DNA of 64,000 nucleotides from Sacculina carcini. Taxonomy: Eukaryota > Arthropoda > Thecostraca > Sacculinidae. Shown piece by piece: positions 1 through 64,000 of this stretch; the stretch's first letter is position 1; the number at the start of each line of letters is the position of its first letter. Both the position numbers and the translations under genes were made by a program. The stretch lies in NCBI GenBank assembly GCA_916048095.2, contig OU696588.1:1757501-1821500 (forward strand). The letters run 5' to 3'. The notes under the pieces are model-generated. The model worked only from the letters and a program-made list of their open reading frames with translations, did no database searches and was not told the origin of the DNA.

Positions 1-128
1 CTGTCTGTCTATGTGTGTCTGTCAGTGTGTGTGTGAGTGTATGTGTGTATGTGTGTCAGTGTCTGTCTGTCTGTCTGTGTGTATGTATGTGTGTCTGTCT
101 GTCTGTCTGTGTATCTGTGTGTGTCTGT

Positions 129-173
<45 letters not shown>

Positions 174-570
174 TGTTAGTGAGTGTGTGTGTGTATATGT
201 CTCTGTGTGCGTGTGTGTGTGTGTCTGTCTGTGTGTATGTATGTGTGTCTGTCTGTGTGCATGTGTGTGTCTGTCAGTGAGTGTGTGTGTGTATATGTCT
301 CTGTGTGCGTGTGTGTGTGTGTGTGTGTGTCTGTGTGCGTGTGTGTGTGTATATGTCTCTGTGTGCGTGTGTGTGTGTGTGTGTGTCTGTGTGCGTGTGT
401 GTGTGTGTGTGTCTGGATGTGTTTTTGTATGTGTATATGTGTGCATATGAATGGGTGTGCATCTGGATGTGTGTATGTAGGTTTGTGTGTTTGTATGTGT
501 GCATGTATATGTGTATCTGGATGTGCGTGTGTGTGTATGTGTGTGTGTCTGGATGTGTATGTGTATGTTT
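1..570. repeat. (TG)n / TGTC microsatellite tract
   Basis: Imperfect TG, TGTC and TGTA repeats fill this stretch. Long open frames here (Cys-Val rich on +, His-Thr rich on -) are by-products of the dinucleotide repeat. The tract runs up to the 3' splice site of the exon at 582. Confidence 0.95.
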
Positions 571-581
571 TAATTTCGCAG

Positions 582-707
582 CTGTCGGATGTGCATCGTA
601 ATGTCACCAGTCTAGAGAGGTTGATGCTGGACGGATTTGTCAGCGAGCTGAAGCAATTGTCACTTGAGCGCCATGATCGTCGACGAGTTAAATATCTGCT
701 CAAAAGT
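582..707 (+). CDS. internal exon of an upstream gene, unrecognised
   Basis: This is a 126-nt exon (42 codons, phase 0 in and out) between TTTCGCAG and a strong donor AGT|GTGAGT. The reading is helical and charged, with motifs SLERLMLDGF, SELKQLSLER and RRRVKYLLKS. The gene starts outside the window. The other frames carry no comparable pattern. I do not recognise the family. The exon probably belongs with the exons at 1755, 2605 and 3689, but continuity is not proven. Confidence 0.55.
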
Positions 708-1754
708 GTGAGTCAGTTCTAATTGATTAGCGTATTTCTCCTACTTGATATTAGCGCTCACAATTTTTTATCCTTGATTAAAATATCTACAAAAGTAGAT
801 AATATAATTCGATAATACATATGTTTAAACAATGCTTGTACTTTCAGCCACCGTATTGAATATGACCCGGAACTTTCCATGTCATCGTGTTCTATTTATG
901 AGTCTTGTAATGTGTTATGTGTGTGCATGTGTGTGTAAATACCAAAAACACGTCTATCGTTGACAAAAAAGCAATTCAAGAGCCGAGCTGTCAAAAATTA
1001 CAACAAGAACCTGAGCAACTTTTAACTTTTAATCTTTATTTTAACTTATGTTTTATTTTTAACTTTACTAACTAACTTTACAACTAACTAATTTTTATTT
1101 TTAACTAACAAGACATTATATTTTCATGAATCATATGTGTTTATGTGTAATCACTTTGAGTTTATCAGTGTTTTATGTGAATTTCTTGGAAATTTGTTGA
1201 TAAAAACCATGAGTGGACAACAAATAAACATTGATTGATTATATAGCTAACTATTTTCTCTCACTGATGTGTGTGGGTGTGCGGGTGATTTTTCTGTATT
1301 CCACACGTGTTATTTTTGTGTATTTTTTGTAATTTATAATTCACTGTCACGTAATAAATACACACACACACGCACACAAACACACACAGTAACAACATTA
1401 GCAATCAACAATGACACATATACACGTGTATACACAAAAAACAATCATTATACAATAAAAGGAACATCGAAAAAAAGATCGCCGTTCAACAATTTCGATA
1501 TCACCACTATTGGGAATTTATTTTTCATCGAAATATTTATGTTGAGTTTGATTTTGAAATAGGCTTTTAAAGTTTTACATGTTTTTGGGCCATTAAATAA
1601 AATGCTATTCTTAGATGTGTGTGTTCTTACTAGTTGTTCTTACTAGTTGTCTTCGCAGGAATGAGTCAGAGGCTCGTGACTCCCGCCTTCCAGTTGTCAT
1701 ATGTCTTCTTAAACAGTTGTGTCGTTGGCCGTTGTGTGTGTGTGTGTGGCTCAG
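708..1754 (+). other. AT-rich intron, no gene seen
   Basis: AT-rich sequence with runs such as TTAACTTTTAAC and short CA repeats near 1360-1390. A possible acceptor at about 1659 (TTCGCAG) is followed by a frame that stops in phase 0, so I did not call an exon there. Confidence 0.6.
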
Positions 1755-1916
1755 ATGGGCGTTGATGATGACGTCAGCGCTTGTGATGACGTCATAGGGC
1801 GCGTGGCGTTCGACATGGGCGCCTGGCATAACTGGAGCAGCACTTTGGTGCCGTGGTGTCGTGGCGATGGTCTACACTGGACTCACAGACCGAACTCCGA
1901 CCCCGGTCTGGCGCAA
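1755..1916 (+). CDS. internal exon of the upstream gene, unrecognised
   Basis: A 162-nt exon (54 codons, phase 0 in and out) lies after a TG-rich tract and GGCTCAG, and ends at CAA|GTCAGA, a moderate donor. The reading has motifs DVSACDDVIGRVAF, GAWHNWSSTLVPW and GLHWTHRPNSDP. It is rich in Trp and Asp and biased to G/C at third positions, as in real exons here. Its phase-0 exit does not match the phase-2 entry preferred for the next candidate exon, so a small exon may be missing between them or one boundary is wrong. Confidence 0.45.
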
Positions 1917-2165
1917 GTCAGACTACACACACTCACACACACTCACACACACACGCGCTACATATTTTCGTTCAAGTCTCGTCAATTGCGTCATCCGCGT
2001 TGATTAAGTTTACCAGCTAGCATCTGCGCTGTAGCTTTTTTCGTTGTTTGACTTCTAGAATTCAGTTGATCATGCCTGGTTATTCATTGTAAACTTGTTT
2101 TTTCTTGGAAGCGTTCTAATCGGGTGCGCTCGCTATGAAGCTGCTGAACTGACTCTGCTCTCTTC

Positions 2166-2196
<31 letters not shown>

Positions 2197-2604
2197 CGTT
2201 TCCTTGCTGAGTTACCCCAGACTCTGTGATCTTCATGAGTCGCCTCACATTTCGCTTGGTTCGGTCATGTTTCACACACACGTGTGTGTGTGTGTGCGTG
2301 TGTTCTGTTAAATTCTACAGCGTTTTCTGTTTTGTTTCTCTTGTATGTATAAGTCTCAATTTGTCTCACTAGTTTCCTCTGGTTTTCAGAGAGTTTTCCC
2401 AATAGCACTGAAAAACTCATTCTTGCCCGAGACACCTTTCGACTTTTTTTAGTCTTTTTTAGTAACACGCTTGCGGGCGTATACACACATACAGGTATAG
2501 TTATACATCCATACGCTCATATACACATGCATTGACACGCATACATACTGTGTGTGTCTGTGTGTGTGCTTGTGTGATCAGCGTATTTCGTTATTTCGCC
2601 GCAG

Positions 2605-2678
2605 TCTGATGTACAAACACAGCGTGATATGTCGTGTTGTGGCCGACTACAACGCCACCTCGTGGATTTTCACCGAAG
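2605..2678 (+). CDS. candidate internal exon of the upstream gene
   Basis: A 74-nt segment after TTCGCCGCAG ends at GAAG|GTTGTC. The preferred reading (phase 2 in, phase 1 out) gives MYKHSVICRVVADYN followed by ATSWIFTEG, with strongly G/C third positions. A phase-0 reading is also open but has poorer codon bias. The phase-1 exit matches the entry phase of the terminal exon at 3689. Function unknown. Confidence 0.45.
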
Positions 2679-2751
2679 GTTGTCAATGTGTCGAATATGT
2701 TTTATGTAGTGCGTTGCTGTGTATGTGATTGTGTGAGTGTGGGTATCTGTA

Positions 2752-3087
2752 GTTAAAGGTTAAAGGTTGCTCAAGTGACAGCTGCTACACGGGAAGAAGC
2801 TGAAGCTTATGAACACACACAGGTGTTTCCCGTGCAGCTCGCTGCCACCGCAGAACCGACCCTCTCCACGCTATGGCGCCACAAGAACGGAAGACGTATT
2901 AGAGAGGGCCACCTCCACATAATGCATGACACAACACATGACTGATATCTGGTACTATCATTTACTGCTGGGTGGACAGGGGCTGTTGGATTATAGAATT
3001 CGCCCAATGAAATTCTCCTCCGCCAGGGTTTTGAACCACGGACCTCCCGCTTGTGAGGCGGGTGTGCTACCACTACACCACCGAGTC
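2752..3087 (-). mobile_element. tRNA-derived SINE, copy 1
   Basis: Read on the minus strand, the element starts with a tRNA-like head (GGTGGTGTAGTGGTAGCAC, then GGTCCGTGGTTCAAAACC resembling A and B boxes). A non-tRNA body containing GCGCCATAGCGTGGAG follows, with a tail rich in AACCTTTAAC. Closely similar + strand copies lie at 9683 and 54385. The head looks like a valine-type tRNA (anticodon-position CAC). Confidence 0.8.
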
Positions 3088-3588
3088 TAACATATTGTTT
3101 CTGGGAACTGCTTTGTAAATGATATAACTTGTGTGATTGCCTGGCTTACCCTCTTTATTATTTTCGGTTTGAGTTCTTAGTTTTCGCTGTGGTTGTGCAT
3201 GTGTGATCACTTGCACTATTCCAGTGTAATGTGGCTAGTGTGTGTGTGTGTGTGTGTGTGTGTACGTTTTCTATCTGTCTCTATGTGCCTGGTGTGTCTG
3301 CCCATGTCGACAATGTCTTGAGTGTGGAAATATTTCTCTATTCGTATTTATTATAGACATTGTTCACGATATAGTTCTGGCCATTTTCACGTACATATTT
3401 GGTGTTTTGCAATATGTGTCTATATCTGTGCCTATGTTCTCACCGAGTTGTCCTTCACAAGAATTTGCAAAACACTCGTGTCACCTCTTGTGTCCTCTAT
3501 TTGTCTCAATGTTCAATTAATAAATGAATTATTTTCTGGCTGACAATTGCTTCTGGTATTCTATTCCCCTCATTAATTGGCACCTATA

Positions 3589-3608
3589 AGGCAAACTGTA
3601 TTTTTAGC

Positions 3609-3686
<78 letters not shown>

Positions 3687-3688
3687 AG
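3589..3688 (+). repeat. (TG)n tract abutting a 3' splice site
   Basis: About 70 bp of almost pure TG repeat ends in TGTGTCAG at the acceptor of the exon at 3689, the same arrangement as at many cassettes of the BTB locus. Confidence 0.85.
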
Positions 3689-3807
3689 GTTGGCGTTCAA
3701 TGTGTAGCCTAACTGCGTTTCGTGGAGCCAAAATGAGTGTGCGGGTCGGTGAACAAGTATCCGTTCTCAAACTGGACGAGTTAGTGTGGCTATCATTTGG
3801 GCAATAG
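3689..3807 (+). CDS. candidate terminal exon of the upstream gene
   Basis: The exon is entered in phase 1 after (TG)n-TCAG and reads WRSMCSLTAFRGAKMSV followed by VLKLDELVWLSFGQ, then a TAG stop at 3805-3807. Joined to the exon at 2605-2678 the junction codon is GGT (Gly), so the two are phase-compatible. I cannot assign a family. The alternative is an unrelated open stretch beside a microsatellite; the hydrophobic, non-repetitive end of the reading argues for coding. Confidence 0.45.
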
Positions 3808-5605
3808 TGTTTTTTGGGGGCTGAGGGTTTCTGGATGACTGGGTATGGTTTTTGTGTTTGTATATTTTTCCGTTCTACTTTTTGTGTTGTTTCTTTTTGC
3901 TAACCTGTGTGTGTGTGTGTGTGTGTGTCAGTTTGCGTTCTAATTTGGTGGTATATTTTAGTGTAAAAGAATGCACACGCACTCACAAACACACACACAA
4001 GCACACGTACACACACACACACTCGCGTACACTTAGGCACACGTACACACACACGTACACACACACACTCGTTTATCGCTAGTTTTTACGGTGTCTGTGT
4101 GATGTATATGTCAATTGTACGGTATATCGGATTGCTGAAAGCATTGCTACTTATTTCATTTGCATGTGCCAGCCGGTGGTTGTTTGGCGAGCGGGTGCGC
4201 AGCTGCGGCGATAATGATATGGCGGCGGCAGTGAGAGATGGACGCCGCCCGCTGGGCTGGTTTCCTGTGCGCTGTGTTCGAAGTGGCGATCTGACAGCGT
4301 GGGGCCACACACGGACACAGCCGCGTCGACAGCGTGGTGCACGCAGGTAGAGGCTGGGAGTATGCACGTGTGTGAGAGAGAGAGTGAGAGAGTGGTGTTT
4401 CAGCGGTGCTAAAATCAACGCCGGCAACCAGTTTTCGCGATGTGGTTCTTTGACGTCTTTTTTCGCTCACAGAACTATTCCTCATTTTCCCGACTGACAC
4501 TAAGACTGTAAGACACTAACATATAATTTCAATATTTGTTTTGAAAATCTATTCCTGTATTTTTTGTAGTGTCTCAGATGAAGAAAGTTTGCAGTGATAG
4601 TTAATTTATTGAACAATGTGAGAAATAGTTTATTGTTTCGCTTGGTTGTGTGTGTCTTATAACGTGTATTGTCTTAATCCAATGAGCTTATCGATTTTGA
4701 ATGTGAACTGCTTGAATGAGGAGATTTCATTTGTTTCGGGCGATGTGTGTTTCAACGTATTTTTCATAGTGGGCATTTCTTGTGACTTATATGATTTGTG
4801 AGCTTGGAAGCGTTTCTGATGTATTTAATATATTTATACATTCCCCTCAATGTTTGATGTCAAATGTATTTTCCTCTTGTGAAGAGCTCGATTATTTTGC
4901 AGTTATTTAATTTGACCATTGTTAATAAATTATATTAAATTTTTATACTTGTTTTTCTTCTGCGATCGTTTACAGAAATAAAAACATGACGTTTGTTTCT
5001 TGTGAATGTTTTTTCAACGCATTTATTCTTAGTTTTTTTATGGTTTGGTTTATTAAAGCCATTGTCAATAATAATTTATATATGTTTTTATATGTGCCTA
5101 AGCTGCATAATTCGGTGACGATTTTGGCGATAGCGGTAAATATATTCGTCGCGACTGTAGGTGCCTATTTTCGCTTTAGTCGATTTTCTCGGTATTGTTG
5201 CGGATTATTCGTGGGATTCGTTTTATTCTTAAATGATTTATTCTTTTTTTGCAGCCACGAATGTGATACGTTACTAATATTTTCTTGAATTTCTTTTCTA
5301 TGCTCACCGGTCCTTTCGCTTTTCGCCGCACCAATTTGGGTTGAATCCCATTTTAGGTCGATAATATCAACATTTGTAGTGATACCAGTATGTCCTTTTT
5401 TATTCACATTTTTTCTCTTATTATATTAAGATGGGTTGAGTTTAAACTCATTCTATTTGCAGTATATGACTAATTTATACGTTCGTAAATTTGTTTTTCG
5501 GGAGATAAGCTCTTATGTTGTAATGCATTGCACATTACGTTGTACACTATTTTATGAGTCGCTGATCCTCGATCGCATAACGGGATATTCTTTATTGATC
5601 TGCAG
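3808..5605 (+). other. intergenic region and probable 5' leader of module A
   Basis: This stretch holds CA/TG repeats (3900-4080), a CpG-richer block at about 4160-4350 with the YY1/Pho-like core ATGGCGGC near 4218, and then AT-rich sequence to the acceptor GATCTGCAG before 5606. A possible non-coding first exon could end at the donor-like GCAG|GTAGAG near 4346. Open frames in the CpG block occur on both strands, so I call no protein there. Confidence 0.4.
4160..4350 (+). promoter_or_regulatory. candidate promoter / first exon of BTB module A
   Basis: This is the only CpG-rich, low-repeat block upstream of the module A BTB exon. It contains GATATGGCGGCGGCAG, close to the YY1/Pho consensus, and module B has AAGATGGCGCTC at a similar place. 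That is only suggestive; CAGE or 5'-RACE would decide it. Confidence 0.3.
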
Positions 5606-5793
5606 GCGAAATGACCGACCAGAGTTTCTGCCTCAAGTGGGAGGGCTACCAGACCAACGTGACGTCACTGTTTGACGAGCTGCGCCTCCACGATGAGCTG
5701 GTGGACATCACGTTGTGCTGTGAAGGACATAGAATAGGAGCACATCGCATGCTCCTCTCTGCCTGCAGTCCGTATTTTAGAAATGTCTTCAAG
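5606..5793 (+). CDS. BTB domain, first half (module A, exon 1; CDS from 5611)
   Basis: The exon follows GATCTGCAG, has 5 nt of leader and opens with ATG at 5611. It gives 61 codons ending in FK at a donor AAG|GTGTGT (phase 0). Motifs are SFCLKWEGYQTN, the BTB core LVDITLCCEGHRIGAHR and LSACSPYF. In BTB-TTK proteins these make the dimer interface and the first alpha/beta part of the fold. The Asp of VDITL and the His-Arg of AHR, typical of the family, are present. Module B has a near-identical partner at 26465. I chose this Met because it stands just before the conserved FCLKW, as in lola and mod(mdg4). Confidence 0.93.
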
Positions 5794-6012
5794 GTGTGTG
5801 TTTTTTTGTGTTACATACGTCCTAGGGTAGTGAATCGATCACTGTATCTAACTATAGTTTGTAGGGTCTAATTCTGACAATGCAATTGAAGATGGAGTAT
5901 TTTTACAGTGATTTAATTAGCTATCTCGCCGTGAACTCAACTGAGTATGTATGTCTCGTTTTGCTAACGAGGCGGCCGTTTTGTCCGTTTATTGGCTATC
6001 ATTTGATTCTAG

Positions 6013-6195
6013 GAGACGAACCGGTGTCAGCACATGGTGTTCTACATGAAGGACACGAGCGCCAGTGATCTGCGTGCACTGGTCGAGTTCATGTACAAGG
6101 GCAGTGTGAACGTGTCGCAGAACCAACTGGCCAGCTTCATCAGAACGGCTAAGGCGCTGCAAATTCGCGGCCTTAGTGGCGAGGACGAACAAAAG
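6013..6195 (+). CDS. BTB domain, second half (module A, exon 2)
   Basis: This is a 183-nt exon, phase 0 in and out, between TTCTAG and AAG|GTGACG. It contributes 61 residues: CQHMVFYMKD, LRALVEFMYKGSVNVSQ and ALQIRGLSGEDEQK, the C-terminal helical half of a BTB-TTK fold. Joined to exon 1 the domain is about 115 residues, the usual BTB length. From CQHMVF onwards it is almost identical at nucleotide level to the module B exon (Lys for Glu in TAKAL versus TAEAL), although the introns on both sides have diverged completely. Confidence 0.93.
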
Positions 6196-7095
6196 GTGAC
6201 GCACACAGACAGACAGACAGACGTATATACTTCTTCCGTTGCGTATTTTATTCTGGTGTTGTACTGTCAATGCCAATGACGCTCTTATAGTTGACTGGTT
6301 TGTATTTGTGCGTATTTATCTGTGTGTGTGTGTCTTTCTGCAAGATGTTGCTCTTCTTTTATCAAAGATTCAAAATAAGTTGTAAAAATGAGCCGGCAAA
6401 TTCGTGCGAGTCGTATGGTGCGTTATTATGAGACGCACACCAGCATGTGACATTGCCAATTTACTGTTCACTGTAGCTTAGGGGTTCTTAACGGGGAAAT
6501 GTGAACCTGCGTGCGAGTATTCCTGTGAAAAAACACAGAAAATGTATGTTTTGACTTTTGTTTTATATTTATAGAACCTTGAATGAATATTGAATATAAA
6601 TGTTTTGTTATTACATCCTTTGTATTTTTATCTTTATATAGCTATAAAGAATCGAGGCGTGTGTGAGAAATGACTGCTGTTAATTCGAAAACGGTGTCAG
6701 CACTGAAACCAGCTAAAAACCCACTTCTGTAGCTCATGTCGTCTACACTCACTGCCTAACGCATGGACGTTAATCCTGCGGGGTATGGGGGTATATATAC
6801 CCCTGTAAATTGGCTGGGGGGTATGAATATTGCCATCAACATCAGCGTAGCAAAATAATAATTCACGAAAAATGTAAGAAAGTATAGATATGTGTAAAAT
6901 TATACTTTACGCAATATATTTTTCATTGAGGTGTGTGTTGTAATTGAATAGTTTGAAAATAGTTGAGGGTCTCATGCAATTAACCAAGTGAGCCAACTGG
7001 TTGATGGCAGTCATCCCCACGAGCCTCGACACAAATCTACAGCCCCTGGCTTAACGTCACATTGTTATTGTGCTTGTGTGTTGTCGGCGTGTCAG
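6196..7095 (+). other. intron 2 of module A
   Basis: No gene seen. It holds short CA/TG repeats, then TAGGGGTTCTTAA at about 6479 and a palindrome-like GGGGGTATATATACCCC at about 6786. Related sequence lies near 59750-59825, so these may be remnants of a mobile element. Confidence 0.5.
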
Positions 7096-7855
7096 TTGGA
7101 TTCGCCGGTGAAAATGCCGCATTCACCGCTGCCATCAACCTCTGTGCCGTCCAGCCAGGGCAGACGACCAAACAACTCGTCCGTCATCACTGACACCACC
7201 CTGCAGTCTTCTAGTTCGTCATCAACATCAGCGGCGGCCAGTGGTGGAGGAGCAGGAGGAGGAGGAAACTGCAGTCCGGCACTCAAGAGACGTCGACACA
7301 ACAGCGGCGGTGTTATCGCTGCTCCGTCATCTTCCTGCACAACAACAACTTCTTCTAGTGGAGTGGTCGACCTGCCTTCTGCCACGTGTACAACATCAGC
7401 GTCAGCAGCCTTCAAAATGTCGGCTTCACTCGAGCGGACGGCTCATGCGTTGACGGATCAGTCGGGCGGTGGGGCCGCCGCAGTCGCCAATGTGGACGGC
7501 GGTGACGTGCGAGCTGCCACCACGCCACCACCACCATCTATGCCGTTAACTAGCTCGGCCGGCGCTGCTTGGAATCAGGACTCGGTCGCACGTGGTTATT
7601 GCGCGCCACTGGACACTGCGACCTCGCAGATGTCACTGGCTGAAGTCAAGGTGGAGAAGGTGGATCTGACGGAGGATTCTGGCGATGATGAGGTGGACGA
7701 CGAGATGGCGGTGGCGACGGCCGGTGATATGAGCAGCAGTTTGGAGACGGCGCTCGGTCAAGTGGCCGACTATGAGAACTATGACGATGCTGGCGGCTCG
7801 GCACTGCTCTCCTCGTCAGACTTTCACCAACAACTGGCCATGGCTGATTACTCGG
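7096..7855 (+). CDS. low-complexity linker with NLS and acidic SUMO-like motif (module A, exon 3)
   Basis: A 760-nt exon (phase 0 in, phase 1 out) lies between GGCGTGTCAG and TCGG|GTCAGT. It encodes a Ser/Ala/Gly/Pro-rich linker with a basic nuclear-localisation-like NCSPALKRRRHNSGG near residue 55 of the exon. A conserved C-terminal block follows: VKVEKVDLTEDSGDDE (a psi-K-x-E SUMO-acceptor pattern beside an acidic SUMO-interaction-like VDLT), then SSLETALGQVADYENYD and FHQQLAMADYSG. Function is inferred: flexible nuclear spacer with possible SUMO-dependent repression. The module B linker shares the same blocks, separated by unrelated sequence. Confidence 0.9.
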
Positions 7856-7878
7856 GTCAGTTGCTGTTTGCTCCACAT

Positions 7879-8181
7879 CAGGGGTTTCCAACCTGATTTT
7901 GATCTAATTCCAGGGGTTCGGTGGTTTGATTCATCCACTCGCGTATGATCCGTGACTTCAAGCTCTGCTTGGTCATCATTGACTGCAGTTAATCACGTCA
8001 CATCGCTTGGTCTTGATATCTGTGCTGCAAGCAACTCGGTCCACTCAGTAGTAGCCTACTTGTGTCACTGTCTTGATCGTACGTGATTTGTTATTTTTAT
8101 AATAATAATACTTCAAACTCACGAAGGGCTCGATGGAACTTGTGTGTTGTTTAGTAGCTCCAATAAGGTTGAGAACCACTG
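7879..8181 (+). mobile_element. short hAT-like element in intron 3 of module A
   Basis: Its ends are imperfect inverted repeats: CAGGGGTTTCCAACCTG on the left, and on the right the complement of CAGTGGTTCTCAACCTT. It is non-coding. No clear target-site duplication remains. It starts right after CTCCACAT, as does the related element at 28684 in module B, which suggests the insertion predates the duplication of the module. Confidence 0.5.
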
Positions 8182-8587
8182 TACTAGTACAATGTTGCAA
8201 ACGAGGCAGATGCAACCAAATGAGTGACTGGCACTCGGTACAAGTCAAATATCTTCTTTCAGCTTGTCGTGATATGTTCAGCTCGGTTGAATATTTCTTC
8301 ATTATATTGCTGAATATAAACCAACGTCGAGTGGTTTACCTGTCTGCTCTTAACCTTATCTGTCTAATTAACCTAATTAACCTGTGTCTAATTAACCTGT
8401 CTGTTCTGGTGGCGCTTCAGCTGGTAAAACACAAGAAGAAATTCTCCTATTTTCTCGTGTAAATTTCGCGTTTCTTCTTCTGCATTTGTGTTTGTCTATT
8501 GATGCAATTATTTGTCCAGTCTTGCTTGGTTCTATGGCACATGTTAAGTGAAGAAATTCATGTGTGTTTGTGTGTGTGTGTGTGCAG

Positions 8588-8653
8588 CAAACAGTGATAT
8601 GCCCGGATCATCCCAAATGATGCCCGCAGCCGCCGATGAGTCCAGCAATCAAG
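8588..8653 (+). CDS. Met-Met mini-exon (module A, exon 4)
   Basis: A 66-nt exon, phase 1 in and out, follows a (TG)n-CAG acceptor and precedes the strong donor CAAG|GTGAGC. It reads DMPGSSQMMPAAADESSNQ. The module B equivalent reads GVPGPSHMMTAEDGNSQ. It is the last shared exon, so its phase-1 donor joins each alternative cassette. The function of the peptide is unknown. Confidence 0.88.
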
Positions 8654-9682
8654 GTGAGCTTCACACACACACATATCATCTAATTTCATCATCATCACCA
8701 TCATCTAATCTCATCATCATCATCATATCATCTCATTTGCATCTTTCCATCATTCGTTTCCTATTATCATTATCATCGCCTGGGTTCTGTCTCTTTGATT
8801 TCCGCCACATCAATTTTGCTGTCATCATATTTGCTTTGTTTCCTCCATCATGTCATCATCATTGTTCTTGATGGCAAGTATCATGCGGTCATTTTCGTGA
8901 CTGTCAAAAATCCGATGTTTCCTTTTCGGTCCTGTTTGTCATGGATTTCATGGAGATGTACTTGTTCATTGTTTCTAAAAATTATTCTGTTTCATATGTG
9001 AATTTTGATTGCCAATTTGAAATTGTTTGAAGTTTTCAGTCTTAAAAATCAGTATGGATTGCGATTATTATAAAGTATTTTCGTCTATTGTTTAATTAGT
9101 TTATTGTTGAGCAAATTCAGTGAAGACAAAATTATTTGTTGCACAATTTCCTGTGTCTATTTCCCGCGGGAATTTCCACGTATATTCTCCCATTTCTGTT
9201 GTTTATCTAGTTTAACGCATAGTTAAGATCATATTAAAAACGGGCATCAATTTTCAGTCGCTTCCACATTTTCCCGATGTTTTGTTATTTCCCTTGCGCT
9301 CCGCACCGCCGCAAGTTTTACTCCTGTCCAAACGATGGCTCATTCCCAACTCTTGTTACTGCTTGGCGGATATCGTTCTGTGAGAGTACACTTTCTCTGC
9401 TTCCTACCAAACAGTAGATGCTTTTCTTTGACGAAACAGACCGCGAGATACACACTACTTGCTCTTTCATTATCGTGGCACATAGCTTACTTCAGTGGAA
9501 GTGTACGTATCAATGTGTCCATATGTGCGCATCAAAGGAGGGTGGTCGTGTCTTTCTCTCGTATTCTTTATTATCAAAACCAGCTTGGTGCGATGTGCCT
9601 GCTTTGGTCGACCCGGCCTTCGATGTGGCTATAAGGAGGTGGGATATATTGACCGTTTGGATGTTGTTGTTGGTTTTCGTTG

Positions 9683-10015
9683 TTGATAGACGGTATAGTT
9701 GTAGCACACCTGCCTCACAGGCAGAATCACACGTCCGTGGTTCGAAACCCGTTGGAGGAGAAATTCTTTGGGCAAATCTATAATACAACAGCCCCTGTCG
9801 ACCCAGCAGTAAATGGGTACCAGATATCAGTCATGTGTTGTGCCATGCATTATGGGGAGATATCCCTCTCTAATACGTCTTCCATCCTTGTGGCGCCATA
9901 GCGTGGAGGGGGTCGGCTCTGTGGTGACAGCGAGCTGCACGGGACACACCTGTGTGTGTTCATAAGCTTCGGCTTCTTCCCGTGTAGCAGCTGTTACCTG
10001 AGGAATTTAAGTTTT
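9683..10015 (+). mobile_element. tRNA-derived SINE, copy 2
   Basis: This is a forward copy of the element at 2752-3087. It has a degenerate tRNA head (GTAGCACACCTGCCTCACAG, then GTCCGTGGTTCGAAACCC with an intact B box) and the shared body with CTGTCGACCCAGCAG, CTTGTGGCGCCATAGCGTGG and GTGTGTTCATAAGCTTCGGC. Confidence 0.82.
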
Positions 10016-10445
10016 AGCTTTTTTCGTATCCGAGTGGAGAATTGAACACTGTCCGAATATGTACGAGCGTGATTTGTGGTCGCAATGCTTCTTTGAACAG
10101 GAGCAACACGTTGAACGGACAAAGTCCGTTCGTCCGTCGTTTTGTTGTCAAACCGTTCAGCAATGAAGTGAGCGGGTGTGCGTGAAGTGTATCATTATTC
10201 CTTTTATGTTTGGTCAACTCGCGCTGTGTCTGTGACCTGCCATATTGTCCTAGAACACTTGTAAAACACAATAAGTGAGCGAATCAATCTGGATTTCAAC
10301 TCGTGTGAATTGGGTGCACTTTGGAGCGAGTTAGAGAGAGAGATCTATGACTGCTGGTTTTGCGTGAATCTCCGGATGCCGAGTAGATTCGTCTCGCTGC
10401 GACTCGAGCCGTGTCTGTGTTGGGCGTGTGTGTTGAGAGTGGACG

Positions 10446-10447
10446 CT

Positions 10448-10496
<49 letters not shown>
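10446..10496 (+). repeat. (TG)n at the 3' splice site of cassette A1
   Basis: About 24 uninterrupted TG units end directly in the acceptor TCAG, taking the place of a normal pyrimidine tract. Confidence 0.9.
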
Positions 10497-10497
<1 letters not shown>

Positions 10498-10499
10498 AG

Positions 10500-10714
10500 G
10501 TGTTGTGAACGATGATCCGTTTGTTTGCTTCATCTGTGGCCGCTCGTATCGTAATCGGCAGTCGTTCTCGAAGCACGTCAAACTGCACCAGGGTCTCACC
10601 AAGTGTCCAGTGTGTTGTCGCGTTTTCTCCACTGTGGGCAACATGCGTGTGCACATGCGCAACGTTCACAGAGTGCAGCCGGATAACGAGGTGGCCGCAC
10701 AGCGCGATGAGTAG
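10500..10714 (+). CDS. C2H2 zinc-finger cassette A1 (terminal exon)
   Basis: It enters in phase 1 (G|GT) and stops with TAG. Finger 1 is FVCFICGRSY...SKHVKLH and finger 2 is CPVCCRVFSTVGNMRVH, ending H-x4-H. The linker QGLTK between fingers is only five residues. Helix positions -1/2/3/6 are N,Q,S,K for finger 1 and T,G,N,V for finger 2. Spliced to module A this gives a 468-residue protein. The tail after the fingers is short and lacks the LSxEQV motif found in most cassettes. Confidence 0.92.
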
Positions 10715-10798
10715 CAATGCGCTTCGGTCCTTACTGGTCCGTCTGAGAGCGTTGTGATGAAGTCAGTGTGCGAGCGATAGTTCCCTTTCTCCTGTCAT

Positions 10799-10982
10799 CA
10801 GTGGCGGCGCCAGAATTTTTCCGGTCGGGGAATGAGGGGTCTAAGTAAAAAGATGTGGGGGCTTGGCGACACATGAGGAACTACACTCGATATGTTCATG
10901 GTCAGGATTTTTTAGTGAGGGGGACTTGGCACCTTTTTTGGGGAGCTTCAACCTCTCCAAACCCCCCTTGGCGCCGCCACTG
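10799..10982. mobile_element. 184-bp MITE with CAGTGGCGGCGCCA ends
   Basis: The terminal inverted repeats CAGTGGCGGCGCCA and TGGCGCCGCCACTG are perfect. The flanks CCTGTCAT and CCCGTCAT form an 8-bp target-site duplication with one mismatch, as expected for hAT elements. It is non-coding. A truncated relative in reverse orientation lies at about 27174-27330. Confidence 0.85.
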
Positions 10983-11256
10983 CCCGTCATTGGACGATTG
11001 TACGGTCGTTGTCATTGGCGTCTGTTTAAGCGCACCTGCATGTGTGTGTGTGTGTGCTGGTGTGGGCGTTATATCCCATACTCCGTATTTGGAGCTGAAT
11101 CTACATTTGACACTGGGCGGCGCAGTATTTGTATTTTTGTATTATTACTTTTATCGCCACGGTTTGTGAATTTAACTCGAGGTGTCAAAGCGTTGATGCT
11201 GCTTCCGCTTGATGATGTGGTGATCTGGTTTCTGCTCCATATTCTCAACGCCACTG

Positions 11257-11290
<34 letters not shown>

Positions 11291-11337
11291 TGAGCTGATT
11301 CTTGGCTATGCACGTGTGTGTGTGTGTGTGTGGTCAG

Positions 11338-11522
11338 GTGTTGTGAGGGGACGGGCGTATGTATGTTCGGTGTGTGGCAGCGTGTATTATAATCGTTCGT
11401 CGTTGTCGCGACACAAGAACTTGCACCGAGGACGCACCCGGTGTCCGTTTTGTGCTCGCATCTTCTCCACAGTGGCCAATATGCGCATTCACATCAAGAC
11501 TGTGCACAAGACAATGTTGTGA
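11338..11522 (+). CDS. C2H2 zinc-finger cassette A2 (terminal exon)
   Basis: It follows a (TG)n-GTCAG acceptor in phase 1. Finger 1 is YVCSVCGSVYYNRSSLSRH and finger 2 is CPFCARIFSTVANMRIH. Helix residues -1/2/3/6 are N,S,S,R and T,A,N,I. It is the shortest cassette: the protein stops five residues after the last zinc His region (HKTML), so nothing follows finger 2. Its nearest relative by finger 2 is A1 (FSTVxNMR), suggesting a local duplication. Confidence 0.92.
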
Positions 11523-12988
11523 CAATGGTGGTGAGGTGTGTTTTGGGAGCGATTTGGTGCACCGCTGGCCGTTGTGTTCCGTATAGCCCAGTGGTCTCTA
11601 ACCGCTTTTCTCTGATTCCACACTGTCAAATGAACCAATCTTATATTTTTCACAAATGCGTCGATGAATCCAATATATTCAGTTATTTTACTCAAACACT
11701 CGCTTGTCCTACTGTCCGAATTTCCCTCTTGGTGACGGCTTCATTCCCCAGAGGTTATTTTGGATCACTGGTGTCCAATCTACGCGCGATGTGAACGCAC
11801 AGGTGCATTGTGGTTGTTGGTTCTATGGTTGTTTGAGAGACGTCTTCAACACTCATTCACCACTGAGACGAGAATACCCATTTTTACGTGCATATTTGAG
11901 TCCTATGATTGTTATTCGTCTGAACTACGTTTAATTTTATTTTTTTTGGGACCGATTGGATTTGTATGTGCCATACCATTTGAATAACTTCTATCTATAA
12001 TCTTGCTTGTAAGGTTCAGGCCAACGCTCTATGGCTATGTACACCATGTATATACTGCAAGTGTACTTATATCTTGGAGTGTGCACGTTTTATCTGTGAT
12101 TTTACTGTGTATCAATTTGATTCATACAATACAATGAGACGATTGCACTGAAGGAGATTGCATTGAGAAGTTTGGTCATAACGCTTGTCTCCAATAATGC
12201 CACTTTCGTTTGCGAATTCCTCCGTCCCCGTCTTAACGGAACATCTGATTGCATTAAGGAAATGTCCGCATCAACTGGACACAAGCAGTTCACTTGGCGT
12301 AGTGTTCTCTGGTGGTATACCCAAATTTGCAATTTTCAAATACTTGGGATAGGCGTAATTGAAATTGAAAGCATTCGCCTTGCTTTCTAGCACGCATATG
12401 CACCTGTACGAGATTTCTTAACACCTCGATGCTGATTTCTGAATTTCTGATCCTGGGAACACCGAATTTGCAGTTGTCTTCTACCACTCAGAACCTATCA
12501 GCAACACGCGTATATCATATATATTCACGATCATAATCATATTGGAGACTGAGGTATTCTAAATATAATAATAAATAACATGTGAGCCTCTAACCTGTGC
12601 GTCATCGGCTAAGATTCGGGCTGCACTGTTAGAATTCATCCACTCGTCGTCATATTTCACGATAGTCCGAACTGTGCGCTTTCCTCAGTTGTTAATTTTT
12701 CGCCGTGTTGGCGTGGTGGCGTCAGACATTTCGCGCATTGCCGAGAACATTTGATCATCATTGATTTGGCGAGTCAGTATACTTCACTGGCTTCATTTTC
12801 CGTCACTTTTCGTATCCAGCCGTCTTCTTTTTGATACATTTCGAAATATCACCGTTCTTCGTCCGAAGTTTCTGAATTCGCTTCCACGTTATAAGTTCCA
12901 GATGATTTGTAGTATTTGTGCTCTGGATTCTAGTCGACGCTGTTCCAATTATGGTTGTGTGTTTGTGTACGTGTATGTGTGTGGGCAG
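11523..12988 (+). other. spacer between cassettes A2 and A3
   Basis: It holds a short hAT-like remnant at 11589-11770 (CAGTGGTCTCTAACC to GATCACTG), then AT-rich sequence with no convincing exon. Confidence 0.55.
11589..11770. mobile_element. short hAT-like remnant
   Basis: The ends resemble CAGTGGTxxxTAACC and GGATCACTG. The inside (AATGAACCAA, TTTTTCACAA) resembles the element at 53284-53506. No target-site duplication is visible. Confidence 0.4.
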
Positions 12989-13386
12989 GCTACATGTGCT
13001 GCTTGTGCGGCATCAGCTTCCGCAATCCCATGTCGTTGAGCCACCACAGGCGCGTTCATGACGGCAGCACACAATGCTGCTTCTGTCAGCGCGTGTTCAG
13101 TAGGATCGGCGTGTTGCGACGCCATTTGTCGCAGGTGCACAACATGTCCGAACAGGATGTGGCCGCCACCACCTGCTCCAAGCGCAACAGTGCCGGCAAC
13201 AGTTCACTGGCTTTACCACTCCCTCTACCTTCTCACCCTCCATCTCCGCGCAGCCACCCTCCTCTTCCCCCTCCGTTCAACGATCCTCCCCCACCTCCTC
13301 CGCTCAATCACCCTCCGCTCCGCTTCCATCCTCCGTCCTCGCCAGAAAGTCGTCGTCGTGGTTGCAAGACAAAGACAACTAGATGA
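12989..13386 (+). CDS. C2H2 zinc-finger cassette A3 with proline-rich tail
   Basis: It enters in phase 1 after a TG-rich tract and GGGCAG. Finger 1 is MCCLCGISFRNPMSLSHH and finger 2 is CCFCQRVFSRIGVLRRH. Helix residues are N,M,S,H and R,G,V,R. After NMSEQDV comes a tail of about 75 residues that is exceptionally Pro/His/Ser rich (PPLPPPF, DPPPPPPLNHPP) and ends basic (SRRRGCKTKTTR). Such tails often act as protein-interaction regions. Only A3 and B15 carry long low-complexity tails. Confidence 0.9.
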
Positions 13387-14425
13387 GCGTGTGATACTCT
13401 TTGGATGCTCACACTTTTATGGAGTGATTTTTATCTGCGCGTGGTTGATTGTGTTAGTTTTTGGATCATTGTTGATTGCGTAATTCGGACTTGTTTCTGC
13501 TTTCGTGTTGGTGGCGTGTCTATCGGCGTTCTAATTTTAGATTTTGTCTGAAGCATGATTCGCTGATTTTGCTTATATGATAATTATATTTTGGGGAACT
13601 ATTTTTAACATATTTTCTTCAAATTATCCATCGATGCTCGATGTGCTTGAATTAATTGCGACGATGATGTGCTGCTGTACTTTGATCATTTTTGACTTCA
13701 AAATAAATTTTCTATTCGGGCACAATTGGTTTTCAATAGTGATCGGTCATCTTGACATGACGTACACCACTGTTCTACCAATCAAGGTTTTTCGCTCATA
13801 GCGGTTGACGTGTGTAGTCTGTAACTTCGTGCCTGTCGATCTTGCATCAATTCGCCTGGTAGTTTGAGCTGCGTCCATTTCCTGGATGAACTATAATTCA
13901 GATCTTGCCAGTACGCGAACAATCTATTGGTCTCGGAAGTACTCGAAGGTCCCAGTTGGTGTGAGTTTTTAATTGATATTCCATCAATCGTGTCTCTGTG
14001 TCATCAATTGGGCTCTTTCCAACCTCTGGTTAGGGCCGGTATGGATGTTTCGTCGTCTGCACACAATCTTATCCTTACTTTATCATTGGATTTCCTATGG
14101 TCGGTAACCGTCTGAACGCGTTGAATTATAGGCGTTGGGATAGACTTATATCATCTCGCTCCAATGGACATGCCTCCAGATGAAATGCTGGGTTTCAGAA
14201 TAACACGAGCATTCGACTGGTGATGTTGATTGGTGTTTTAGGAGCGCTCCGGCCTGTTAGACCATACGACGATCCCAGTCCATGAAACTCGAAGAAAATT
14301 ACCCTCGCCCGACTGACTTGAATATCAAGTTGGAGTAGTGCCGACGCCTGATGGAGAATACATTTGGAGGATAGAAAGTACCGGAGGAGATCCGCCTCTA
14401 ATATGTGGTGCTGTGGTGCTCGCAG
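13387..14425 (+). other. spacer between cassettes A3 and A4
   Basis: AT-rich sequence with no repeat family or exon that I can support. The open frame starting at 14338 only becomes meaningful at the acceptor before 14426. Confidence 0.6.
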
Positions 14426-14676
14426 GTCCGGTATCGTGCGGTGTATGCGGGAGGGAGTTCCTCAACCGTAATTCAATGACACATCACCGCAAGGTGCACC
14501 AAGGACTGACCACGTGTCAGGTGTGCGGTCGTGTGTGCAACAGAGTATTTGACCTGCGCAACCATCTGAGAACAAGGCATGGTCTCAGTGAGCAACAAAT
14601 CGAGCAGATGTCGCCTAGCATGCGCTCCAGACAGCTTCAAGGAGTGGTTGTTGTTCGTCACGGCTTTTCCAAGTGA
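14426..14676 (+). CDS. C2H2 zinc-finger cassette A4 (terminal exon)
   Basis: It enters in phase 1 after GTGCTCGCAG; the upstream tract is TG-poor compared with A1-A3. Finger 1 is VSCGVCGREFLNRNSMTHH and finger 2 is CQVCGRVCNRVFDLRNH, with Cys where other cassettes have Phe or Tyr (GRVC instead of GRVY). Helix residues are N,N,S,H and R,F,D,N. The tail GLSEQQIEQMSP belongs to the LSxEQV family. AATAAA lies 92 bp after the stop. Confidence 0.9.
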
Positions 14677-14767
14677 TATTGTGTCAGCGTCGGTATTTAT
14701 TGCGCCGGCTTTTGCGATGCATTTTCCACTTTACTGGCGGTTGCAGTAATGATAAGCTCGTTGATGA

Positions 14768-14773
14768 AATAAA
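14768..14773 (+). terminator. poly(A) signal AATAAA for cassette A4
   Basis: A canonical AATAAA 92 bp past the A4 stop is consistent with the cassette being a terminal exon with its own 3' end. Confidence 0.55.
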
Positions 14774-15231
14774 TGCACATCTTGGTTTGATTTTGAGGTG
14801 AATTTTTATATTGTGTCTTGTCGGATGATCGTTTTGATACGAATTCAAGGCATATCAAGGCAATGCCCTACTTCACCGGAGTCATTTTCAGCAATAGGGA
14901 TCGTAATAGATCAGCAATCGTTTGTTTTCAAACAACCCAGCAAATCCTTCTTGTCTTCTTAGCCATCCTTGATGGGTTGCCACTTGCGCCAAATCCATGA
15001 ACACCTCAAAAATACCGTTCACTGAAACTGCATGTACTCTCATTAAGTTGTAAACAAATGAAAACCGATTGCATTGATCAAATATAATTTTTTATCCGGG
15101 CGTCCAGAAAAAATCGAATGCTCCGTCCGTATAACTGACCACGGGAACGTGAGTATAGCGTATATCGTGCACATGAGCATTGTTTTGTGCCTCTCATTCT
15201 AATCTGTGGTCGACCGTTGATATGTTGCCAG

Positions 15232-15425
15232 GAAAGAAAAAACAGTGTCCGATTTGTCAGCGAACTTTCTGCTCAGTAAGTTCCCTGCAGAAACACTCCA
15301 AGGTGCATGAAGGTCGCACGATCTGTCGCCTCTGTGGACGTGTGTATAGTCGCGTGTATCACCTGCGGAGACACTTGACCATGGTGCATCAAGTGCCTCA
15401 GGATGTCGTGCGGCGATTAGGATAA
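15232..15425 (+). CDS. C2H2 zinc-finger cassette A5 (terminal exon)
   Basis: It enters in phase 1 after GTTGCCAG and begins with a basic GKKKQ. Finger 1 is CPICQRTFCSVSSLQKH and finger 2 is CRLCGRVYSRVYHLRRH. Helix residues are S,S,S,K and R,Y,H,R. The tail QVPQDVVRRLG is a short version of the LSxEQV motif. It is the last cassette before the hAT insertion and module B. Confidence 0.9.
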
Positions 15426-15978
15426 GAAACACTAAGGAAACTACAGGATCGGCATTGGATAATTAATCGGCGGCCCAGACGAAATACATTGCTTTACATA
15501 TACATTTCTTTCTTCGTATTTCTATTGATTTTCTTCTGTCTAGGTCAAGTTCTTATTAATTTGAACTTGGATAAATGCAATGATTGGAAGTGCCAGTAAT
15601 ATACGAAGCACGTTTTTGCGAGGCCCTCAGGCTGCCTAGAGCTGGCCCCACTAAGCGAATTGCGTGGCCACATCTAATTTTCAACACTGCAAACAAGAAT
15701 CCACCAACCAAACACTACTGGTGCTGTACGATGTGTAGTTTCGAAGTGTGCGTGCTTTCATTTGTAGTTCTGGTAGTTTCGAAAGCAGAAGGATGCAGAG
15801 CCGGGCCCCCAATGCTTCACATTTATATTTATAACCCTTGCGCTACCTGCAGATGTTTTCACCTGAGCTTGCATTGTGATTATGGCTAAGAAAGAAATTC
15901 ATTATTTGGTGCTATATTTATAATAAGGCCTCATAAGTCCTCGCAACGGCTCTGGAAGGATGCGACTCCCCTTGGACA
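15426..15978 (+). other. spacer after cassette A5
   Basis: No gene supported. The open frame 15584-15889 has no recognisable motif. The hAT element begins just downstream. Confidence 0.5.
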
Positions 15979-15986
15979 CTCTAGAT
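15979..15986. repeat. 8-bp target-site duplication CTCTAGAT (left)
   Basis: Identical to bases 18668-18675 on the other side of the hAT element. Confidence 0.95.
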
Positions 15987-18667
15987 CAGGGGTCACCAAA
16001 CTACGGCCCGCGGGCCGAATCCGGCCCGCGACGTCAGTTCACCAGGCCCGTCGACGGTGAACTGACGTCCTTCCTCGGCTCGTGGTAGCTTCGCCTACGC
16101 TCTCACGTCACCATGGTTCCCATGGCTACACACACAAACACGCATCTTTCCCACCCCTAGATGAGTCCGGCTGTCAACACAGGTCCGACGCTCCAGTAAT
16201 ATTTACTTCTTTTTGCCTGTCATCCATTTTATAGGTATGTAACAAGGATTTCTTTGTTTGACAGTGATAGGTAAGTGGACTACAAGTGTGATTAGAGGTC
16301 ATAAAGTAACAAACATAGTATAATAATGCTATAGAAGCCTCGTGTTATTCACCTTACCATATTATGTGATATATTCTATTACTAAATGTACCTATAAGCT
16401 TTATATGTGCCTTTGGTGAGCCGTAGCTTCACCAGTGCAGTGTGGCAAATTGTTCACAATGAATTTTTGCCACACTGTGCAGTGACCCCTGAATCTTATG
16501 CTTTACTTATGTTTCAATAGGGTATTAATTATGTTTCTAATTCAATTTCTTTTTCATTTTCATATCCCGTTTTCTTCATCATTCAATATGGCTTCTAAGG
16601 AAAGAAAAGTGGACGCCGAGTGTCGCGTTTTCAATGAAGAATGGGGAGTAAAGTACTTCTTTGTGGAAACAAAGGACCAGAAAGCTAGTTGTGTGATATG
16701 TAGCGAAAGTGCTGCCGTTTTGAAAGAGTACAATATTAGGCGTCACTATGAAACAAAACATCTATCAACATATTCAAAGTTTTCTGGAAAGTTACGCTCT
16801 GAGAAATATGAGTCCATGAAACGTGGTTTAGAAACTCAAAGAAACGTCTTCACGAGAAGGTTTGCTGAAAATTAATCTATCACTCGTACAAGTTACAAAA
16901 TAGTGCATAAGATGGCAGTCCGAGGAAAACCGTTTACTGATGGCAACTTCGTCAAAGCGTGTATGATGGAAGCAGCAAATGACTTGTGTCCTGAGAAAGC
17001 CGATTTGTTTGGAAGTATTAGCCTTTCGACAAGTTCAGTTGTGCGGAGAACAGAAGAACTCGGAGAGAATATAGAGCTACAGACACGTGAGAAAGCTAGG
17101 AACTTCTTGTGGTATTATCTGGCGCTGGATGAGTCAACTGATATCTCGAGTACGTCACAACTTCTCGTCTTCATTCGTGGTGTCAATTTGGACTTTCAGA
17201 TAACAGAAGAGTTGGCATCCGTTTGCAGCATGCATGGAACAACAACTGGAAGATATATTTTTATGGAAGTGCAGAAAACTTTGCAAGACTATAACCTTCA
17301 GTGGAATCAGCTTCGAGATGTTGCAGTTGATGGAGGTAAAACATGGCTGGAGGGAGGAAGGGTCTGGTGAGGCAGATCAGGACTCAGTTGGAAGATCTTC
17401 AAATTCCAGGCGCTCTGTTCATACACTGCATCATACATCAGCAAGCACTCTGTGGGAAAGCCTTATATATCTCTTGTGTAATGAAACCAGTCGTTTCTGC
17501 TGTGAACTTCATTCGGGGACATGCACTCAATCACCGTCAGTTCCAGGCTTTTCTTGAAGAAATTCATTCTGATTTCTGTGACTTGCCTTATTACACAGCA
17601 GTGAGATGGCTCAGCTGTGGTAAAGTCATGTTTCGTTTTTACAAGCTCCGAAGCGAAATAGATGTTTTTCTCACTGAAAAAGATAGAGCCGATCCACAGC
17701 TGTCAGATCCTATCTGGCTGTCAAAGTTGTCTTTTTTGGTCGACATCACATCCCACATGAATGAACTGAACTTGAAACTTCAGGGAAAGGATAACCTCAT
17801 CTGTGATCTCTACAGAATCATCAAAGGATTCCGGAGAAAGCTGTCATTGTTTGAAGCACAACTGGAAGGATAAAACTTCTCTCATTTTCACTGTTTCAGA
17901 TAGTTTTGCGCTTCAATCGCTGAAGATGTCAACCTCGATTTTCCAAAAAAGATTATTCGTGACTTGAAGAAGCATTTTTTGGAGAGATTTTCAGATCTCG
18001 ACAGAACTGAGTGACATTCTTCTGTTGCAGAATCCGTTTGATTGTAACCTTGATGAAGTACCAGTTGAACTACAGTTGGAGCTCATTGATTTGCAAGCAA
18101 ATGACTTGTTGAAAGATAAGCACAGAGAAGGAAAACTTGTCGAATTTTACCGCTGCTTACCTGATCCTGAGTTTCCGAAATTGAAGAAATTTGCCGCTGG
18201 TATGCCATCAGTGTTTGGAACAACTAATGTCTGTGAGCAAACATTTTCAAAATGTTTTTCAAGTATGTGAAGTCAACACGTCGAATGAGACTGACTGATG
18301 AACATTTTAAAGCAATTCTCTTAATTTGATGCAGCAATTCAAAACCAAACATTGATGATATCTTGAAAGCCAAACGTCAGTTTCACAAATCTCACTTTTT
18401 TGCTGTTTAGTTTGTGAGATTCAGATATGTGCACACTAGGTCTTATGTATCTTTTTGCTTACGTCGCCTTCTTTGAAAACTTTTTAGTAAATAAAATGTT
18501 GGTTGTCTTTGTCTTTTGATTAACATGGAATGCTAAGCTTAGTTTTTCGTCTTTTCTCCCAGAGCTTTCGTTCTGGCTTGCAAGTATTGAACAGAATGAT
18601 TATGCTGCCCGCGCTCGTCATTCTTTCAGTTATCCGGCCCACTGTGAAAAAAGTTTGGTGACCCCTG
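15987..18667 (+). mobile_element. 2.7-kb hAT transposon, GTF2IRD2/ZBED type, decayed
   Basis: The inverted ends CAGGGGTCACCAAACT and AGTTTGGTGACCCCTG are intact, and the 8-bp target-site duplication CTCTAGAT is perfect. The left end also has the ACGGCCCGCGGGCC subterminal sequence, echoed by ATCCGGCCCAC on the right. The interior carries one broken transposase on the same strand, so this copy cannot make its own transposase but could still be mobilised. Perfect duplications suggest a fairly recent insertion. Confidence 0.95.
16591..18300 (+). pseudogene. broken hAT transposase (BED finger, RNase H-like, dimerisation region)
   Basis: The start MASKERKVDAEC at 16591 leads into a BED-type finger (CVIC...HYETKH) and stops at 16873. 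The frame resumes at 16903 with a hallmark AVRGKPFTDGNFVKAC and the catalytic-type ALDESTDISSTSQ, then shifts near 17345-17370. It continues with FIHCIIHQQALCGKAL and FLTEKDRADPQLSDP to a stop at 17873, and ends with PKLKKFAAGMPSVFGTTNVC. At least two stops and two frameshifts separate the parts. The family resembles general transcription factor II-I repeat domain protein 2 and ZBED genes, which descend from such transposases. Confidence 0.88.
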
Positions 18668-18675
18668 CTCTAGAT
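18668..18675. repeat. 8-bp target-site duplication CTCTAGAT (right)
   Basis: Matches 15979-15986 exactly. Confidence 0.95.
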
Positions 18676-19141
18676 AATGAGTGCAACGCATCAACACGCT
18701 AGGCTGCTTCGTTTAAATTACATGTCGCGTATATTACGCGCAAATGGGGATGCGTCCCTTTCCTTATAAACTGTAAAACACCCAGGTGTCACACAAGCAC
18801 AAATATTCTGGTACATGTATTGAACACAGCGCTCATAACATATTTGAGAGTACGAGTAACGTGGATATTCTTGTGCGAGATTTGCAGCGCAATTTCAACG
18901 GATCATCCTCATAGTACGCAAGCAGCAGACACCTGTAACGCACGCAAACACACACACACAGACACAATGACATATTATAATCGCAGCAATCACTAGGGAA
19001 GAGAGAAAACTCAACGCTGACTTCAGTTGGCCGTTCCATACTCCTCATAACATTCAGAACAGGTCTGTGATAATGAACAATCATCATATACATTGCATAT
19101 ATCACGCACACACACACACACAGACTCGACTTCTCACTAAC

Positions 19142-19197
19142 CTCTAGCCACAGGGCCGCCAAAGCGTCGGCAGGAGCCTGCGAGGTCCGGTGACAAC
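19142..19197 (-). CDS. candidate minus-strand mini-exon m13 (duplicated)
   Basis: On the minus strand it lies between ATTTCAG and GAG|GTTAGT. One reading (phase 1 in) gives CHRTSQAPADALAALWLE, open through the donor. The phase-0 reading ends in TAG just before the donor. It is homologous to the exon at 19380. Confidence 0.35.
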
Positions 19198-19379
19198 CTG
19201 AAATTGCAAAAACACGCAAATGTTTAGTTTCCGGCAATCACCTAGAGACGAAAGAGAACAAAAACGCTGACTTCAGTTGGCCGTTCCATACTCCTCATAA
19301 CATTCAGAACAGGTCTGTGATAATGAACAATCATCATATACATCAACACACACACAATGCTTCACAACTTCTCACTAAC

Positions 19380-19441
19380 CTCTAGCCATATAGATTCGAG
19401 GCGCCGATAAGAAGCCTGGGACTGACAAACTCGGCCACAAC
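19380..19441 (-). CDS. candidate minus-strand mini-exon m12 (duplicated)
   Basis: Its acceptor TTTTCAG and donor GAG|GTTAGT are the same as in the copy at 19142. The phase-0 reading VVAEFVSPRLLIGASNLYG ends at TAG and has good codon bias, so it may be a terminal exon. The phase-1 reading is open through the donor. Confidence 0.35.
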
Positions 19442-19807
19442 CTGAAAATGAAACGAAAAATGCCATTGCTCACATGCTCTTGTATGTGTCAAACCAAATA
19501 AATGTTTACATGGAAGAAAGACAGTTGCGGAATTGCAATTCGACACACAGTATCGCATTCTGAATTATCGAATCAATTATCAATTTCTTAATGTTGACAT
19601 TCTCCAGTTCCACGTGGTCAGAAGAGAAAGACCAACGCGGAGAGGTTGGATTGTCACGCACGTAGCAGCGTGGTGTAACGCACAACCGGTAGTTCATCAG
19701 GGCGATCAGCTCGCGCACGACACACAAGATGAACGGTTTAGTTGTGCGAATTAATCAAGTTAATTAATGAAGTTAAACACATACACTCAGACTGGATTGA
19801 AACGCAC

Positions 19808-19857
19808 CTGTGATATAGGCGTAGTTCTTAAACTTCGGCCATCAATCACCGCACACC
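19808..19857 (-). CDS. candidate minus-strand mini-exon m11
   Basis: A 50-nt segment between TTTCAG and CAG|GTGCGT. Only phase 1 is open (CAVIDGRSLRTTPISQ). It is phase-compatible with the mini-exon at 20125. Confidence 0.35.
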
Positions 19858-20124
19858 CTGAAACGACAAAAACGAACGCGTCAAACGAAGCAAAACACTG
19901 AGACGAGACAAGGTGAGAAATTTGGTCTAAAAATGTTGTCTCACAAGCAGCGTTCTGATACAGCGCAGTAGCGACGCTGTCTCAGCATAGCGGGCCAGAC
20001 CACACAATATCTGCAGATAGGGAACGCCGCACTGAACAAGATACGCACCAGTGCGGAGCTAGTCTGCACATTACCTTGTATACAACGGCGGAAACATAGG
20101 AAACAAGTAATGTGAAAAACTCAC

Positions 20125-20152
20125 CAATATAGGCACACACGACCGCAGACAC
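20125..20152 (-). CDS. candidate minus-strand mini-exon m10
   Basis: A 28-nt segment between TTTTTGCAG and ATTG|GTGAGT, with perfect splice consensus. In phase 0 it reads VSAVVCAYI and leaves in phase 1, matching the entry of the exon at 19808. Confidence 0.35.
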
Positions 20153-20255
20153 CTGCAAAAACACAAAACTATTAGAACTAGAACTATTAAACGCAGAAAG
20201 GCAACTCCTGTCATATCCTAACGTACATCTTGCAATACAAAATCATTTATCAAAT

Positions 20256-20508
20256 AATGTGGCCCACATGGTATTTCTCCGAGTTGAGGCCGACTTTATC
20301 GCAACACCCGGAGACTATGGAGAATGTGTACCGCAACTATCAGCCAACCAACACACACACGGACATACACACATGAGGTGTGTGTGTGTGCGAGTGGCGA
20401 CAGAGCTCAGTGTACGATGTTGTGACACAAAGACATGCTGACACACAGACAGACAGCAGTCGAGGTCACTGACACGCGACCGCGAAGGGAGGTCGGGTCA
20501 CATCGATA
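20256..20508. repeat. 253-bp duplicated segment, copy 1
   Basis: Nearly identical to 22559-22816. Read on the minus strand it holds an open stretch with codons biased to G/C at third positions (FSIVSGCCDKVGLNSEKYH), preceded by TGGCTGATAG. It may be an exon copied along with its surroundings. Confidence 0.9.
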
Positions 20509-20606
20509 GCGAAATGACTGAACAATTAAAAATAAACATAGCAATATTGATACCATAATCAAACTATAAAAAAAGAAAAATTTATTGGCAAAATGGACAG
20601 TCATAC

Positions 20607-20669
20607 CAGTTATAGCAGATATCAGCCCAATGTACGTCTGAAAATGGACGGGGACGTCGCTCTGGACAC
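20607..20669 (-). CDS. candidate minus-strand mini-exon m9
   Basis: A 63-nt segment between GTCACAG and CTG|GTATGA. The phase-2 reading CPERRPRPFSDVHWADICYN is compatible with the phase-2 exit of the exon at 20860. Confidence 0.35.
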
Positions 20670-20859
20670 CTGTGACAAACCAAAATTCTGGTTCAAAAAC
20701 GTGTGGAAGGAATAGAAGGATACATATCGGGCAGATACAATCAGACAGAGTATGTTATCGTCAGACCAGCGGTCAAGAGTAGCAAATACACATCGTCAAA
20801 CACATCATTTGAGTATCAACCCGCTGGTAATAATAAACGACAAACAATAACGTACACAC

Positions 20860-20924
20860 CTCAGCTTCAGCTCCATCAGCTTCAACCAGAAAACACTAGC
20901 CTTAGCCAACGACCAAATAACGAC
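20860..20924 (-). CDS. candidate minus-strand mini-exon m8
   Basis: A 65-nt segment between GTTTCAG and GAG|GTGTGTAC. In phase 0 it reads VVIWSLAKASVFWLKLMEL and exits in phase 2. Confidence 0.35.
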
Positions 20925-21227
20925 CTGAAACACAAAAAGAAACCATTCATGTGACCAGGCTAAAACAATACATAAGAAACAATCAAATGCCATAACAAAC
21001 TTACAATACATACAACAAACAATACATAATAAATGTCATATCAAAACGAACGCATACATTCAATGTACTGCACGCCTTCACGTGTATGTATGCAATTGAG
21101 TGAACACACACACACACGGGTTGGAAGGCGACATAAGTGATGTATGCAAAGCCATACGACCAGAACCACCACATCGTATGGGTATGTTCTGGGGTGTTCA
21201 TTGCAACGTGTCACATCAAAACCTCAC

Positions 21228-21263
21228 CTGTAATGACTGGCTGGGTCAAGACTCCTCCATCAT
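21228..21263 (-). CDS. candidate minus-strand mini-exon m7
   Basis: A 36-nt segment between TTCTACAG and ACAG|GTGAGG. In phase 1 it reads DGGVLTQPVIT. Very short; supported by splice consensus only. Confidence 0.3.
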
Positions 21264-21466
21264 CTGTAGAACACAATACAACACGACCAGCATGAAGACA
21301 CCAGCAGACACATACATATAGGAAGAAACATAAAAGAAGAACAACCAATCAGACGCACAATGAACCGTCACAGAAAACAAGCTCCGGTGGAAACCGCGAA
21401 TGTGAGATTCAAGCTTTCATCATGATTCATATAGCAGCGATATTCTGGAGGACTGGCGAGACTCAC

Positions 21467-21514
21467 CTAGAAAATGAATCCACAATTGAACAGAACATGT
21501 GTTGTCAACGGAGC
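21467..21514 (-). CDS. candidate minus-strand mini-exon m6
   Basis: A 48-nt segment between TTGTTTCAG and CTAG|GTGAGT. In phase 1 it reads SVDNTCSVQLWIHFL; in phase 0 it reaches a stop at the donor. Confidence 0.33.
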   Translation of the reverse strand, partial: APLTTHVLFNCGFIF

Positions 21515-21713
21515 CTGAAACAAACAATTGTGCGGGAATATTAGAGTCGGTATTGCAGAGACACAATTCAGTGATCACAAGGAAAAGACGCATCAGAGAC
21601 AACATCAAACAGGGAACTCCAGTGTTTTCTGCATAGCCAGTGGCTGAAAGCGAGCTGGATATGTCATCATTAACACAACTGAAAATATACACACAAATAC
21701 AACAATTACCAAC

Positions 21714-21774
21714 CTGTTTTTGGTGCGGCTTGCTTGCTTGCTCCGTTTTATCAGCAGGCCCGCTTCTAAACAAT
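21714..21774 (-). CDS. candidate minus-strand mini-exon m5
   Basis: A 61-nt segment between TGTTTTCAG and ACAG|GTTGGT. It is open in phase 1 (CLEAGLLIKRSKQASRTKN) and phase 2; phase 0 has a stop. Confidence 0.33.
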
Positions 21775-21977
21775 CTGAAAACAGCAAAACAAAACCACAC
21801 AACGCATTAGCAACTAAAGACCGGCGGCGTAGAAACCGCACAGGTAGCACAGTTTGAGTGTCAGAAGGAAGGCAACATGGTAGCATCGTCACAGCATAGC
21901 ATACGAAACAAAACATTCACGTATTCATCAATCATATCGGACGAGAAAAATTGGCACACCGGGCCAACAAAACTCAC

Positions 21978-22036
21978 CGCAAACACTGACCGTGTGCTCA
22001 TGTCTTTGGCACATCGCGTCATATTATCATAGTCAT
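21978..22036 (-). CDS. candidate minus-strand mini-exon m4
   Basis: A 59-nt segment between TGTTTGCAG and GCG|GTGAGT. Only phase 1 is open (DYDNMTRCAKDMSTRSVFA), and that phase is supplied by the exon at 22237. Confidence 0.4.
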
Positions 22037-22236
22037 CTGCAAACACAGTAAAATACCAATATGTTGAAATAACACATAATGCAGTCGGCATCACAAAAAA
22101 CTATAGAAGCCGTTAATGAATCAGGTTAAAGGGTTCGAAATCGCTTGTCTACATTGAGTATGTTGAGAAGAGGCAGACGTATCATCATAATCACAACATC
22201 GAAACATAATTAATGTATGTGTGTGATTCCACCCAC

Positions 22237-22271
22237 CGCTTATCTCTGTTGCTGCAAGATGAATCATGAAT
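22237..22271 (-). CDS. candidate minus-strand mini-exon m3b
   Basis: A 35-nt segment between TTTTGCAG and AGCG|GTGGGT. Phase 2 in, phase 1 out gives FMIHLAATEIS, which joins the exon at 21978 with an Asp codon at the junction. Confidence 0.38.
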
Positions 22272-22558
22272 CTGCAAAAGAAACGAAACATTAACGTGAC
22301 AGCAATAAAAACAAGGACATGAACGATATGTGAAAAATACACGAAATGAACCGTTTCGCACGGATTATGGAAAGTTTCACAGTAATAAATAACTATTGAG
22401 CATCGAAATAATCTAATTCAGAGTAAACATAAATTAGAATCAGTTCTTATAGGGTCGCTAATACATGGGGAAAATACGGTATAGGCAAATAAACGTGACC
22501 AATTGACACAGTATCAATAGGAGCGCGTGCACAGGTCGTGTTCGGGAATGAAGACAAC

Positions 22559-22816
22559 AAATGTGGCCCACATGGTATTTCTCCGAGTTGAGGCCGACTT
22601 TATCGCAACACTCGGAGACTATGGAGAATGTGTACCGCAACTATCAGCCAACCAACACACACACGGACATACACACATGAGGTGTGTGTGTGTGTGTGCG
22701 AGTGGCGACAGAGCTCAGTGTACGATGTTGTGACACAAAGACATGCTGACACACAGACAGACAGCAGTCGAGGTCACTGACACGCGACCGCGAAGGGAGG
22801 TCGGGTCACATCGATA
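22559..22816. repeat. 258-bp duplicated segment, copy 2
   Basis: Second copy of 20256-20508, differing by a few bases and by two more TG units. The minus-strand reading FSIVSECCDKVGLNSEKYH differs from copy 1 by Glu for Gly. Confidence 0.9.
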
Positions 22817-22840
22817 ACTATGTTCAAACCAATAACTCAC

Positions 22841-22890
22841 CGACCTGTGAGGAATAGGCTTTGTCCAAATCGCCAACGGTGGTTGAAAGT
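22841..22890 (-). CDS. candidate minus-strand mini-exon m3a
   Basis: A 50-nt segment between GTCTTTCAG and GTCG|GTGAGT. Phase 0 in, phase 2 out gives TFNHRWRFGQSLFLTG, compatible with both the exon at 23490 upstream and the exon at 22237 downstream. Confidence 0.38.
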
Positions 22891-23131
22891 CTGAAAGACC
22901 ACACATAAAATCAGGTCAGGAACATCGAAAAAGGATGGCTCATGCGAATAGAACATTAAATAAATCAGAAAATCCGATCAGTCATTTAGCTCAGACTGGG
23001 GCGGTAAAAAATCATCACGAAAGTGGCACAATACACTAATGAAGGTCATTGATCATACGAGGCGCACAATTCGATGAAAAATGGGAAAACCCAAACTATA
23101 CAGATAAGGATAAACTAAAAATGAATCTCAC

Positions 23132-23182
23132 CTGAGAAGGACAACTCCTGATCTGACGAACACATATTCAACAGACAGATTT
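23132..23182 (-). CDS. candidate minus-strand mini-exon m3 (phase does not fit)
   Basis: A 51-nt segment between CTTTGCAG and CTCAG|GTGAGA. It is open in phases 1 and 2 (phase 2: LSVEYVFVRSGVVLL) but has a stop in phase 0, the phase supplied by the exon at 23490. It may be an alternative or skipped exon. Confidence 0.3.
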
Positions 23183-23489
23183 CTGCAAAGCAAAAAGATA
23201 TGTGAGCACCACACATCGAATGACTAGGATAAGTATAGATTATATAGATTTAGACATATAGTTATAGATTTAGATTAGACATGGCATTATACAATGAACG
23301 CTGACATAAAAATGTGGCGGATTGTCTCATCGGCCAGGTTACATCGCACACAACACAGACGTGCGATGTGTTTTAAACCAAATGACTTCACTGTTGCCCA
23401 CAACGTTCAACCACCAACGCTACATACAAGCGAATAATGGCTTGTTCGGCGGGCCCCAACGTAAAATTTGTGTGCTTGTAAAAACTAAC

Positions 23490-23575
23490 CGCTTCATCGA
23501 TTGGATCTTTCAGTAGCAGCAGATCTTCCACCAGACCCAAACCCTGGGAGTTTAGGTCTTCCATGCAGAGCATGC
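23490..23575 (-). CDS. minus-strand exon m2, best of the 19-24 kb series
   Basis: An 86-nt exon, phase 1 in and phase 0 out, between TTCCACAG and GCG|GTTAGT. It reads MLCMEDLNSQGLGLVEDL then LLLKDPIDEA, acidic and leucine-rich with good codon bias. The exon at 23800 ends in phase 1 and joins it with a Gly codon. I do not recognise the family. The series from here down to 19 kb could be one small-exon gene or a long non-coding RNA with strong splice sites. Confidence 0.5.
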
Positions 23576-23799
23576 CTGTGGAATAAAACACCACGCCAAC
23601 CATCTAATTAATTTATAACGAAAACTGTGGCAGTTGATTATAGAATTCAAGTGTGAAGTCAGACATAAACATACCGTCAAAGCCTACGGTATAAAGACAA
23701 TTCAGGGGCTCTGGTGGAAACCGCGAATGGTTTAGTTGGAAATATCATCAGACAATGTCAACAACGACAATCACCACAAGACCAGTCACACAAACTCAC

Positions 23800-23851
23800 C
23801 AAAAGAAAGTCGATGATATTCCACGCCGCATTGGATGATATCAGCAGTTAC
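23800..23851 (-). CDS. minus-strand exon m1
   Basis: A 52-nt exon between TCCTCTAG and TTTG|GTGAGT; only phase 0 is open (VTADIIQCGVEYHRLSF). It exits in phase 1, matching the next exon. The start of this gene was not found; a CpG-richer block at 25145-25370 is one possible promoter. Confidence 0.45.
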
Positions 23852-24109
23852 CTAGAGGACACAAAACATAAAATAAATGTCAACCTCAAGTCCATGGGGC
23901 CGACATGGCCAGAACAAATACACTCGACATGTGTGGCAGAGGCCCGACAGAGAAGTGTGCCACACGGCAAACCACTACGACTCGGGCCAACTGCCGTGCA
24001 CGCGGCTTATATGTGCATCCAAGGGAAGACGACGCAGTTGAGAAAAGCAACTGGGTCGAGGCAATGATGCACCAGAACACAGAACACCAGACATAACCGC
24101 CGGCCATAA

Positions 24110-26100
24110 ATGAAACGAAGCCGAAGACTGCGCACCAGGTACATTTGGTCCCGCTACCGTCCCTTTCCCAACTAGCCCAACCTAACAGAAAGAAAAGAAC
24201 CGGGACTGGAACAACCCGAGGCCTAGTTCCAACAAAACAATTAACGCAACCAAAACAAACACTTCATCGCATCAAACGACTAAAAATAATTAATAAACAG
24301 AAATTCACATAGTAATTGGCAATAGATGTACGGAAGCTATCTGTCTGAGTCTGTCAGAAAACAAACAGATCAGAAAACGAACTCCGCAGCTCAATTTGTG
24401 CATTCTATAGAAACCGCACGGTGCAGTTGACACCATGCCGAGGGGATAATGCAGCTAATGTCATTTCACCATATCGTTGACCTTTTCTGATTGACTAAAT
24501 GGGTTTGTCTTGGGTCCACGCACTAACTTAGCTCGTTACATAAGGGCGCCTGTTACATAAGGAACCTACAATACTACAATACGTAATAACTTGGATGACA
24601 GTATTCGACATAATACCACTGACACAACATTTATTGTGTAGCGCATATCAAAAATGCGCGTTAAACAGCAAGATAAGCCCAAAAAAATCAAAGAAAAACA
24701 CAAAACATGAACAAGCACAAGAGTAACCGACATAAATAAGATACATCAGACTTACAAGGGAACATTACTTACATCACATAGCAGATACATCACAAAAAGC
24801 AAATGGATAAAAAGGTAAGCGTAAGAACAGACTGAAGCATCTAAAGAGTGCCGAACAAAATGAGGAATAGGAATTGGCTGATAGAACGAGTACGAAGAAC
24901 CCAGATGTAGTCGGGGAGCAGATTTAGAAATTATAACCAATCAGAAGTACAAATCAGAAAGTACACGGCACCGCGCCAGTATTGCATTCTCAATTATCTA
25001 CAGCGGTAGCTTTCGGTAGAACAAAGATTCAGTGCATTGACAAACAAGGGACAGGATTCGACTAATTCCGTGCATGAGCTATTCGGGAACTTTCAGAAAA
25101 CAGGCCTAGAGTGGTAGAATCAAAGTCTTAAAATAGGCATTAAATGCGAACTGTACGACAGAGACACCAGTGCGGGCGCTGTGACATTAAGAAAGAGGTC
25201 TCGTCCGCTGTGTTGTCTGCGTCACGTTTTGCTGTTCTTCCATTGAAGTGCACAGTCCGACTCAGCCTAGCACGTCTGATGTGCAATAACGCTCAAACAC
25301 TAGCGCGCGCGGACATTGATAATAAACGCGCACGCAGATATGAACTAGCGCAAACAGACGTACTTTGAACGGACACATTTTGTGCTGGAAGTATAATTCT
25401 ATTATCATTTCTGCCTTGGAAAGCAGAACTAACTTAGGTAAGGTATCACAAGTAGATAATGTATTGAAGCAAGTGACGGATACATGAAAATATGAAATAG
25501 TTAACAGTTGAACATATGGAATAGTTACGGATGAGCAGACGGTCGAACCAAGTCACCAACCTGGAGCAAGTAGAAGTAAACCTTGTACGACGAAGGCACG
25601 CAGTGAAAGACCTAAGGTGGTGGAACACGTGCCCTCAACAATTTCTAATCGCACGCCGCCGCTAGAATAAAGTTTCAATATATCTCTTGTTTTAAAGTGG
25701 ATGGTTAGTAATATATCTAGCGTTGCAAACTACAAAATGAAAATATATCGCAAGAAAAAGGAATAAAATCATCTTACTTTCAAATTGATTCACAATTACG
25801 TCATAATTGATTTCATGGAATTTTTCCTTCCAGTCCGGTACACTAGCTAAAATTTAGACCTCAAAGGCCAATATTACAAATTAATTGGCTCATCTTGAAT
25901 TAATACCCAGTAAAACGATATGATGCTATCGGAATATGATACCATCGGCGTCCGCACATACTGGAACACATTCCACAAGTATATGATCTCTTCATAGAGG
26001 TTAAAATGATATATAAGATGTAAAATTTTGTTTAAATATACAAGTTCAAGTTGAAAACATACGTATATTGTAAGTGTATGCATTAATTGATATTTATGTG
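24110..26100. other. AT-rich spacer before module B
   Basis: Mostly AT-rich, with no exon I can defend. The block 25145-25370 is CpG-richer (CTAGCGCGCGCGGAC) and might be a promoter for the minus-strand series. The open frames here show no motif. Confidence 0.45.
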
Positions 26101-26345
26101 AAGATGGCGCTCAAAATGTCGTTTCTTTTGGACGCCATTTTGAGTTCGTCGGCTGGAGTTTCGCCGGTGTATTGATTTTTGACAGTTTGCTTTTACGGCG
26201 GTTGTAATAGCGCTTCGGTATGTTTTAGTGTAATGTTATGATTGTTTAGCGTATTTTCCAATCCTTATGTGTTGTAATGTTTTAGTCGGGGCATTTTATT
26301 GGGGTTTATCCAACTTATATAATCTTCTATGGCGGTCGGTTGCTA
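26095..26345 (+). promoter_or_regulatory. candidate promoter / first exon of BTB module B
   Basis: The block has AAGATGGCGCTCAAAATG and GACGCCATTTTG, facing YY1/Pho-like cores, then CTATGGCGGTCGG at about 26327. It sits about 360 bp upstream of the BTB exon. It suggests module B has its own promoter, but this is inference from motifs. Confidence 0.35.
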
Positions 26346-26457
26346 TTTTGGCGGTTTACGCCAGTTTTAATCTGGTTCATGTTTTACCGATTTTCTGTTA
26401 AACACCTGCTTTACTGGGGACTTCTGGTGGATTTCAATGAACATTTTCTGCTTTCAG

Positions 26458-26650
26458 ATCAGTGATGATGGCAAATCAGAGTTTCTGCCTCAAGTGGGAG
26501 GGCTACCAGACGAATGTGACTTCCGTGTTTGACGAGCTGCGTCACCACGATGAGCTGGTGGACATCACGTTGTGCTGTGAAGGACAGAGGATAGGAGCAC
26601 ATCGCATGCTCCTCTCTGCCTGCAGCCCTTACTTCAGAGATGTGCTCAAG
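26458..26650 (+). CDS. BTB domain, first half (module B, exon 1; CDS from 26465)
   Basis: After CTTTCAG there are 7 nt of leader and two consecutive ATGs (26465 and 26468); either could be used. The exon gives about 62 codons to CTCAAG|GTTGGT. It carries the same blocks as module A: SFCLKWEGYQTNVTS, LVDITLCCEGQRIGAHR and LSACSPYF. It differs in a few residues (RHHDEL for RLHDEL, GQ for GH, RDVLK for RNVFK). The donor is weaker than that of module A. Confidence 0.92.
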
Positions 26651-26885
26651 GTTGGTTGAATTGGATGTGTTCGCCTATATTTGGTTCATTTTGCCGGCAA
26701 GTCATTTTTGTCTTCTATCCAATTGACAATGAACTTGCTAAAATTCCACAATTGGTTCTAATTGGATGAAACGTAAACGAATTGTGTCAATATGAGTATA
26801 TTTACATTATACCGGTACCAAACGTCTAAATCTAATTTTGACTCAGTTTGTGCTGAATTAATTTACTTTCACATGTTTGTTACAG

Positions 26886-27065
26886 GCAAATTCGTGTCAG
26901 CACATGGTGTTCTACATGAAGGACACGAGCGCCAGTGATCTGCGTGCACTGGTCGAGTTCATGTACAAGGGCAGTGTGAACGTGTCGCAGAACCAACTGG
27001 CCAGCTTCATCAGGACGGCCGAGGCGCTGCAAATTCGCGGCCTCAGCGGCGAGGATGAACAAAAG
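26886..27065 (+). CDS. BTB domain, second half (module B, exon 2)
   Basis: A 180-nt exon, phase 0 in and out, between TGTTACAG and AAG|GTGACG. It is one codon shorter than module A at its start (ANSCQH versus ETNRCQH); thereafter only one residue differs. It completes the BTB fold, so the two modules should be able to hetero-oligomerise, as BTB-TTK proteins commonly do; that is inference. Confidence 0.92.
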
Positions 27066-27173
27066 GTGACGCACAGACAGACAGTCATACAGACTGACAC
27101 ACAGATACAGTGTATGTCTGTCTTGGATTATTGTGGTCTGTTGATCCGCGCAATGTACGATGTGTCGGTTGCC

Positions 27174-27330
27174 GTGGCGGCGCCAAAGGGGGGCTTAGAT
27201 TGGCTCAGGCCTCGAAAAAACCTCCCAAAACCTCCTTCTTGAGCCCCCCTCCCCAAAAAAACATCCTAACCATGAACATTTCGAGTGTAGAACATTCTGA
27301 ACCATAAACGTTACCATGAACATTCTTGAT
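27174..27330 (-). mobile_element. truncated relative of the 184-bp MITE
   Basis: The left end GTGGCGGCGCCAAAGGGGGG and internal CATGAACATTTCGAGTGTAG match the reverse complement of the element at 10799-10982. The other end is missing. Confidence 0.65.
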
Positions 27331-27740
27331 TCATTCATTCATTCATTCTCACATTGTTCTTGTTTTTGGTAATCGATTTTGCCTCTGATTTCGAACTGAA
27401 TCTGTCATAGGAGCTGGACAAGGAAATGATCAACTCAGAGGGGTCAGACAGTGACAGTCATATTCTGTCAATCAATAAGTTAATTGAATGATGCATCAAG
27501 TGAATAGGAAACTATAGAAATTGCAATGTGTATAAATTGAACATCTCCAAAAAAAGTCAACTGATAATTTATTTCTTATTTTGTTTGGCTAATATAATCT
27601 AAACAACAAAAACACATACACACGGGAGAGGTAACCGGACATATATAGAGCTGTATTAAATGCCACTATCAATTATTTTGAATTCGCATGTCATAAGTTG
27701 GCCTTTTTGTGTCTGTGTTTGTGTGCGTTTTGTTGAACAG

Positions 27741-28653
27741 CCTTCTGGTGCTGCTCCCCCACGTCTTGCGCCCCCTCCCCCTCCGCCGCAGCCTATCGTG
27801 GCGCAGAAGCGACTGGCGCCGGCGTCTGTCAACAGCGTGGACGGTGCGTCTGCCTCCTCCCCTTCTCATCTGCTACAGCAACAGCAGCACTCGGCTCACG
27901 ACCAGGCCGCATTGCTCAGTCTCAAGCAGTCGCTGTTGTCGGCGGCGGCTGTGGCGGCAGCGGCGGCCAGTAGTGGAGGAGGAGGAGGCAACTGCAGTCC
28001 GGCACTCAAGAGACGTCGACACAACAGCGGCGGTGTTATCACTGCTCTGTCATCTTCCTGCACAACATCAACTTCTTCTAGTGGAGTGGTCGACCTGCCT
28101 GCGGCTACAACTTCAACAACTTCGTCATCATCATCCACTTCTTCGTCCACATCATCAGCAGTTACGGCAGCGGCGGTGGTAGCGGCAGCAGGTGCTGGTG
28201 TTAGTGAAGATGCTAGCGTGACGGCAGTGGCGGCGACGACGACGGGGGGCTTGTCGGAGGACGCTGCCGAGCCCAGCCCTGCTTCTTCTCATCAGTCTGC
28301 TCCTTCGCCACGCACCACCGACGCGGTCGACGCGGCCGACGACGCACCGGCCGGCGCCAACGACGTCGCGAGCAGACATGACGGCGACGAGCAGCTGCAA
28401 GACGCGACAGCGGCGGTGGCGGCGCACGTTTCGCTCGACGACGTCAAGGTGGAGAAGGTGGATCTGACGGAGGATTCTGGCGATGATGACGTGGACGACG
28501 AGATGGCGGTGGCGACGGCCGGTGATATGAGCAGCAGTTTGGAGACGGCGCTCGGTCAAGTGGCCGACTATGAGAACTATGACGATGCTGGCGGCTCGGC
28601 ACTGCTCTCCTCGTCAGACTTTCACCAACAACTGGCCATGGCTGATTACTCGG
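27741..28653 (+). CDS. low-complexity linker with NLS and acidic SUMO-like motif (module B, exon 3)
   Basis: A 913-nt exon (phase 0 in, phase 1 out) between GTTGAACAG and TCGG|GTCAGT. It starts Pro-rich (PRLAPPPPPPQP), has an extra Gln/Leu block (LLQQQQHSAHDQAALLSLKQ), the shared NCSPALKRRRHNSGG, a long Ser/Thr/Ala tract, and the shared VKVEKVDLTEDSGDD to FHQQLAMADYSG end. It is 153 nt longer than the module A linker. Shared blocks are nearly identical in DNA, including silent positions, while the parts between them are unrelated. Confidence 0.9.
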
Positions 28654-28683
28654 GTCAGTGGCTGTTCATTTGCTCCACATTTG

Positions 28684-29029
28684 CACTGGTTCTTAACCTT
28701 TTCTGTGATCCACTTACAGTACCATTCGGAGATTTCGTAAAAGTTGCCACCTACCTACCACCTGATTCCTGGGAAACTCAGTTCAATCATATATCATTTT
28801 ATTGTCATCAATGTACAAGTAGAACACTGAACTTGAGTTTGACGTGGAGCCTCTGGTGTCAGGTGGGTGGCATCTGGTAGCACTTGCAAATTGTTGCTGG
28901 AATATCTTGTGTTAGATGCTAAACATTTTAGTCAAGTAATCAATAACAAAATTGTTCATTACCACGAGCGTATTCGCGTACCACCTGGAAGGCCCTCTCG
29001 TGTCGCTAGTGTTAGTTTGGGAACCACTG
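28684..29029. mobile_element. short hAT-like element in intron 3 of module B
   Basis: It begins CACTGGTTCTTAACC and ends TTTGGGAACCACTG. It sits at the position matching the element at 7879 in module A (both just after CTCCACAT). Non-coding, no target-site duplication recognisable. Confidence 0.45.
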
Positions 29030-29496
29030 GTTTACAAGCTTGATTGACGGTCGGATTCTGTGTTTGCTGTTTCGTCGCGTTGTGCAAGCCGGCTCCATCT
29101 CCTAATTTATCAGTCGTGTAATTTGCCAGACGTATGATATGCAGTTTTGCTTTTGTTCACTGTTTCGTTTACTCCTCCGTTTCCGTCGCTTAAATGTCCC
29201 CTTCTCTTTGTTCGGTTGTCTCCGGATCATTTTCTTTCTAGTTTGGGTGTCGAGTGTCCTGCTATCCAACCTATCCTTCACACACTGCCAACATTTCTAT
29301 ATTTGCCTTTGTGTTATATGGTATATATGATGTGAGATTTACCGCGAAACCACTATTTGAGCGATATGCCGTTCTATTTTTCAATGGTTCCCAAGGTGCT
29401 GTTCAAAGTTAGTTATACAATATATAGTTACTGTACAGATAAATTTATACGCTATTGGGACCATTATTTGTATAGTTTAATTTTTGGCTTTGGCAG

Positions 29497-29556
29497 GCGA
29501 GCTCGGAGTGCCGGGCCCATCACATATGATGACCGCTGAGGACGGAAATTCACAAG
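29497..29556 (+). CDS. Met-Met mini-exon (module B, exon 4)
   Basis: A 60-nt exon, phase 1 in and out, between TTGGCAG and CAAG|GTGAGC. It reads ELGVPGPSHMMTAEDGNSQ and matches exon 4 of module A in length, phase, the PGxSxMM core and the strong donor. Its acceptor is pyrimidine-rich rather than TG-rich. It is the splice source for the cassettes from 34.3 to 59.5 kb. Confidence 0.87.
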
Positions 29557-29894
29557 GTGAGCACGGTTATCTGATGTCATAGCTCACTAGCTGTATCCGG
29601 GCACCGATCGTGTTTGTATGCGCGTGTGCCGGTGTCGGTGTGTCATCAGAACTTCTCCCGATTAGTTAGATTTTTCGAGGTGGAAGTATTTTGTAGGACA
29701 GTTAATAAGGTTGACTATAGACAAGTGCTCCCCAATTTATAGCTTGAAGCTCCGAGGTTTAGAGTTTAGAAGCCGGTCGGTGGACTGTGAAGAAGTATTT
29801 GACATTACTGTCATGAGTGAGTGTTTGCAGCGAGGTGACTTATTTGTGCTTCAATACAAGTAGGTCATTGTGATCTCTAGGAAGTTTCTCTATA

Positions 29895-30690
29895 GGCTCA
29901 CTATCTCATGATCTCAAGGCTCACTATCTCAAGATCTCAAGGCTCACTATCCCAAGATATCAAGGCTCACTATCTCATGATCTCAAGGCTCACTATCTCA
30001 AGATCTCAAGGTTCACTATCTCACGATCTCAAGATCTCAAGGTTCACTATCTCAAGATCTCAAGGCTCACTATCCCAAGATATCAAGGCTCACTATACCA
30101 AGATCTCAAGGCTCACTATCTCAAGATCTCAAGGCTCACTATCTCAAGATCTCAAGGCTCACTATCTCAAGATCTCAAGATCTCAAGGTTCACTATCTCA
30201 CGATCTCAAGATCTCAAGGTTCACTATCTCAAGATCTCAAGGCTCACTATCCCAAGATATCAAGGCTCACTATACCAAGATCTCAAGGCTCACTATCTCA
30301 AGATCTCAAGGCTCACTATCTCACGATCTCAAGATCTCAAGGCTCACTATACCAAGATCTCAAGGCTCACTATCTCAAGATCTCAAGGTTCACTATCTCA
30401 AGATCTCAAGGCTCACTATCCCAAGATATCAAGGCTCACTATACCAAGATCTCAAGGCTCACTATCTCAAGATCTCAAGGCTCACTATCTCAAGATCTCA
30501 AGGCTCACTATCCCAAGATATCAAGGCTCACTATACCAAGATCTCAAGGCTCACTATCTCAAGATCTCAAGGTTCACTATCTCAAGATCTCAAGGCTCAC
30601 TATCCCAAGATATTAAGGCTCACTATACCAAGATCTCAAGGCTCACTATCTCAAGATCTCAAGGCTCACTATCTCAAGGCTCAAGATCTC
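29895..30690. repeat. 23-bp minisatellite (about 34 copies)
   Basis: The unit is AAGGCTCACTATCTCAAG followed by ATCTC. Variants (CCCAAGATATC, ACCAAGATCTC, GTTCAC) recur in a fixed order, so there is a higher-order repeat of several units. Since 23 is not a multiple of 3, the long open frame across it rotates through three frames and is an artefact. Confidence 0.97.
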
Positions 30691-31648
30691 AAGATCATGC
30701 ATGTAAATGCATGTTGCCCCAGCACTGATTCAAGTTTAGTCTACGATTAATTCAACAATATTTGTCGTTATTTCAGCTGGACAAATGTTTGTAAATTGCA
30801 AATTCAGTGTGGCATATCAACCTATCCTTCATGACGCTAGGAATCGACGCCACACGTTCAACTGCGATGAATCGATTGCGGCAGAGTAGTCATTGGGAAT
30901 CGATTCTGGTAGATTGATGAGATTTGCTGTCCACCGTGAGGTTTCTGATGACACCTGACCCACTGACACACACTCACCTACACTATCACTCATACACTAT
31001 TTGTTTCCTACACACACACACACGAACTCGCGTACAACTACGCATGCACACCACCATACGTTATGTAATGCATGTTAGTTGTTCACACACACATACACAT
31101 ACTTTTGTTTGAGAAAATTTGCAGTTATTCCGCATATGATGCATAGAAAAGCAAATGATAGGAATGAGGGGTAGCATGATTTTGCTGGTTTCACGTTTCA
31201 CCTGATAAAAGTTCTAGGAGAATATGACATTTATGAACGTGAGCAATCAATACTGAGTACTGATAGCTGAACAATGCCTGAGTACCCAGCAGGCAACATT
31301 CACTGCTCCAACTGGAAATACGTCAGGACAGTTTTTTACTTATATTACTCTTGATTTAATTGGATTCCATATTAGGCGTTGAACGTAGTTTTACTTGGAT
31401 GAGCAGATGTGAAGGGAATATGCTGAGATGTACATTATACGAGTGTTAGATTGTACAAGATTACACGACATTGATAATTTTGTCCTATGTCGGGGAATTT
31501 CATCTGCAAAGTTTTCAATGCACTAATTCAAATGCACTTGGTTACACACGCATGCGCAAACCTAGTTTATCAACACTTATTTGCATCCAGATTATACACA
31601 CGCGCATACAAACCGCTCCTGTGGTGTCTCGTGTTTGTTTATATAAAT

Positions 31649-31862
31649 CAGTGGTTTTCAGTCGTGGTGGCGCGATGTGTCACAAATAGTCACAAATTAT
31701 TAGATATTCACATTTCCGTTGTTAATAAAAGATCAAGTAGTTTTGTTGATAATTTCTATTTAATTTTTTGTCCATTAAGCGAGGTAATTCTGGGTGTTTT
31801 GATAGTTTCTCGATTGGGATTGATATTTGAGAGTGCGTGCCCAAACGACTTGAGGACCACTG
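31649..31862. mobile_element. 214-bp hAT-like element
   Basis: The ends CAGTGGTTTTCAGTCGT and the complement of CAGTGGTCCTCAAGTCGT are imperfect inverted repeats. Non-coding. No target-site duplication seen. Confidence 0.6.
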
Positions 31863-32860
31863 GTTGTTATTATTGTTATTGTCCGTGTTCAACGTGTTGA
31901 ACGCGATTCCTTGCATTACGCTCTCATTGTGCTCTGTTTTGGCGTTTGTCATTCTCCTTGTACACTGAGCTTCGTCAATCTATCAATTGTGTCCGACTTC
32001 AATGACTATGTACAACGTGGACGTGGAGAATTTTCATACACATAAAACTACTTATTCTCGTTAGCACTGACGCACAGTGGTAGTTTTTGAAACAGTGCGA
32101 CATGTTTTCTCTAGACATGTGGGCTTCAAGCCCACTCTTTGTTGAATCTGGAGCGATAGCTTGGATGCCAGTGTTAAATTAGTTAGTCTACACACTGGCG
32201 CTCTGCTATTGATCGTGCGTGTGTGTTGTGCCTGCATGCACGCTTTCTCTTCAACTATTCCTGATTCTGGCGGTTCGATTTTACAGCATGAGCGTTTTAT
32301 TTTAGCGTTCGCTTTAGGCGAAAAAATCTTTGTTTATTTATGCTACATGATCGGTCATTTCTTTTCAAGTTTTCATTCTTGAATTTTTGGTTTGTTACAC
32401 GTGTGTAACTGCAATAACCATCGGACATGGTGCACCTTGAAGATGCTTGATATGGTCTGTTTTGGTGCACCTTGAAGATGCGTTTCGTGCTCCTTGAAGA
32501 TGCACAGTGAAGTGAAGTGTGTGATTGGCTAGTATAATAACTAGAGGTATTTTGTACAGACAAACCCTCACGACCCGGTTATAACACCGACGGTCGAGCT
32601 GCACATGGTAACGCTACTACAGAATTGAGCTACACCTTTGAGAAACGAGCTCAACTGATCCACCTCGGCAGAGTAGACCCTCGGAATCGAAGCGATGCGT
32701 GATTCGGTGCAAAAATGCCATGCTAGTGCAAACTCATGCCACTAGAAGTATTCAACCACAAAACTGGCTGATTCTGCGTGCACATCATGAGCCAGCATGC
32801 CTTACATTGCCAACCTGGCTCTGCCAAACAACCGTGGCGCAAGCATATCCAGTGTGTAGT

Positions 32861-32984
32861 TTAATACCACAGCGTTACGAACTTATCTTTTATATTCATC
32901 CAATCGATGCGGCGAGTTCTTTCGTAGCGGAATATCATTCTCACACCAGTTATCTGTGACTCGGATAAGTCGACACCAGCACAT
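32861..32984 (-). CDS. candidate terminal exon of the 33-36 kb minus-strand gene
   Basis: After TTTATCAAG (an AAG acceptor, weaker), the phase-2 reading gives CAGVDLSESQITGVRMIF, then YERTRRIDWMNIKDKF and a TAA at 32861. A phase-0 reading stops at 32883. The phase-2 reading matches the exit of the exon at 33265. Confidence 0.4.
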
Positions 32985-33264
32985 CTTGATAAAGAGCCAG
33001 GAAGTGTTGTTGGAAAAGACAAACGAACACAAATTAACGCGGATGACAAGTAGCACACAAACAAGACTCAATGTTGTTGTGAAATGCACAATTAAACGGA
33101 ACAAGAAATTTTTATTTGATGTAAAAAACTTCATATATACACGAGATATATCCTAAGCAAGTTGACCCAAAATGTAAAAAAATGTTCAAACTTACGAAAC
33201 CAAACCTTTCGATAGACCAATACCACAGTAACAAAAGCACTGTAATTTTTCATATAGACGTCAC

Positions 33265-33354
33265 CTTGTTAAGCACAAATCAATTTCAGGAACGCCGTTA
33301 ATCTCACAAAATAATTCCTCGTTCCCTGAAGCACCAGTTGGATCAAATATCAAT
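33265..33354 (-). CDS. candidate exon, apparently a diverged copy of the 33542 exon
   Basis: A 90-nt segment between TTTTTTCAG and AAG|GTGACG. Its DNA resembles the exon at 33542 at both ends (AACTGGTGCTTCA and TTAACAAGGTGAC). In the frame of that exon it has stops, but phase 2 is open (LIFDPTGASGNEELFCEING). It is either an alternative exon that changed frame or a decaying duplicate. Confidence 0.4.
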
Positions 33355-33541
33355 CTGAAAAAACATTACATATGCTCAAAGAAATATGAAGCACAAATAT
33401 CGGATGAAAGCCCGTAATACCCCTACACCAAACATCCGCACACAAGTTTAGAACATCCCACGTGTGCATGAACACAAAACTAAGCAGCAAACACTCGAAA
33501 TTCATAAAAAAAAACTCTAAAATTACTTATACAAATGTCAC

Positions 33542-33640
33542 CTTGTTAAACAGCATAGAGTAATGTTTCAGCATCAGGTGAAGTCTTGGAAAAATATTCA
33601 CTCCTGTCTTATGAAGCACCAGTTCGGTCAAAGTACCCAG
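33542..33640 (-). CDS. exon of the 33-36 kb minus-strand gene
   Basis: A 99-nt exon, phase 0 in and out, between GTGTTTCTAG and AAG|GTGACA. It reads LGTLTELVLHKTGVNIF then RLHLMLKHYSMLFNK, an amphipathic helical sequence with good coding bias. The family is not recognised. The preceding exon (35317) leaves in phase 1, so another exon between them is probably unseen. Confidence 0.55.
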
Positions 33641-34297
33641 CTAGAAACACCGTTCAAGAATCATGCTGGAGTATAATATGCACATATTGAGCAAGGAACA
33701 TAGTAACCAAACTGAATATACAGAAATACCAACACTCAAACTCAATAAATCCCACAGATATATCAATGAAAAAAATTATTGACTAATATAATGCGATCAC
33801 ATGAAATACCTCCGACCTCTCAGCACAATGCCGGAAGATGTTCGTCAATGTGCGCCAAATTAGCAATAGTGATGAGCCATTTACTGTATTGGGTATCATC
33901 ATGTATTAATCATGATAAGTGTTTGAAATTGTATGTGATTATTTATATAAATTCGCATAAAAGGCCGATTTTAAGCTGAAAAAACATAAAACGCCATTAC
34001 CACTGATAAATTTACAAATGTTCTATATGTTGCGCCTGAAATTAATCTATTCTGTTAATGATTGTAATTAGACAGATCACGGATCCTACATGTACATGGA
34101 GTGTACATGTTATCCTATCATAACATGGAGTGTACATGTTATGATACACTCCACACTGTATACACGTACAATATTAGCGTCAGCAACGTTAACAATGGAA
34201 GTATAGCAACGTTCCTGATATCTTCTTAAGTCCGGACACCATGAGCGTTGCACGGAGTTTCCTAAGTAATTTCATTTGAAAATGTGACTGTCTGCAG

Positions 34298-34680
34298 GGT
34301 TTATGGAGACAATACGGGTCCAAGGACCCATGAAGACTTTTGAATATCATGTCTACAACCGCAACGTGTACAGACTAAGGACCACCATTCGTGGAAATAA
34401 ATACTTCTCATGTATTCACCCAAAATGTGGTGGAAGTCTCGTTTGCTCGTTGGGCGGAGAAAATATCGGACGGCTGCAACCACACAACCATGAGGACGAC
34501 ACGAGCAAAATATTGGACCTACGCGTGAAAGCAGCTTGTTATCAGCTCGCAAGAAACTCCCACCTGAAGATCAGTCAAATATACGCGAAATCTGTCGAAG
34601 AATTCCCAGACCACCACATACCATACTACAAGCTGGAGAAAGCTATGTCAAACATACGCACAAAAATCAAGCGCAAATAA
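34298..34680 (+). CDS. FLYWCH-type zinc-finger cassette (terminal exon of module B)
   Basis: It enters in phase 1 after CTGTCTGCAG, as all C2H2 cassettes do. The reading has the FLYWCH pattern: FEYHVYNRNVYRLRTTIRGN, then KYFSCIHPKC, SLVC and finally LQPHNHEDD. The usual Trp is Phe; the Cys and the H-x-H pair are kept. A helical C-terminal part follows (KISQIYAKSVEEFPDHH) with a basic end NIRTKIKRK. In Drosophila mod(mdg4) most alternative ends are FLYWCH fingers that bind protein partners at insulators. Here it is the only one among C2H2 pairs. AATAAA lies 200 bp after the stop. Confidence 0.85.
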
Positions 34681-34880
34681 CATCTACGATAACTGAGCTA
34701 ATGCACGGAATGTCAGTGTGCGTGTGCACGTGCGAGTCTAGTTCTGGCTACTTGTACGTATGCGTGTGTATGATTATATGTGTGCGTGATTATACTTGAT
34801 TTTGTATCTTGGTTTATGTTTTTATAGTTGTTTGTTTCTGTGTGTTTGAGTGGTGTGCTTCACTTTTCCCGTGAGGTACA

Positions 34881-34886
34881 AATAAA
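34881..34886 (+). terminator. poly(A) signal AATAAA for the FLYWCH cassette
   Basis: AATAAA followed by a G/T-rich stretch (CTGTTTGTAATGGTGT) 200 bp downstream of the FLYWCH stop. Confidence 0.6.
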
Positions 34887-35316
34887 ATCTGTTTGTAATG
34901 GTGTATCGGTATCCAGAGCCGTTGCTTAATCTTATGGACCCTCGAAGACAATAATTGGGGCCCTCGTTACAGATGAATCATCTTGATAGAGGTACGACTT
35001 TGGAAAAAGGCAGTTACGAGCAGCTCCGCGGTCTCCTAAGGACTTGCGGTGCTTTTTGGGCTACTTTATGATAAGTTTGTAACTATTCCAATATCAAAAT
35101 GTGAGGAAATGGTACCTCTCGACACTCTGGGTGCCCCGGTCGTGTTGTCTGTATCAGTTTGAAATGGTGGATACGGAAATGACCTATAGACATTGGAAAT
35201 CAAATTCACTATCAATATCCAAGCGCTTTGTTCTAACAATAGGCGATGTGTTTCTGTCGTGCAGAATTAATATGCACTTCATCTTGCGAAATTCGCGTAA
35301 CGACGAAAACACATAC

Positions 35317-35461
35317 GTAATTTATGAAACATTTCCCGCCCCGCTGAGGTCAGCTCTGTGACGGCGGCGAGCAGCTGCTGCACTGCCCCTTCAGACACCA
35401 ACGGCTGGTCGGCACGTGTGGCGTCCATGAAGCGGTCGGCGGCGGCCGCCAGCTCGTTTAA
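35317..35461 (-). CDS. exon of the 33-36 kb minus-strand gene
   Basis: A 145-nt exon, phase 0 in and phase 1 out, between TATACAG and TTAC|GTATGT. It reads LNELAAAADRFMDATRADQP then VSEGAVQQLLAAVTELTSAG and ends REMFHKL. It is alanine-rich and helical, with the strongest G/C third-position bias on this strand. It joins the exon at 35521 in frame. The family is not recognised. Confidence 0.65.
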
Positions 35462-35520
35462 CTGTATATTTATTTGAAACTGTATATGATATAACACGTA
35501 CGAAAACACGAGATACTTAC

Positions 35521-35668
35521 CAAAACATCTAAGACATCCTTGATGTCTAATGCTCTCCCTGAAACCCATGGCAGTTCTTCTGAACACGTTCGATGTAAGC
35601 AATTGACAAGTAACCTAACGACGTAGACTACGTCAGAGAGCGCTAGTATCGCAGTGGACGGAGCGCGC
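35521..35668 (-). CDS. exon of the 33-36 kb minus-strand gene
   Basis: A 148-nt exon (phase 2 in, phase 0 out) between GCTAACAG and TTG|GTAAGT, a near-perfect donor. It reads STAILALSDVVYVVRLLVNC, then HRTCSEELPWVSGRALDI and KDVLDVL. The in-frame sequence continues into the next exon. No in-frame ATG is present, so an upstream exon or promoter beyond 35.7 kb is expected. Confidence 0.6.
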
Positions 35669-37418
35669 CTGTTAGCTCCGCCTCCATTTTGCTACGAGCA
35701 CTCTGGAGCGACGCGCAAATAGGGTTAGGAAAGAAGACATTTTCCGGTCGCGATTTTCAGGACCGATTGATAGTCGTGAAATCAACAGAACTCACGGGAA
35801 CGAAGAAGAAGCATTGTCATACGTTGAGTGAAATACTAATAAAAGAGTGAAAAACTATCTTTTTCAGTTCCTAAATTTCTGGCAAATGTGTTAGCCTGTT
35901 TTTGGTTTATTCGTATTTGTGTGTGAGTGTATGTGTGACTACATGTTCAGCCAGTTTTGACATCGCCCAGACGCTGTGAACAGCAGAACGATTGTGAAAT
36001 GATCGACATGGTCGCGGTGATTTTTTATCCATATGTGAACGTTTATACAAACACATTGTTGTGTGGTCCTCTACAATGTAGGCACGACAATGTGGAGGAG
36101 CATTGGTAGACGGCCATGGCGATAGCTGGTCGATGTTGGTGTCTTAGTCGCGTGCGACTACCCACCGTCGTTCATAGGTCACCATGGCAATGCTAGGCAT
36201 TACGTACTGGCCCTGGTGTCCTGGTTCTAACGTGTTGTTTCTTTGTGTTCGTGCCGGTAATTTGCTGATGTGTGTGTGTGTGTGTGCTCCCAACGTTCTG
36301 TTTGGGAGAACTCTCCAGGCCAAGCATTGGTTGTGATCGGTTAGTATGCCTCGGGATTCGCTTGTTCTGGTCTAGTGCAGTTCATCCATCAGTCTAGTGA
36401 CATATTTCGTCTCATAATTCAGTCAGTTTTCGTGGTGGTTGATTGAAATAGTCTTGTTGTGCGATAACCACGTACGCATTTTCGTCATACCATTATCGTC
36501 TTATCGTCTTATAATCTCCATTGGCTCATTGACACCAGACATTGACATTCGTTACTCCTTGATTTAATGAATTGTGCGTCGTGTTTATTGCGGTAGTGGA
36601 AGCACTATGTGAGCTTCCTCTTGATCTTCTTTTAATGAAAGTTTACAATTGTTCACTTTGTTTCTAAATTTTCGGTCCATATTTGCGCCATATTCATTGT
36701 ATGTTGTCTGCTCGATGATCATCAGGGACTGTTGGTTGATGTGGTTGATAACAATTTGATCTGTCTTCTTTCTGCTCTCCTTATCTCTTTTATTTCTTAA
36801 GGTTGTGCTTTTAGTTTTCAACACCACCTTTATATGGTGTCACATGCGGCTTTTGAAACGTTATCGTCGACGACAGCGGGAGGTGTCTGTTGGATGTTCA
36901 GCATATGTGATGAGGCCGTTCCTTTAGGAAATCTCTGTAGAAGCGCTGTAGTTTGATGGTGGTAACTGTTGGTCTTTGGCTATGTGGGTTTAACTCGACT
37001 AATCTCACGGTTACGTACACTCTTGGTCCGACTTTGAGCTCTGCAAATTGCAGTTCGCAACGAGATGATATCTCTTGCAACCAACTGTCACTCTAGATCC
37101 GACCTTCTTTACGACATGGCGCTGTTACGGTAGATGTATTAAAGAGAACGTCTTGCAACCATGACTTACATTTGTTATCATTCACTGAAGGAGTGAACAT
37201 AAGTTGTCGATTTTGATGGCCTGTTTGCAAGACGAACCAACGCAGCACTCGAGGATTGGCCCCAGGACGCCTTGTTGAGTTCGACGTGTTAGCCACCAGA
37301 CAACGACAATGCCATGTACGTCATTATGCTTTATTTGGCTGGCGCTTTCTTGGCGTGCGTGCGTGCTGTGGCAGTGGATGGAGTTTGAAGCCGGTGTCTG
37401 TGTGTATGGATGTTTCAG
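35669..37418. other. spacer with CpG-richer block at 35.65-35.8 kb
   Basis: GCTCCGCCTCCATTTTG at about 35675 is the complement of a YY1-like CAAAATGGAGG. It may be a promoter of the minus-strand gene or a bidirectional one. The rest holds short TG repeats (36270) and no supported exon. Confidence 0.4.
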
Positions 37419-37693
37419 AGGGTGGTGCCAGTGTTGGCGGCGGCAGCACGTGTCGAGTGTGTGGCCGCTTCTACCTGAACGCCGTCTCTCTGAAACACCA
37501 CATGGCCCAACACCGCGGCCTCACCGTGTGCTCTATGTGCGGTCATGTTTCCAGTCGCATTGGCAATTTGCGCGTGCACCTGCGTCGTGTACACCAGTTG
37601 TCCAGTGACGATGTGGAGCTGCTTGTTCCACGGCGTATTGCGCTCAAACCCAGGGACTCGCCGTTCACTTTTCCGCCTACCTCACTGCAGTGA
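37419..37693 (+). CDS. C2H2 zinc-finger cassette B1 (terminal exon)
   Basis: It enters in phase 1 after GGATGTTTCAG with a Gly-rich lead (EGGASVGGGS). Finger 1 is CRVCGRFYLNAVSLKHH and finger 2 is CSMCGHVSSRIGNLRVH, where Ser replaces the usual aromatic residue. Helix residues are N,V,S,H and R,G,N,V. The tail QLSSDDVELLVPRRIALKP is a full LSxEQVxxIVPTR motif. With module B it gives 537 residues. Confidence 0.92.
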
Positions 37694-38861
37694 TTCTGGG
37701 CTTGTACGATTCGTTTGCACTTGCTTGTGTGCGTGTGCACAATCTGCGCTATGCTATGCTTTAATTATCTGTGTATGTGTGTGTGGCAGTGTTACTTTTG
37801 TATTTTCAATATATATTTACGATAGTAGTTTCTTATTGGAGCTTGTGGTTTTCAAAAGTGATAATATTTCAGCGGTGAGGAATCTTGTTTAATTGTGGGC
37901 TAGGTCATGTTTGTTTTGGGTGTATTTTTGGTGGATGGATTTTCCGCTTTAGTCATGTCCGACTGATTTTTGATGATACACTGGTCAATACACTGTTAAT
38001 TTTATGTGGGGTTTGAATTAATTATCAAGATGATGGTGCATTTCTATGAATCTGAGCTATGGTTTTGTGCTGGTTGTAAATTATTCATATCCGATCCTCC
38101 TTGTTCTTGTTCTCATAACTTTTTTACCTGTAGATTTTTTGGAGTTTTTCACTTTTGATTTCACTTGGCTTTTGAACCATCGAGTTTGCCAGCGGTTGTT
38201 CAGTGAATTCATGCGAGCTGCTGCGTCACGTGGATTGTGACTTTGGCGGCACTCATTCTGGTCTGATGGGCTATGGAAGCCCGATGCATGAGCTCTTCTG
38301 CTGCAATACATTTTTGTCGAATTGCTGATTTTTTTCCAGTGTATCAGTGTTATATATTCGTAAAACAAAGACACATTATTTGTTGTAAATGAGAAATTGC
38401 GCAAGAAAACGCTTCAAAGTTCTTGAAAAGGACGGTTAACCATGAAATGTTTCTTTACCATCTTGACAAATTGAACAGTATGTAGTTCGTCACGTTTGCA
38501 TTGTGCAGTTGGACAATACCGTTGCAACAGCTGGAGGGAGTATGCCGTGAGACGTACTATTCTCCTTAGCGTTTGATGGGTTGTAAAGCGCAAGTACACC
38601 TCTCTCACACACACACACCCGTGTTGTGGCATTGCCCTATTCTCCTTGGATTGCTGCGCTTATACTATGCACCAAGCCGTGAAGAAGACAACTACATCGA
38701 TTTTCCTTGACTGATTACAGTCCGGAGCGAATGCGTTAGTGTTCATTCGCTATATTTGCCGAGGAGTCACGATAGACACGGCTGGCCTGTTCATTTTGCG
38801 CTTGAGTTTGTTGGGTAATTTCCTATTTATAAGTTCGTGTGTGTGTGTGTGTTGGTCGTAG

Positions 38862-39073
38862 GTCCGTTCGCTTGTCATATTTGTGGCCGTTCGTTCCAAC
38901 ACAAGAACTCCCTGGCTCCTCACATGAAGATGCACGAGGGCAAGACCCGTTGTGTGCTGTGTCGGCGTGTGTATAATCGCGTTGGAGCGCTGAGAAAGCA
39001 CCTGACTCTCGGGCATCGCTTAACTCGCGAGCAAGTTTCGCTCATTGTTCCGTCGACCAGGAGGAACAACTGA
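38862..39073 (+). CDS. C2H2 zinc-finger cassette B2 (terminal exon)
   Basis: It enters in phase 1 after (TG)n and TCGTAG. Finger 1 is FACHICGRSFQHKNSLAPH and finger 2 is CVLCRRVYNRVGALRKH. Helix residues are H,N,S,P and R,G,A,K. The tail is RLTREQVSLIVPSTRRNN. It is closely related to B3 (same CHIC start, same YNRVGALR helix), so the pair arose by duplication. Confidence 0.93.
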
Positions 39074-39630
39074 GTCTTGTTTGTTTGCGCTTCTGCATAT
39101 GTGTGTGTGTGTGTGTTCGTGCTGTGCTGTATCGGTTGGCATGATACGCTCGAGTATTCGCGCACCACTCCACCGACGCCTATGTCTAGTGCATATCAAG
39201 CTGTTGCTGACGACTGCCCGATTAATTTTTGTCCACTTCACAACGTCTTCGATTTTATAATCCGTGTTGTCACTTGAAGTGTGCGTATGCATTCCATCCT
39301 TTTTGCTATGCATCCCAATTTATTTGGTCTTTTTCGATCTCGATCGACAGTTTCTATTGCCTTTTATTGTGAATTTTGTTTGTTTTGTTTTGCGTTCACT
39401 GCGTTTGTGTTTGTTTTTCTGGGTGATATCGATGATATTTGAAAGATGATTGTGATTGTTATTCTGGGTGATATTCAGGCTATTTTGGCGGAATTGGTTT
39501 TCTAGTAATTTGCGCTTGTAGAGACATTGACAATTCGTGTTGCAGTGAACTTTGGCTATTTGGCTATTGTCCTTTTGAGAGACTAATTCTTCGTTGTTTG
39601 TGTGTGTGCGTGTGTGTGTGTTGATCGTAG

Positions 39631-39875
39631 GTGGTGTATACTGTTGTCATATTTGTGCACGCACGTTTCTCCATCGGAAGTCGCTGATAGCACACAGAAA
39701 GGTTCACGAGGGGAAAACCCAATGTCCTCTGTGTCATCGAGTGTATAATCGGGTAGGAGCGCTGCGTGATCATCTGTGCCTCAGACACCATCTATCCGAT
39801 GACGAAATGTACAGGCTGGTGCCCAGTGATCGTAGGAGACATCCGCGTGGCGATCGTCAATTACGTTTCAATTGA
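39631..39875 (+). CDS. C2H2 zinc-finger cassette B3 (terminal exon)
   Basis: It enters in phase 1 after (TG)n and GATCGTAG. Finger 1 is YCCHICARTFLHRKSLIAH and finger 2 is CPLCHRVYNRVGALRDH. Helix residues are H,K,S,A and R,G,A,D. The tail HLSDDEMYRLVPSDRRRHP is longer and more basic than that of B2. Finger 2 differs from B2 at helix position 6 (Asp for Lys), which would change base preference. Confidence 0.93.
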
Positions 39876-40479
39876 TTCGCGTGTAGGGTGTGGTCGAACT
39901 CGTTTCGTCGCTCGCAGAACTCAATTTGCACTATTTCGATTGATGTTATGTTGGCTTGAACCATTGCCTTCTTTTCATGGTCGACGACTGATTGGCGTCA
40001 TTGGCATTTGTCTGATGTTTCCTTAAATTTGCGGATTGGTTTTTGGGACGTATTGGATGGCTGTTATTGAAATTTCAGGCAGTTTTGTCGGTCTGTGTGT
40101 GCGATTCACTGTCATTACCTCAGGCTGTCTCTCACTTCGTCAATGACCTGTTGTGTGCTATGCCGCAGTGCTTGTTTTGTCATGTGTATTTATCCAATAC
40201 ACGGAGTGTGATTTTTGCAATTGTGTGACGGAGAAACCACTTTCTGTTGCTTGCTTTTGCTTGGTGATTGTCGCTGGCAAGGCTGAATATGTGTGGCTGC
40301 GTCAACTTTTGGTTCTGTACGCTTCTGATAGATGTCTTGGCGAAAGAATTGTTGAGGATTTTTAAATGTGAGTAGTTTTCCAGGACTACTCACTTCTGCT
40401 TATCTATGATGATAATGATAATTACGTATTTGAACACAGCAGTGGAAAGGCTAATGTTTGCGTGAATTTTGCTTGGGCA

Positions 40480-40722
40480 AAGCTTCACGGCCTCCGCAGG
40501 TCCGGCCGCCACACACGGGTTATCGCAGTTACCGCCAGCACAGAAACTGCACGGCTGCGCACACACGAAACCCGCCCTATGACAATTGGGCTATCCCTTT
40601 AAGAAACGAACCTAAACGGTTCGTTTCTAAACGGAACCTAAACCTTCACCTCGCCAGGGAATCGAGCTCTGGAACTATCGTGCACAGTGTGCATCTTAGC
40701 CACTCGGCTACGAGCCTGACAA
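40480..40722 (-). mobile_element. second SINE type, tRNA-like head (in copy 1)
   Basis: On the minus strand: GGCTCGTAGCCGAGTGGCTA, then GAGCTCGATTCCCTGGCG, resembling A and B boxes of a leucine/serine-type tRNA, followed by a non-tRNA body. Copied at 42535-42757 by the tandem duplication. It could also be a tRNA pseudogene with flanks. Confidence 0.55.
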
Positions 40723-41213
40723 TGGTCTGCTTATCTAGAGGTCAGTTTCGTCCAGTTAGGCTGCTCGTCTATTTCTCTTTCGTGTTAAAACACGAAGCAA
40801 TAATCCGCACAACTTCAAACCACGAGCTGATGTAATAGCTCAACTTGTCTTTTTGATCGTTCGAACGTTTGGTATTCCATCATCTGCGTTGGCCGAGTTC
40901 TACCACGATCCTTGCGAAGAAGGCTCTATATGAAACAGTTTTCAGTCCTGAGTGCTTAGTTGATCATTAGTATCAGATGACAACGGAGTCGCACTGGTAG
41001 TCAACTACTAATGCTATCTGCTCCTGACTGATTGCGATTGAAGAGAGGTTCATGTAGGAGCTCTAAAATCGAAGGAGCTCAGTATTCACTCGAATCCATA
41101 CAATGGTCATTCCTGCACAATATTTCGATATTCCAACTCTTAGTTTCTTCACTGGACTTTCTCATGTATGCGTCGTAATACATCGTCGGGTGTGTGTGTG
41201 TGTGTCCCGGCAG

Positions 41214-41434
41214 TCTTCTACGAGTGTATGATATGTGGCAAATGCTACCGACGACGCACGGGTCTGTGGGACCACATGAAGGTGCATGACGGCTCCACGC
41301 GCTGTCCTCTGTGTGCGTCAGTGTACAGTAACATGGGCAATCTTCGTAATCATTTACGCACATGTCATGGTGTCAGTAATGATGAAATTCGCGCTTACTA
41401 TTCACACCCGAGCAAACGCTATCCTCGAAGTTAG
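41214..41434 (+). CDS. C2H2 zinc-finger cassette B4 (older half of the duplicated pair)
   Basis: It enters in phase 1 after (TG)n-CCCGGCAG. Finger 1 is YECMICGKCYRRRTGLWDH and finger 2 is CPLCASVYSNMGNLRNH. Helix residues -1/2/3/6 are R,T,G,D and N,G,N,N. The tail is GVSNDEIRAYYSHPSKR, a diverged LSxEQV motif with Tyr-Tyr. Calling it the older half is a guess; polarity cannot be told from the sequence alone. Confidence 0.93.
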
Positions 41435-42534
41435 ATCACGACGCAGATATCAAAGTTGGTTTACCAAGACTTGTATTTTCGCCTGAATCTTGTCGAAGCG
41501 ATTTGTTCACTATTTAGATGCTTCGTTTCTCTGCGGTGCTTCTTGTCCTGATATGGACTTGTATGTATCGGAATTGTTTTTTTAACGTTTTATTTGAACT
41601 CCATGTTCTTTTATTGTGTTGTCGACGGTGCTTTTCTGATTTTTCCTGGTCTGAACTGGACAGCATGGTGCGGTTGTGTTTGATGCTGGCGCAGTGCGAT
41701 GCTTATTTTATAACGAATATATTTCTCATATTAATCGTGTTTTGTTTTTCTTCAACGTAGCGATTATTTCAAAACGTTTCAAGTGCCATAACGGACACTT
41801 TTCACTGACACAAGTCGATCGCCTGGGCGAATAGATGCGGCAGTTTCACTTCGATCTCGTCGTCTTGAGCTAGCAAGTATGCTGGAAGCGGAGCGAATAG
41901 TTGTCGCAATTCGCTAGGCTATGTTCACAAATTTAGAAAGATGTATTCAATCGGGCTCGTGGAACGAAGATGGTTCAATGTGTACAGCTGGGTGTGATGG
42001 AAGTTATCGTATCGTATATCGTGATGGAAGTTATGATTGGCGTCGTTGGCATTTGTCTGATGTTTCCTTAAATTTGTGGATTGGTTTTTGGGACGTATTG
42101 GATGGCTGTTATTGAAATTTTAGATAGTTTTGTCGGTCTGTGTGTGCGATTCACTGTCATTATCTCAGGCTGTCTCTCACTTCGCCAATGACCTGTTGTG
42201 TGCTATGCCGCAGTGCTTGTTTTGTGCTGTGTGTTTATCCAATACACGGAGTGTGATTTTTGCAATTGTGTGACGGAGAAACCACTTTCTGTTGCTTGTT
42301 GTTGCTTGGTGATTGTCGCTGGCAAGGCTGAATATGTGTGGCTGCGTCAACTTGTGGTTCTGTACGCTTCTGGTAGATGTCTTGGCGAAAGAATTGTTGA
42401 GGATTTTCAAATGTGAGTAGTTTTCCAGGACTACTCCTTACGTTTCCCCGCGGTCACCTCTGCTTATTTATGATGATCATGATAATTGCGCATTTGAACA
42501 CAGCAGTGGAAGGGCTAATATTTGCGTGAATTTT

Positions 42535-42757
42535 GCTTGGGCAAAGCTTCACGGCCCCCGCAGGTCCGGCCGCCACACACGGGTTATCGCAGTTACCGCC
42601 AGCACAGAAACTGCACGGCTGCGCACACGAAACCCGCCCTGTGGCAATTGGTCTATCCCTATAAGAAACGAACCTAAACGTTTCACCTCGCCAGGGAATC
42701 GAGCCCTGGAGCTCTCGTGCACAGTGTGCATCTTAGCCACTCGGCTACGAGCCTGAC
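42535..42757 (-). mobile_element. second SINE type, tRNA-like head (in copy 2)
   Basis: Duplicate of 40480-40722, without the extra internal block. Confidence 0.55.
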
Positions 42758-43272
42758 AATGGTCTGGATATCTAGAGGTCAGTTTCGTCCAGTTAGGCTG
42801 CTCGTCTGTTTCTCTTTCGTGTTAAAACACGAAGCAATAAACCGCACAACGTCAAACCACTAGCTGATGTAATAGCTCAACTTGTCTTTTTAATCGTTCG
42901 AACGTTTGGTATTCCATACTCTGCGTTGGCCGAGTTCTACCACGATCATTGCGAAGAAGGCTGTATATGAAACAGTTTTCAGTCCTGAGTGCTTAGTTGA
43001 TCATTAGTATCAGATGGCAACGGAGACGCACTGGTAGTCAACTACTAATGCTATCTTCTCCTGACTCATTGCGATTGAAGAGAGGTTCATGTAGGAGCTC
43101 TAAAATCAAAGGAGTTCAGTATTCACTCGAATCGATACAAGGGTCATTCCTGCACAATATTTCGATATTCCAACTCTTGGTTTCTTCACTGGACTTTCTC
43201 ATGTATGCGTCGTAATACATCGTCGGGTGTGTGTGTGTGCTTGTGTGTGTGTGTGTGTGTGTGTCTCGGCAG

Positions 43273-43493
43273 TCTTCTACGAGTGTAGGATATGTGGCAA
43301 ATGCTACCGACGACGCACGAGTCTGTGGGACCACATGAAGGTGCATGACGGCTCCACGCGCTGTCCTCTGTGTGCGTCAGTGTACAGTAGCATGGGCAAT
43401 CTTCGTAGTCATTTGCGCACTTGTCATAGTGTCAGTAATGATGAAATTCGCGCTTACTATTCACACCCGTGCAAACGCTATCCTCGAAGTTAG
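43273..43493 (+). CDS. C2H2 zinc-finger cassette B5 (newer half of the duplicated pair)
   Basis: It enters in phase 1 after a long (TG)n and CTCGGCAG. Finger 1 is YECRICGKCYRRRTSLWDH and finger 2 is CPLCASVYSSMGNLRSH. It differs from B4 by six amino-acid and two silent changes. Three of the six fall on helix contact positions: +3 of finger 1 (Gly/Ser), -1 and +6 of finger 2 (Asn/Ser twice). The reading frame, zinc ligands and tail are intact, so it looks functional. Confidence 0.93.
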
Positions 43494-44302
43494 ATCACGA
43501 CGCAGATATCAAAGTTGGTTTACCAAGACTTGTATTTTCGCCTGAATCTTGTCGGAGCGATTTGTTCACTATTTAGATGCTTCGTTTCTCTGCGGTGCTT
43601 TTTGTCCTGATATGGACTTGTATGTATCGGAATTGTTTTTCTAACGTTTTATTTGAACTCCATGTTCTTGTATTGTGTTGTCGACGGTGCTTTTCTGATC
43701 TTTCCTGGCCTGAACTGGACAACGTGGTGCGGTTGTGTTTGATGCTGGCGCAGTGCGATGCTTATTTTATAACGAATATATTTCTCATTTTTATCGTGTT
43801 TTGTTTTTCTTCAACGTAGCGGTTATTTCAAAACGTTTCAAGTGATATAACAGGCACTTGTCACTGACACAATTCGATCGCCTGGGCGAATAGATGCGGC
43901 AGTTTCACTTCGATCTCGTCGTCTTGAGCTAGCAAGTATGCTGGAAGCGGAGCGAATAGTTGTCGCAATTCGCTAGGCTATGTTCACAAGTCTATAAATA
44001 TTTATTCAATCGGGCTCGTAGAACGGAGAAGGTGCAATGTGTACAGCTAGGCGTGATGGAAGTTATCGTAGGTTACTTCTCGGATGCCTTTTACTCTTTG
44101 ATCCTTATTTTTCCAGAATTTGTGACGGTCAACATTTCGCTAGCTGACTTTTCACCGTCCTGATAGTTTTATTCGGAACTTTTTGTCATCCGGAGTACGG
44201 CTTGCTGTTCTTCTGTCGGTGTGTGTGTGTGTCTCCGATAGAATGGGGTGATTTACGTTTGTTTCCGCGTTGTGTGTGCGTGTGTGTGTGCTGGGTTTTC
44301 AG

Positions 44303-44571
44303 GGCAGTTCGAGTGTGAGACTTGCGGTAAGCGTTATGCGCGCCATCAGTCACTAGCTTACCACATGAAAACCCACCAGGGGCTCACCGTATGTCCTCTG
44401 TGTCAACGAGTCTACAGTATGGTGCACAACTTGCGACTGCACTTGCGCCGAGTGCATCACTTGTCAGTGGAGCAGGTGCGTAGCATCGTGCCCACTCGAC
44501 AACGATTCTCCAGCGATTTGTTGTTTCAGTCTGCGTCAATGTCGCCTCCAGTGAGAAGATCTGACGACTAA
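44303..44571 (+). CDS. C2H2 zinc-finger cassette B6 (terminal exon)
   Basis: It enters in phase 1 after a TG tract and GGGTTTTCAG. Finger 1 is FECETCGKRYARHQSLAYH and finger 2 is CPLCQRVYSMVHNLRLH. Helix residues are R,Q,S,Y and M,H,N,L. The tail HLSVEQVRSIVPTRQR is the clearest example of the shared C-terminal motif, followed by Ser-rich residues ending RRSDD. Confidence 0.93.
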
Positions 44572-45558
44572 TCTAGCACAGAACCCTGTCATGTTCGCAG
44601 GCGTTCCACTCATAATTACTGTGTCCAACACCGAAATATTGACTGGGATGGAATGACGATTGAGAAGATCGATTGAAAGGAGTCATACGTAGTGGAAGTT
44701 ATCGTTAAGTTACTTTTTACAGCTGTTCAAGCCGTGTTTCGGGTAATACCGCTTCGGCTTCATTCGTTTTTCTTATCGACGTTCGGTTTGAACGGTCTTA
44801 TTGGCACTGGCAATAGTCTGGAATTCATGTTTGCTTTTATACACGAAATCATGTTCTGTGTTTGTTGTCTATTCATGTATCTATCTTGTGTGTGTTATTG
44901 TTGATAACTGGAGCTTATCAATCATTTTCAAAGTGGTTTCTTTTGCTGGTCGGCTGGTTTTGCTCAATTGCTATATCATTGGGACAATGTGAATCCCATG
45001 CGAACATTGTGATGTTTATTTTCTAATACACTGCTGCTTTGACTGGTGTTTTCTTTCTGAACGCCAGACAGCTGGTTCGCTTCGTGGCCTGGTTTAGACT
45101 AGCACGAACTAACTGAATGAGCCCATGAGCTTGAGATTACGCGTGGATCTGCGTTACATCTGTCGTCATCTACTGAATTGTAGTATATCTTCAACGTCAC
45201 GTAGTGCCTCCATTGTATAGAGTCACGATTCATAACGAAGTCCAAGGAAATTAGACACAAAGGCAGACATTTTGGAATGAAACTCTTGGAATTCATCATA
45301 TCATCATTTCATCATTCTGACACATCATTTCATCATCATTTGATGCATCATATGAGATGTTTATATCACCGTTTGAAGGATGTTATTTTCGAGCGCATTA
45401 CGTTTTGATTGCAAACACACCTAGTACAGAAGAGTTGTTACCAGATTTCCCCAACAAAACACTTTCATTTCATACTTTAGCTATTTCTCTGGCTCAACGG
45501 TAAGCCGTATATGCACTGGTTTGTGTGTGTGTGTGGACGCTTGTGTGTCTGTGTTCAG
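44572..45558 (+). other. spacer between cassettes B6 and B7
   Basis: AT-rich, with a small TCATCATTTCATC repeat near 45297-45350. No exon supported. Confidence 0.6.
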
Positions 45559-45848
45559 ATATAGCGTCCGAATTGGCACTCGCGTCTGCCCAATTTTTAC
45601 AGTCGGCTGCACCCTCCACCCACGGTCTACACACGTGTGAAGTGTGTCATCGTTCTTACAAATCGAAATACGTGTTGACTCGCCACATGCAAGTGCACCA
45701 GGGTCGTACCGTGTGCACCGTGTGTGGTCGCGTGTTCAGCATGGTGCACCATTTGCGTCGACATCTGCTCTGTGTGCACACACTGACACGTCGTGCTGTT
45801 GATACCATCGTGCCTATGTCGCGAAGACAGCCCAGGGCGCGTCGCTAA
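45559..45848 (+). CDS. C2H2 zinc-finger cassette B7 (terminal exon)
   Basis: It enters in phase 1 after TG-rich sequence and GTGTTCAG. A lead of about 30 residues (ASELALASAQFLQSAAP) precedes finger 1, HTCEVCHRSYKSKYVLTRH. Finger 2 is CTVCGRVFSMVHHLRRH. Helix residues are S,Y,V,R and M,H,H,R. The tail TLTRRAVDTIVPMSRRQP is a basic version of the motif. Helix residues 1-5 of finger 2 resemble B6 and B8. Confidence 0.92.
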
Positions 45849-46446
45849 CTCCACTAGCGCAACATCACCAGCGAGATTCATTTGCATCTGTGCGATGTTT
45901 GTCTCGTTACAACACCTTCGATGAATACTGGCTTAGCCGTCATGTTGCGCCGTTTATCCTTGTATTTTTGCTAAATTTTCCCGGGTGCCTTCCATCTCGT
46001 CGTATGATGCTGAGAGTGTGAATAATACAGTGTGTAGCAACATTCAGTTCCCCATGATGGGCATTGCTGTGTTGACGAGTGTGAAGTGTGTCTGCAACGA
46101 TTTTGCTGGCGGTGTGCGATGCTGTTTTTGTCTTCTTCATGAATGATGATTTCAGGATGGTTGTGTTGATCTGTTTCTAGGATCTTGTTATCCGTTGGGT
46201 TTCGTTGCACTGATAGAGGACCGATTTATCCGATTTTTCCTCGTGGCCCTTTCGGCTCATCAAATTAATGGTCTACCAATACATTGGAGGTTTTCTGTAG
46301 CAAATCGATAGCTTGGTGCCTTTGATATGGTATCTTATCGCACTAAGTCGTTGAAGGACGCTCCCACTCGAAAAACTTGTGCTTTCGGCGTTGTCTAGGT
46401 GCGTTGTTTTTGCCACAATGCATGCCATCTTGTCGGATTGGCTGAA

Positions 46447-46592
46447 CATCCTTTTTTCCTCCTCCCTTCCTCCTTGCTTTTCTTTCTTTTATTTTCTCCC
46501 TTCTATTTTCTTCTTTTCTTCCTCCCTTCATCCCTTTCGTCCTCCCTTTCTTTCTTCCTTCTCCCTTCTCTTCCTTCTTCCGTTCATGCCAA
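46447..46592 (+). repeat. 146-bp polypyrimidine tract
   Basis: Almost pure C/T on the + strand (TCCTCCCTTCCTCC type). It ends about 95 bp before the acceptor of cassette B8. The open frames through it (Ser/Phe/Leu rich on +, Lys/Arg/Glu rich on -) are artefacts. Confidence 0.9.
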
Positions 46593-46685
46593 ATCCGGGC
46601 ACTATCACCGATTTCTGTTCTGGACTTTGCCAGTGTCGCTTGCCAGTGACCGGCGTGTATGTCTTTGTGTGTGTGTGTGCGGCAG

Positions 46686-46975
46686 TGGACGAACGGTGGA
46701 GGCCGCAGTTGCGCTGTCGTGTGTGTCAAGTGGTGTACTCGCGTCGTGATTGTCTCGCCGAGCACATGAAGAAACACTGTGGAATGACAGAGTGCCCTCT
46801 CTGTGCTCGGGTCTACAGTCTGGTGCACAACCTGCGCCGTCACATGCGCACGCATCATCAACTTTCCAACGAACATATCACCCAGATGCTTTCTTCGCGA
46901 AAGAATCCATTCGTTGTTGTTCCATACTCCTCTCCCTCGATGCCTCCTTGCTTTCCTCCTTATAAGCGTTCATAG
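46686..46975 (+). CDS. C2H2 zinc-finger cassette B8 (terminal exon)
   Basis: It enters in phase 1 after (TG)n-CGGCAG. Finger 1 is LRCRVCQVVYSRRDCLAEH and finger 2 is CPLCARVYSLVHNLRRH. The linker CGMTE is atypical: Cys and Met where others have EGKT. Helix residues are R,D,C,E and L,H,N,R. The tail QLSNEHITQMLSSRKNPF is followed by a Pro/Ser-rich end with FPPYKRS. Confidence 0.92.
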
Positions 46976-48289
46976 AGATTTCTTTGCGTACTAGGTATGT
47001 CACTGTGATTCCACCTAATGCCCTTGCCGTTCACTGTTACCTCCTGAAAATTGCATGAACGCGCATGATTGTTGTTTATTCTGTTGGAATATCGGAATAG
47101 TTCGCGGTCGATCTATATATCGATGCCAATTTCGTGTTTGTGTGTGTCTGATATGGGCCAATTATGGTTATTCAAGTTGGATTGGTTTTCGGCGCTGAGT
47201 GTTCTGCCGTTTCATGTTTGTCTTCTGGATTTTGCTTAGGATTGGCAAATTAGGTGGCAATATGTTTGCTATCTGCATTGACTAAACCAGTCGTAGAATT
47301 GTGTGTGCGATTGTGTACAATGTTTGCTGGCTCAGATTGTCATTGTAGCGATTTCGTCTGTGTGTGTATGTACATTTTTCAAAAATATAACCGGAAATTG
47401 TCTCTTTCAAGCGGCGTTTGTGTATCCATTTTATCCTCATAATTGTTCTAGTTGTGAGGACCTCAACTCTTAATGTGCTGGTGAAATACCACTAGTTGAA
47501 TCGCTCCTTCCATGTGTTTACTCTAACTCGAACACTTGGACTTCAAAACAGCAAGAAATTTGGTCTGGTGGTATTCATGATGGTGTATGTTTTTCCTACT
47601 ATGACGTAGTTCCATATAGGAAGATTAACTGAATTTAGATAGTTATCCTAGTACTGGTTAGAGCTAGGTGTTTTGTTTCGTTAAATCAGCGGCATATTTA
47701 CCGTATCGGTGTTGAGTTTCATTGCTCAGTTATCCTGACCGTGTGGTGTTTATCTATTCAATGTAATCAGGGGTAATTTCAAGCGAATTAACCATGATCC
47801 AGTGGAATTTTTGCGGGAACACTGTAGAGAACTTTCAACGTTCGATGATTCAACCAATGCTCGGTCTGTCTGACCTCGTTTTGTCTTCGATTCGGGGCTC
47901 ATTCTTGTAGTTTTGCACCCGAACTTCGGATAAACTTTTATTCACGTATTCAGTCATACTTTGAGGTATAATTGAGGCATTGAAACGGTTATTTTCCAGA
48001 GTTTCATAAACGTACACAAACACTTGAAATCCTCGTTGAATCTTGTGTTCGTCTTTGTATGTTGGTATTGTCAAATGATCACATGATGTGTGTGGACGCT
48101 GTCTTTCTTTTCCCATCGTTGCAAAACATTATAGACTGATATCGTGCACTGAAACGATTTCGAGCATTTTTCTTCGACACGGCGGACGACGTATCTAAGC
48201 GTTCCTCAGTTGAAGTGAAGGCTGTTTGTGCTAACGTGCACACTAGTCTACTGTGTGTTCGACCGTGTGTGTGTGTGTGGCTATTCCAG
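46976..48289 (+). other. spacer between cassettes B8 and B9
   Basis: No repeat family or exon recognised; AT-rich with short TG runs. Confidence 0.6.
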
Positions 48290-48573
48290 ATTGCTCACGA
48301 TCGTCGGGTGGTAGCGGTGGTGCCGTTATTGATAATGTGAAATCTCTCGAAAAGCACATGCGGCTGCACAATCAGCGGGCTCGTTGCCGTATGTGTGGTC
48401 GTGTCTACAGTAGTCAGAGATATTTGCGCGTGCATCTTCGTACAGTGCATTGGCTGTCGACTGAACAGGTGCAATCCATGGTGCCCACTCTGCGTTGGCG
48501 GCCCTCCATCAAGGACATTGTTGATCCGACCGTCGACAATAGTCACTCAACCAGGAATCAACGCAACAAATGA
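48290..48573 (+). CDS. zinc-finger cassette B9 with a degenerate first finger
   Basis: It enters in phase 1 after (TG)n and TATTCCAG. Finger 1 has lost its Cys pair: the region reads CSRSSGGSGGAVIDNVKS and only the helix and His pair remain (LEKHMRLH). Finger 2 is intact (CRMCGRVYSSQRYLRVH; helix S,R,Y,V). The tail WLSTEQVQSMVPTLRW keeps the shared motif. The frame and splice site are intact, so it is probably expressed as a one-finger isoform. AATAAA lies 9 bp after the stop. Confidence 0.88.
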
Positions 48574-48581
48574 TACACGTG

Positions 48582-48587
48582 AATAAA
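48582..48587 (+). terminator. poly(A) signal AATAAA for cassette B9
   Basis: AATAAA only 9 bp beyond the B9 stop, followed by TTGTGAACAATTT. Confidence 0.5.
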
Positions 48588-49319
48588 ATTGTGAACAATT
48601 TCGATAGTCTGTTTGTACGTTTTTCGTAAGTGCTACGCATTATGTGGATGCAAATTCGTTCTTCACAGCAGTTGCGTTTTAACGGTTATGTGGCCCAGTC
48701 CAGGAATAGACCTCTGACATACCTGAACTAGGAAGCTTATGGAATCTTTGGTTTCGGTCGTCTTCGGGTAGTTAGTTCTTTGAACCCTCCTACTTTCCGC
48801 GGAGTCCTGAGTTGATATTGCGAACTGTCTCGCGGTCGTCACATCCAGGCTGGTGTTCTTCATTATTCTGGTTTTATCGAGCAGTGTTGCATGCAGATTT
48901 TGTTCTTTCATAAGTGGTCACCTCTTCTGCGCGCGGGATTTCTGTGTGTGAGCTGTTCTTTCATGATTTTGTGCATCATTGGTGCTGAAACTCGACTGGA
49001 GCAGTTTTTATGAACTCACATTGAATGCCCAGACGAGTCGAGAGCGTGATCTGAAGGTGTGCCAACTTCAGTATTGACCTTGATGTTGTGCTGCCTGGAA
49101 GCATTCTCAGCTGGTGGAAGAAGAGACCAAATCAGAACCATAGGGAAAACATTAGAAGTTGTGCCCATACGAGTACCACGCACATACACTGAGCGGTCCG
49201 GATGATATCTCTCCTCTTGCAGCATCTTCACATGCCATCATGTCACGTACTGCGCGTGCGTACTTATTGAGTGGAGGTGATTGAAGCGCTTGGTTGTCGT
49301 GTTGTTTTTGGTGTTGCAG

Positions 49320-49549
49320 ACACTTTGCGTCATTACGTTTGCGTGGCGTGCGGCAAGGTGTATTGCTCCCAGGACGGCCTACGCACGCACATGAAGATGC
49401 ACGAGGGCAAGACACGATGTCCTCTCTGCAGTCGCGTGTACAGCAAGGTGTCCAATTTGCGCCACCATTTGCGTAGTTGTCATCATTTGAGTAAGCAAGA
49501 AGTGTGCGCCGTTGTTCCAACTCGAAATCACTCCCACAGTCGGCTCTAG
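49320..49549 (+). CDS. C2H2 zinc-finger cassette B10 (terminal exon)
   Basis: It enters in phase 1 after a T/G-rich tract and GTGTTGCAG. Finger 1 is YVCVACGKVYCSQDGLRTH and finger 2 is CPLCSRVYSKVSNLRHH. Helix residues are S,D,G,T and K,S,N,H. The tail HLSKQEVCAVVPTRNHSH is a clear LSxEQV/VPTR motif. Confidence 0.93.
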
Positions 49550-50396
49550 ATTCGTCCTGTCCGATCTTCTCAAGTATTCCAGAGCCTCGCGTGCGTTTTT
49601 GTCGTTGCATGATCAAAGTGTGCGATTGTCGTTTTTGGTGTTGAATTGTGTACTGCGCATGGAGGAATCATTTTATATTTTGTTGATGTTACTCGTGTCA
49701 AAACTAATGATCCGCTTCTTTCAACTCAATCGTTTTGTTTGTGTTGTGTTTGCTCGGTGTTGAATACACTGCAGGTTTTCATCGAGTTATTTCTTCATTT
49801 TTCAGACCTCTGTGTCGTTGGGAAAATTACTATATCGTGTTTGCATTTTGAATATGTTTCTGGGTGGGTTTCCTGGGGTTGTGTTCACTGACGAAGTCAG
49901 TTTTCGGAACTAGAGTGAAATGTAGTATCTGTGTATTAGTTTTTGATAGCGTTCACCAATAATGGTTGGCACTGAATTTTTATTTTATCGGTGCTGGTGT
50001 TTACACCTATAAGCTACTAAACAACACACTTGACCGTGTTGTTTCATTGCGTTGAAATACATGCAGCAATTTTTCGTTACTTACATTCGTATTTCGTATG
50101 AACGCTGTCAATGGCTGGAAGAAGCCTCATCTTTTCTTGCGCGTGCGAGGACTTCTTATATTCGCATATAATTCCCGCCAATAAGAGAGGAATAATTTGA
50201 TATGGGAGAGATATCTCGACCTCCTTTGCCTCTTGACCGGAATTTCGCGTTTATGTTGTTAGTTGGCCAGATGCGGAGCACTGCACTGTCCCTACTGAGT
50301 GTCTTTCTGTGCGTTGTTTGCGCAAACTTGCTGAGCTTGTTCATGTGCAGTGTGAAAATCCCGTCCGATAAGTTATCGTGCGTGTGTGTGTTGCAG

Positions 50397-50704
50397 TGTG
50401 TCTTATTTGCGGCAAAGTGTTTGCTTCGTACAACGGCTGCCGTAGCCACATGAAGAAGCACGAGGGTCGCACCGTGTGTCCTCTATGCGGTGGCGTCTAC
50501 AGCCGCGTCGATAACCTGCGCAAGCACATGGAGTCGCTGCACCACCTGTCGCCTGAACACGTGCGCAAGCTGATTCCGACACGTGGTCGCGCCGGTAGTC
50601 GTCTGGGCCGTCCGTTGCCCATGTTGTTGCAATTAAGCCAGCAGCAGCAGCAACAACAACAACAGTCGCAGTCAGACACTGAGTCAGATTCCCGTCCGTC
50701 CTGA
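50397..50704 (+). CDS. C2H2 zinc-finger cassette B11 with polyglutamine tail
   Basis: It enters in phase 1 after (TG)n and TTGCAG. Finger 1 starts at once (VCLICGKVFASYNGCRSH) and finger 2 is CPLCGGVYSRVDNLRKH. Helix residues are S,N,G,S and R,D,N,K; the finger 2 set resembles known purine-rich, GAG-type modules. The tail has HLSPEHVRKLIPTRGR, then seven or eight glutamines and an acidic Ser-rich end (SDTESDSRPS). Confidence 0.92.
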
Positions 50705-52407
50705 ACAGTTGTCGACTGTTTTTTCCGATCACGACTTCCTAGTCGAATTGACGTTGGATGTGGCTATTGGCCTTCGCTCGATGTGTCACCACCTTTGCGC
50801 ATTGGACTTCTGTCATTCGGACAGCCGAGGTCAGCGTTGTAACTTACGAACGACCAAGGTTCTGTGCGATTTTGTGCCTCAGCGTGGTTCGGAATGTCGA
50901 TGGGAATGTCCCAACTTGTTCTTCCAGACACGCCGCGCTGTGTCAGCACGCGCACACCTGTGTGTGTGTGTCGATTATCATGGGATTATGTGTCATAAGC
51001 TTTTCCACGATGTTTTTTGCGTTCTTTTTGTCGGCAGACGCCATCATTCGGGTGAAATGCCAAAATTATGTTACCTCGTCTTCGGCATGTTTTACTGTGT
51101 GCCTGACTTGTGCTAAACTCTATTATCAATCAATGCAATGTTGTATCGCAACCGGGTTCTCATGGCATCAACATTATATTGTGCTATACTATCCGTTACA
51201 TGAAAACTTGACAGTTATGTTCGTTTTTCGTCTGACTGTATTTGTATCTGTGCTTTGATGATCGACATGTATCTTCCTGTCCTCCATTGTGCTGGTAGCT
51301 CGGAGCGGTCTTTCGAGAGTGAACGACGCATGCAGTATAGGTTTGCGAGCGTGAATGTGCGGATATATTGTACACCTTGTTATCCGCACTATTTATGCAT
51401 TTTTACGTCCTACTATACGAGCACGTACTCGTTTTTCGGCATAAATGTTAGTGCTTTATCACGCATTTTACCTCTTTCGTTGTGTTTTCTGCTGCGTCAG
51501 TCGGGGTGTGGTCATGTTGTCTTGTTTCAGTCAGTTGTGTCCTAGCGTGTCCTTGTACCTGACTTTTGTCCATGTTGTAAAACTGAATGCATTCAGTTTA
51601 TGCTCTTAGTTATCTTGTGACATTTTCTTTATAGCGTATTTCATGTGGGATCTATTGTACTTGGCATTTTAATTGCGATATTCGAGACATCTCAGCATCT
51701 CTTTTCTTTTGTGCACTATTTGTTCATTATTTCTATTCGACGTTTGACAATTATGGTTTGTATTCTTGTGATAGTTTTATTTCAGGAGGATTTTAGTCTC
51801 TTCGTATACGACATTCAGGAATATGTACATAGACTCATTGAGCGGCAGTGTTGTATGAACGTTGCTGTAACGGATTGAAGGTCGAATACATGAGTCTATT
51901 TCGCAGTGTCACTTCAGTACTTCACTTAGTTGCAGTATCAAACGGTCATTTATCAAATTTTGATCGAATTTCCTCACAGCGAAAAAAAACGCGCTAGCAA
52001 CGGATCGTGTCTGGGGTTCTATTGAGACATTTTTGCGTTCCCCAAAAGATATCTCGTTATCATCTGGAAATAGGGAAGAAGCGAATCACCGCTTCTTACA
52101 TTCGTTTTTGTTGCCTTCGTTTGTTGTTCTATTGCTTGACTTTGGTCCATGGCTGGGTGTATCCAGTTGTTTTCACATTTATCGGGCTTTGCCTCATGTA
52201 TTCGTTTCCCCGATCTTTTCTCCACGTGATCTTTTCCGGATCGAGCGTCCAATATATGTACGATATTTAGTTAGCTAGATCAGTTGCGCCGTGGTGTCGA
52301 TTCACACCTCCACCGCTGCCACGACATCATACAAGCCAATGGCACCCGAACTACACGTGACGCTTCTGTGCATACGTGACCGATTGTGGTGCCGTGTGTG
52401 CCGCCAG
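50705..52407 (+). other. spacer between cassettes B11 and B12
   Basis: No exon or repeat family supported; open frames here lack zinc-finger or other motifs. Confidence 0.55.
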
Positions 52408-52670
52408 GAACGGCGACATTTGTGCCGGACACCGCTGGCGGCGGCGTCGGAGGCCTCTACAGATGCTACCTGTGCGGACAGAGGTACACGGTGCTCACCA
52501 GCTTGCGCATGCACATGAAGAAGCACCAGGGCAAGACGGTGTGCGTGGTGTGTGGCGGCGTTTTCAGCATGACCAACAATCTTCGTCGTCACATGCGCTG
52601 CGTGCATCGTATGTCTCGTGACCAAGTAGATTCGCTGTGTCGATCGACCCGTCTCGGTGTCGACAACTAG
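52408..52670 (+). CDS. C2H2 zinc-finger cassette B12 (terminal exon)
   Basis: It enters in phase 1 after GTGTGTGCCGCCAG. A Gly-rich lead (TAGGGVGG) precedes finger 1, YRCYLCGQRYTVLTSLRMH; finger 2 is CVVCGGVFSMTNNLRRH. Helix residues are V,T,S,M and M,N,N,R. The tail RMSRDQVDSLCRSTRLG has Cys where others have Val-Pro. Finger 2 is nearly the same as in B13. Confidence 0.92.
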
Positions 52671-53283
52671 GTGGTCGCTGAGTGTTGCCAATACTCACAG
52701 AATAGTCGAGTGCAGTTCTTTTGACGCCCATGTGACGCAGGGAAATACCACTACCTGATGGTTGACGTTTGTGGTTTGATTTGACGAGAAGCTGTGAGTG
52801 AGCTGTCCGTTTATGAACAGCTTAATGCATATTGACATATTGGTTCTAACTGACATCCCAAGGATGAAAAAGTTCTGTATAAGTATTGATCATTCTTGAC
52901 AAAGAGTGTCAACATTTCTTGTAGACACTTCCACGAATAACACATGCACACGCGCTGGTGACGTCACTTTTCTCTTTTCCCTGTCGAAATCTAAACCAGG
53001 ATCACATCTAGTCCTTCATGATGATCAGCGATCATTGTTGACTTTTTTGCTCGTCAGACATGTGTGTGTATGTCTGCGTGTTAGTGCGTACGTGAGTCCC
53101 GCGCGTAATTTTGGGGATATGCAAATGACCTAGTCTTTATCGATTTTGTCTGTGGAATATGCTCATTGTTTCCACATGATTTTTAATTTCCTTGTTTCTT
53201 TTTGTTATTCATGTACGTTGATTCTAGATCAGATGCGTATATCCATATTTGTCTATGTCAACGTTTCATCTATCTGTCTAGAC

Positions 53284-53506
53284 CAGTGGTGCGTAACCTG
53301 TCTCCTCCGATTCCCCACTTCGTAATGAACCAACTCTACATTTTCCACAACAGCGCTGATAAATCCAACTAATTCAGTTCCGCCTGATTAAATGTCAGAA
53401 AATCACTAATAAACTAAAATAGCATAATTTGGATTGATGAAACACATATTTGTCCTTCTCCAACGTTTAATTTCCCCATTTGGCAGTCCCTCCACTTCCA
53501 CCACTG
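53284..53506. mobile_element. short hAT-like element
   Basis: Starts CAGTGGTGCGTAACC and ends TTCCACCACTG; the interior (AATGAACCAACTCTACATTT) resembles the remnant at 11589. Confidence 0.45.
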
Positions 53507-53543
53507 GTGAATTCCCCACATGTTACCGACCAATGGTCTAAGC

Positions 53544-54044
53544 CAGTGGTTATTAACCTGGGGGTCGTTTGGAATTTCTTGAGGGGTCACAATGGGTTCA
53601 GGAGAATAAATATTTATCATATATATTTTACACGTATTTGAAATAGCCAGTAGGACTTTTACCAGTTTGACAAGATCAACACTGATTACAAGTTAGCTGG
53701 TCTGCCGCACATTAACCATAGCCAGTGTTACCAAAATAGCCTTAAATTCCCATTATAACTCAAAGAGTCGGCAAGTTACTGTTGTGAAGAGCGTGTTGTG
53801 CATCGTTGTGCAATACGGTTTCAAGTAGTGGCGTTTCATGCGAGCGCGTTTCAAGTAGTGGTCATGATACAATGTCCTTGTCCTATACAATGCCATATGA
53901 TACAATGCAATGTCCTTGAGGTGCTCTGTCCATGTCAAGGCCACAGGCGAGCAGTGTTGGTTCGGTGGTCAATTTTACTATAGGGGCCATAATAATAATT
54001 GATAAGTCCCGGGGATCATGGGATAAAAAGGTTTAGAACCACTG
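53544..54044. mobile_element. 501-bp hAT-like element
   Basis: The inverted ends CAGTGGTTATTAACCT and AGGTTTAGAACCACTG are clear. The flanks GTCTAAGC/GTCTATTC may be a degraded 8-bp duplication. It carries the CTGGGGGTCG subterminal sequence common in hAT elements. Non-coding. Confidence 0.7.
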
Positions 54045-54384
54045 GTCTATTCACTTGTGTGCTAGATTTGCTAGATTTTCAGTCGTCTACGCGGTGTGTG
54101 TGTGTGACGAGTGGAAATTCGACAATTTGTATTTTTCATTCTCTCTTGAGTGTAGTCTTCTTAGAATGTCTCGTGAGTTATGCTGAATGTTAGTTTTGTT
54201 CTCATCTGCGAACAGTGCAGCTTTTCTGGTGCGATAACTGGGTATTACGATACTTTGAACATTTGTTTTGATTTCGCATGATGATGCAGTTTGAAATAGA
54301 CGTTGAACCAAGTTGTCTGTTTATTGGCCATGTCACTTTTTCGTGTAATCCAATTTTGCTCAGTGGAATCCGATCTTGAAGACA

Positions 54385-54660
54385 ACCCGGCGGAACAGAA
54401 TTTAATTGGGCGAATTCTACAATCCCACAGCCCCTGTCCAACCAGCAGAAAATGATGGTGCCAGATATCTGTCATGAGTTGTGACATGCATTCTGGGGAG
54501 GTGGTCCTCTCTAATACGTCTTACGTCCTTGTGGCGCCATAGCGTGGAGAGGGTCAGTTCGGCGGTGGCAGCGAGCTGCACGGGGCACGCCTGTGTGTGT
54601 TCATAAACTTCGGCTTCTTTACGTGTAGCAGCTGCCACTTTGGCATTTAACCTTTATTTA
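54385..54660 (+). mobile_element. tRNA-derived SINE, copy 3 (5' truncated)
   Basis: Body and tail match the copies at 2752 and 9683 (CCCTGTCCAACCAGCAG, CTTGTGGCGCCATAGCGTGG, TTCATAAACTTCGGCTTC) but the tRNA head is missing. Confidence 0.8.
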
Positions 54661-55055
54661 ACTTCAATTGTGCTCCTATTTCTTCCGAAACTATTATTCT
54701 ACAATGGATGCTGTCATTTGCAGCGTTTTTGCTTACTTTCTATTTATACTTTTGCTTTCCGTATTTGTTTCTATTGAATTACACGTGTTTCATGTTGAGT
54801 CATGTTTCTAAGAGTGCACAATTGGTTTTTAATTCGTGATCAACTTGACACAATGTCCACTCACTTCTATGACTAAGATTGGATCCCGGCGTCCCATATT
54901 TTCCGGTTTTTCGCTGGCAATCCTCGTGCCACTGTGATGTCCACACCCTCGTGTAGTTGATTGTGCCTTCATGTTTGTGACCAGCATAAGAGAAGATGGG
55001 GAGGTGGTAGATGGATGTGGGACTCGTGATGGACTGTATTGTGTCTGGTTGGCAG

Positions 55056-55369
55056 GAGTGGTAGGCGCTGTCGCTCCCATCTCCGGAATCATACGAACGC
55101 CTTCGAATTCTGTCAGGTCCTCAACGATGGATCGACCTCATCGCTGCCAGATTTGCCAAGTGGGCTACTCTTCACCGGCCATTCTGCGCCAGCATATGAA
55201 AATGCACGAGGGCAAGACAGTGTGTCGTCTGTGCGGCGGTGTGTTTAGCATGACCAACAGTTTGCGGCGTCATATGCGAGTTACCCATGCTCTCAGCACC
55301 GCTCAGGTCAACGAGATGTGTGGTCGGTTCGCTCGTGTGAGTCGAGGCTGGAGCAGAGGTGGATTTTGA
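55056..55369 (+). CDS. C2H2 zinc-finger cassette B13 (terminal exon)
   Basis: It enters in phase 1 after TCTGGTTGGCAG. A lead of about 30 residues (VAPISGIIRTPSNS) precedes finger 1, HRCQICQVGYSSPAILRQH. Finger 2 is CRLCGGVFSMTNSLRRH. Helix residues are S,A,I,Q and M,N,S,R. Finger 1 has a Pro at helix position 1. The tail ALSTAQVNEMCGRFARVS resembles B12, pointing to a duplication of the pair. Confidence 0.92.
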
Positions 55370-56277
55370 GAGTGAAGTTTGCGGGCCGAGCTATCAACCT
55401 TCTCCCGAAAATTTGTGGTTGATAGTAAATCGCCTCCGAGGGTGAATTTTTGAACGCTGTGGTCTTGCACCTGGCTGTGGCGCGTTTCATTCTGAAGTGT
55501 ACTTATTGTACGTGGTTGATGTGCCCAAAAGTGCTCTCTGTGTCATGCGTTATTAAGGTGCGATTTTTCTGTCGTATGTTTTTTCAATATACTCATAAAC
55601 CGATTTTCGTTTGTTGAGTGTTTATAACATTGACAATGTATGTTTCTTAAATGAAAACTTCAACTTCGTTTTAGGTATGAAATGGATTGAGCTTCGTCGT
55701 TAACAAGGGAATTTATCATTGAATCAATTTTTTTGACGTAAACAGTTTTGACTTGTAGTTTAAATGGTCATTTTCAGAATTCGCTGCCTGAGTATGGGCT
55801 GTGGGCTGGACGAGGGTACCCTTACGTACGAATTGTGTGGATTTATTTCTGGAAAAACTTCCTGATTTCCTACTCTCCGCTAAATGAGTCTATGGTGCAT
55901 TGTTCTTTTCAGTCTGGGACACATCTTTATTATCTTGTTCTTTAAGGTTTTCGGATCTCTTGAAACGCCTTGGTTGAGCCATTGTTAGTAAGTTTTATCA
56001 ATTATTTGTCATGGCGCACGATTTGATTTAGACACACAGCCTTCTGGTATTGAAAAGCATCGGCAATTGGTAACTGCTTGCTTTTTCGACGCCGAACCGG
56101 TCATTCGAGGTTGGATATTGAGAAGCTCCATTGCACTATGTCTGCACGAGCACGCGCTGGTATTTCTGCTTTTTTCTCGCCTTCCGGTTAACCTTCTTAG
56201 TCTTCAACGACCCTCCAATTGAGAATTGACGTCATCAAAGCTCTTTGTATGTGTGTGTGTGTGTGTGTGTGTTGCAG
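55370..56277 (+). other. spacer between cassettes B13 and B14
   Basis: No repeat or exon recognised. Confidence 0.6.
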
Positions 56278-56552
56278 TCACTAAGACGCCCTGTCCAGTG
56301 TGCAACAAGTCTTTTGTGAACCTGGGCGAGCACATGGATTTGCATACCGGACGCACTCAATGTCCTCTCTGTGGCGTTGTCTACAGTACGCTCAACAACC
56401 TGCGCAAGCATCTTCGTATGCTGCACCGGCTCTCCACTGATCAAGTGTATTCTCTTGTGCCCAACAAATTCAAACCCAACCCGGTCTCGACTAGCTCCTC
56501 TAGCGAATCCGTTACCGCTGCCTACGAACACCGGAGGTCGAAGCATGTCTGA
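56278..56552 (+). CDS. C2H2 zinc-finger cassette B14 with a shortened first finger
   Basis: It enters in phase 1 after (TG)n-TTGCAG. Finger 1 reads TPCPVCNKSFVNLGEHMDLH, with only nine residues between the second Cys and first His instead of twelve, so a normal recognition helix is lacking. Finger 2 is intact (CPLCGVVYSTLNNLRKH; helix T,N,N,K). The tail RLSTDQVYSLVPNKFKPN is followed by a Ser-rich stretch and RRSKHV. The deletion is in frame. Confidence 0.9.
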
Positions 56553-57331
56553 ATTCTGAACTCTGGTCAGCTAACTGTCGTTGGCACGTGATTTCACTAA
56601 CATCTTTCACAAGATTGTGTGAAGTGCTGAACTTTGTGAGAGCTGAGTGAATACAAAAACGCAGAGTGTGAGTATGGAACGTAGGGCAGTTGCTTCCTTA
56701 TTCCGAACTGAATATTCATGAAAAGGGCTGCTACATTTGATCATGTATTGAGTGTGATCGTGTGAATCCTAAGAATATTCACGTGATTTATCGTGCGATG
56801 CTTATTTGGTGATAAATACTCAACATGACGTCATGTCGCTAAGTTTTCCAAAGCTCTTCGTTGGTTTTCTGTGGATGCTTGTTCGTTGATGGATGTTATG
56901 CTGCCTTATCTAGCTGAATATCTAGAGAACACGGTTTTTTGCGCAGTGTGAATATCTTTTCAGCCTATTCTTCTTGTCTGAGGTGTTTACGTTGTTTTCA
57001 GTAATGTGTGTGTGTGTGTGTGTATCTTCGTTTATGTGTCCGCGAGTGAATTGTATTGATCTCTGGCAAACTGGATGAAGATGGCAAACTGAATGGACTT
57101 TCAAACTGCATGTAGATCTAATGGTTTTTCAAATTACTCATGTGATTTTATGGAGCTTTCTCAATAAAAACTTAATCTAACGTGGGCCGTTCTTTTTCTT
57201 ATGGATCTACGTACACTTTGGATGACGTCCATCGTCAAAGAAATTGTGCGCGGACCCTTGGGAATTTCACATGCAACCGTATTGTGATTCCATGTGGAGT
57301 GAAACGCTGAAATATCAATGAAACATGATTA

Positions 57332-57339
57332 CTGATTAT
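57332..57339. repeat. 8-bp target-site duplication CTGATTAT (left)
   Basis: Identical to 58562-58569. Confidence 0.9.
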
Positions 57340-58561
57340 TAGGGCTGTCAAAAGTTAATAAAGTTACTTTTTCACCTAATGGTCACTTTTTCGTAAGCTA
57401 CCTAAAACTGCATGAAAAAGTTGTGTATGATAATTATTTAAAAAGTTATTAGGTTACCAAAAGTTACTTTTTCATCGTTAGGTTACTTTTTTGCTTTTAA
57501 GGTTACTTTTTTATCGTCAGGTTACCTTTTGTTATTTTTCTTGTTATTAGGTAAGTTTACCACGAGGTTTGGTGACTTTTTGCAGATAAGAGGCACAAAA
57601 ACGGTATATATGAGGATAAAATAGGAAAAGAGATGGAATATTAGGTCTGAAGATCAAGAAATGTCAACATTTATGCTGTTGGGATTTAGCAATTGATATT
57701 CATCTTAATATCCGTGCTACTCGATATTTATACGTTTTTGGGTACGCAGGATAGCGTAATTCCATTTTAGGAAATGTCCACGAACCGGAGGGTGTCGTGA
57801 GATGTTTGGAGCGTGGTATAGTACGATGTGTGAACTCTCTATACCAGATACTGCACTGTAGCACTTGACAGTACGTATTTACTTTAGCAGGAATTTGCAC
57901 GTGATTTTCAGGGCGTGAGATAGCGCCATTATCCCACGTTTGACATATGGGAGGACGGGGGGCATTCACACATGCAGTGTTTACGCTACTTTAGTACGTG
58001 CTATTTGATAAAAAGTTCCATTGAAAAAATATAAAGAACATTATTGCGACCATTACTAAAAATATTTACATTTGCAATTAGTGTATTTCGCATTTGTATG
58101 AGCTTTCCACTTAAAATTATATTTTGATGGTTATGCTCCTTTTTTCGTTGTTAGCTAAATTATGTTAAGTCACTTTTGGTTGTTTGTTGTAAAAATGGTA
58201 CCAGATCGGAGAGGGTGGAAAAGTAGTACCAACTCGGAAAGATGATAAAAAAGAAGGACTGGTGTATTTTCTTCCTTCAGAACTGCAAACAGAAATTGAC
58301 CTTTTTTCAATGAGGTTATTTTCAGGTTACCTTTTTATTGGTTATTAGGTTACTTTATATGTTCACAAACAAACAACAAACAAGCCGTGTATTTCACAGA
58401 GCGCACTAATCAGCAAAGGCGTGATAAACATGTGATAAAACGATACAAAAGTGATAATAACTTTAAAACTCAGATCATTTTAGGTTACTTTTTTAGGTTA
58501 CTTTTTCTCGAAAATAAAGTTACTTTTTTCCGATTTTTAGGTTACTTTTTTGACAGCCCTA
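57340..58561. mobile_element. 1.2-kb non-autonomous hAT element
   Basis: The ends TAGGGCTGTCAAA and TTTGACAGCCCTA are inverted repeats and the 8-bp CTGATTAT is duplicated perfectly. The inside has no transposase. Near both ends it carries many copies of GGTTACTTTTT, spaced irregularly, which may be transposase-binding sites or internally amplified ends. Confidence 0.9.
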
Positions 58562-58569
58562 CTGATTAT
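58562..58569. repeat. 8-bp target-site duplication CTGATTAT (right)
   Basis: Matches 57332-57339 exactly. Confidence 0.9.
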
Positions 58570-59176
58570 CCCTCTAATCGTTTGATTATCCGTTGATAGG
58601 ACAACAACTCGTTTTCTCCTGTCCGATGCATATGATTGTATCTTATGGTTGATGTCGTGGTATACTCTATTTTTTTTCAAGTTGTCATATTGACGTTGTG
58701 CTGAAGTTATGATTTCTGCAGAAGAAGCAGTTAATACTGTTGTTTTGCAACGACTCCACCTCCACACACACCGGCATTCTCATATAGGCGCATTAACGGT
58801 GTGTTCGATCTGTTCAGGCTATTGACGAGATTCTTGGAGAGGAACGGTCGGCGGTCATCGATGGCCCTCTTTCTGAGTTTTTACGGCTTCTGACTTTTAT
58901 AATTTTTTGTGAGCTTTATTCATTGAGATTCACATCCATTTCGTTCACCATCACGCTTATTTATTTAATCGTTCCATTTTTCATGATCATCATTTTTAGG
59001 TAGTTTAGCTATAAGTGGACTGGGGGTGGTGTATGGTCCCAGAGGCCGGTGCACTCCATGTACACCAATAACAACGACAACACTCCACTGACACCACAAT
59101 CACGAATTTTTCTCGTTATATTTCACATGTTGTTTGAATTTCCGCTCATTCTATGTGCTTGCGCTGTTCTCGCTAG

Positions 59177-59472
59177 GTCGTCGCTTCCAGTGTCCTCACT
59201 GTCTCAAGAACTTTAGCCGCTCGGACAACCTCAAGGCGCACATGCAGAAGCACGAGGGCAAGACTCGCTGTCACATTTGCGGCTGCTCCTACAGCACCGT
59301 CTGGTATCTACGCTACCACATGCGCACACAGCACCGTCTGGGAGGTGTCGACGTGCTGCCTCTGGCCTCGTCCTCCGGCGTTCCGGGCGCCGGAGCTACG
59401 TCGGTCTCGTCGGCGGCGGCGGCGGTGGCCACGTTGTCCATGTTGCTGCAGCAGCGGAGTACATCACAGTGA
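59177..59472 (+). CDS. C2H2 zinc-finger cassette B15 (last cassette)
   Basis: It enters in phase 1 after GTTCTCGCTAG, one of the few acceptors without a TG tract. Finger 1 is FQCPHCLKNFSRSDNLKAH and finger 2 is CHICGCSYSTVWYLRYH. The helix RSDNLKA of finger 1 is the classic set for a triplet ending AG. Finger 2 residues are T,W,Y,Y. The tail is unlike the others: HRLGGVDVLPL then about 45 residues rich in Ser, Ala and Leu (SSAAAAVATLSMLLQQ). AATAAA follows 258 bp after the stop. Confidence 0.92.
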
Positions 59473-59729
59473 CGGTCTCTCTCACCGACTCGTCAACAAT
59501 GCGAACCAAGAGCGTAGATTGTGTCGAGGCTCGGGGGATGACAGCCACCATGCATTAGTGTTTAAGGTTGGCTCAGTTGGCCAATTTCATGGGATCCTAA
59601 ACCTATTTTCGACCTATTCAATTACAACAAACATACCTCAGTGAAAAGTATACTTCATGTAATTGCATACACACACACTTGTCGTGTGTTGTTACTTTTT
59701 GTTATGCTGATTTTCATAACAATATACCC

Positions 59730-59735
59730 AATAAA
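59730..59735 (+). terminator. poly(A) signal AATAAA for cassette B15
   Basis: First AATAAA after the B15 stop, 258 bp downstream. Another lies near 60283. It may mark the end of the whole BTB locus. Confidence 0.45.
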
Positions 59736-61302
59736 CTGAACTCAGCAGAATTATCGGGGGTATAATTGCATATTTATCTCCCAGCTAATTTGTCAGGGGT
59801 ATATATACCTCAAGAACCCCTAGGATCTACTCCCGTGATGCAGAACGATTGGTGTGCCATGGTGCAAGCGATGAGGTAGGGTGTACGGCGGGCTGTCAAT
59901 GTTGGTCAAACGTTCGTAGTCTCTATGCTGCGGCTCTCATCCATTGGCTGGTTTCCCAACCTGTAAGAGGGTCATTTCGGAGCGGTGCGCTGGTTTCAGC
60001 TGCCCCATTCAAGTGCAGCTCTTATGCCCCAAATTGTCTGTACATATTGTATGTTTATGTTATGTAAGCTATATTCAACTTGTACATTCATGTTCGTATG
60101 TATGTGTATGTGAGATGCTCGTCACCTAGATATATACCTATGTATTCCACTCATCATGTCTTGTAAATGCGCTCAGTATCTCATAGTGTTTTCTTTTGTG
60201 TTTCATCCCTATGCCGAACCGTGCTTTGTGTTTTAAACTTTGTCCATTGGCGCTGTGCATCAGTTGAAAATACTCTTCCAGTAATAAAGGTGGCTGTATT
60301 TATGTTTGAATGTGTAGATGTGTGTTTTGTTGTGAGTCGGTTTTGTTCTTTGATGATCTGGTTTTAGAATTGCACTATTCCAAACAAAATACGTGCGCTT
60401 TTTTGAGTTTGTATCGTGTATATAGTATTATTTTGCTTCTCAAGAAAGCTGATATTACTCTATCAATTTCAGGGTTTTATTTGGAACGGAATGTGTCTAT
60501 AGTGTGTATACACATTATATTTGCGTTTAGAAACTATAGAATATCGACAAGCACAAACATCGAGGTGTTTCAAGCTTCTTATTTTTTGCTATTTACACTG
60601 GCAACACATTTTCATGTCAGAAAACCGTGATTCTTTTCAACAAATACTGAATGTTATGAGTGTACTAACTTGTAGTGGTTCTTGTATGTGCAGTAATAGC
60701 AATTTTCAGCGATGTGCGATGTGCATAGAAGCGCTTATGTAACGTAGGCAATTTGTATTTTTGATTACAATACATTAACGTGTTTACTTCATGTGTGTGT
60801 GTGGATGTTTTGCATACTGTGACGGCGGCTTTTTTCGCAACTCCATCCAAGGGATGTTTGTTCAGATTCACTAAGATACACTCATAATTTGAGATGTATA
60901 GTGATTTAGGACAAATGGCGATTTGGTCATTTTGGGGGTAAAAATGATTTTGGTCTCAGGAGAGTTGAAATCACTATGGACAAGAAATGAGTGGATAAAC
61001 TATTAGAACATTCGTTTGCGGTCATTTCAGTGCATGAATCGTCTTTCTACGTTAAAAAATGAATGTGTGACACAATTTCTGCCAAAACCTTTCAAAACAT
61101 TTGCAATGTTTCAGAAAATTTGTCATAATTCACCACATGGACAGATTTTGGGGGCAATTCGCGATCGCTTGAAGAAATTGGGGCAATTGGCTATAGCTAT
61201 CTCTTCCATAGCATCTATATGCAAGTATTAAAGACACCGCATCATTCTGAATGTGGGGCATATTACGATCGGTGTGGGGGCAATTGACGATCGGGGTAGA
61301 TA

Positions 61303-61432
61303 TCTCTCAAGATTATCTCTCTCAAGATTCTCTCTCTCTAGATTCTCTCTCAAGATTCTCTCTCTCAAGATTCTCTCTCTCTAGATTCTCTCTCTCAAGA
61401 TTCTCTCTCTCAAGATTCTCTCTCTAGAAGAT
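61303..61432. repeat. CTCTCTCTCAAGATT short tandem repeat
   Basis: About eight units of CTCTCTCAAGATT or CTCTCTCTAGATT. Confidence 0.9.
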
Positions 61433-63008
61433 TTGCTGAGAGATGATCTTGAAGAGATGCTATAACGAAATATAACGGAAGAAAAACATTTTATTTTTCG
61501 TAGAGTGTATTATGTATAAATAGCATTGTAATGTTAACTATTTTATCTTTGTTTTTCGTGGGAATATATTTGGTTGATAATTTCTGTCTTTATATATCAT
61601 CTAGTATGCTAAATTACCTTCAAATAAACGAAGTACGGATCGATCGTTAATTACCCCACGAAAATCGTGACTTACCCCACTGGGGTAAATGACGATCGCA
61701 CCGCTAAATTCGATCTGTATTTGAAAAAACAAGATATTCAAAAGATTTTAATACGGGGATAGAAGCACAATGTATCAACACACCGTGTGATACTTGGTAT
61801 GTTTTTCTATCGTCATTAGTATACGCGCTGGTTAGATATTAATGAAAACAATCGTCATTTGCCCCGAATGACTATACCCGACTTCGGATAGGTTTGTTGT
61901 TGACTTAGGACAGCTGTTGAGTGGGCCCTTTTTTGCAGCGTTCGAAAATTTTGCTCAAATCTCAAACATCGCGACCCAAGCCTGTATGTATATGTATTTA
62001 TGTGTGTTTTGTCTCATTGACTCTGGTCGCAAATAATTGACAAGTAAACGAGAACTACAAGATGTTGAAACAGAACTGATCCAGGGACGCTGCTAGCCAA
62101 GACCCATAGTCCAGTGTTTCCAATGCTGAGATATAGAACTTCAAATGGGAAAACTAGTCTTTTTTTTCGTTGAAATCGCCAAACAGATTTGGAGTTTTTA
62201 TTTAATCATGATCTACTTGGAGTTTTAAGACTAGACATCACTGATTTTAAATATTACAGTATATAATAATATATTTTAGTGGCAAATTAATTTTGTTCTA
62301 CCAATTATTGGCGGTTTTTAAACTCTGCTCAGTAAGCTCACTATGGGCTTACTCTGCTCAGTAAGCTCGCGCACCCTCAAAATACATGAAAATATGGGTA
62401 TCGACGGGTTGATATCGATACGTATACAGAAACACCGATTCAAACAACTGCTTGTATGCGTGTGTGTGTGTGTGAGTGTATGTGGAACACCTGTTGCACC
62501 GACTATACCTGCACACACCTGTGCTTTGTGGCTAGGTCCACTCGGATAAGCCGGCTGTTGCCGAAGTGGTCGTGTTTTTCTAGGGCGAGTCTTGCTGTGT
62601 CCGCGACTACCACGCCCCTCTTTTGTAGCTGTGTAGACTTCGATTCATCAGCGAGTGGTTTTCCCCAAAGATCAGCGGTGTTTTCAGAGAGATTAAGCAA
62701 AGTCGGCGGCGTTCATTTTCCGTAAGGTGTGAATATGTGTTGTCATAAGACATCTGATCATTTCTCTACGCTAGTCTGTAGCTGATATATTTTAACTGGT
62801 ACCATTATTATTTACGGTTTAGTCGCTTAGTGAAGAAGACAGGGTGCTTCTGGACGTTCTCTCCACCCACCTTTCCTATTTGTCTTTCCCTCTGTCGCTG
62901 CGGGCGGGCATTTCCTAGCCGAGAGGACTCCACATCCCTCTCGGCGGTGTCTTCGTCGGAGTCAGTGATTGCTGGACTGTGGTGCAACCAGGTGTTCCCT
63001 CGCTCATC

Positions 63009-63072
63009 ATGGGCTGCTGCACCTCCAAGGCCAAGTTGAACCCGGCTCTCTCCAAATCAGAGTACCGATTAA
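63009..63072 (+). CDS. first coding exon of a probable N-myristoylated protein (partial gene)
   Basis: ATG at 63009 opens MGCCTSKAKLNPALSKSEYR and the exon ends at TTAA|GTAAGT, a perfect donor, in phase 1. Gly2 followed by Cys3-Cys4 and a basic/Ser residue set is the pattern of myristoylation plus palmitoylation, so the protein probably sits on the inner face of membranes. A leader with pyrimidine-rich, CpG-containing sequence (62820-63008) looks like a promoter or 5' UTR. The next exon is not found in the last 930 bp. I do not recognise the gene. Confidence 0.65.
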
Positions 63073-64000
63073 GTAAGTAGCCATTCACTTAACTTCCTAG
63101 CGGTCAGTTCTGTTATTCTCTGTCGCAAGTTGAAATTATCAATGATTTCTTATGTGCCAGTTTGCACTGCCTCAGTCACTAGTTTAGTAATGATATTTCT
63201 AATCGCTTGTGCAAGGGTTGCAATGTGTTGATCGGCTGCACGTTTTTGATCTGGCATGAAGTCGTATGATGTTCAGTGTCAGCTCGTAGTCCAGTGTCGT
63301 ATATTCCTCATTATGCTGAAACTGAATGCAGCGATTCAAGTATTTGCACGGTGTCGGTGTTGTAACCTTTCAAGTCTGTTCTTCTCATACCTGTACACCT
63401 GGTACCTGATTTTCCAAGGGTTACAGGCGGAACTGTAGTAAACGCCCCCCGAACTCCCCAGCCGAGGGGCTCGTGTGTTGAAGGGCCCTGTTTCATGATA
63501 TTAAAATTTATCATAAAGTAGCACATAAGAGTTCCACTAGTCGCCAGAAGACTGAGGACATGGAGACAGAGGGACTGCTCGTAACTGCGTTTTTCCAAAG
63601 GCGGACATCTATTATAACGCTGCTTTAGTTATGATGGGGATACAGTATTGTCTTTCGGTAGGGGGAATAAGACCTCGCTACGGCTATGGGTACAGGCATA
63701 GAACTTGGGCATGTCCTGGCGTATGCGCATGTGTGTGTGTGTGTGTGTGTAAGTATGGGTATATGTGTCACATGTATGGGATGTTCCTAGTCAACCGCTA
63801 AGTGGAACACGATCGATTCCTGTTGAAGTGAGTTTGTATGTGTGTGTGTGTGTTTGTGTTTGTGTGTGTATGTAACTGCTATTTTGACAACCGAAGTTTG
63901 ATTTCAAGGTTGAAACGTGTCTCTCTCGACATTCATCATTGCCAAAATTCCGATCGTAAATGTTAGTTTCGTTCAGTTTATCCATATGGTATTATTTCGC
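63073..64000 (+). other. probable first intron of the 63.0-kb gene
   Basis: TG repeats at 63730-63750 and 63838-63870. No second exon that I can support. Confidence 0.5.

Follow-up and report, generated by a model that had tools for sequence, protein, structure and literature searches.

The window, by which we mean the whole 64 000-nucleotide stretch of Sacculina carcini DNA, probably holds a tandemly duplicated pair of Broad-Complex-like genes, alternatively spliced to five ends (core A) and 15 ends (core B), and not one core with 21 ends. The preliminary description had proposed a single BTB scaffold; this is contradicted by two complete cores, A (5611-8653) and B (26465-29556), and by cassettes at 10.5-15.4 kb, upstream of core B. 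The anatomy does support its idea that a BTB core is followed by a choice of many C2H2 ends (Table 1). Both cores have their splice sites and open frames, and both encode a whole BTB domain (Pfam E-values 4e-26 for A and 2.4e-25 for B).

Each gene would consist of one BTB core, with the BTB domain divided over two exons followed by a linker exon and then by a small exon that can be skipped (phase 1 to phase 1), and this core would be spliced to one terminal exon out of five in A or 15 in B. The terminal exon would supply a pair of C2H2 fingers and the stop, so that the predicted proteins would share a dimerising or multimerising BTB domain and differ in the DNA they bind. Tandem exon duplication would have enlarged the arrays, with exon-sized gene conversion keeping the core alike.

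Table 1. Positions of the core exons, terminal cassettes, FLYWCH fragment and tandem duplication in the window.
Feature	Position	Strand	Remarks
Core A exon 1, coding part	5611-5793	+	First half of BTB; acceptor-like AG immediately 5'
Core A exon 2	6013-6195	+	Second half of BTB
Core A exon 3, linker	about 7096-7855	+	5' boundary inferred; phase 1 at end
Core A exon 4	8588-8653	+	66 nt, phase 1 to phase 1, skippable
C2H2 cassette 1	10500-10714	+	
C2H2 cassette 2	11338-11522	+	
C2H2 cassette 3	12989-13386	+	
C2H2 cassette 4	14426-14676	+	
C2H2 cassette 5	15232-15425	+	
Core B exon 1, coding part	26465-26650	+	Acceptor-like AG immediately 5'
Core B exon 2	26886-27065	+	Homogenised with its counterpart at other loci
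Core B exon 3, linker	about 27741-28653	+	5' boundary inferred; end 97% DNA-identical to A
Core B exon 4	29497-29556	+	60 nt, phase 1 to phase 1
FLYWCH fragment, MULE-transposon-derived	34257-34699	+	Open frame 34298-34680; putative exon
C2H2 cassette 6	37419-37693	+	
C2H2 cassette 7	38862-39073	+	
C2H2 cassette 8	39631-39875	+	
2.06 kb tandem duplication, first copy	39989-42011	+	Second copy 42034-44070; one cassette per copy
C2H2 cassette 9	41214-41434	+	
C2H2 cassette 10	43273-43493	+	Tandem copy of cassette 9
C2H2 cassette 11	44303-44571	+	
C2H2 cassette 12	45559-45848	+	Acceptor less certain: out-of-phase AG scores higher
C2H2 cassette 13	46686-46975	+	Acceptor less certain: out-of-phase AG scores higher
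C2H2 cassette 14	48290-48573	+	Finger 1 (48322) without its first Cys pair
C2H2 cassette 15	49320-49549	+	
C2H2 cassette 16	50397-50704	+	
C2H2 cassette 17	52408-52670	+	
C2H2 cassette 18	55056-55369	+	Acceptor less certain: out-of-phase AG scores higher
C2H2 cassette 19	56278-56552	+	Finger 1 short (56292)
C2H2 cassette 20	59177-59472	+	

Terminal cassettes and their acceptors

Five of the 20 C2H2 cassettes lie between cores A and B and 15 lie downstream of B; together with the FLYWCH fragment, all 21 are on a single strand. The fingers were located by regular expression, and a profile built from them also matches all 20 cassettes. Every C2H2 frame is open and has its own stop, 18 of the 20 contain two canonical fingers, and the consensus is C2H2 with an H-x-G-x-T-x-C linker. 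An in-frame ATG ahead of finger 1 is absent in 12 of the 20. The base-contact residues are distinct in all 18 canonical finger pairs and vary more than other positions (P = 0.03), which suggests that the ends may differ in the DNA they recognize. Searches of the PDB with the cassette profile and with the BTB domain return general C2H2 and general BTB matches, respectively. The signal AATAAA is not enriched within 600 nt of the stop (5 of 21 cassettes; background 29%).

A phase-1 AG stands upstream of each of the 20 C2H2 cassettes, and the exon length is 2 modulo 3 in all of them, both as originally described. Because the phase was chosen and the stop is in frame, the uniform length adds no separate evidence; likewise all 21 joins, FLYWCH included, are open to core A and to core B because of the common phase. 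The cassette acceptors are nevertheless better than chance when phase is ignored in picking the AGs. For 13 of the 20 C2H2 cassettes the AG with the highest score within 150 nt is in phase (P = 0.004), as is the top-scoring AG inside the open frame for 17 of the 20 (P = 3e-6) and the first AG past the last TG run for 13 of 13 (P = 6e-7), the other seven cassettes having no run. The other loci read gave 23 cases, two of them identical copies, and in 17 the highest-scoring AG within 150 nt is in phase (P = 8e-5).

TG runs of at least 8 nt occur within 50 nt of the acceptor in 13 of the 20 cassettes; among other plus-strand AGs, leaving out those near named acceptors, the figure is 44 of 2399. 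Such runs also precede 8 of 13 BTB exon-2 acceptors in the family, neither of the window's two among them; in this control the reading frame decided which AG was taken, and some of those taken fall a few bases within the exon. The TG run seems to be an ordinary property of acceptors in these genes. CA runs are found 9 nt past the donor of exon 4 in core A and about 1.4 kb past that in core B. A UG-repeat selector, in which TG and CA runs would pair to select ends, was rejected as not specific, since the same runs stand at those exon-2 acceptors.

The FLYWCH fragment

The preliminary description counted 21 terminal cassettes. The 20 C2H2 ends are present; the FLYWCH member was not confirmed, as it has transposon relatives and its acceptor lacks a TG run. 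The fragment has 81-84% DNA identity to sequences at four further sites, and one of these continues into a MULE transposase domain. The sole close relative scanned, L010 (82% DNA identity over 438 bp), carries MULE (E = 7.7e-12) and FLYWCH (E = 0.0015, below cut-off) matches in one frame. Judged by these similarities, the fragment is derived from a MULE transposon. Its own FLYWCH score is 14.6 bits, where the Pfam cut-off is 23.6.

That the fragment has since been domesticated, so that a transposon-derived sequence now serves as a host exon and 21st end, is rather doubtful. It has a 126-codon open frame with an in-phase acceptor, and this frame is intact while three of its four nearest relatives carry stops within the matching part and L010 and L012 differ by 2-nt indels. 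Changes on the window branch (21 synonymous, 30 nonsynonymous and no stops) compare with neutral means of 12.8, 36.1 and 2.0, that is, fewer nonsynonymous changes (P = 0.05) and fewer stops (P = 0.12). However, the synonymous excess may date from a period of transposon activity, L010 likewise retains an open frame (345 codons), and the acceptor-like AG is common to the transposon copies; the absent TG run and the low Pfam score also speak against domestication.

Duplication and homogenisation

Tandem exon duplication enlarged the array, as had been proposed: four pairs of adjacent cassettes unite in the tree with support, and the copies of the 2.06 kb repeat are 92.5% identical. The cassette tree has no resolved split into one clade per array. 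Exons 1 and 2 have a dN/dS of about 0.11 between cores A and B. Among cassette pairs the ratio is 0.19 for 38862/39631 (dS 2.0), 0.15 for 52464/55145 (dS 2.7) and 0.44 for 10526/11364 (dS 0.9), and no selection was detected in the newest duplicate.

BTB exon 2 is homogenised between loci. Between core B and C23_2162 the synonymous difference falls from 0.72 in exon 1 to 0.11 in exon 2 (P = 1e-7), and between core B and C23_1384/1380 from 0.74 to 0.08 (P = 2e-9). Gene conversion is probably the cause of these patterns. The end of exon 3 has no differences between A and B over 46.7 synonymous sites. At E 0.01 a search with the linker motif matched A and B only; C23_633 and C22 show fainter traces of it in their linkers.

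The two cores could instead be alternative core sets of one complex locus, perhaps behind one upstream leader, that share all 20 ends, with A skipping B or the ends being trans-spliced as in lola and mod(mdg4). This arrangement would fit the single phase of all cassettes, the 21 open joins to either core, the first coding exons of A and B, both of which start right past an acceptor-like AG, and the likeness of the two cores, greatest at the end of exon 3. It is unlikely: cassettes 1-5 precede core B, which therefore cannot take them by cis-splicing, the open joins are explained by phase alone, and in the C22 array (40 kb read) a single BTB core precedes its own ends. Also unlikely is a combined proposal, in which the FLYWCH DNA-binding domain of a Mutator-like transposon landed with its own in-phase acceptor among the BTB terminal exons and became a working 21st end, and gene conversion keeps the second BTB half alike family-wide, which would let proteins whose DNA-binding ends diverge freely still assemble. 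Exon duplication might also have left many dead or unused cassettes, with few ends spliced; the irregular finger 1 in two of the 20, the lack of visible selection on the newest duplicate and the unenriched poly(A) signal would fit this. It is very unlikely, given that each of the 20 cassettes has an open frame and a stop, that 18 have two canonical fingers and that the acceptors are in phase beyond chance.

Relatives and family placement

The preferred reading, a tandem pair of Broad-Complex-like genes, agrees with the relatives elsewhere in the genome. A second array, at C22, has the same plan with at least 12 ends, and there are about a dozen small relatives. In the BTB tree the window BTBs group with that of C22 (99/98); the joining of this group to Broad is without support, and the C22 locus is 64% identical to Broad. 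In its anatomy the window follows the Broad-Complex plan, a BTB core and then alternative terminal exons of one phase, each with a C2H2 pair. The insect Broad-Complex (br/BR-C) has 4-6 ends on one core, whereas the window has 20 ends on two tandem cores and a BTB exon 2 homogenised between loci.

The combination of lola-type and mod(mdg4)-type ends put forward in the preliminary description could not be sustained. The lola-type finger pair has a C2HC first finger, unlike the C2H2 consensus of the cassettes, and a lola pair has six matches in the genome, none of them in the window (the best at C22:6470095 and 6473710). Mod(mdg4) shares with the window a BTB core that takes a variety of alternative 3' ends. 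Drosophila lola, as described in PMC11426971, resembles the window in having a BTB core with many C2H2 ends (20 isoforms, of which 17 have C2H2 ends that differ); assignment to lola was not supported, as lola fingers match elsewhere and the nearest tree relative of the window BTBs is the Broad-like C22. The N-terminal motif of the window BTB, FCLKWE, retains F, L and W of the FxLRWN given for TTK-type BTB domains (PMC11426971), with R replaced by K and N by E. Assignment to mod(mdg4) was not supported either: in Drosophila, FLYWCH is reported in 26 of 31 ends, some of them on the opposite strand (PMC4667647), whereas in the window it is found in one of 21, transposon-derived and below the Pfam cut-off, with all 21 on one strand.

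Expansion of the Br-C family in barnacles is already reported, with 42 and 36 Br-C genes in two transcriptomes, ascribed to lineage-specific expansion (PMC7077169), and with both Lola and Br-C stated to have expanded in the genomes of barnacles (PMC11331182); a terminal-exon array is not among the things described in the available portions of these accounts. The anatomy of the window suggests that transcript-based Br-C gene counts may partly tally alternative ends of few loci. One genome multiplies a regulator core both ways, with many DNA-binding ends per core and with many cores. Related genomes would allow a direct look at how one BTB exon is homogenised while the ends diverge, and the window and its relatives form a natural system for asking whether alternative terminal exons replace gene duplication.

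Two BTB cores and their predicted terminal exons

The preliminary description had treated 5606-59472 as a single locus in which one BTB scaffold is joined to 21 interchangeable ends. Two complete cores, A and B, can be modelled from splice sites and open frames, with Pfam BTB matches at E 4e-26 and 2.4e-25 respectively, and the single scaffold is not upheld. The domains are TTK-like, a group known from arthropods only according to PMC11426971, which suggests an arthropod origin. The first ATG of both cores is directly preceded by an acceptor-like AG, which would allow splicing to a 5′ leader. Exon 3 of both cores already ends in phase 1, which makes the small fourth exon skippable; core A without exon 4 joins open to 21/21 cassettes. 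At E 0.01 the exon 3 linker motif has no match outside A and B in the genome searched (264 Mb assembly, 43 contigs, with the window at G000:C23:1757501-1821500); the linkers of the related loci C23_633 and C22 contain fainter pieces of it.

Features of the window and of related loci (positions without a contig are those of the window)
Feature	Position	Strand	Remarks
Core A exons	5611-5793, 6013-6195, 7096-7855, 8588-8653		5′ end of exon 3 inferred
Core B exons	26465-26650, 26886-27065, 27741-28653, 29497-29556		5′ end of exon 3 inferred
Tandem duplication, 2064 bp	39989-42011 and 42034-44070		92.5% identity, one cassette per copy
GT-rich microsatellite	1-600		long, opens the window; yields long chance open frames
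Transposase-like remnant	16486-18270		between last cassette of core A and core B; frame interrupted
Minisatellite	29894-30696		23-base units, ~19-29 copies, just 3′ of core B exon 4; long chance open frames
Further array, at least 12 C2H2 terminal cassettes (L031-L033)	G000:C22:5239439-5264401	-	found with BTB and finger queries
Broad-like BTB core of the C22 array	5269458-5270443 (C22)
BTB exons 1 and 2 of L039	G000:C23:1380475-1384745	-	exons 4 kb apart, presumed one gene

The large array behind the original observation is real. With a family profile, to which the window cassettes themselves contributed, 20 C2H2 cassettes are found, of which 5 lie between the two cores and 15 after B; a faint, incomplete match at 58745-58816 (E 0.014) is left out of this count. 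Both fingers are canonical in 18 of the 20, the irregular ones being 48322 and 56292. All cassettes have a phase-1 AG and a length of 2 modulo 3; the latter, although correctly described, follows from the phase and is no separate evidence. An in-frame ATG precedes finger 1 in only 8 cassettes, which excludes a single-exon gene with both fingers for the other 12. Of the 21 stops, 5 have an AATAAA no more than 600 nt away, a share not above background.

Acceptor phase and TG runs

Scored with an acceptor matrix, the best AG in 150 nt, picked regardless of phase, is in phase in 13/20 window cassettes (P 0.004), and the best AG within the open frame, picked likewise, in 17/20 (P 3e-6). At the other loci read, the best AG in 150 nt is in phase in 17 of 23 cassettes (P 8e-5), the 23 including two identical copies. 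The first AG following a TG run is in phase in all 13 cassettes that have a run (P 6e-7); the other 7 have none.

A TG run of at least 8 nt lies within 50 nt of the acceptor in 13/20 cassettes. For other AGs the figures are 44/2399 on the + strand, where the neighbourhood of named acceptors was omitted, and 34/2973 on the - strand. Runs are found at 4/12 acceptors of the C22 array (control 37/1531), at 5/8 small-locus acceptors (three C18 cassettes with unclear acceptors left out) and at 1/6 core acceptors of the window. Throughout the family, introns show TG repeats right before many acceptors, of core exon 2 and alternative ends alike. TG runs are frequent before the acceptors of this family generally, and they support the cassettes as exons. 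They are no sign of special end selection, since 8 of 13 BTB exon-2 acceptors of the family (C18_557 and C18_620, which show the same sequence, both counted; neither of the window's two has a run) carry them too, as a usual acceptor feature of these genes would.

The FLYWCH piece

The one FLYWCH end of the preliminary description scores 14.6 bits against Pfam FLYWCH (34298-34680), below the cut-off of 23.6. The surrounding ~440 bp (34257-34699, AG included) match four places elsewhere in the genome (L010-L013) over all or some of their length at 81-84% identity, the match stopping at 34699 in three and at 34674 in L012. L010, L011 and L012 have 900-1156 bp in common with one another, L013 ~218 bp, and in L010 the frame continues to a MULE transposase domain. 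A genome search at E 0.1 gives 65 matches including the window, many ~30% identical and in frames of hundreds of codons. This likeness, the MULE domain and the 65 matches mark the window copy as a fragment of a transposon. It keeps an open frame, with 21 synonymous changes, 30 nonsynonymous changes and 0 stops on the window branch, slightly better than the neutral expectation (P 0.05 for nonsynonymous changes, 0.12 for stops); pairwise dN/dS is 0.39-0.40 to L010, L011 and L012 and 0.63 to the short L013. The evidence is too little to call the piece domesticated. The proposed hybrid of lola and mod(mdg4) is unsupported. The transposase-like remnant upstream of core B has a zinc finger in its first frame (PF18658, E 3e-9) and is presumably of hAT kinship.

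Growth of the array, relatives and finger diversity

Growth by exon duplication, as previously proposed, is borne out by the 2064 bp tandem copy and by four supported neighbour pairs (10526/11364, 38873/39645, 41225/43284, 52464/55145) in a tree of 43 cassettes. In this tree the A cassettes do not come together as a single group, nor do the B cassettes, and most other forks lack support. Gaps excluded, flanks and cassette of the tandem copy are equally alike (~95-96% identity), which makes this a recent duplicate with no selection visible yet.

Between A and B, exon islands match at 91%, 95%, 88% and 97%, whereas introns are largely dissimilar. Synonymous differences amount to 13 of 37.8 in exon 1, 6 of 36.5 in exon 2 (not significant versus exon 1, P 0.11) and 0 of 46.7 at the end of exon 3 (P 7e-6 versus exon 1). 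Compared with two paralogues 0.4 Mb off, B has synonymous differences of 0.72 and 0.74 in exon 1, near saturation, but 0.11 and 0.08 in exon 2 (P 1e-7 and 2e-9). The contrast is weaker for C35 (0.72 and 0.35), and C23_1338/1340 is near in both exons (0.25 and 0.08). L039, a BTB locus with exon 2 homogenised with that of the window, has no finger cassette on the - strand in the 55 kb read around it. The exon likeness is most simply put down to gene conversion or exon transfer.

The C22 array holds 12 regular finger pairs by regular expression; the profile adds one further match at 57.8 bits and two partial ones at 17-18 bits. At least 12 small loci combine a BTB match with one or two finger pairs (C23 5, C18 5, C35 1, C2 1); the one on C2 and the one at 4.21 Mb of C18 are known from query matches. 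Three near-alike loci of this kind (L016, L017 and L018, at ~562, 622 and 685 kb of C18) are spaced by ~62 kb and may be either a recent segmental duplication or an assembly repeat.

The window is best accounted for by a pair of Broad-like genes in tandem, one with 5 ends and the other with 15. Each finger has four base-contact positions (numbering of Zif268), and all 18 canonical pairs are distinct there. Entropy at these positions is 2.59 versus 1.83 bits elsewhere in the window cassettes (permutation P 0.03) and 2.21 versus 1.85 bits in the C22 array (P 0.08). The distinct contact residues would be compatible with different predicted DNA targets.
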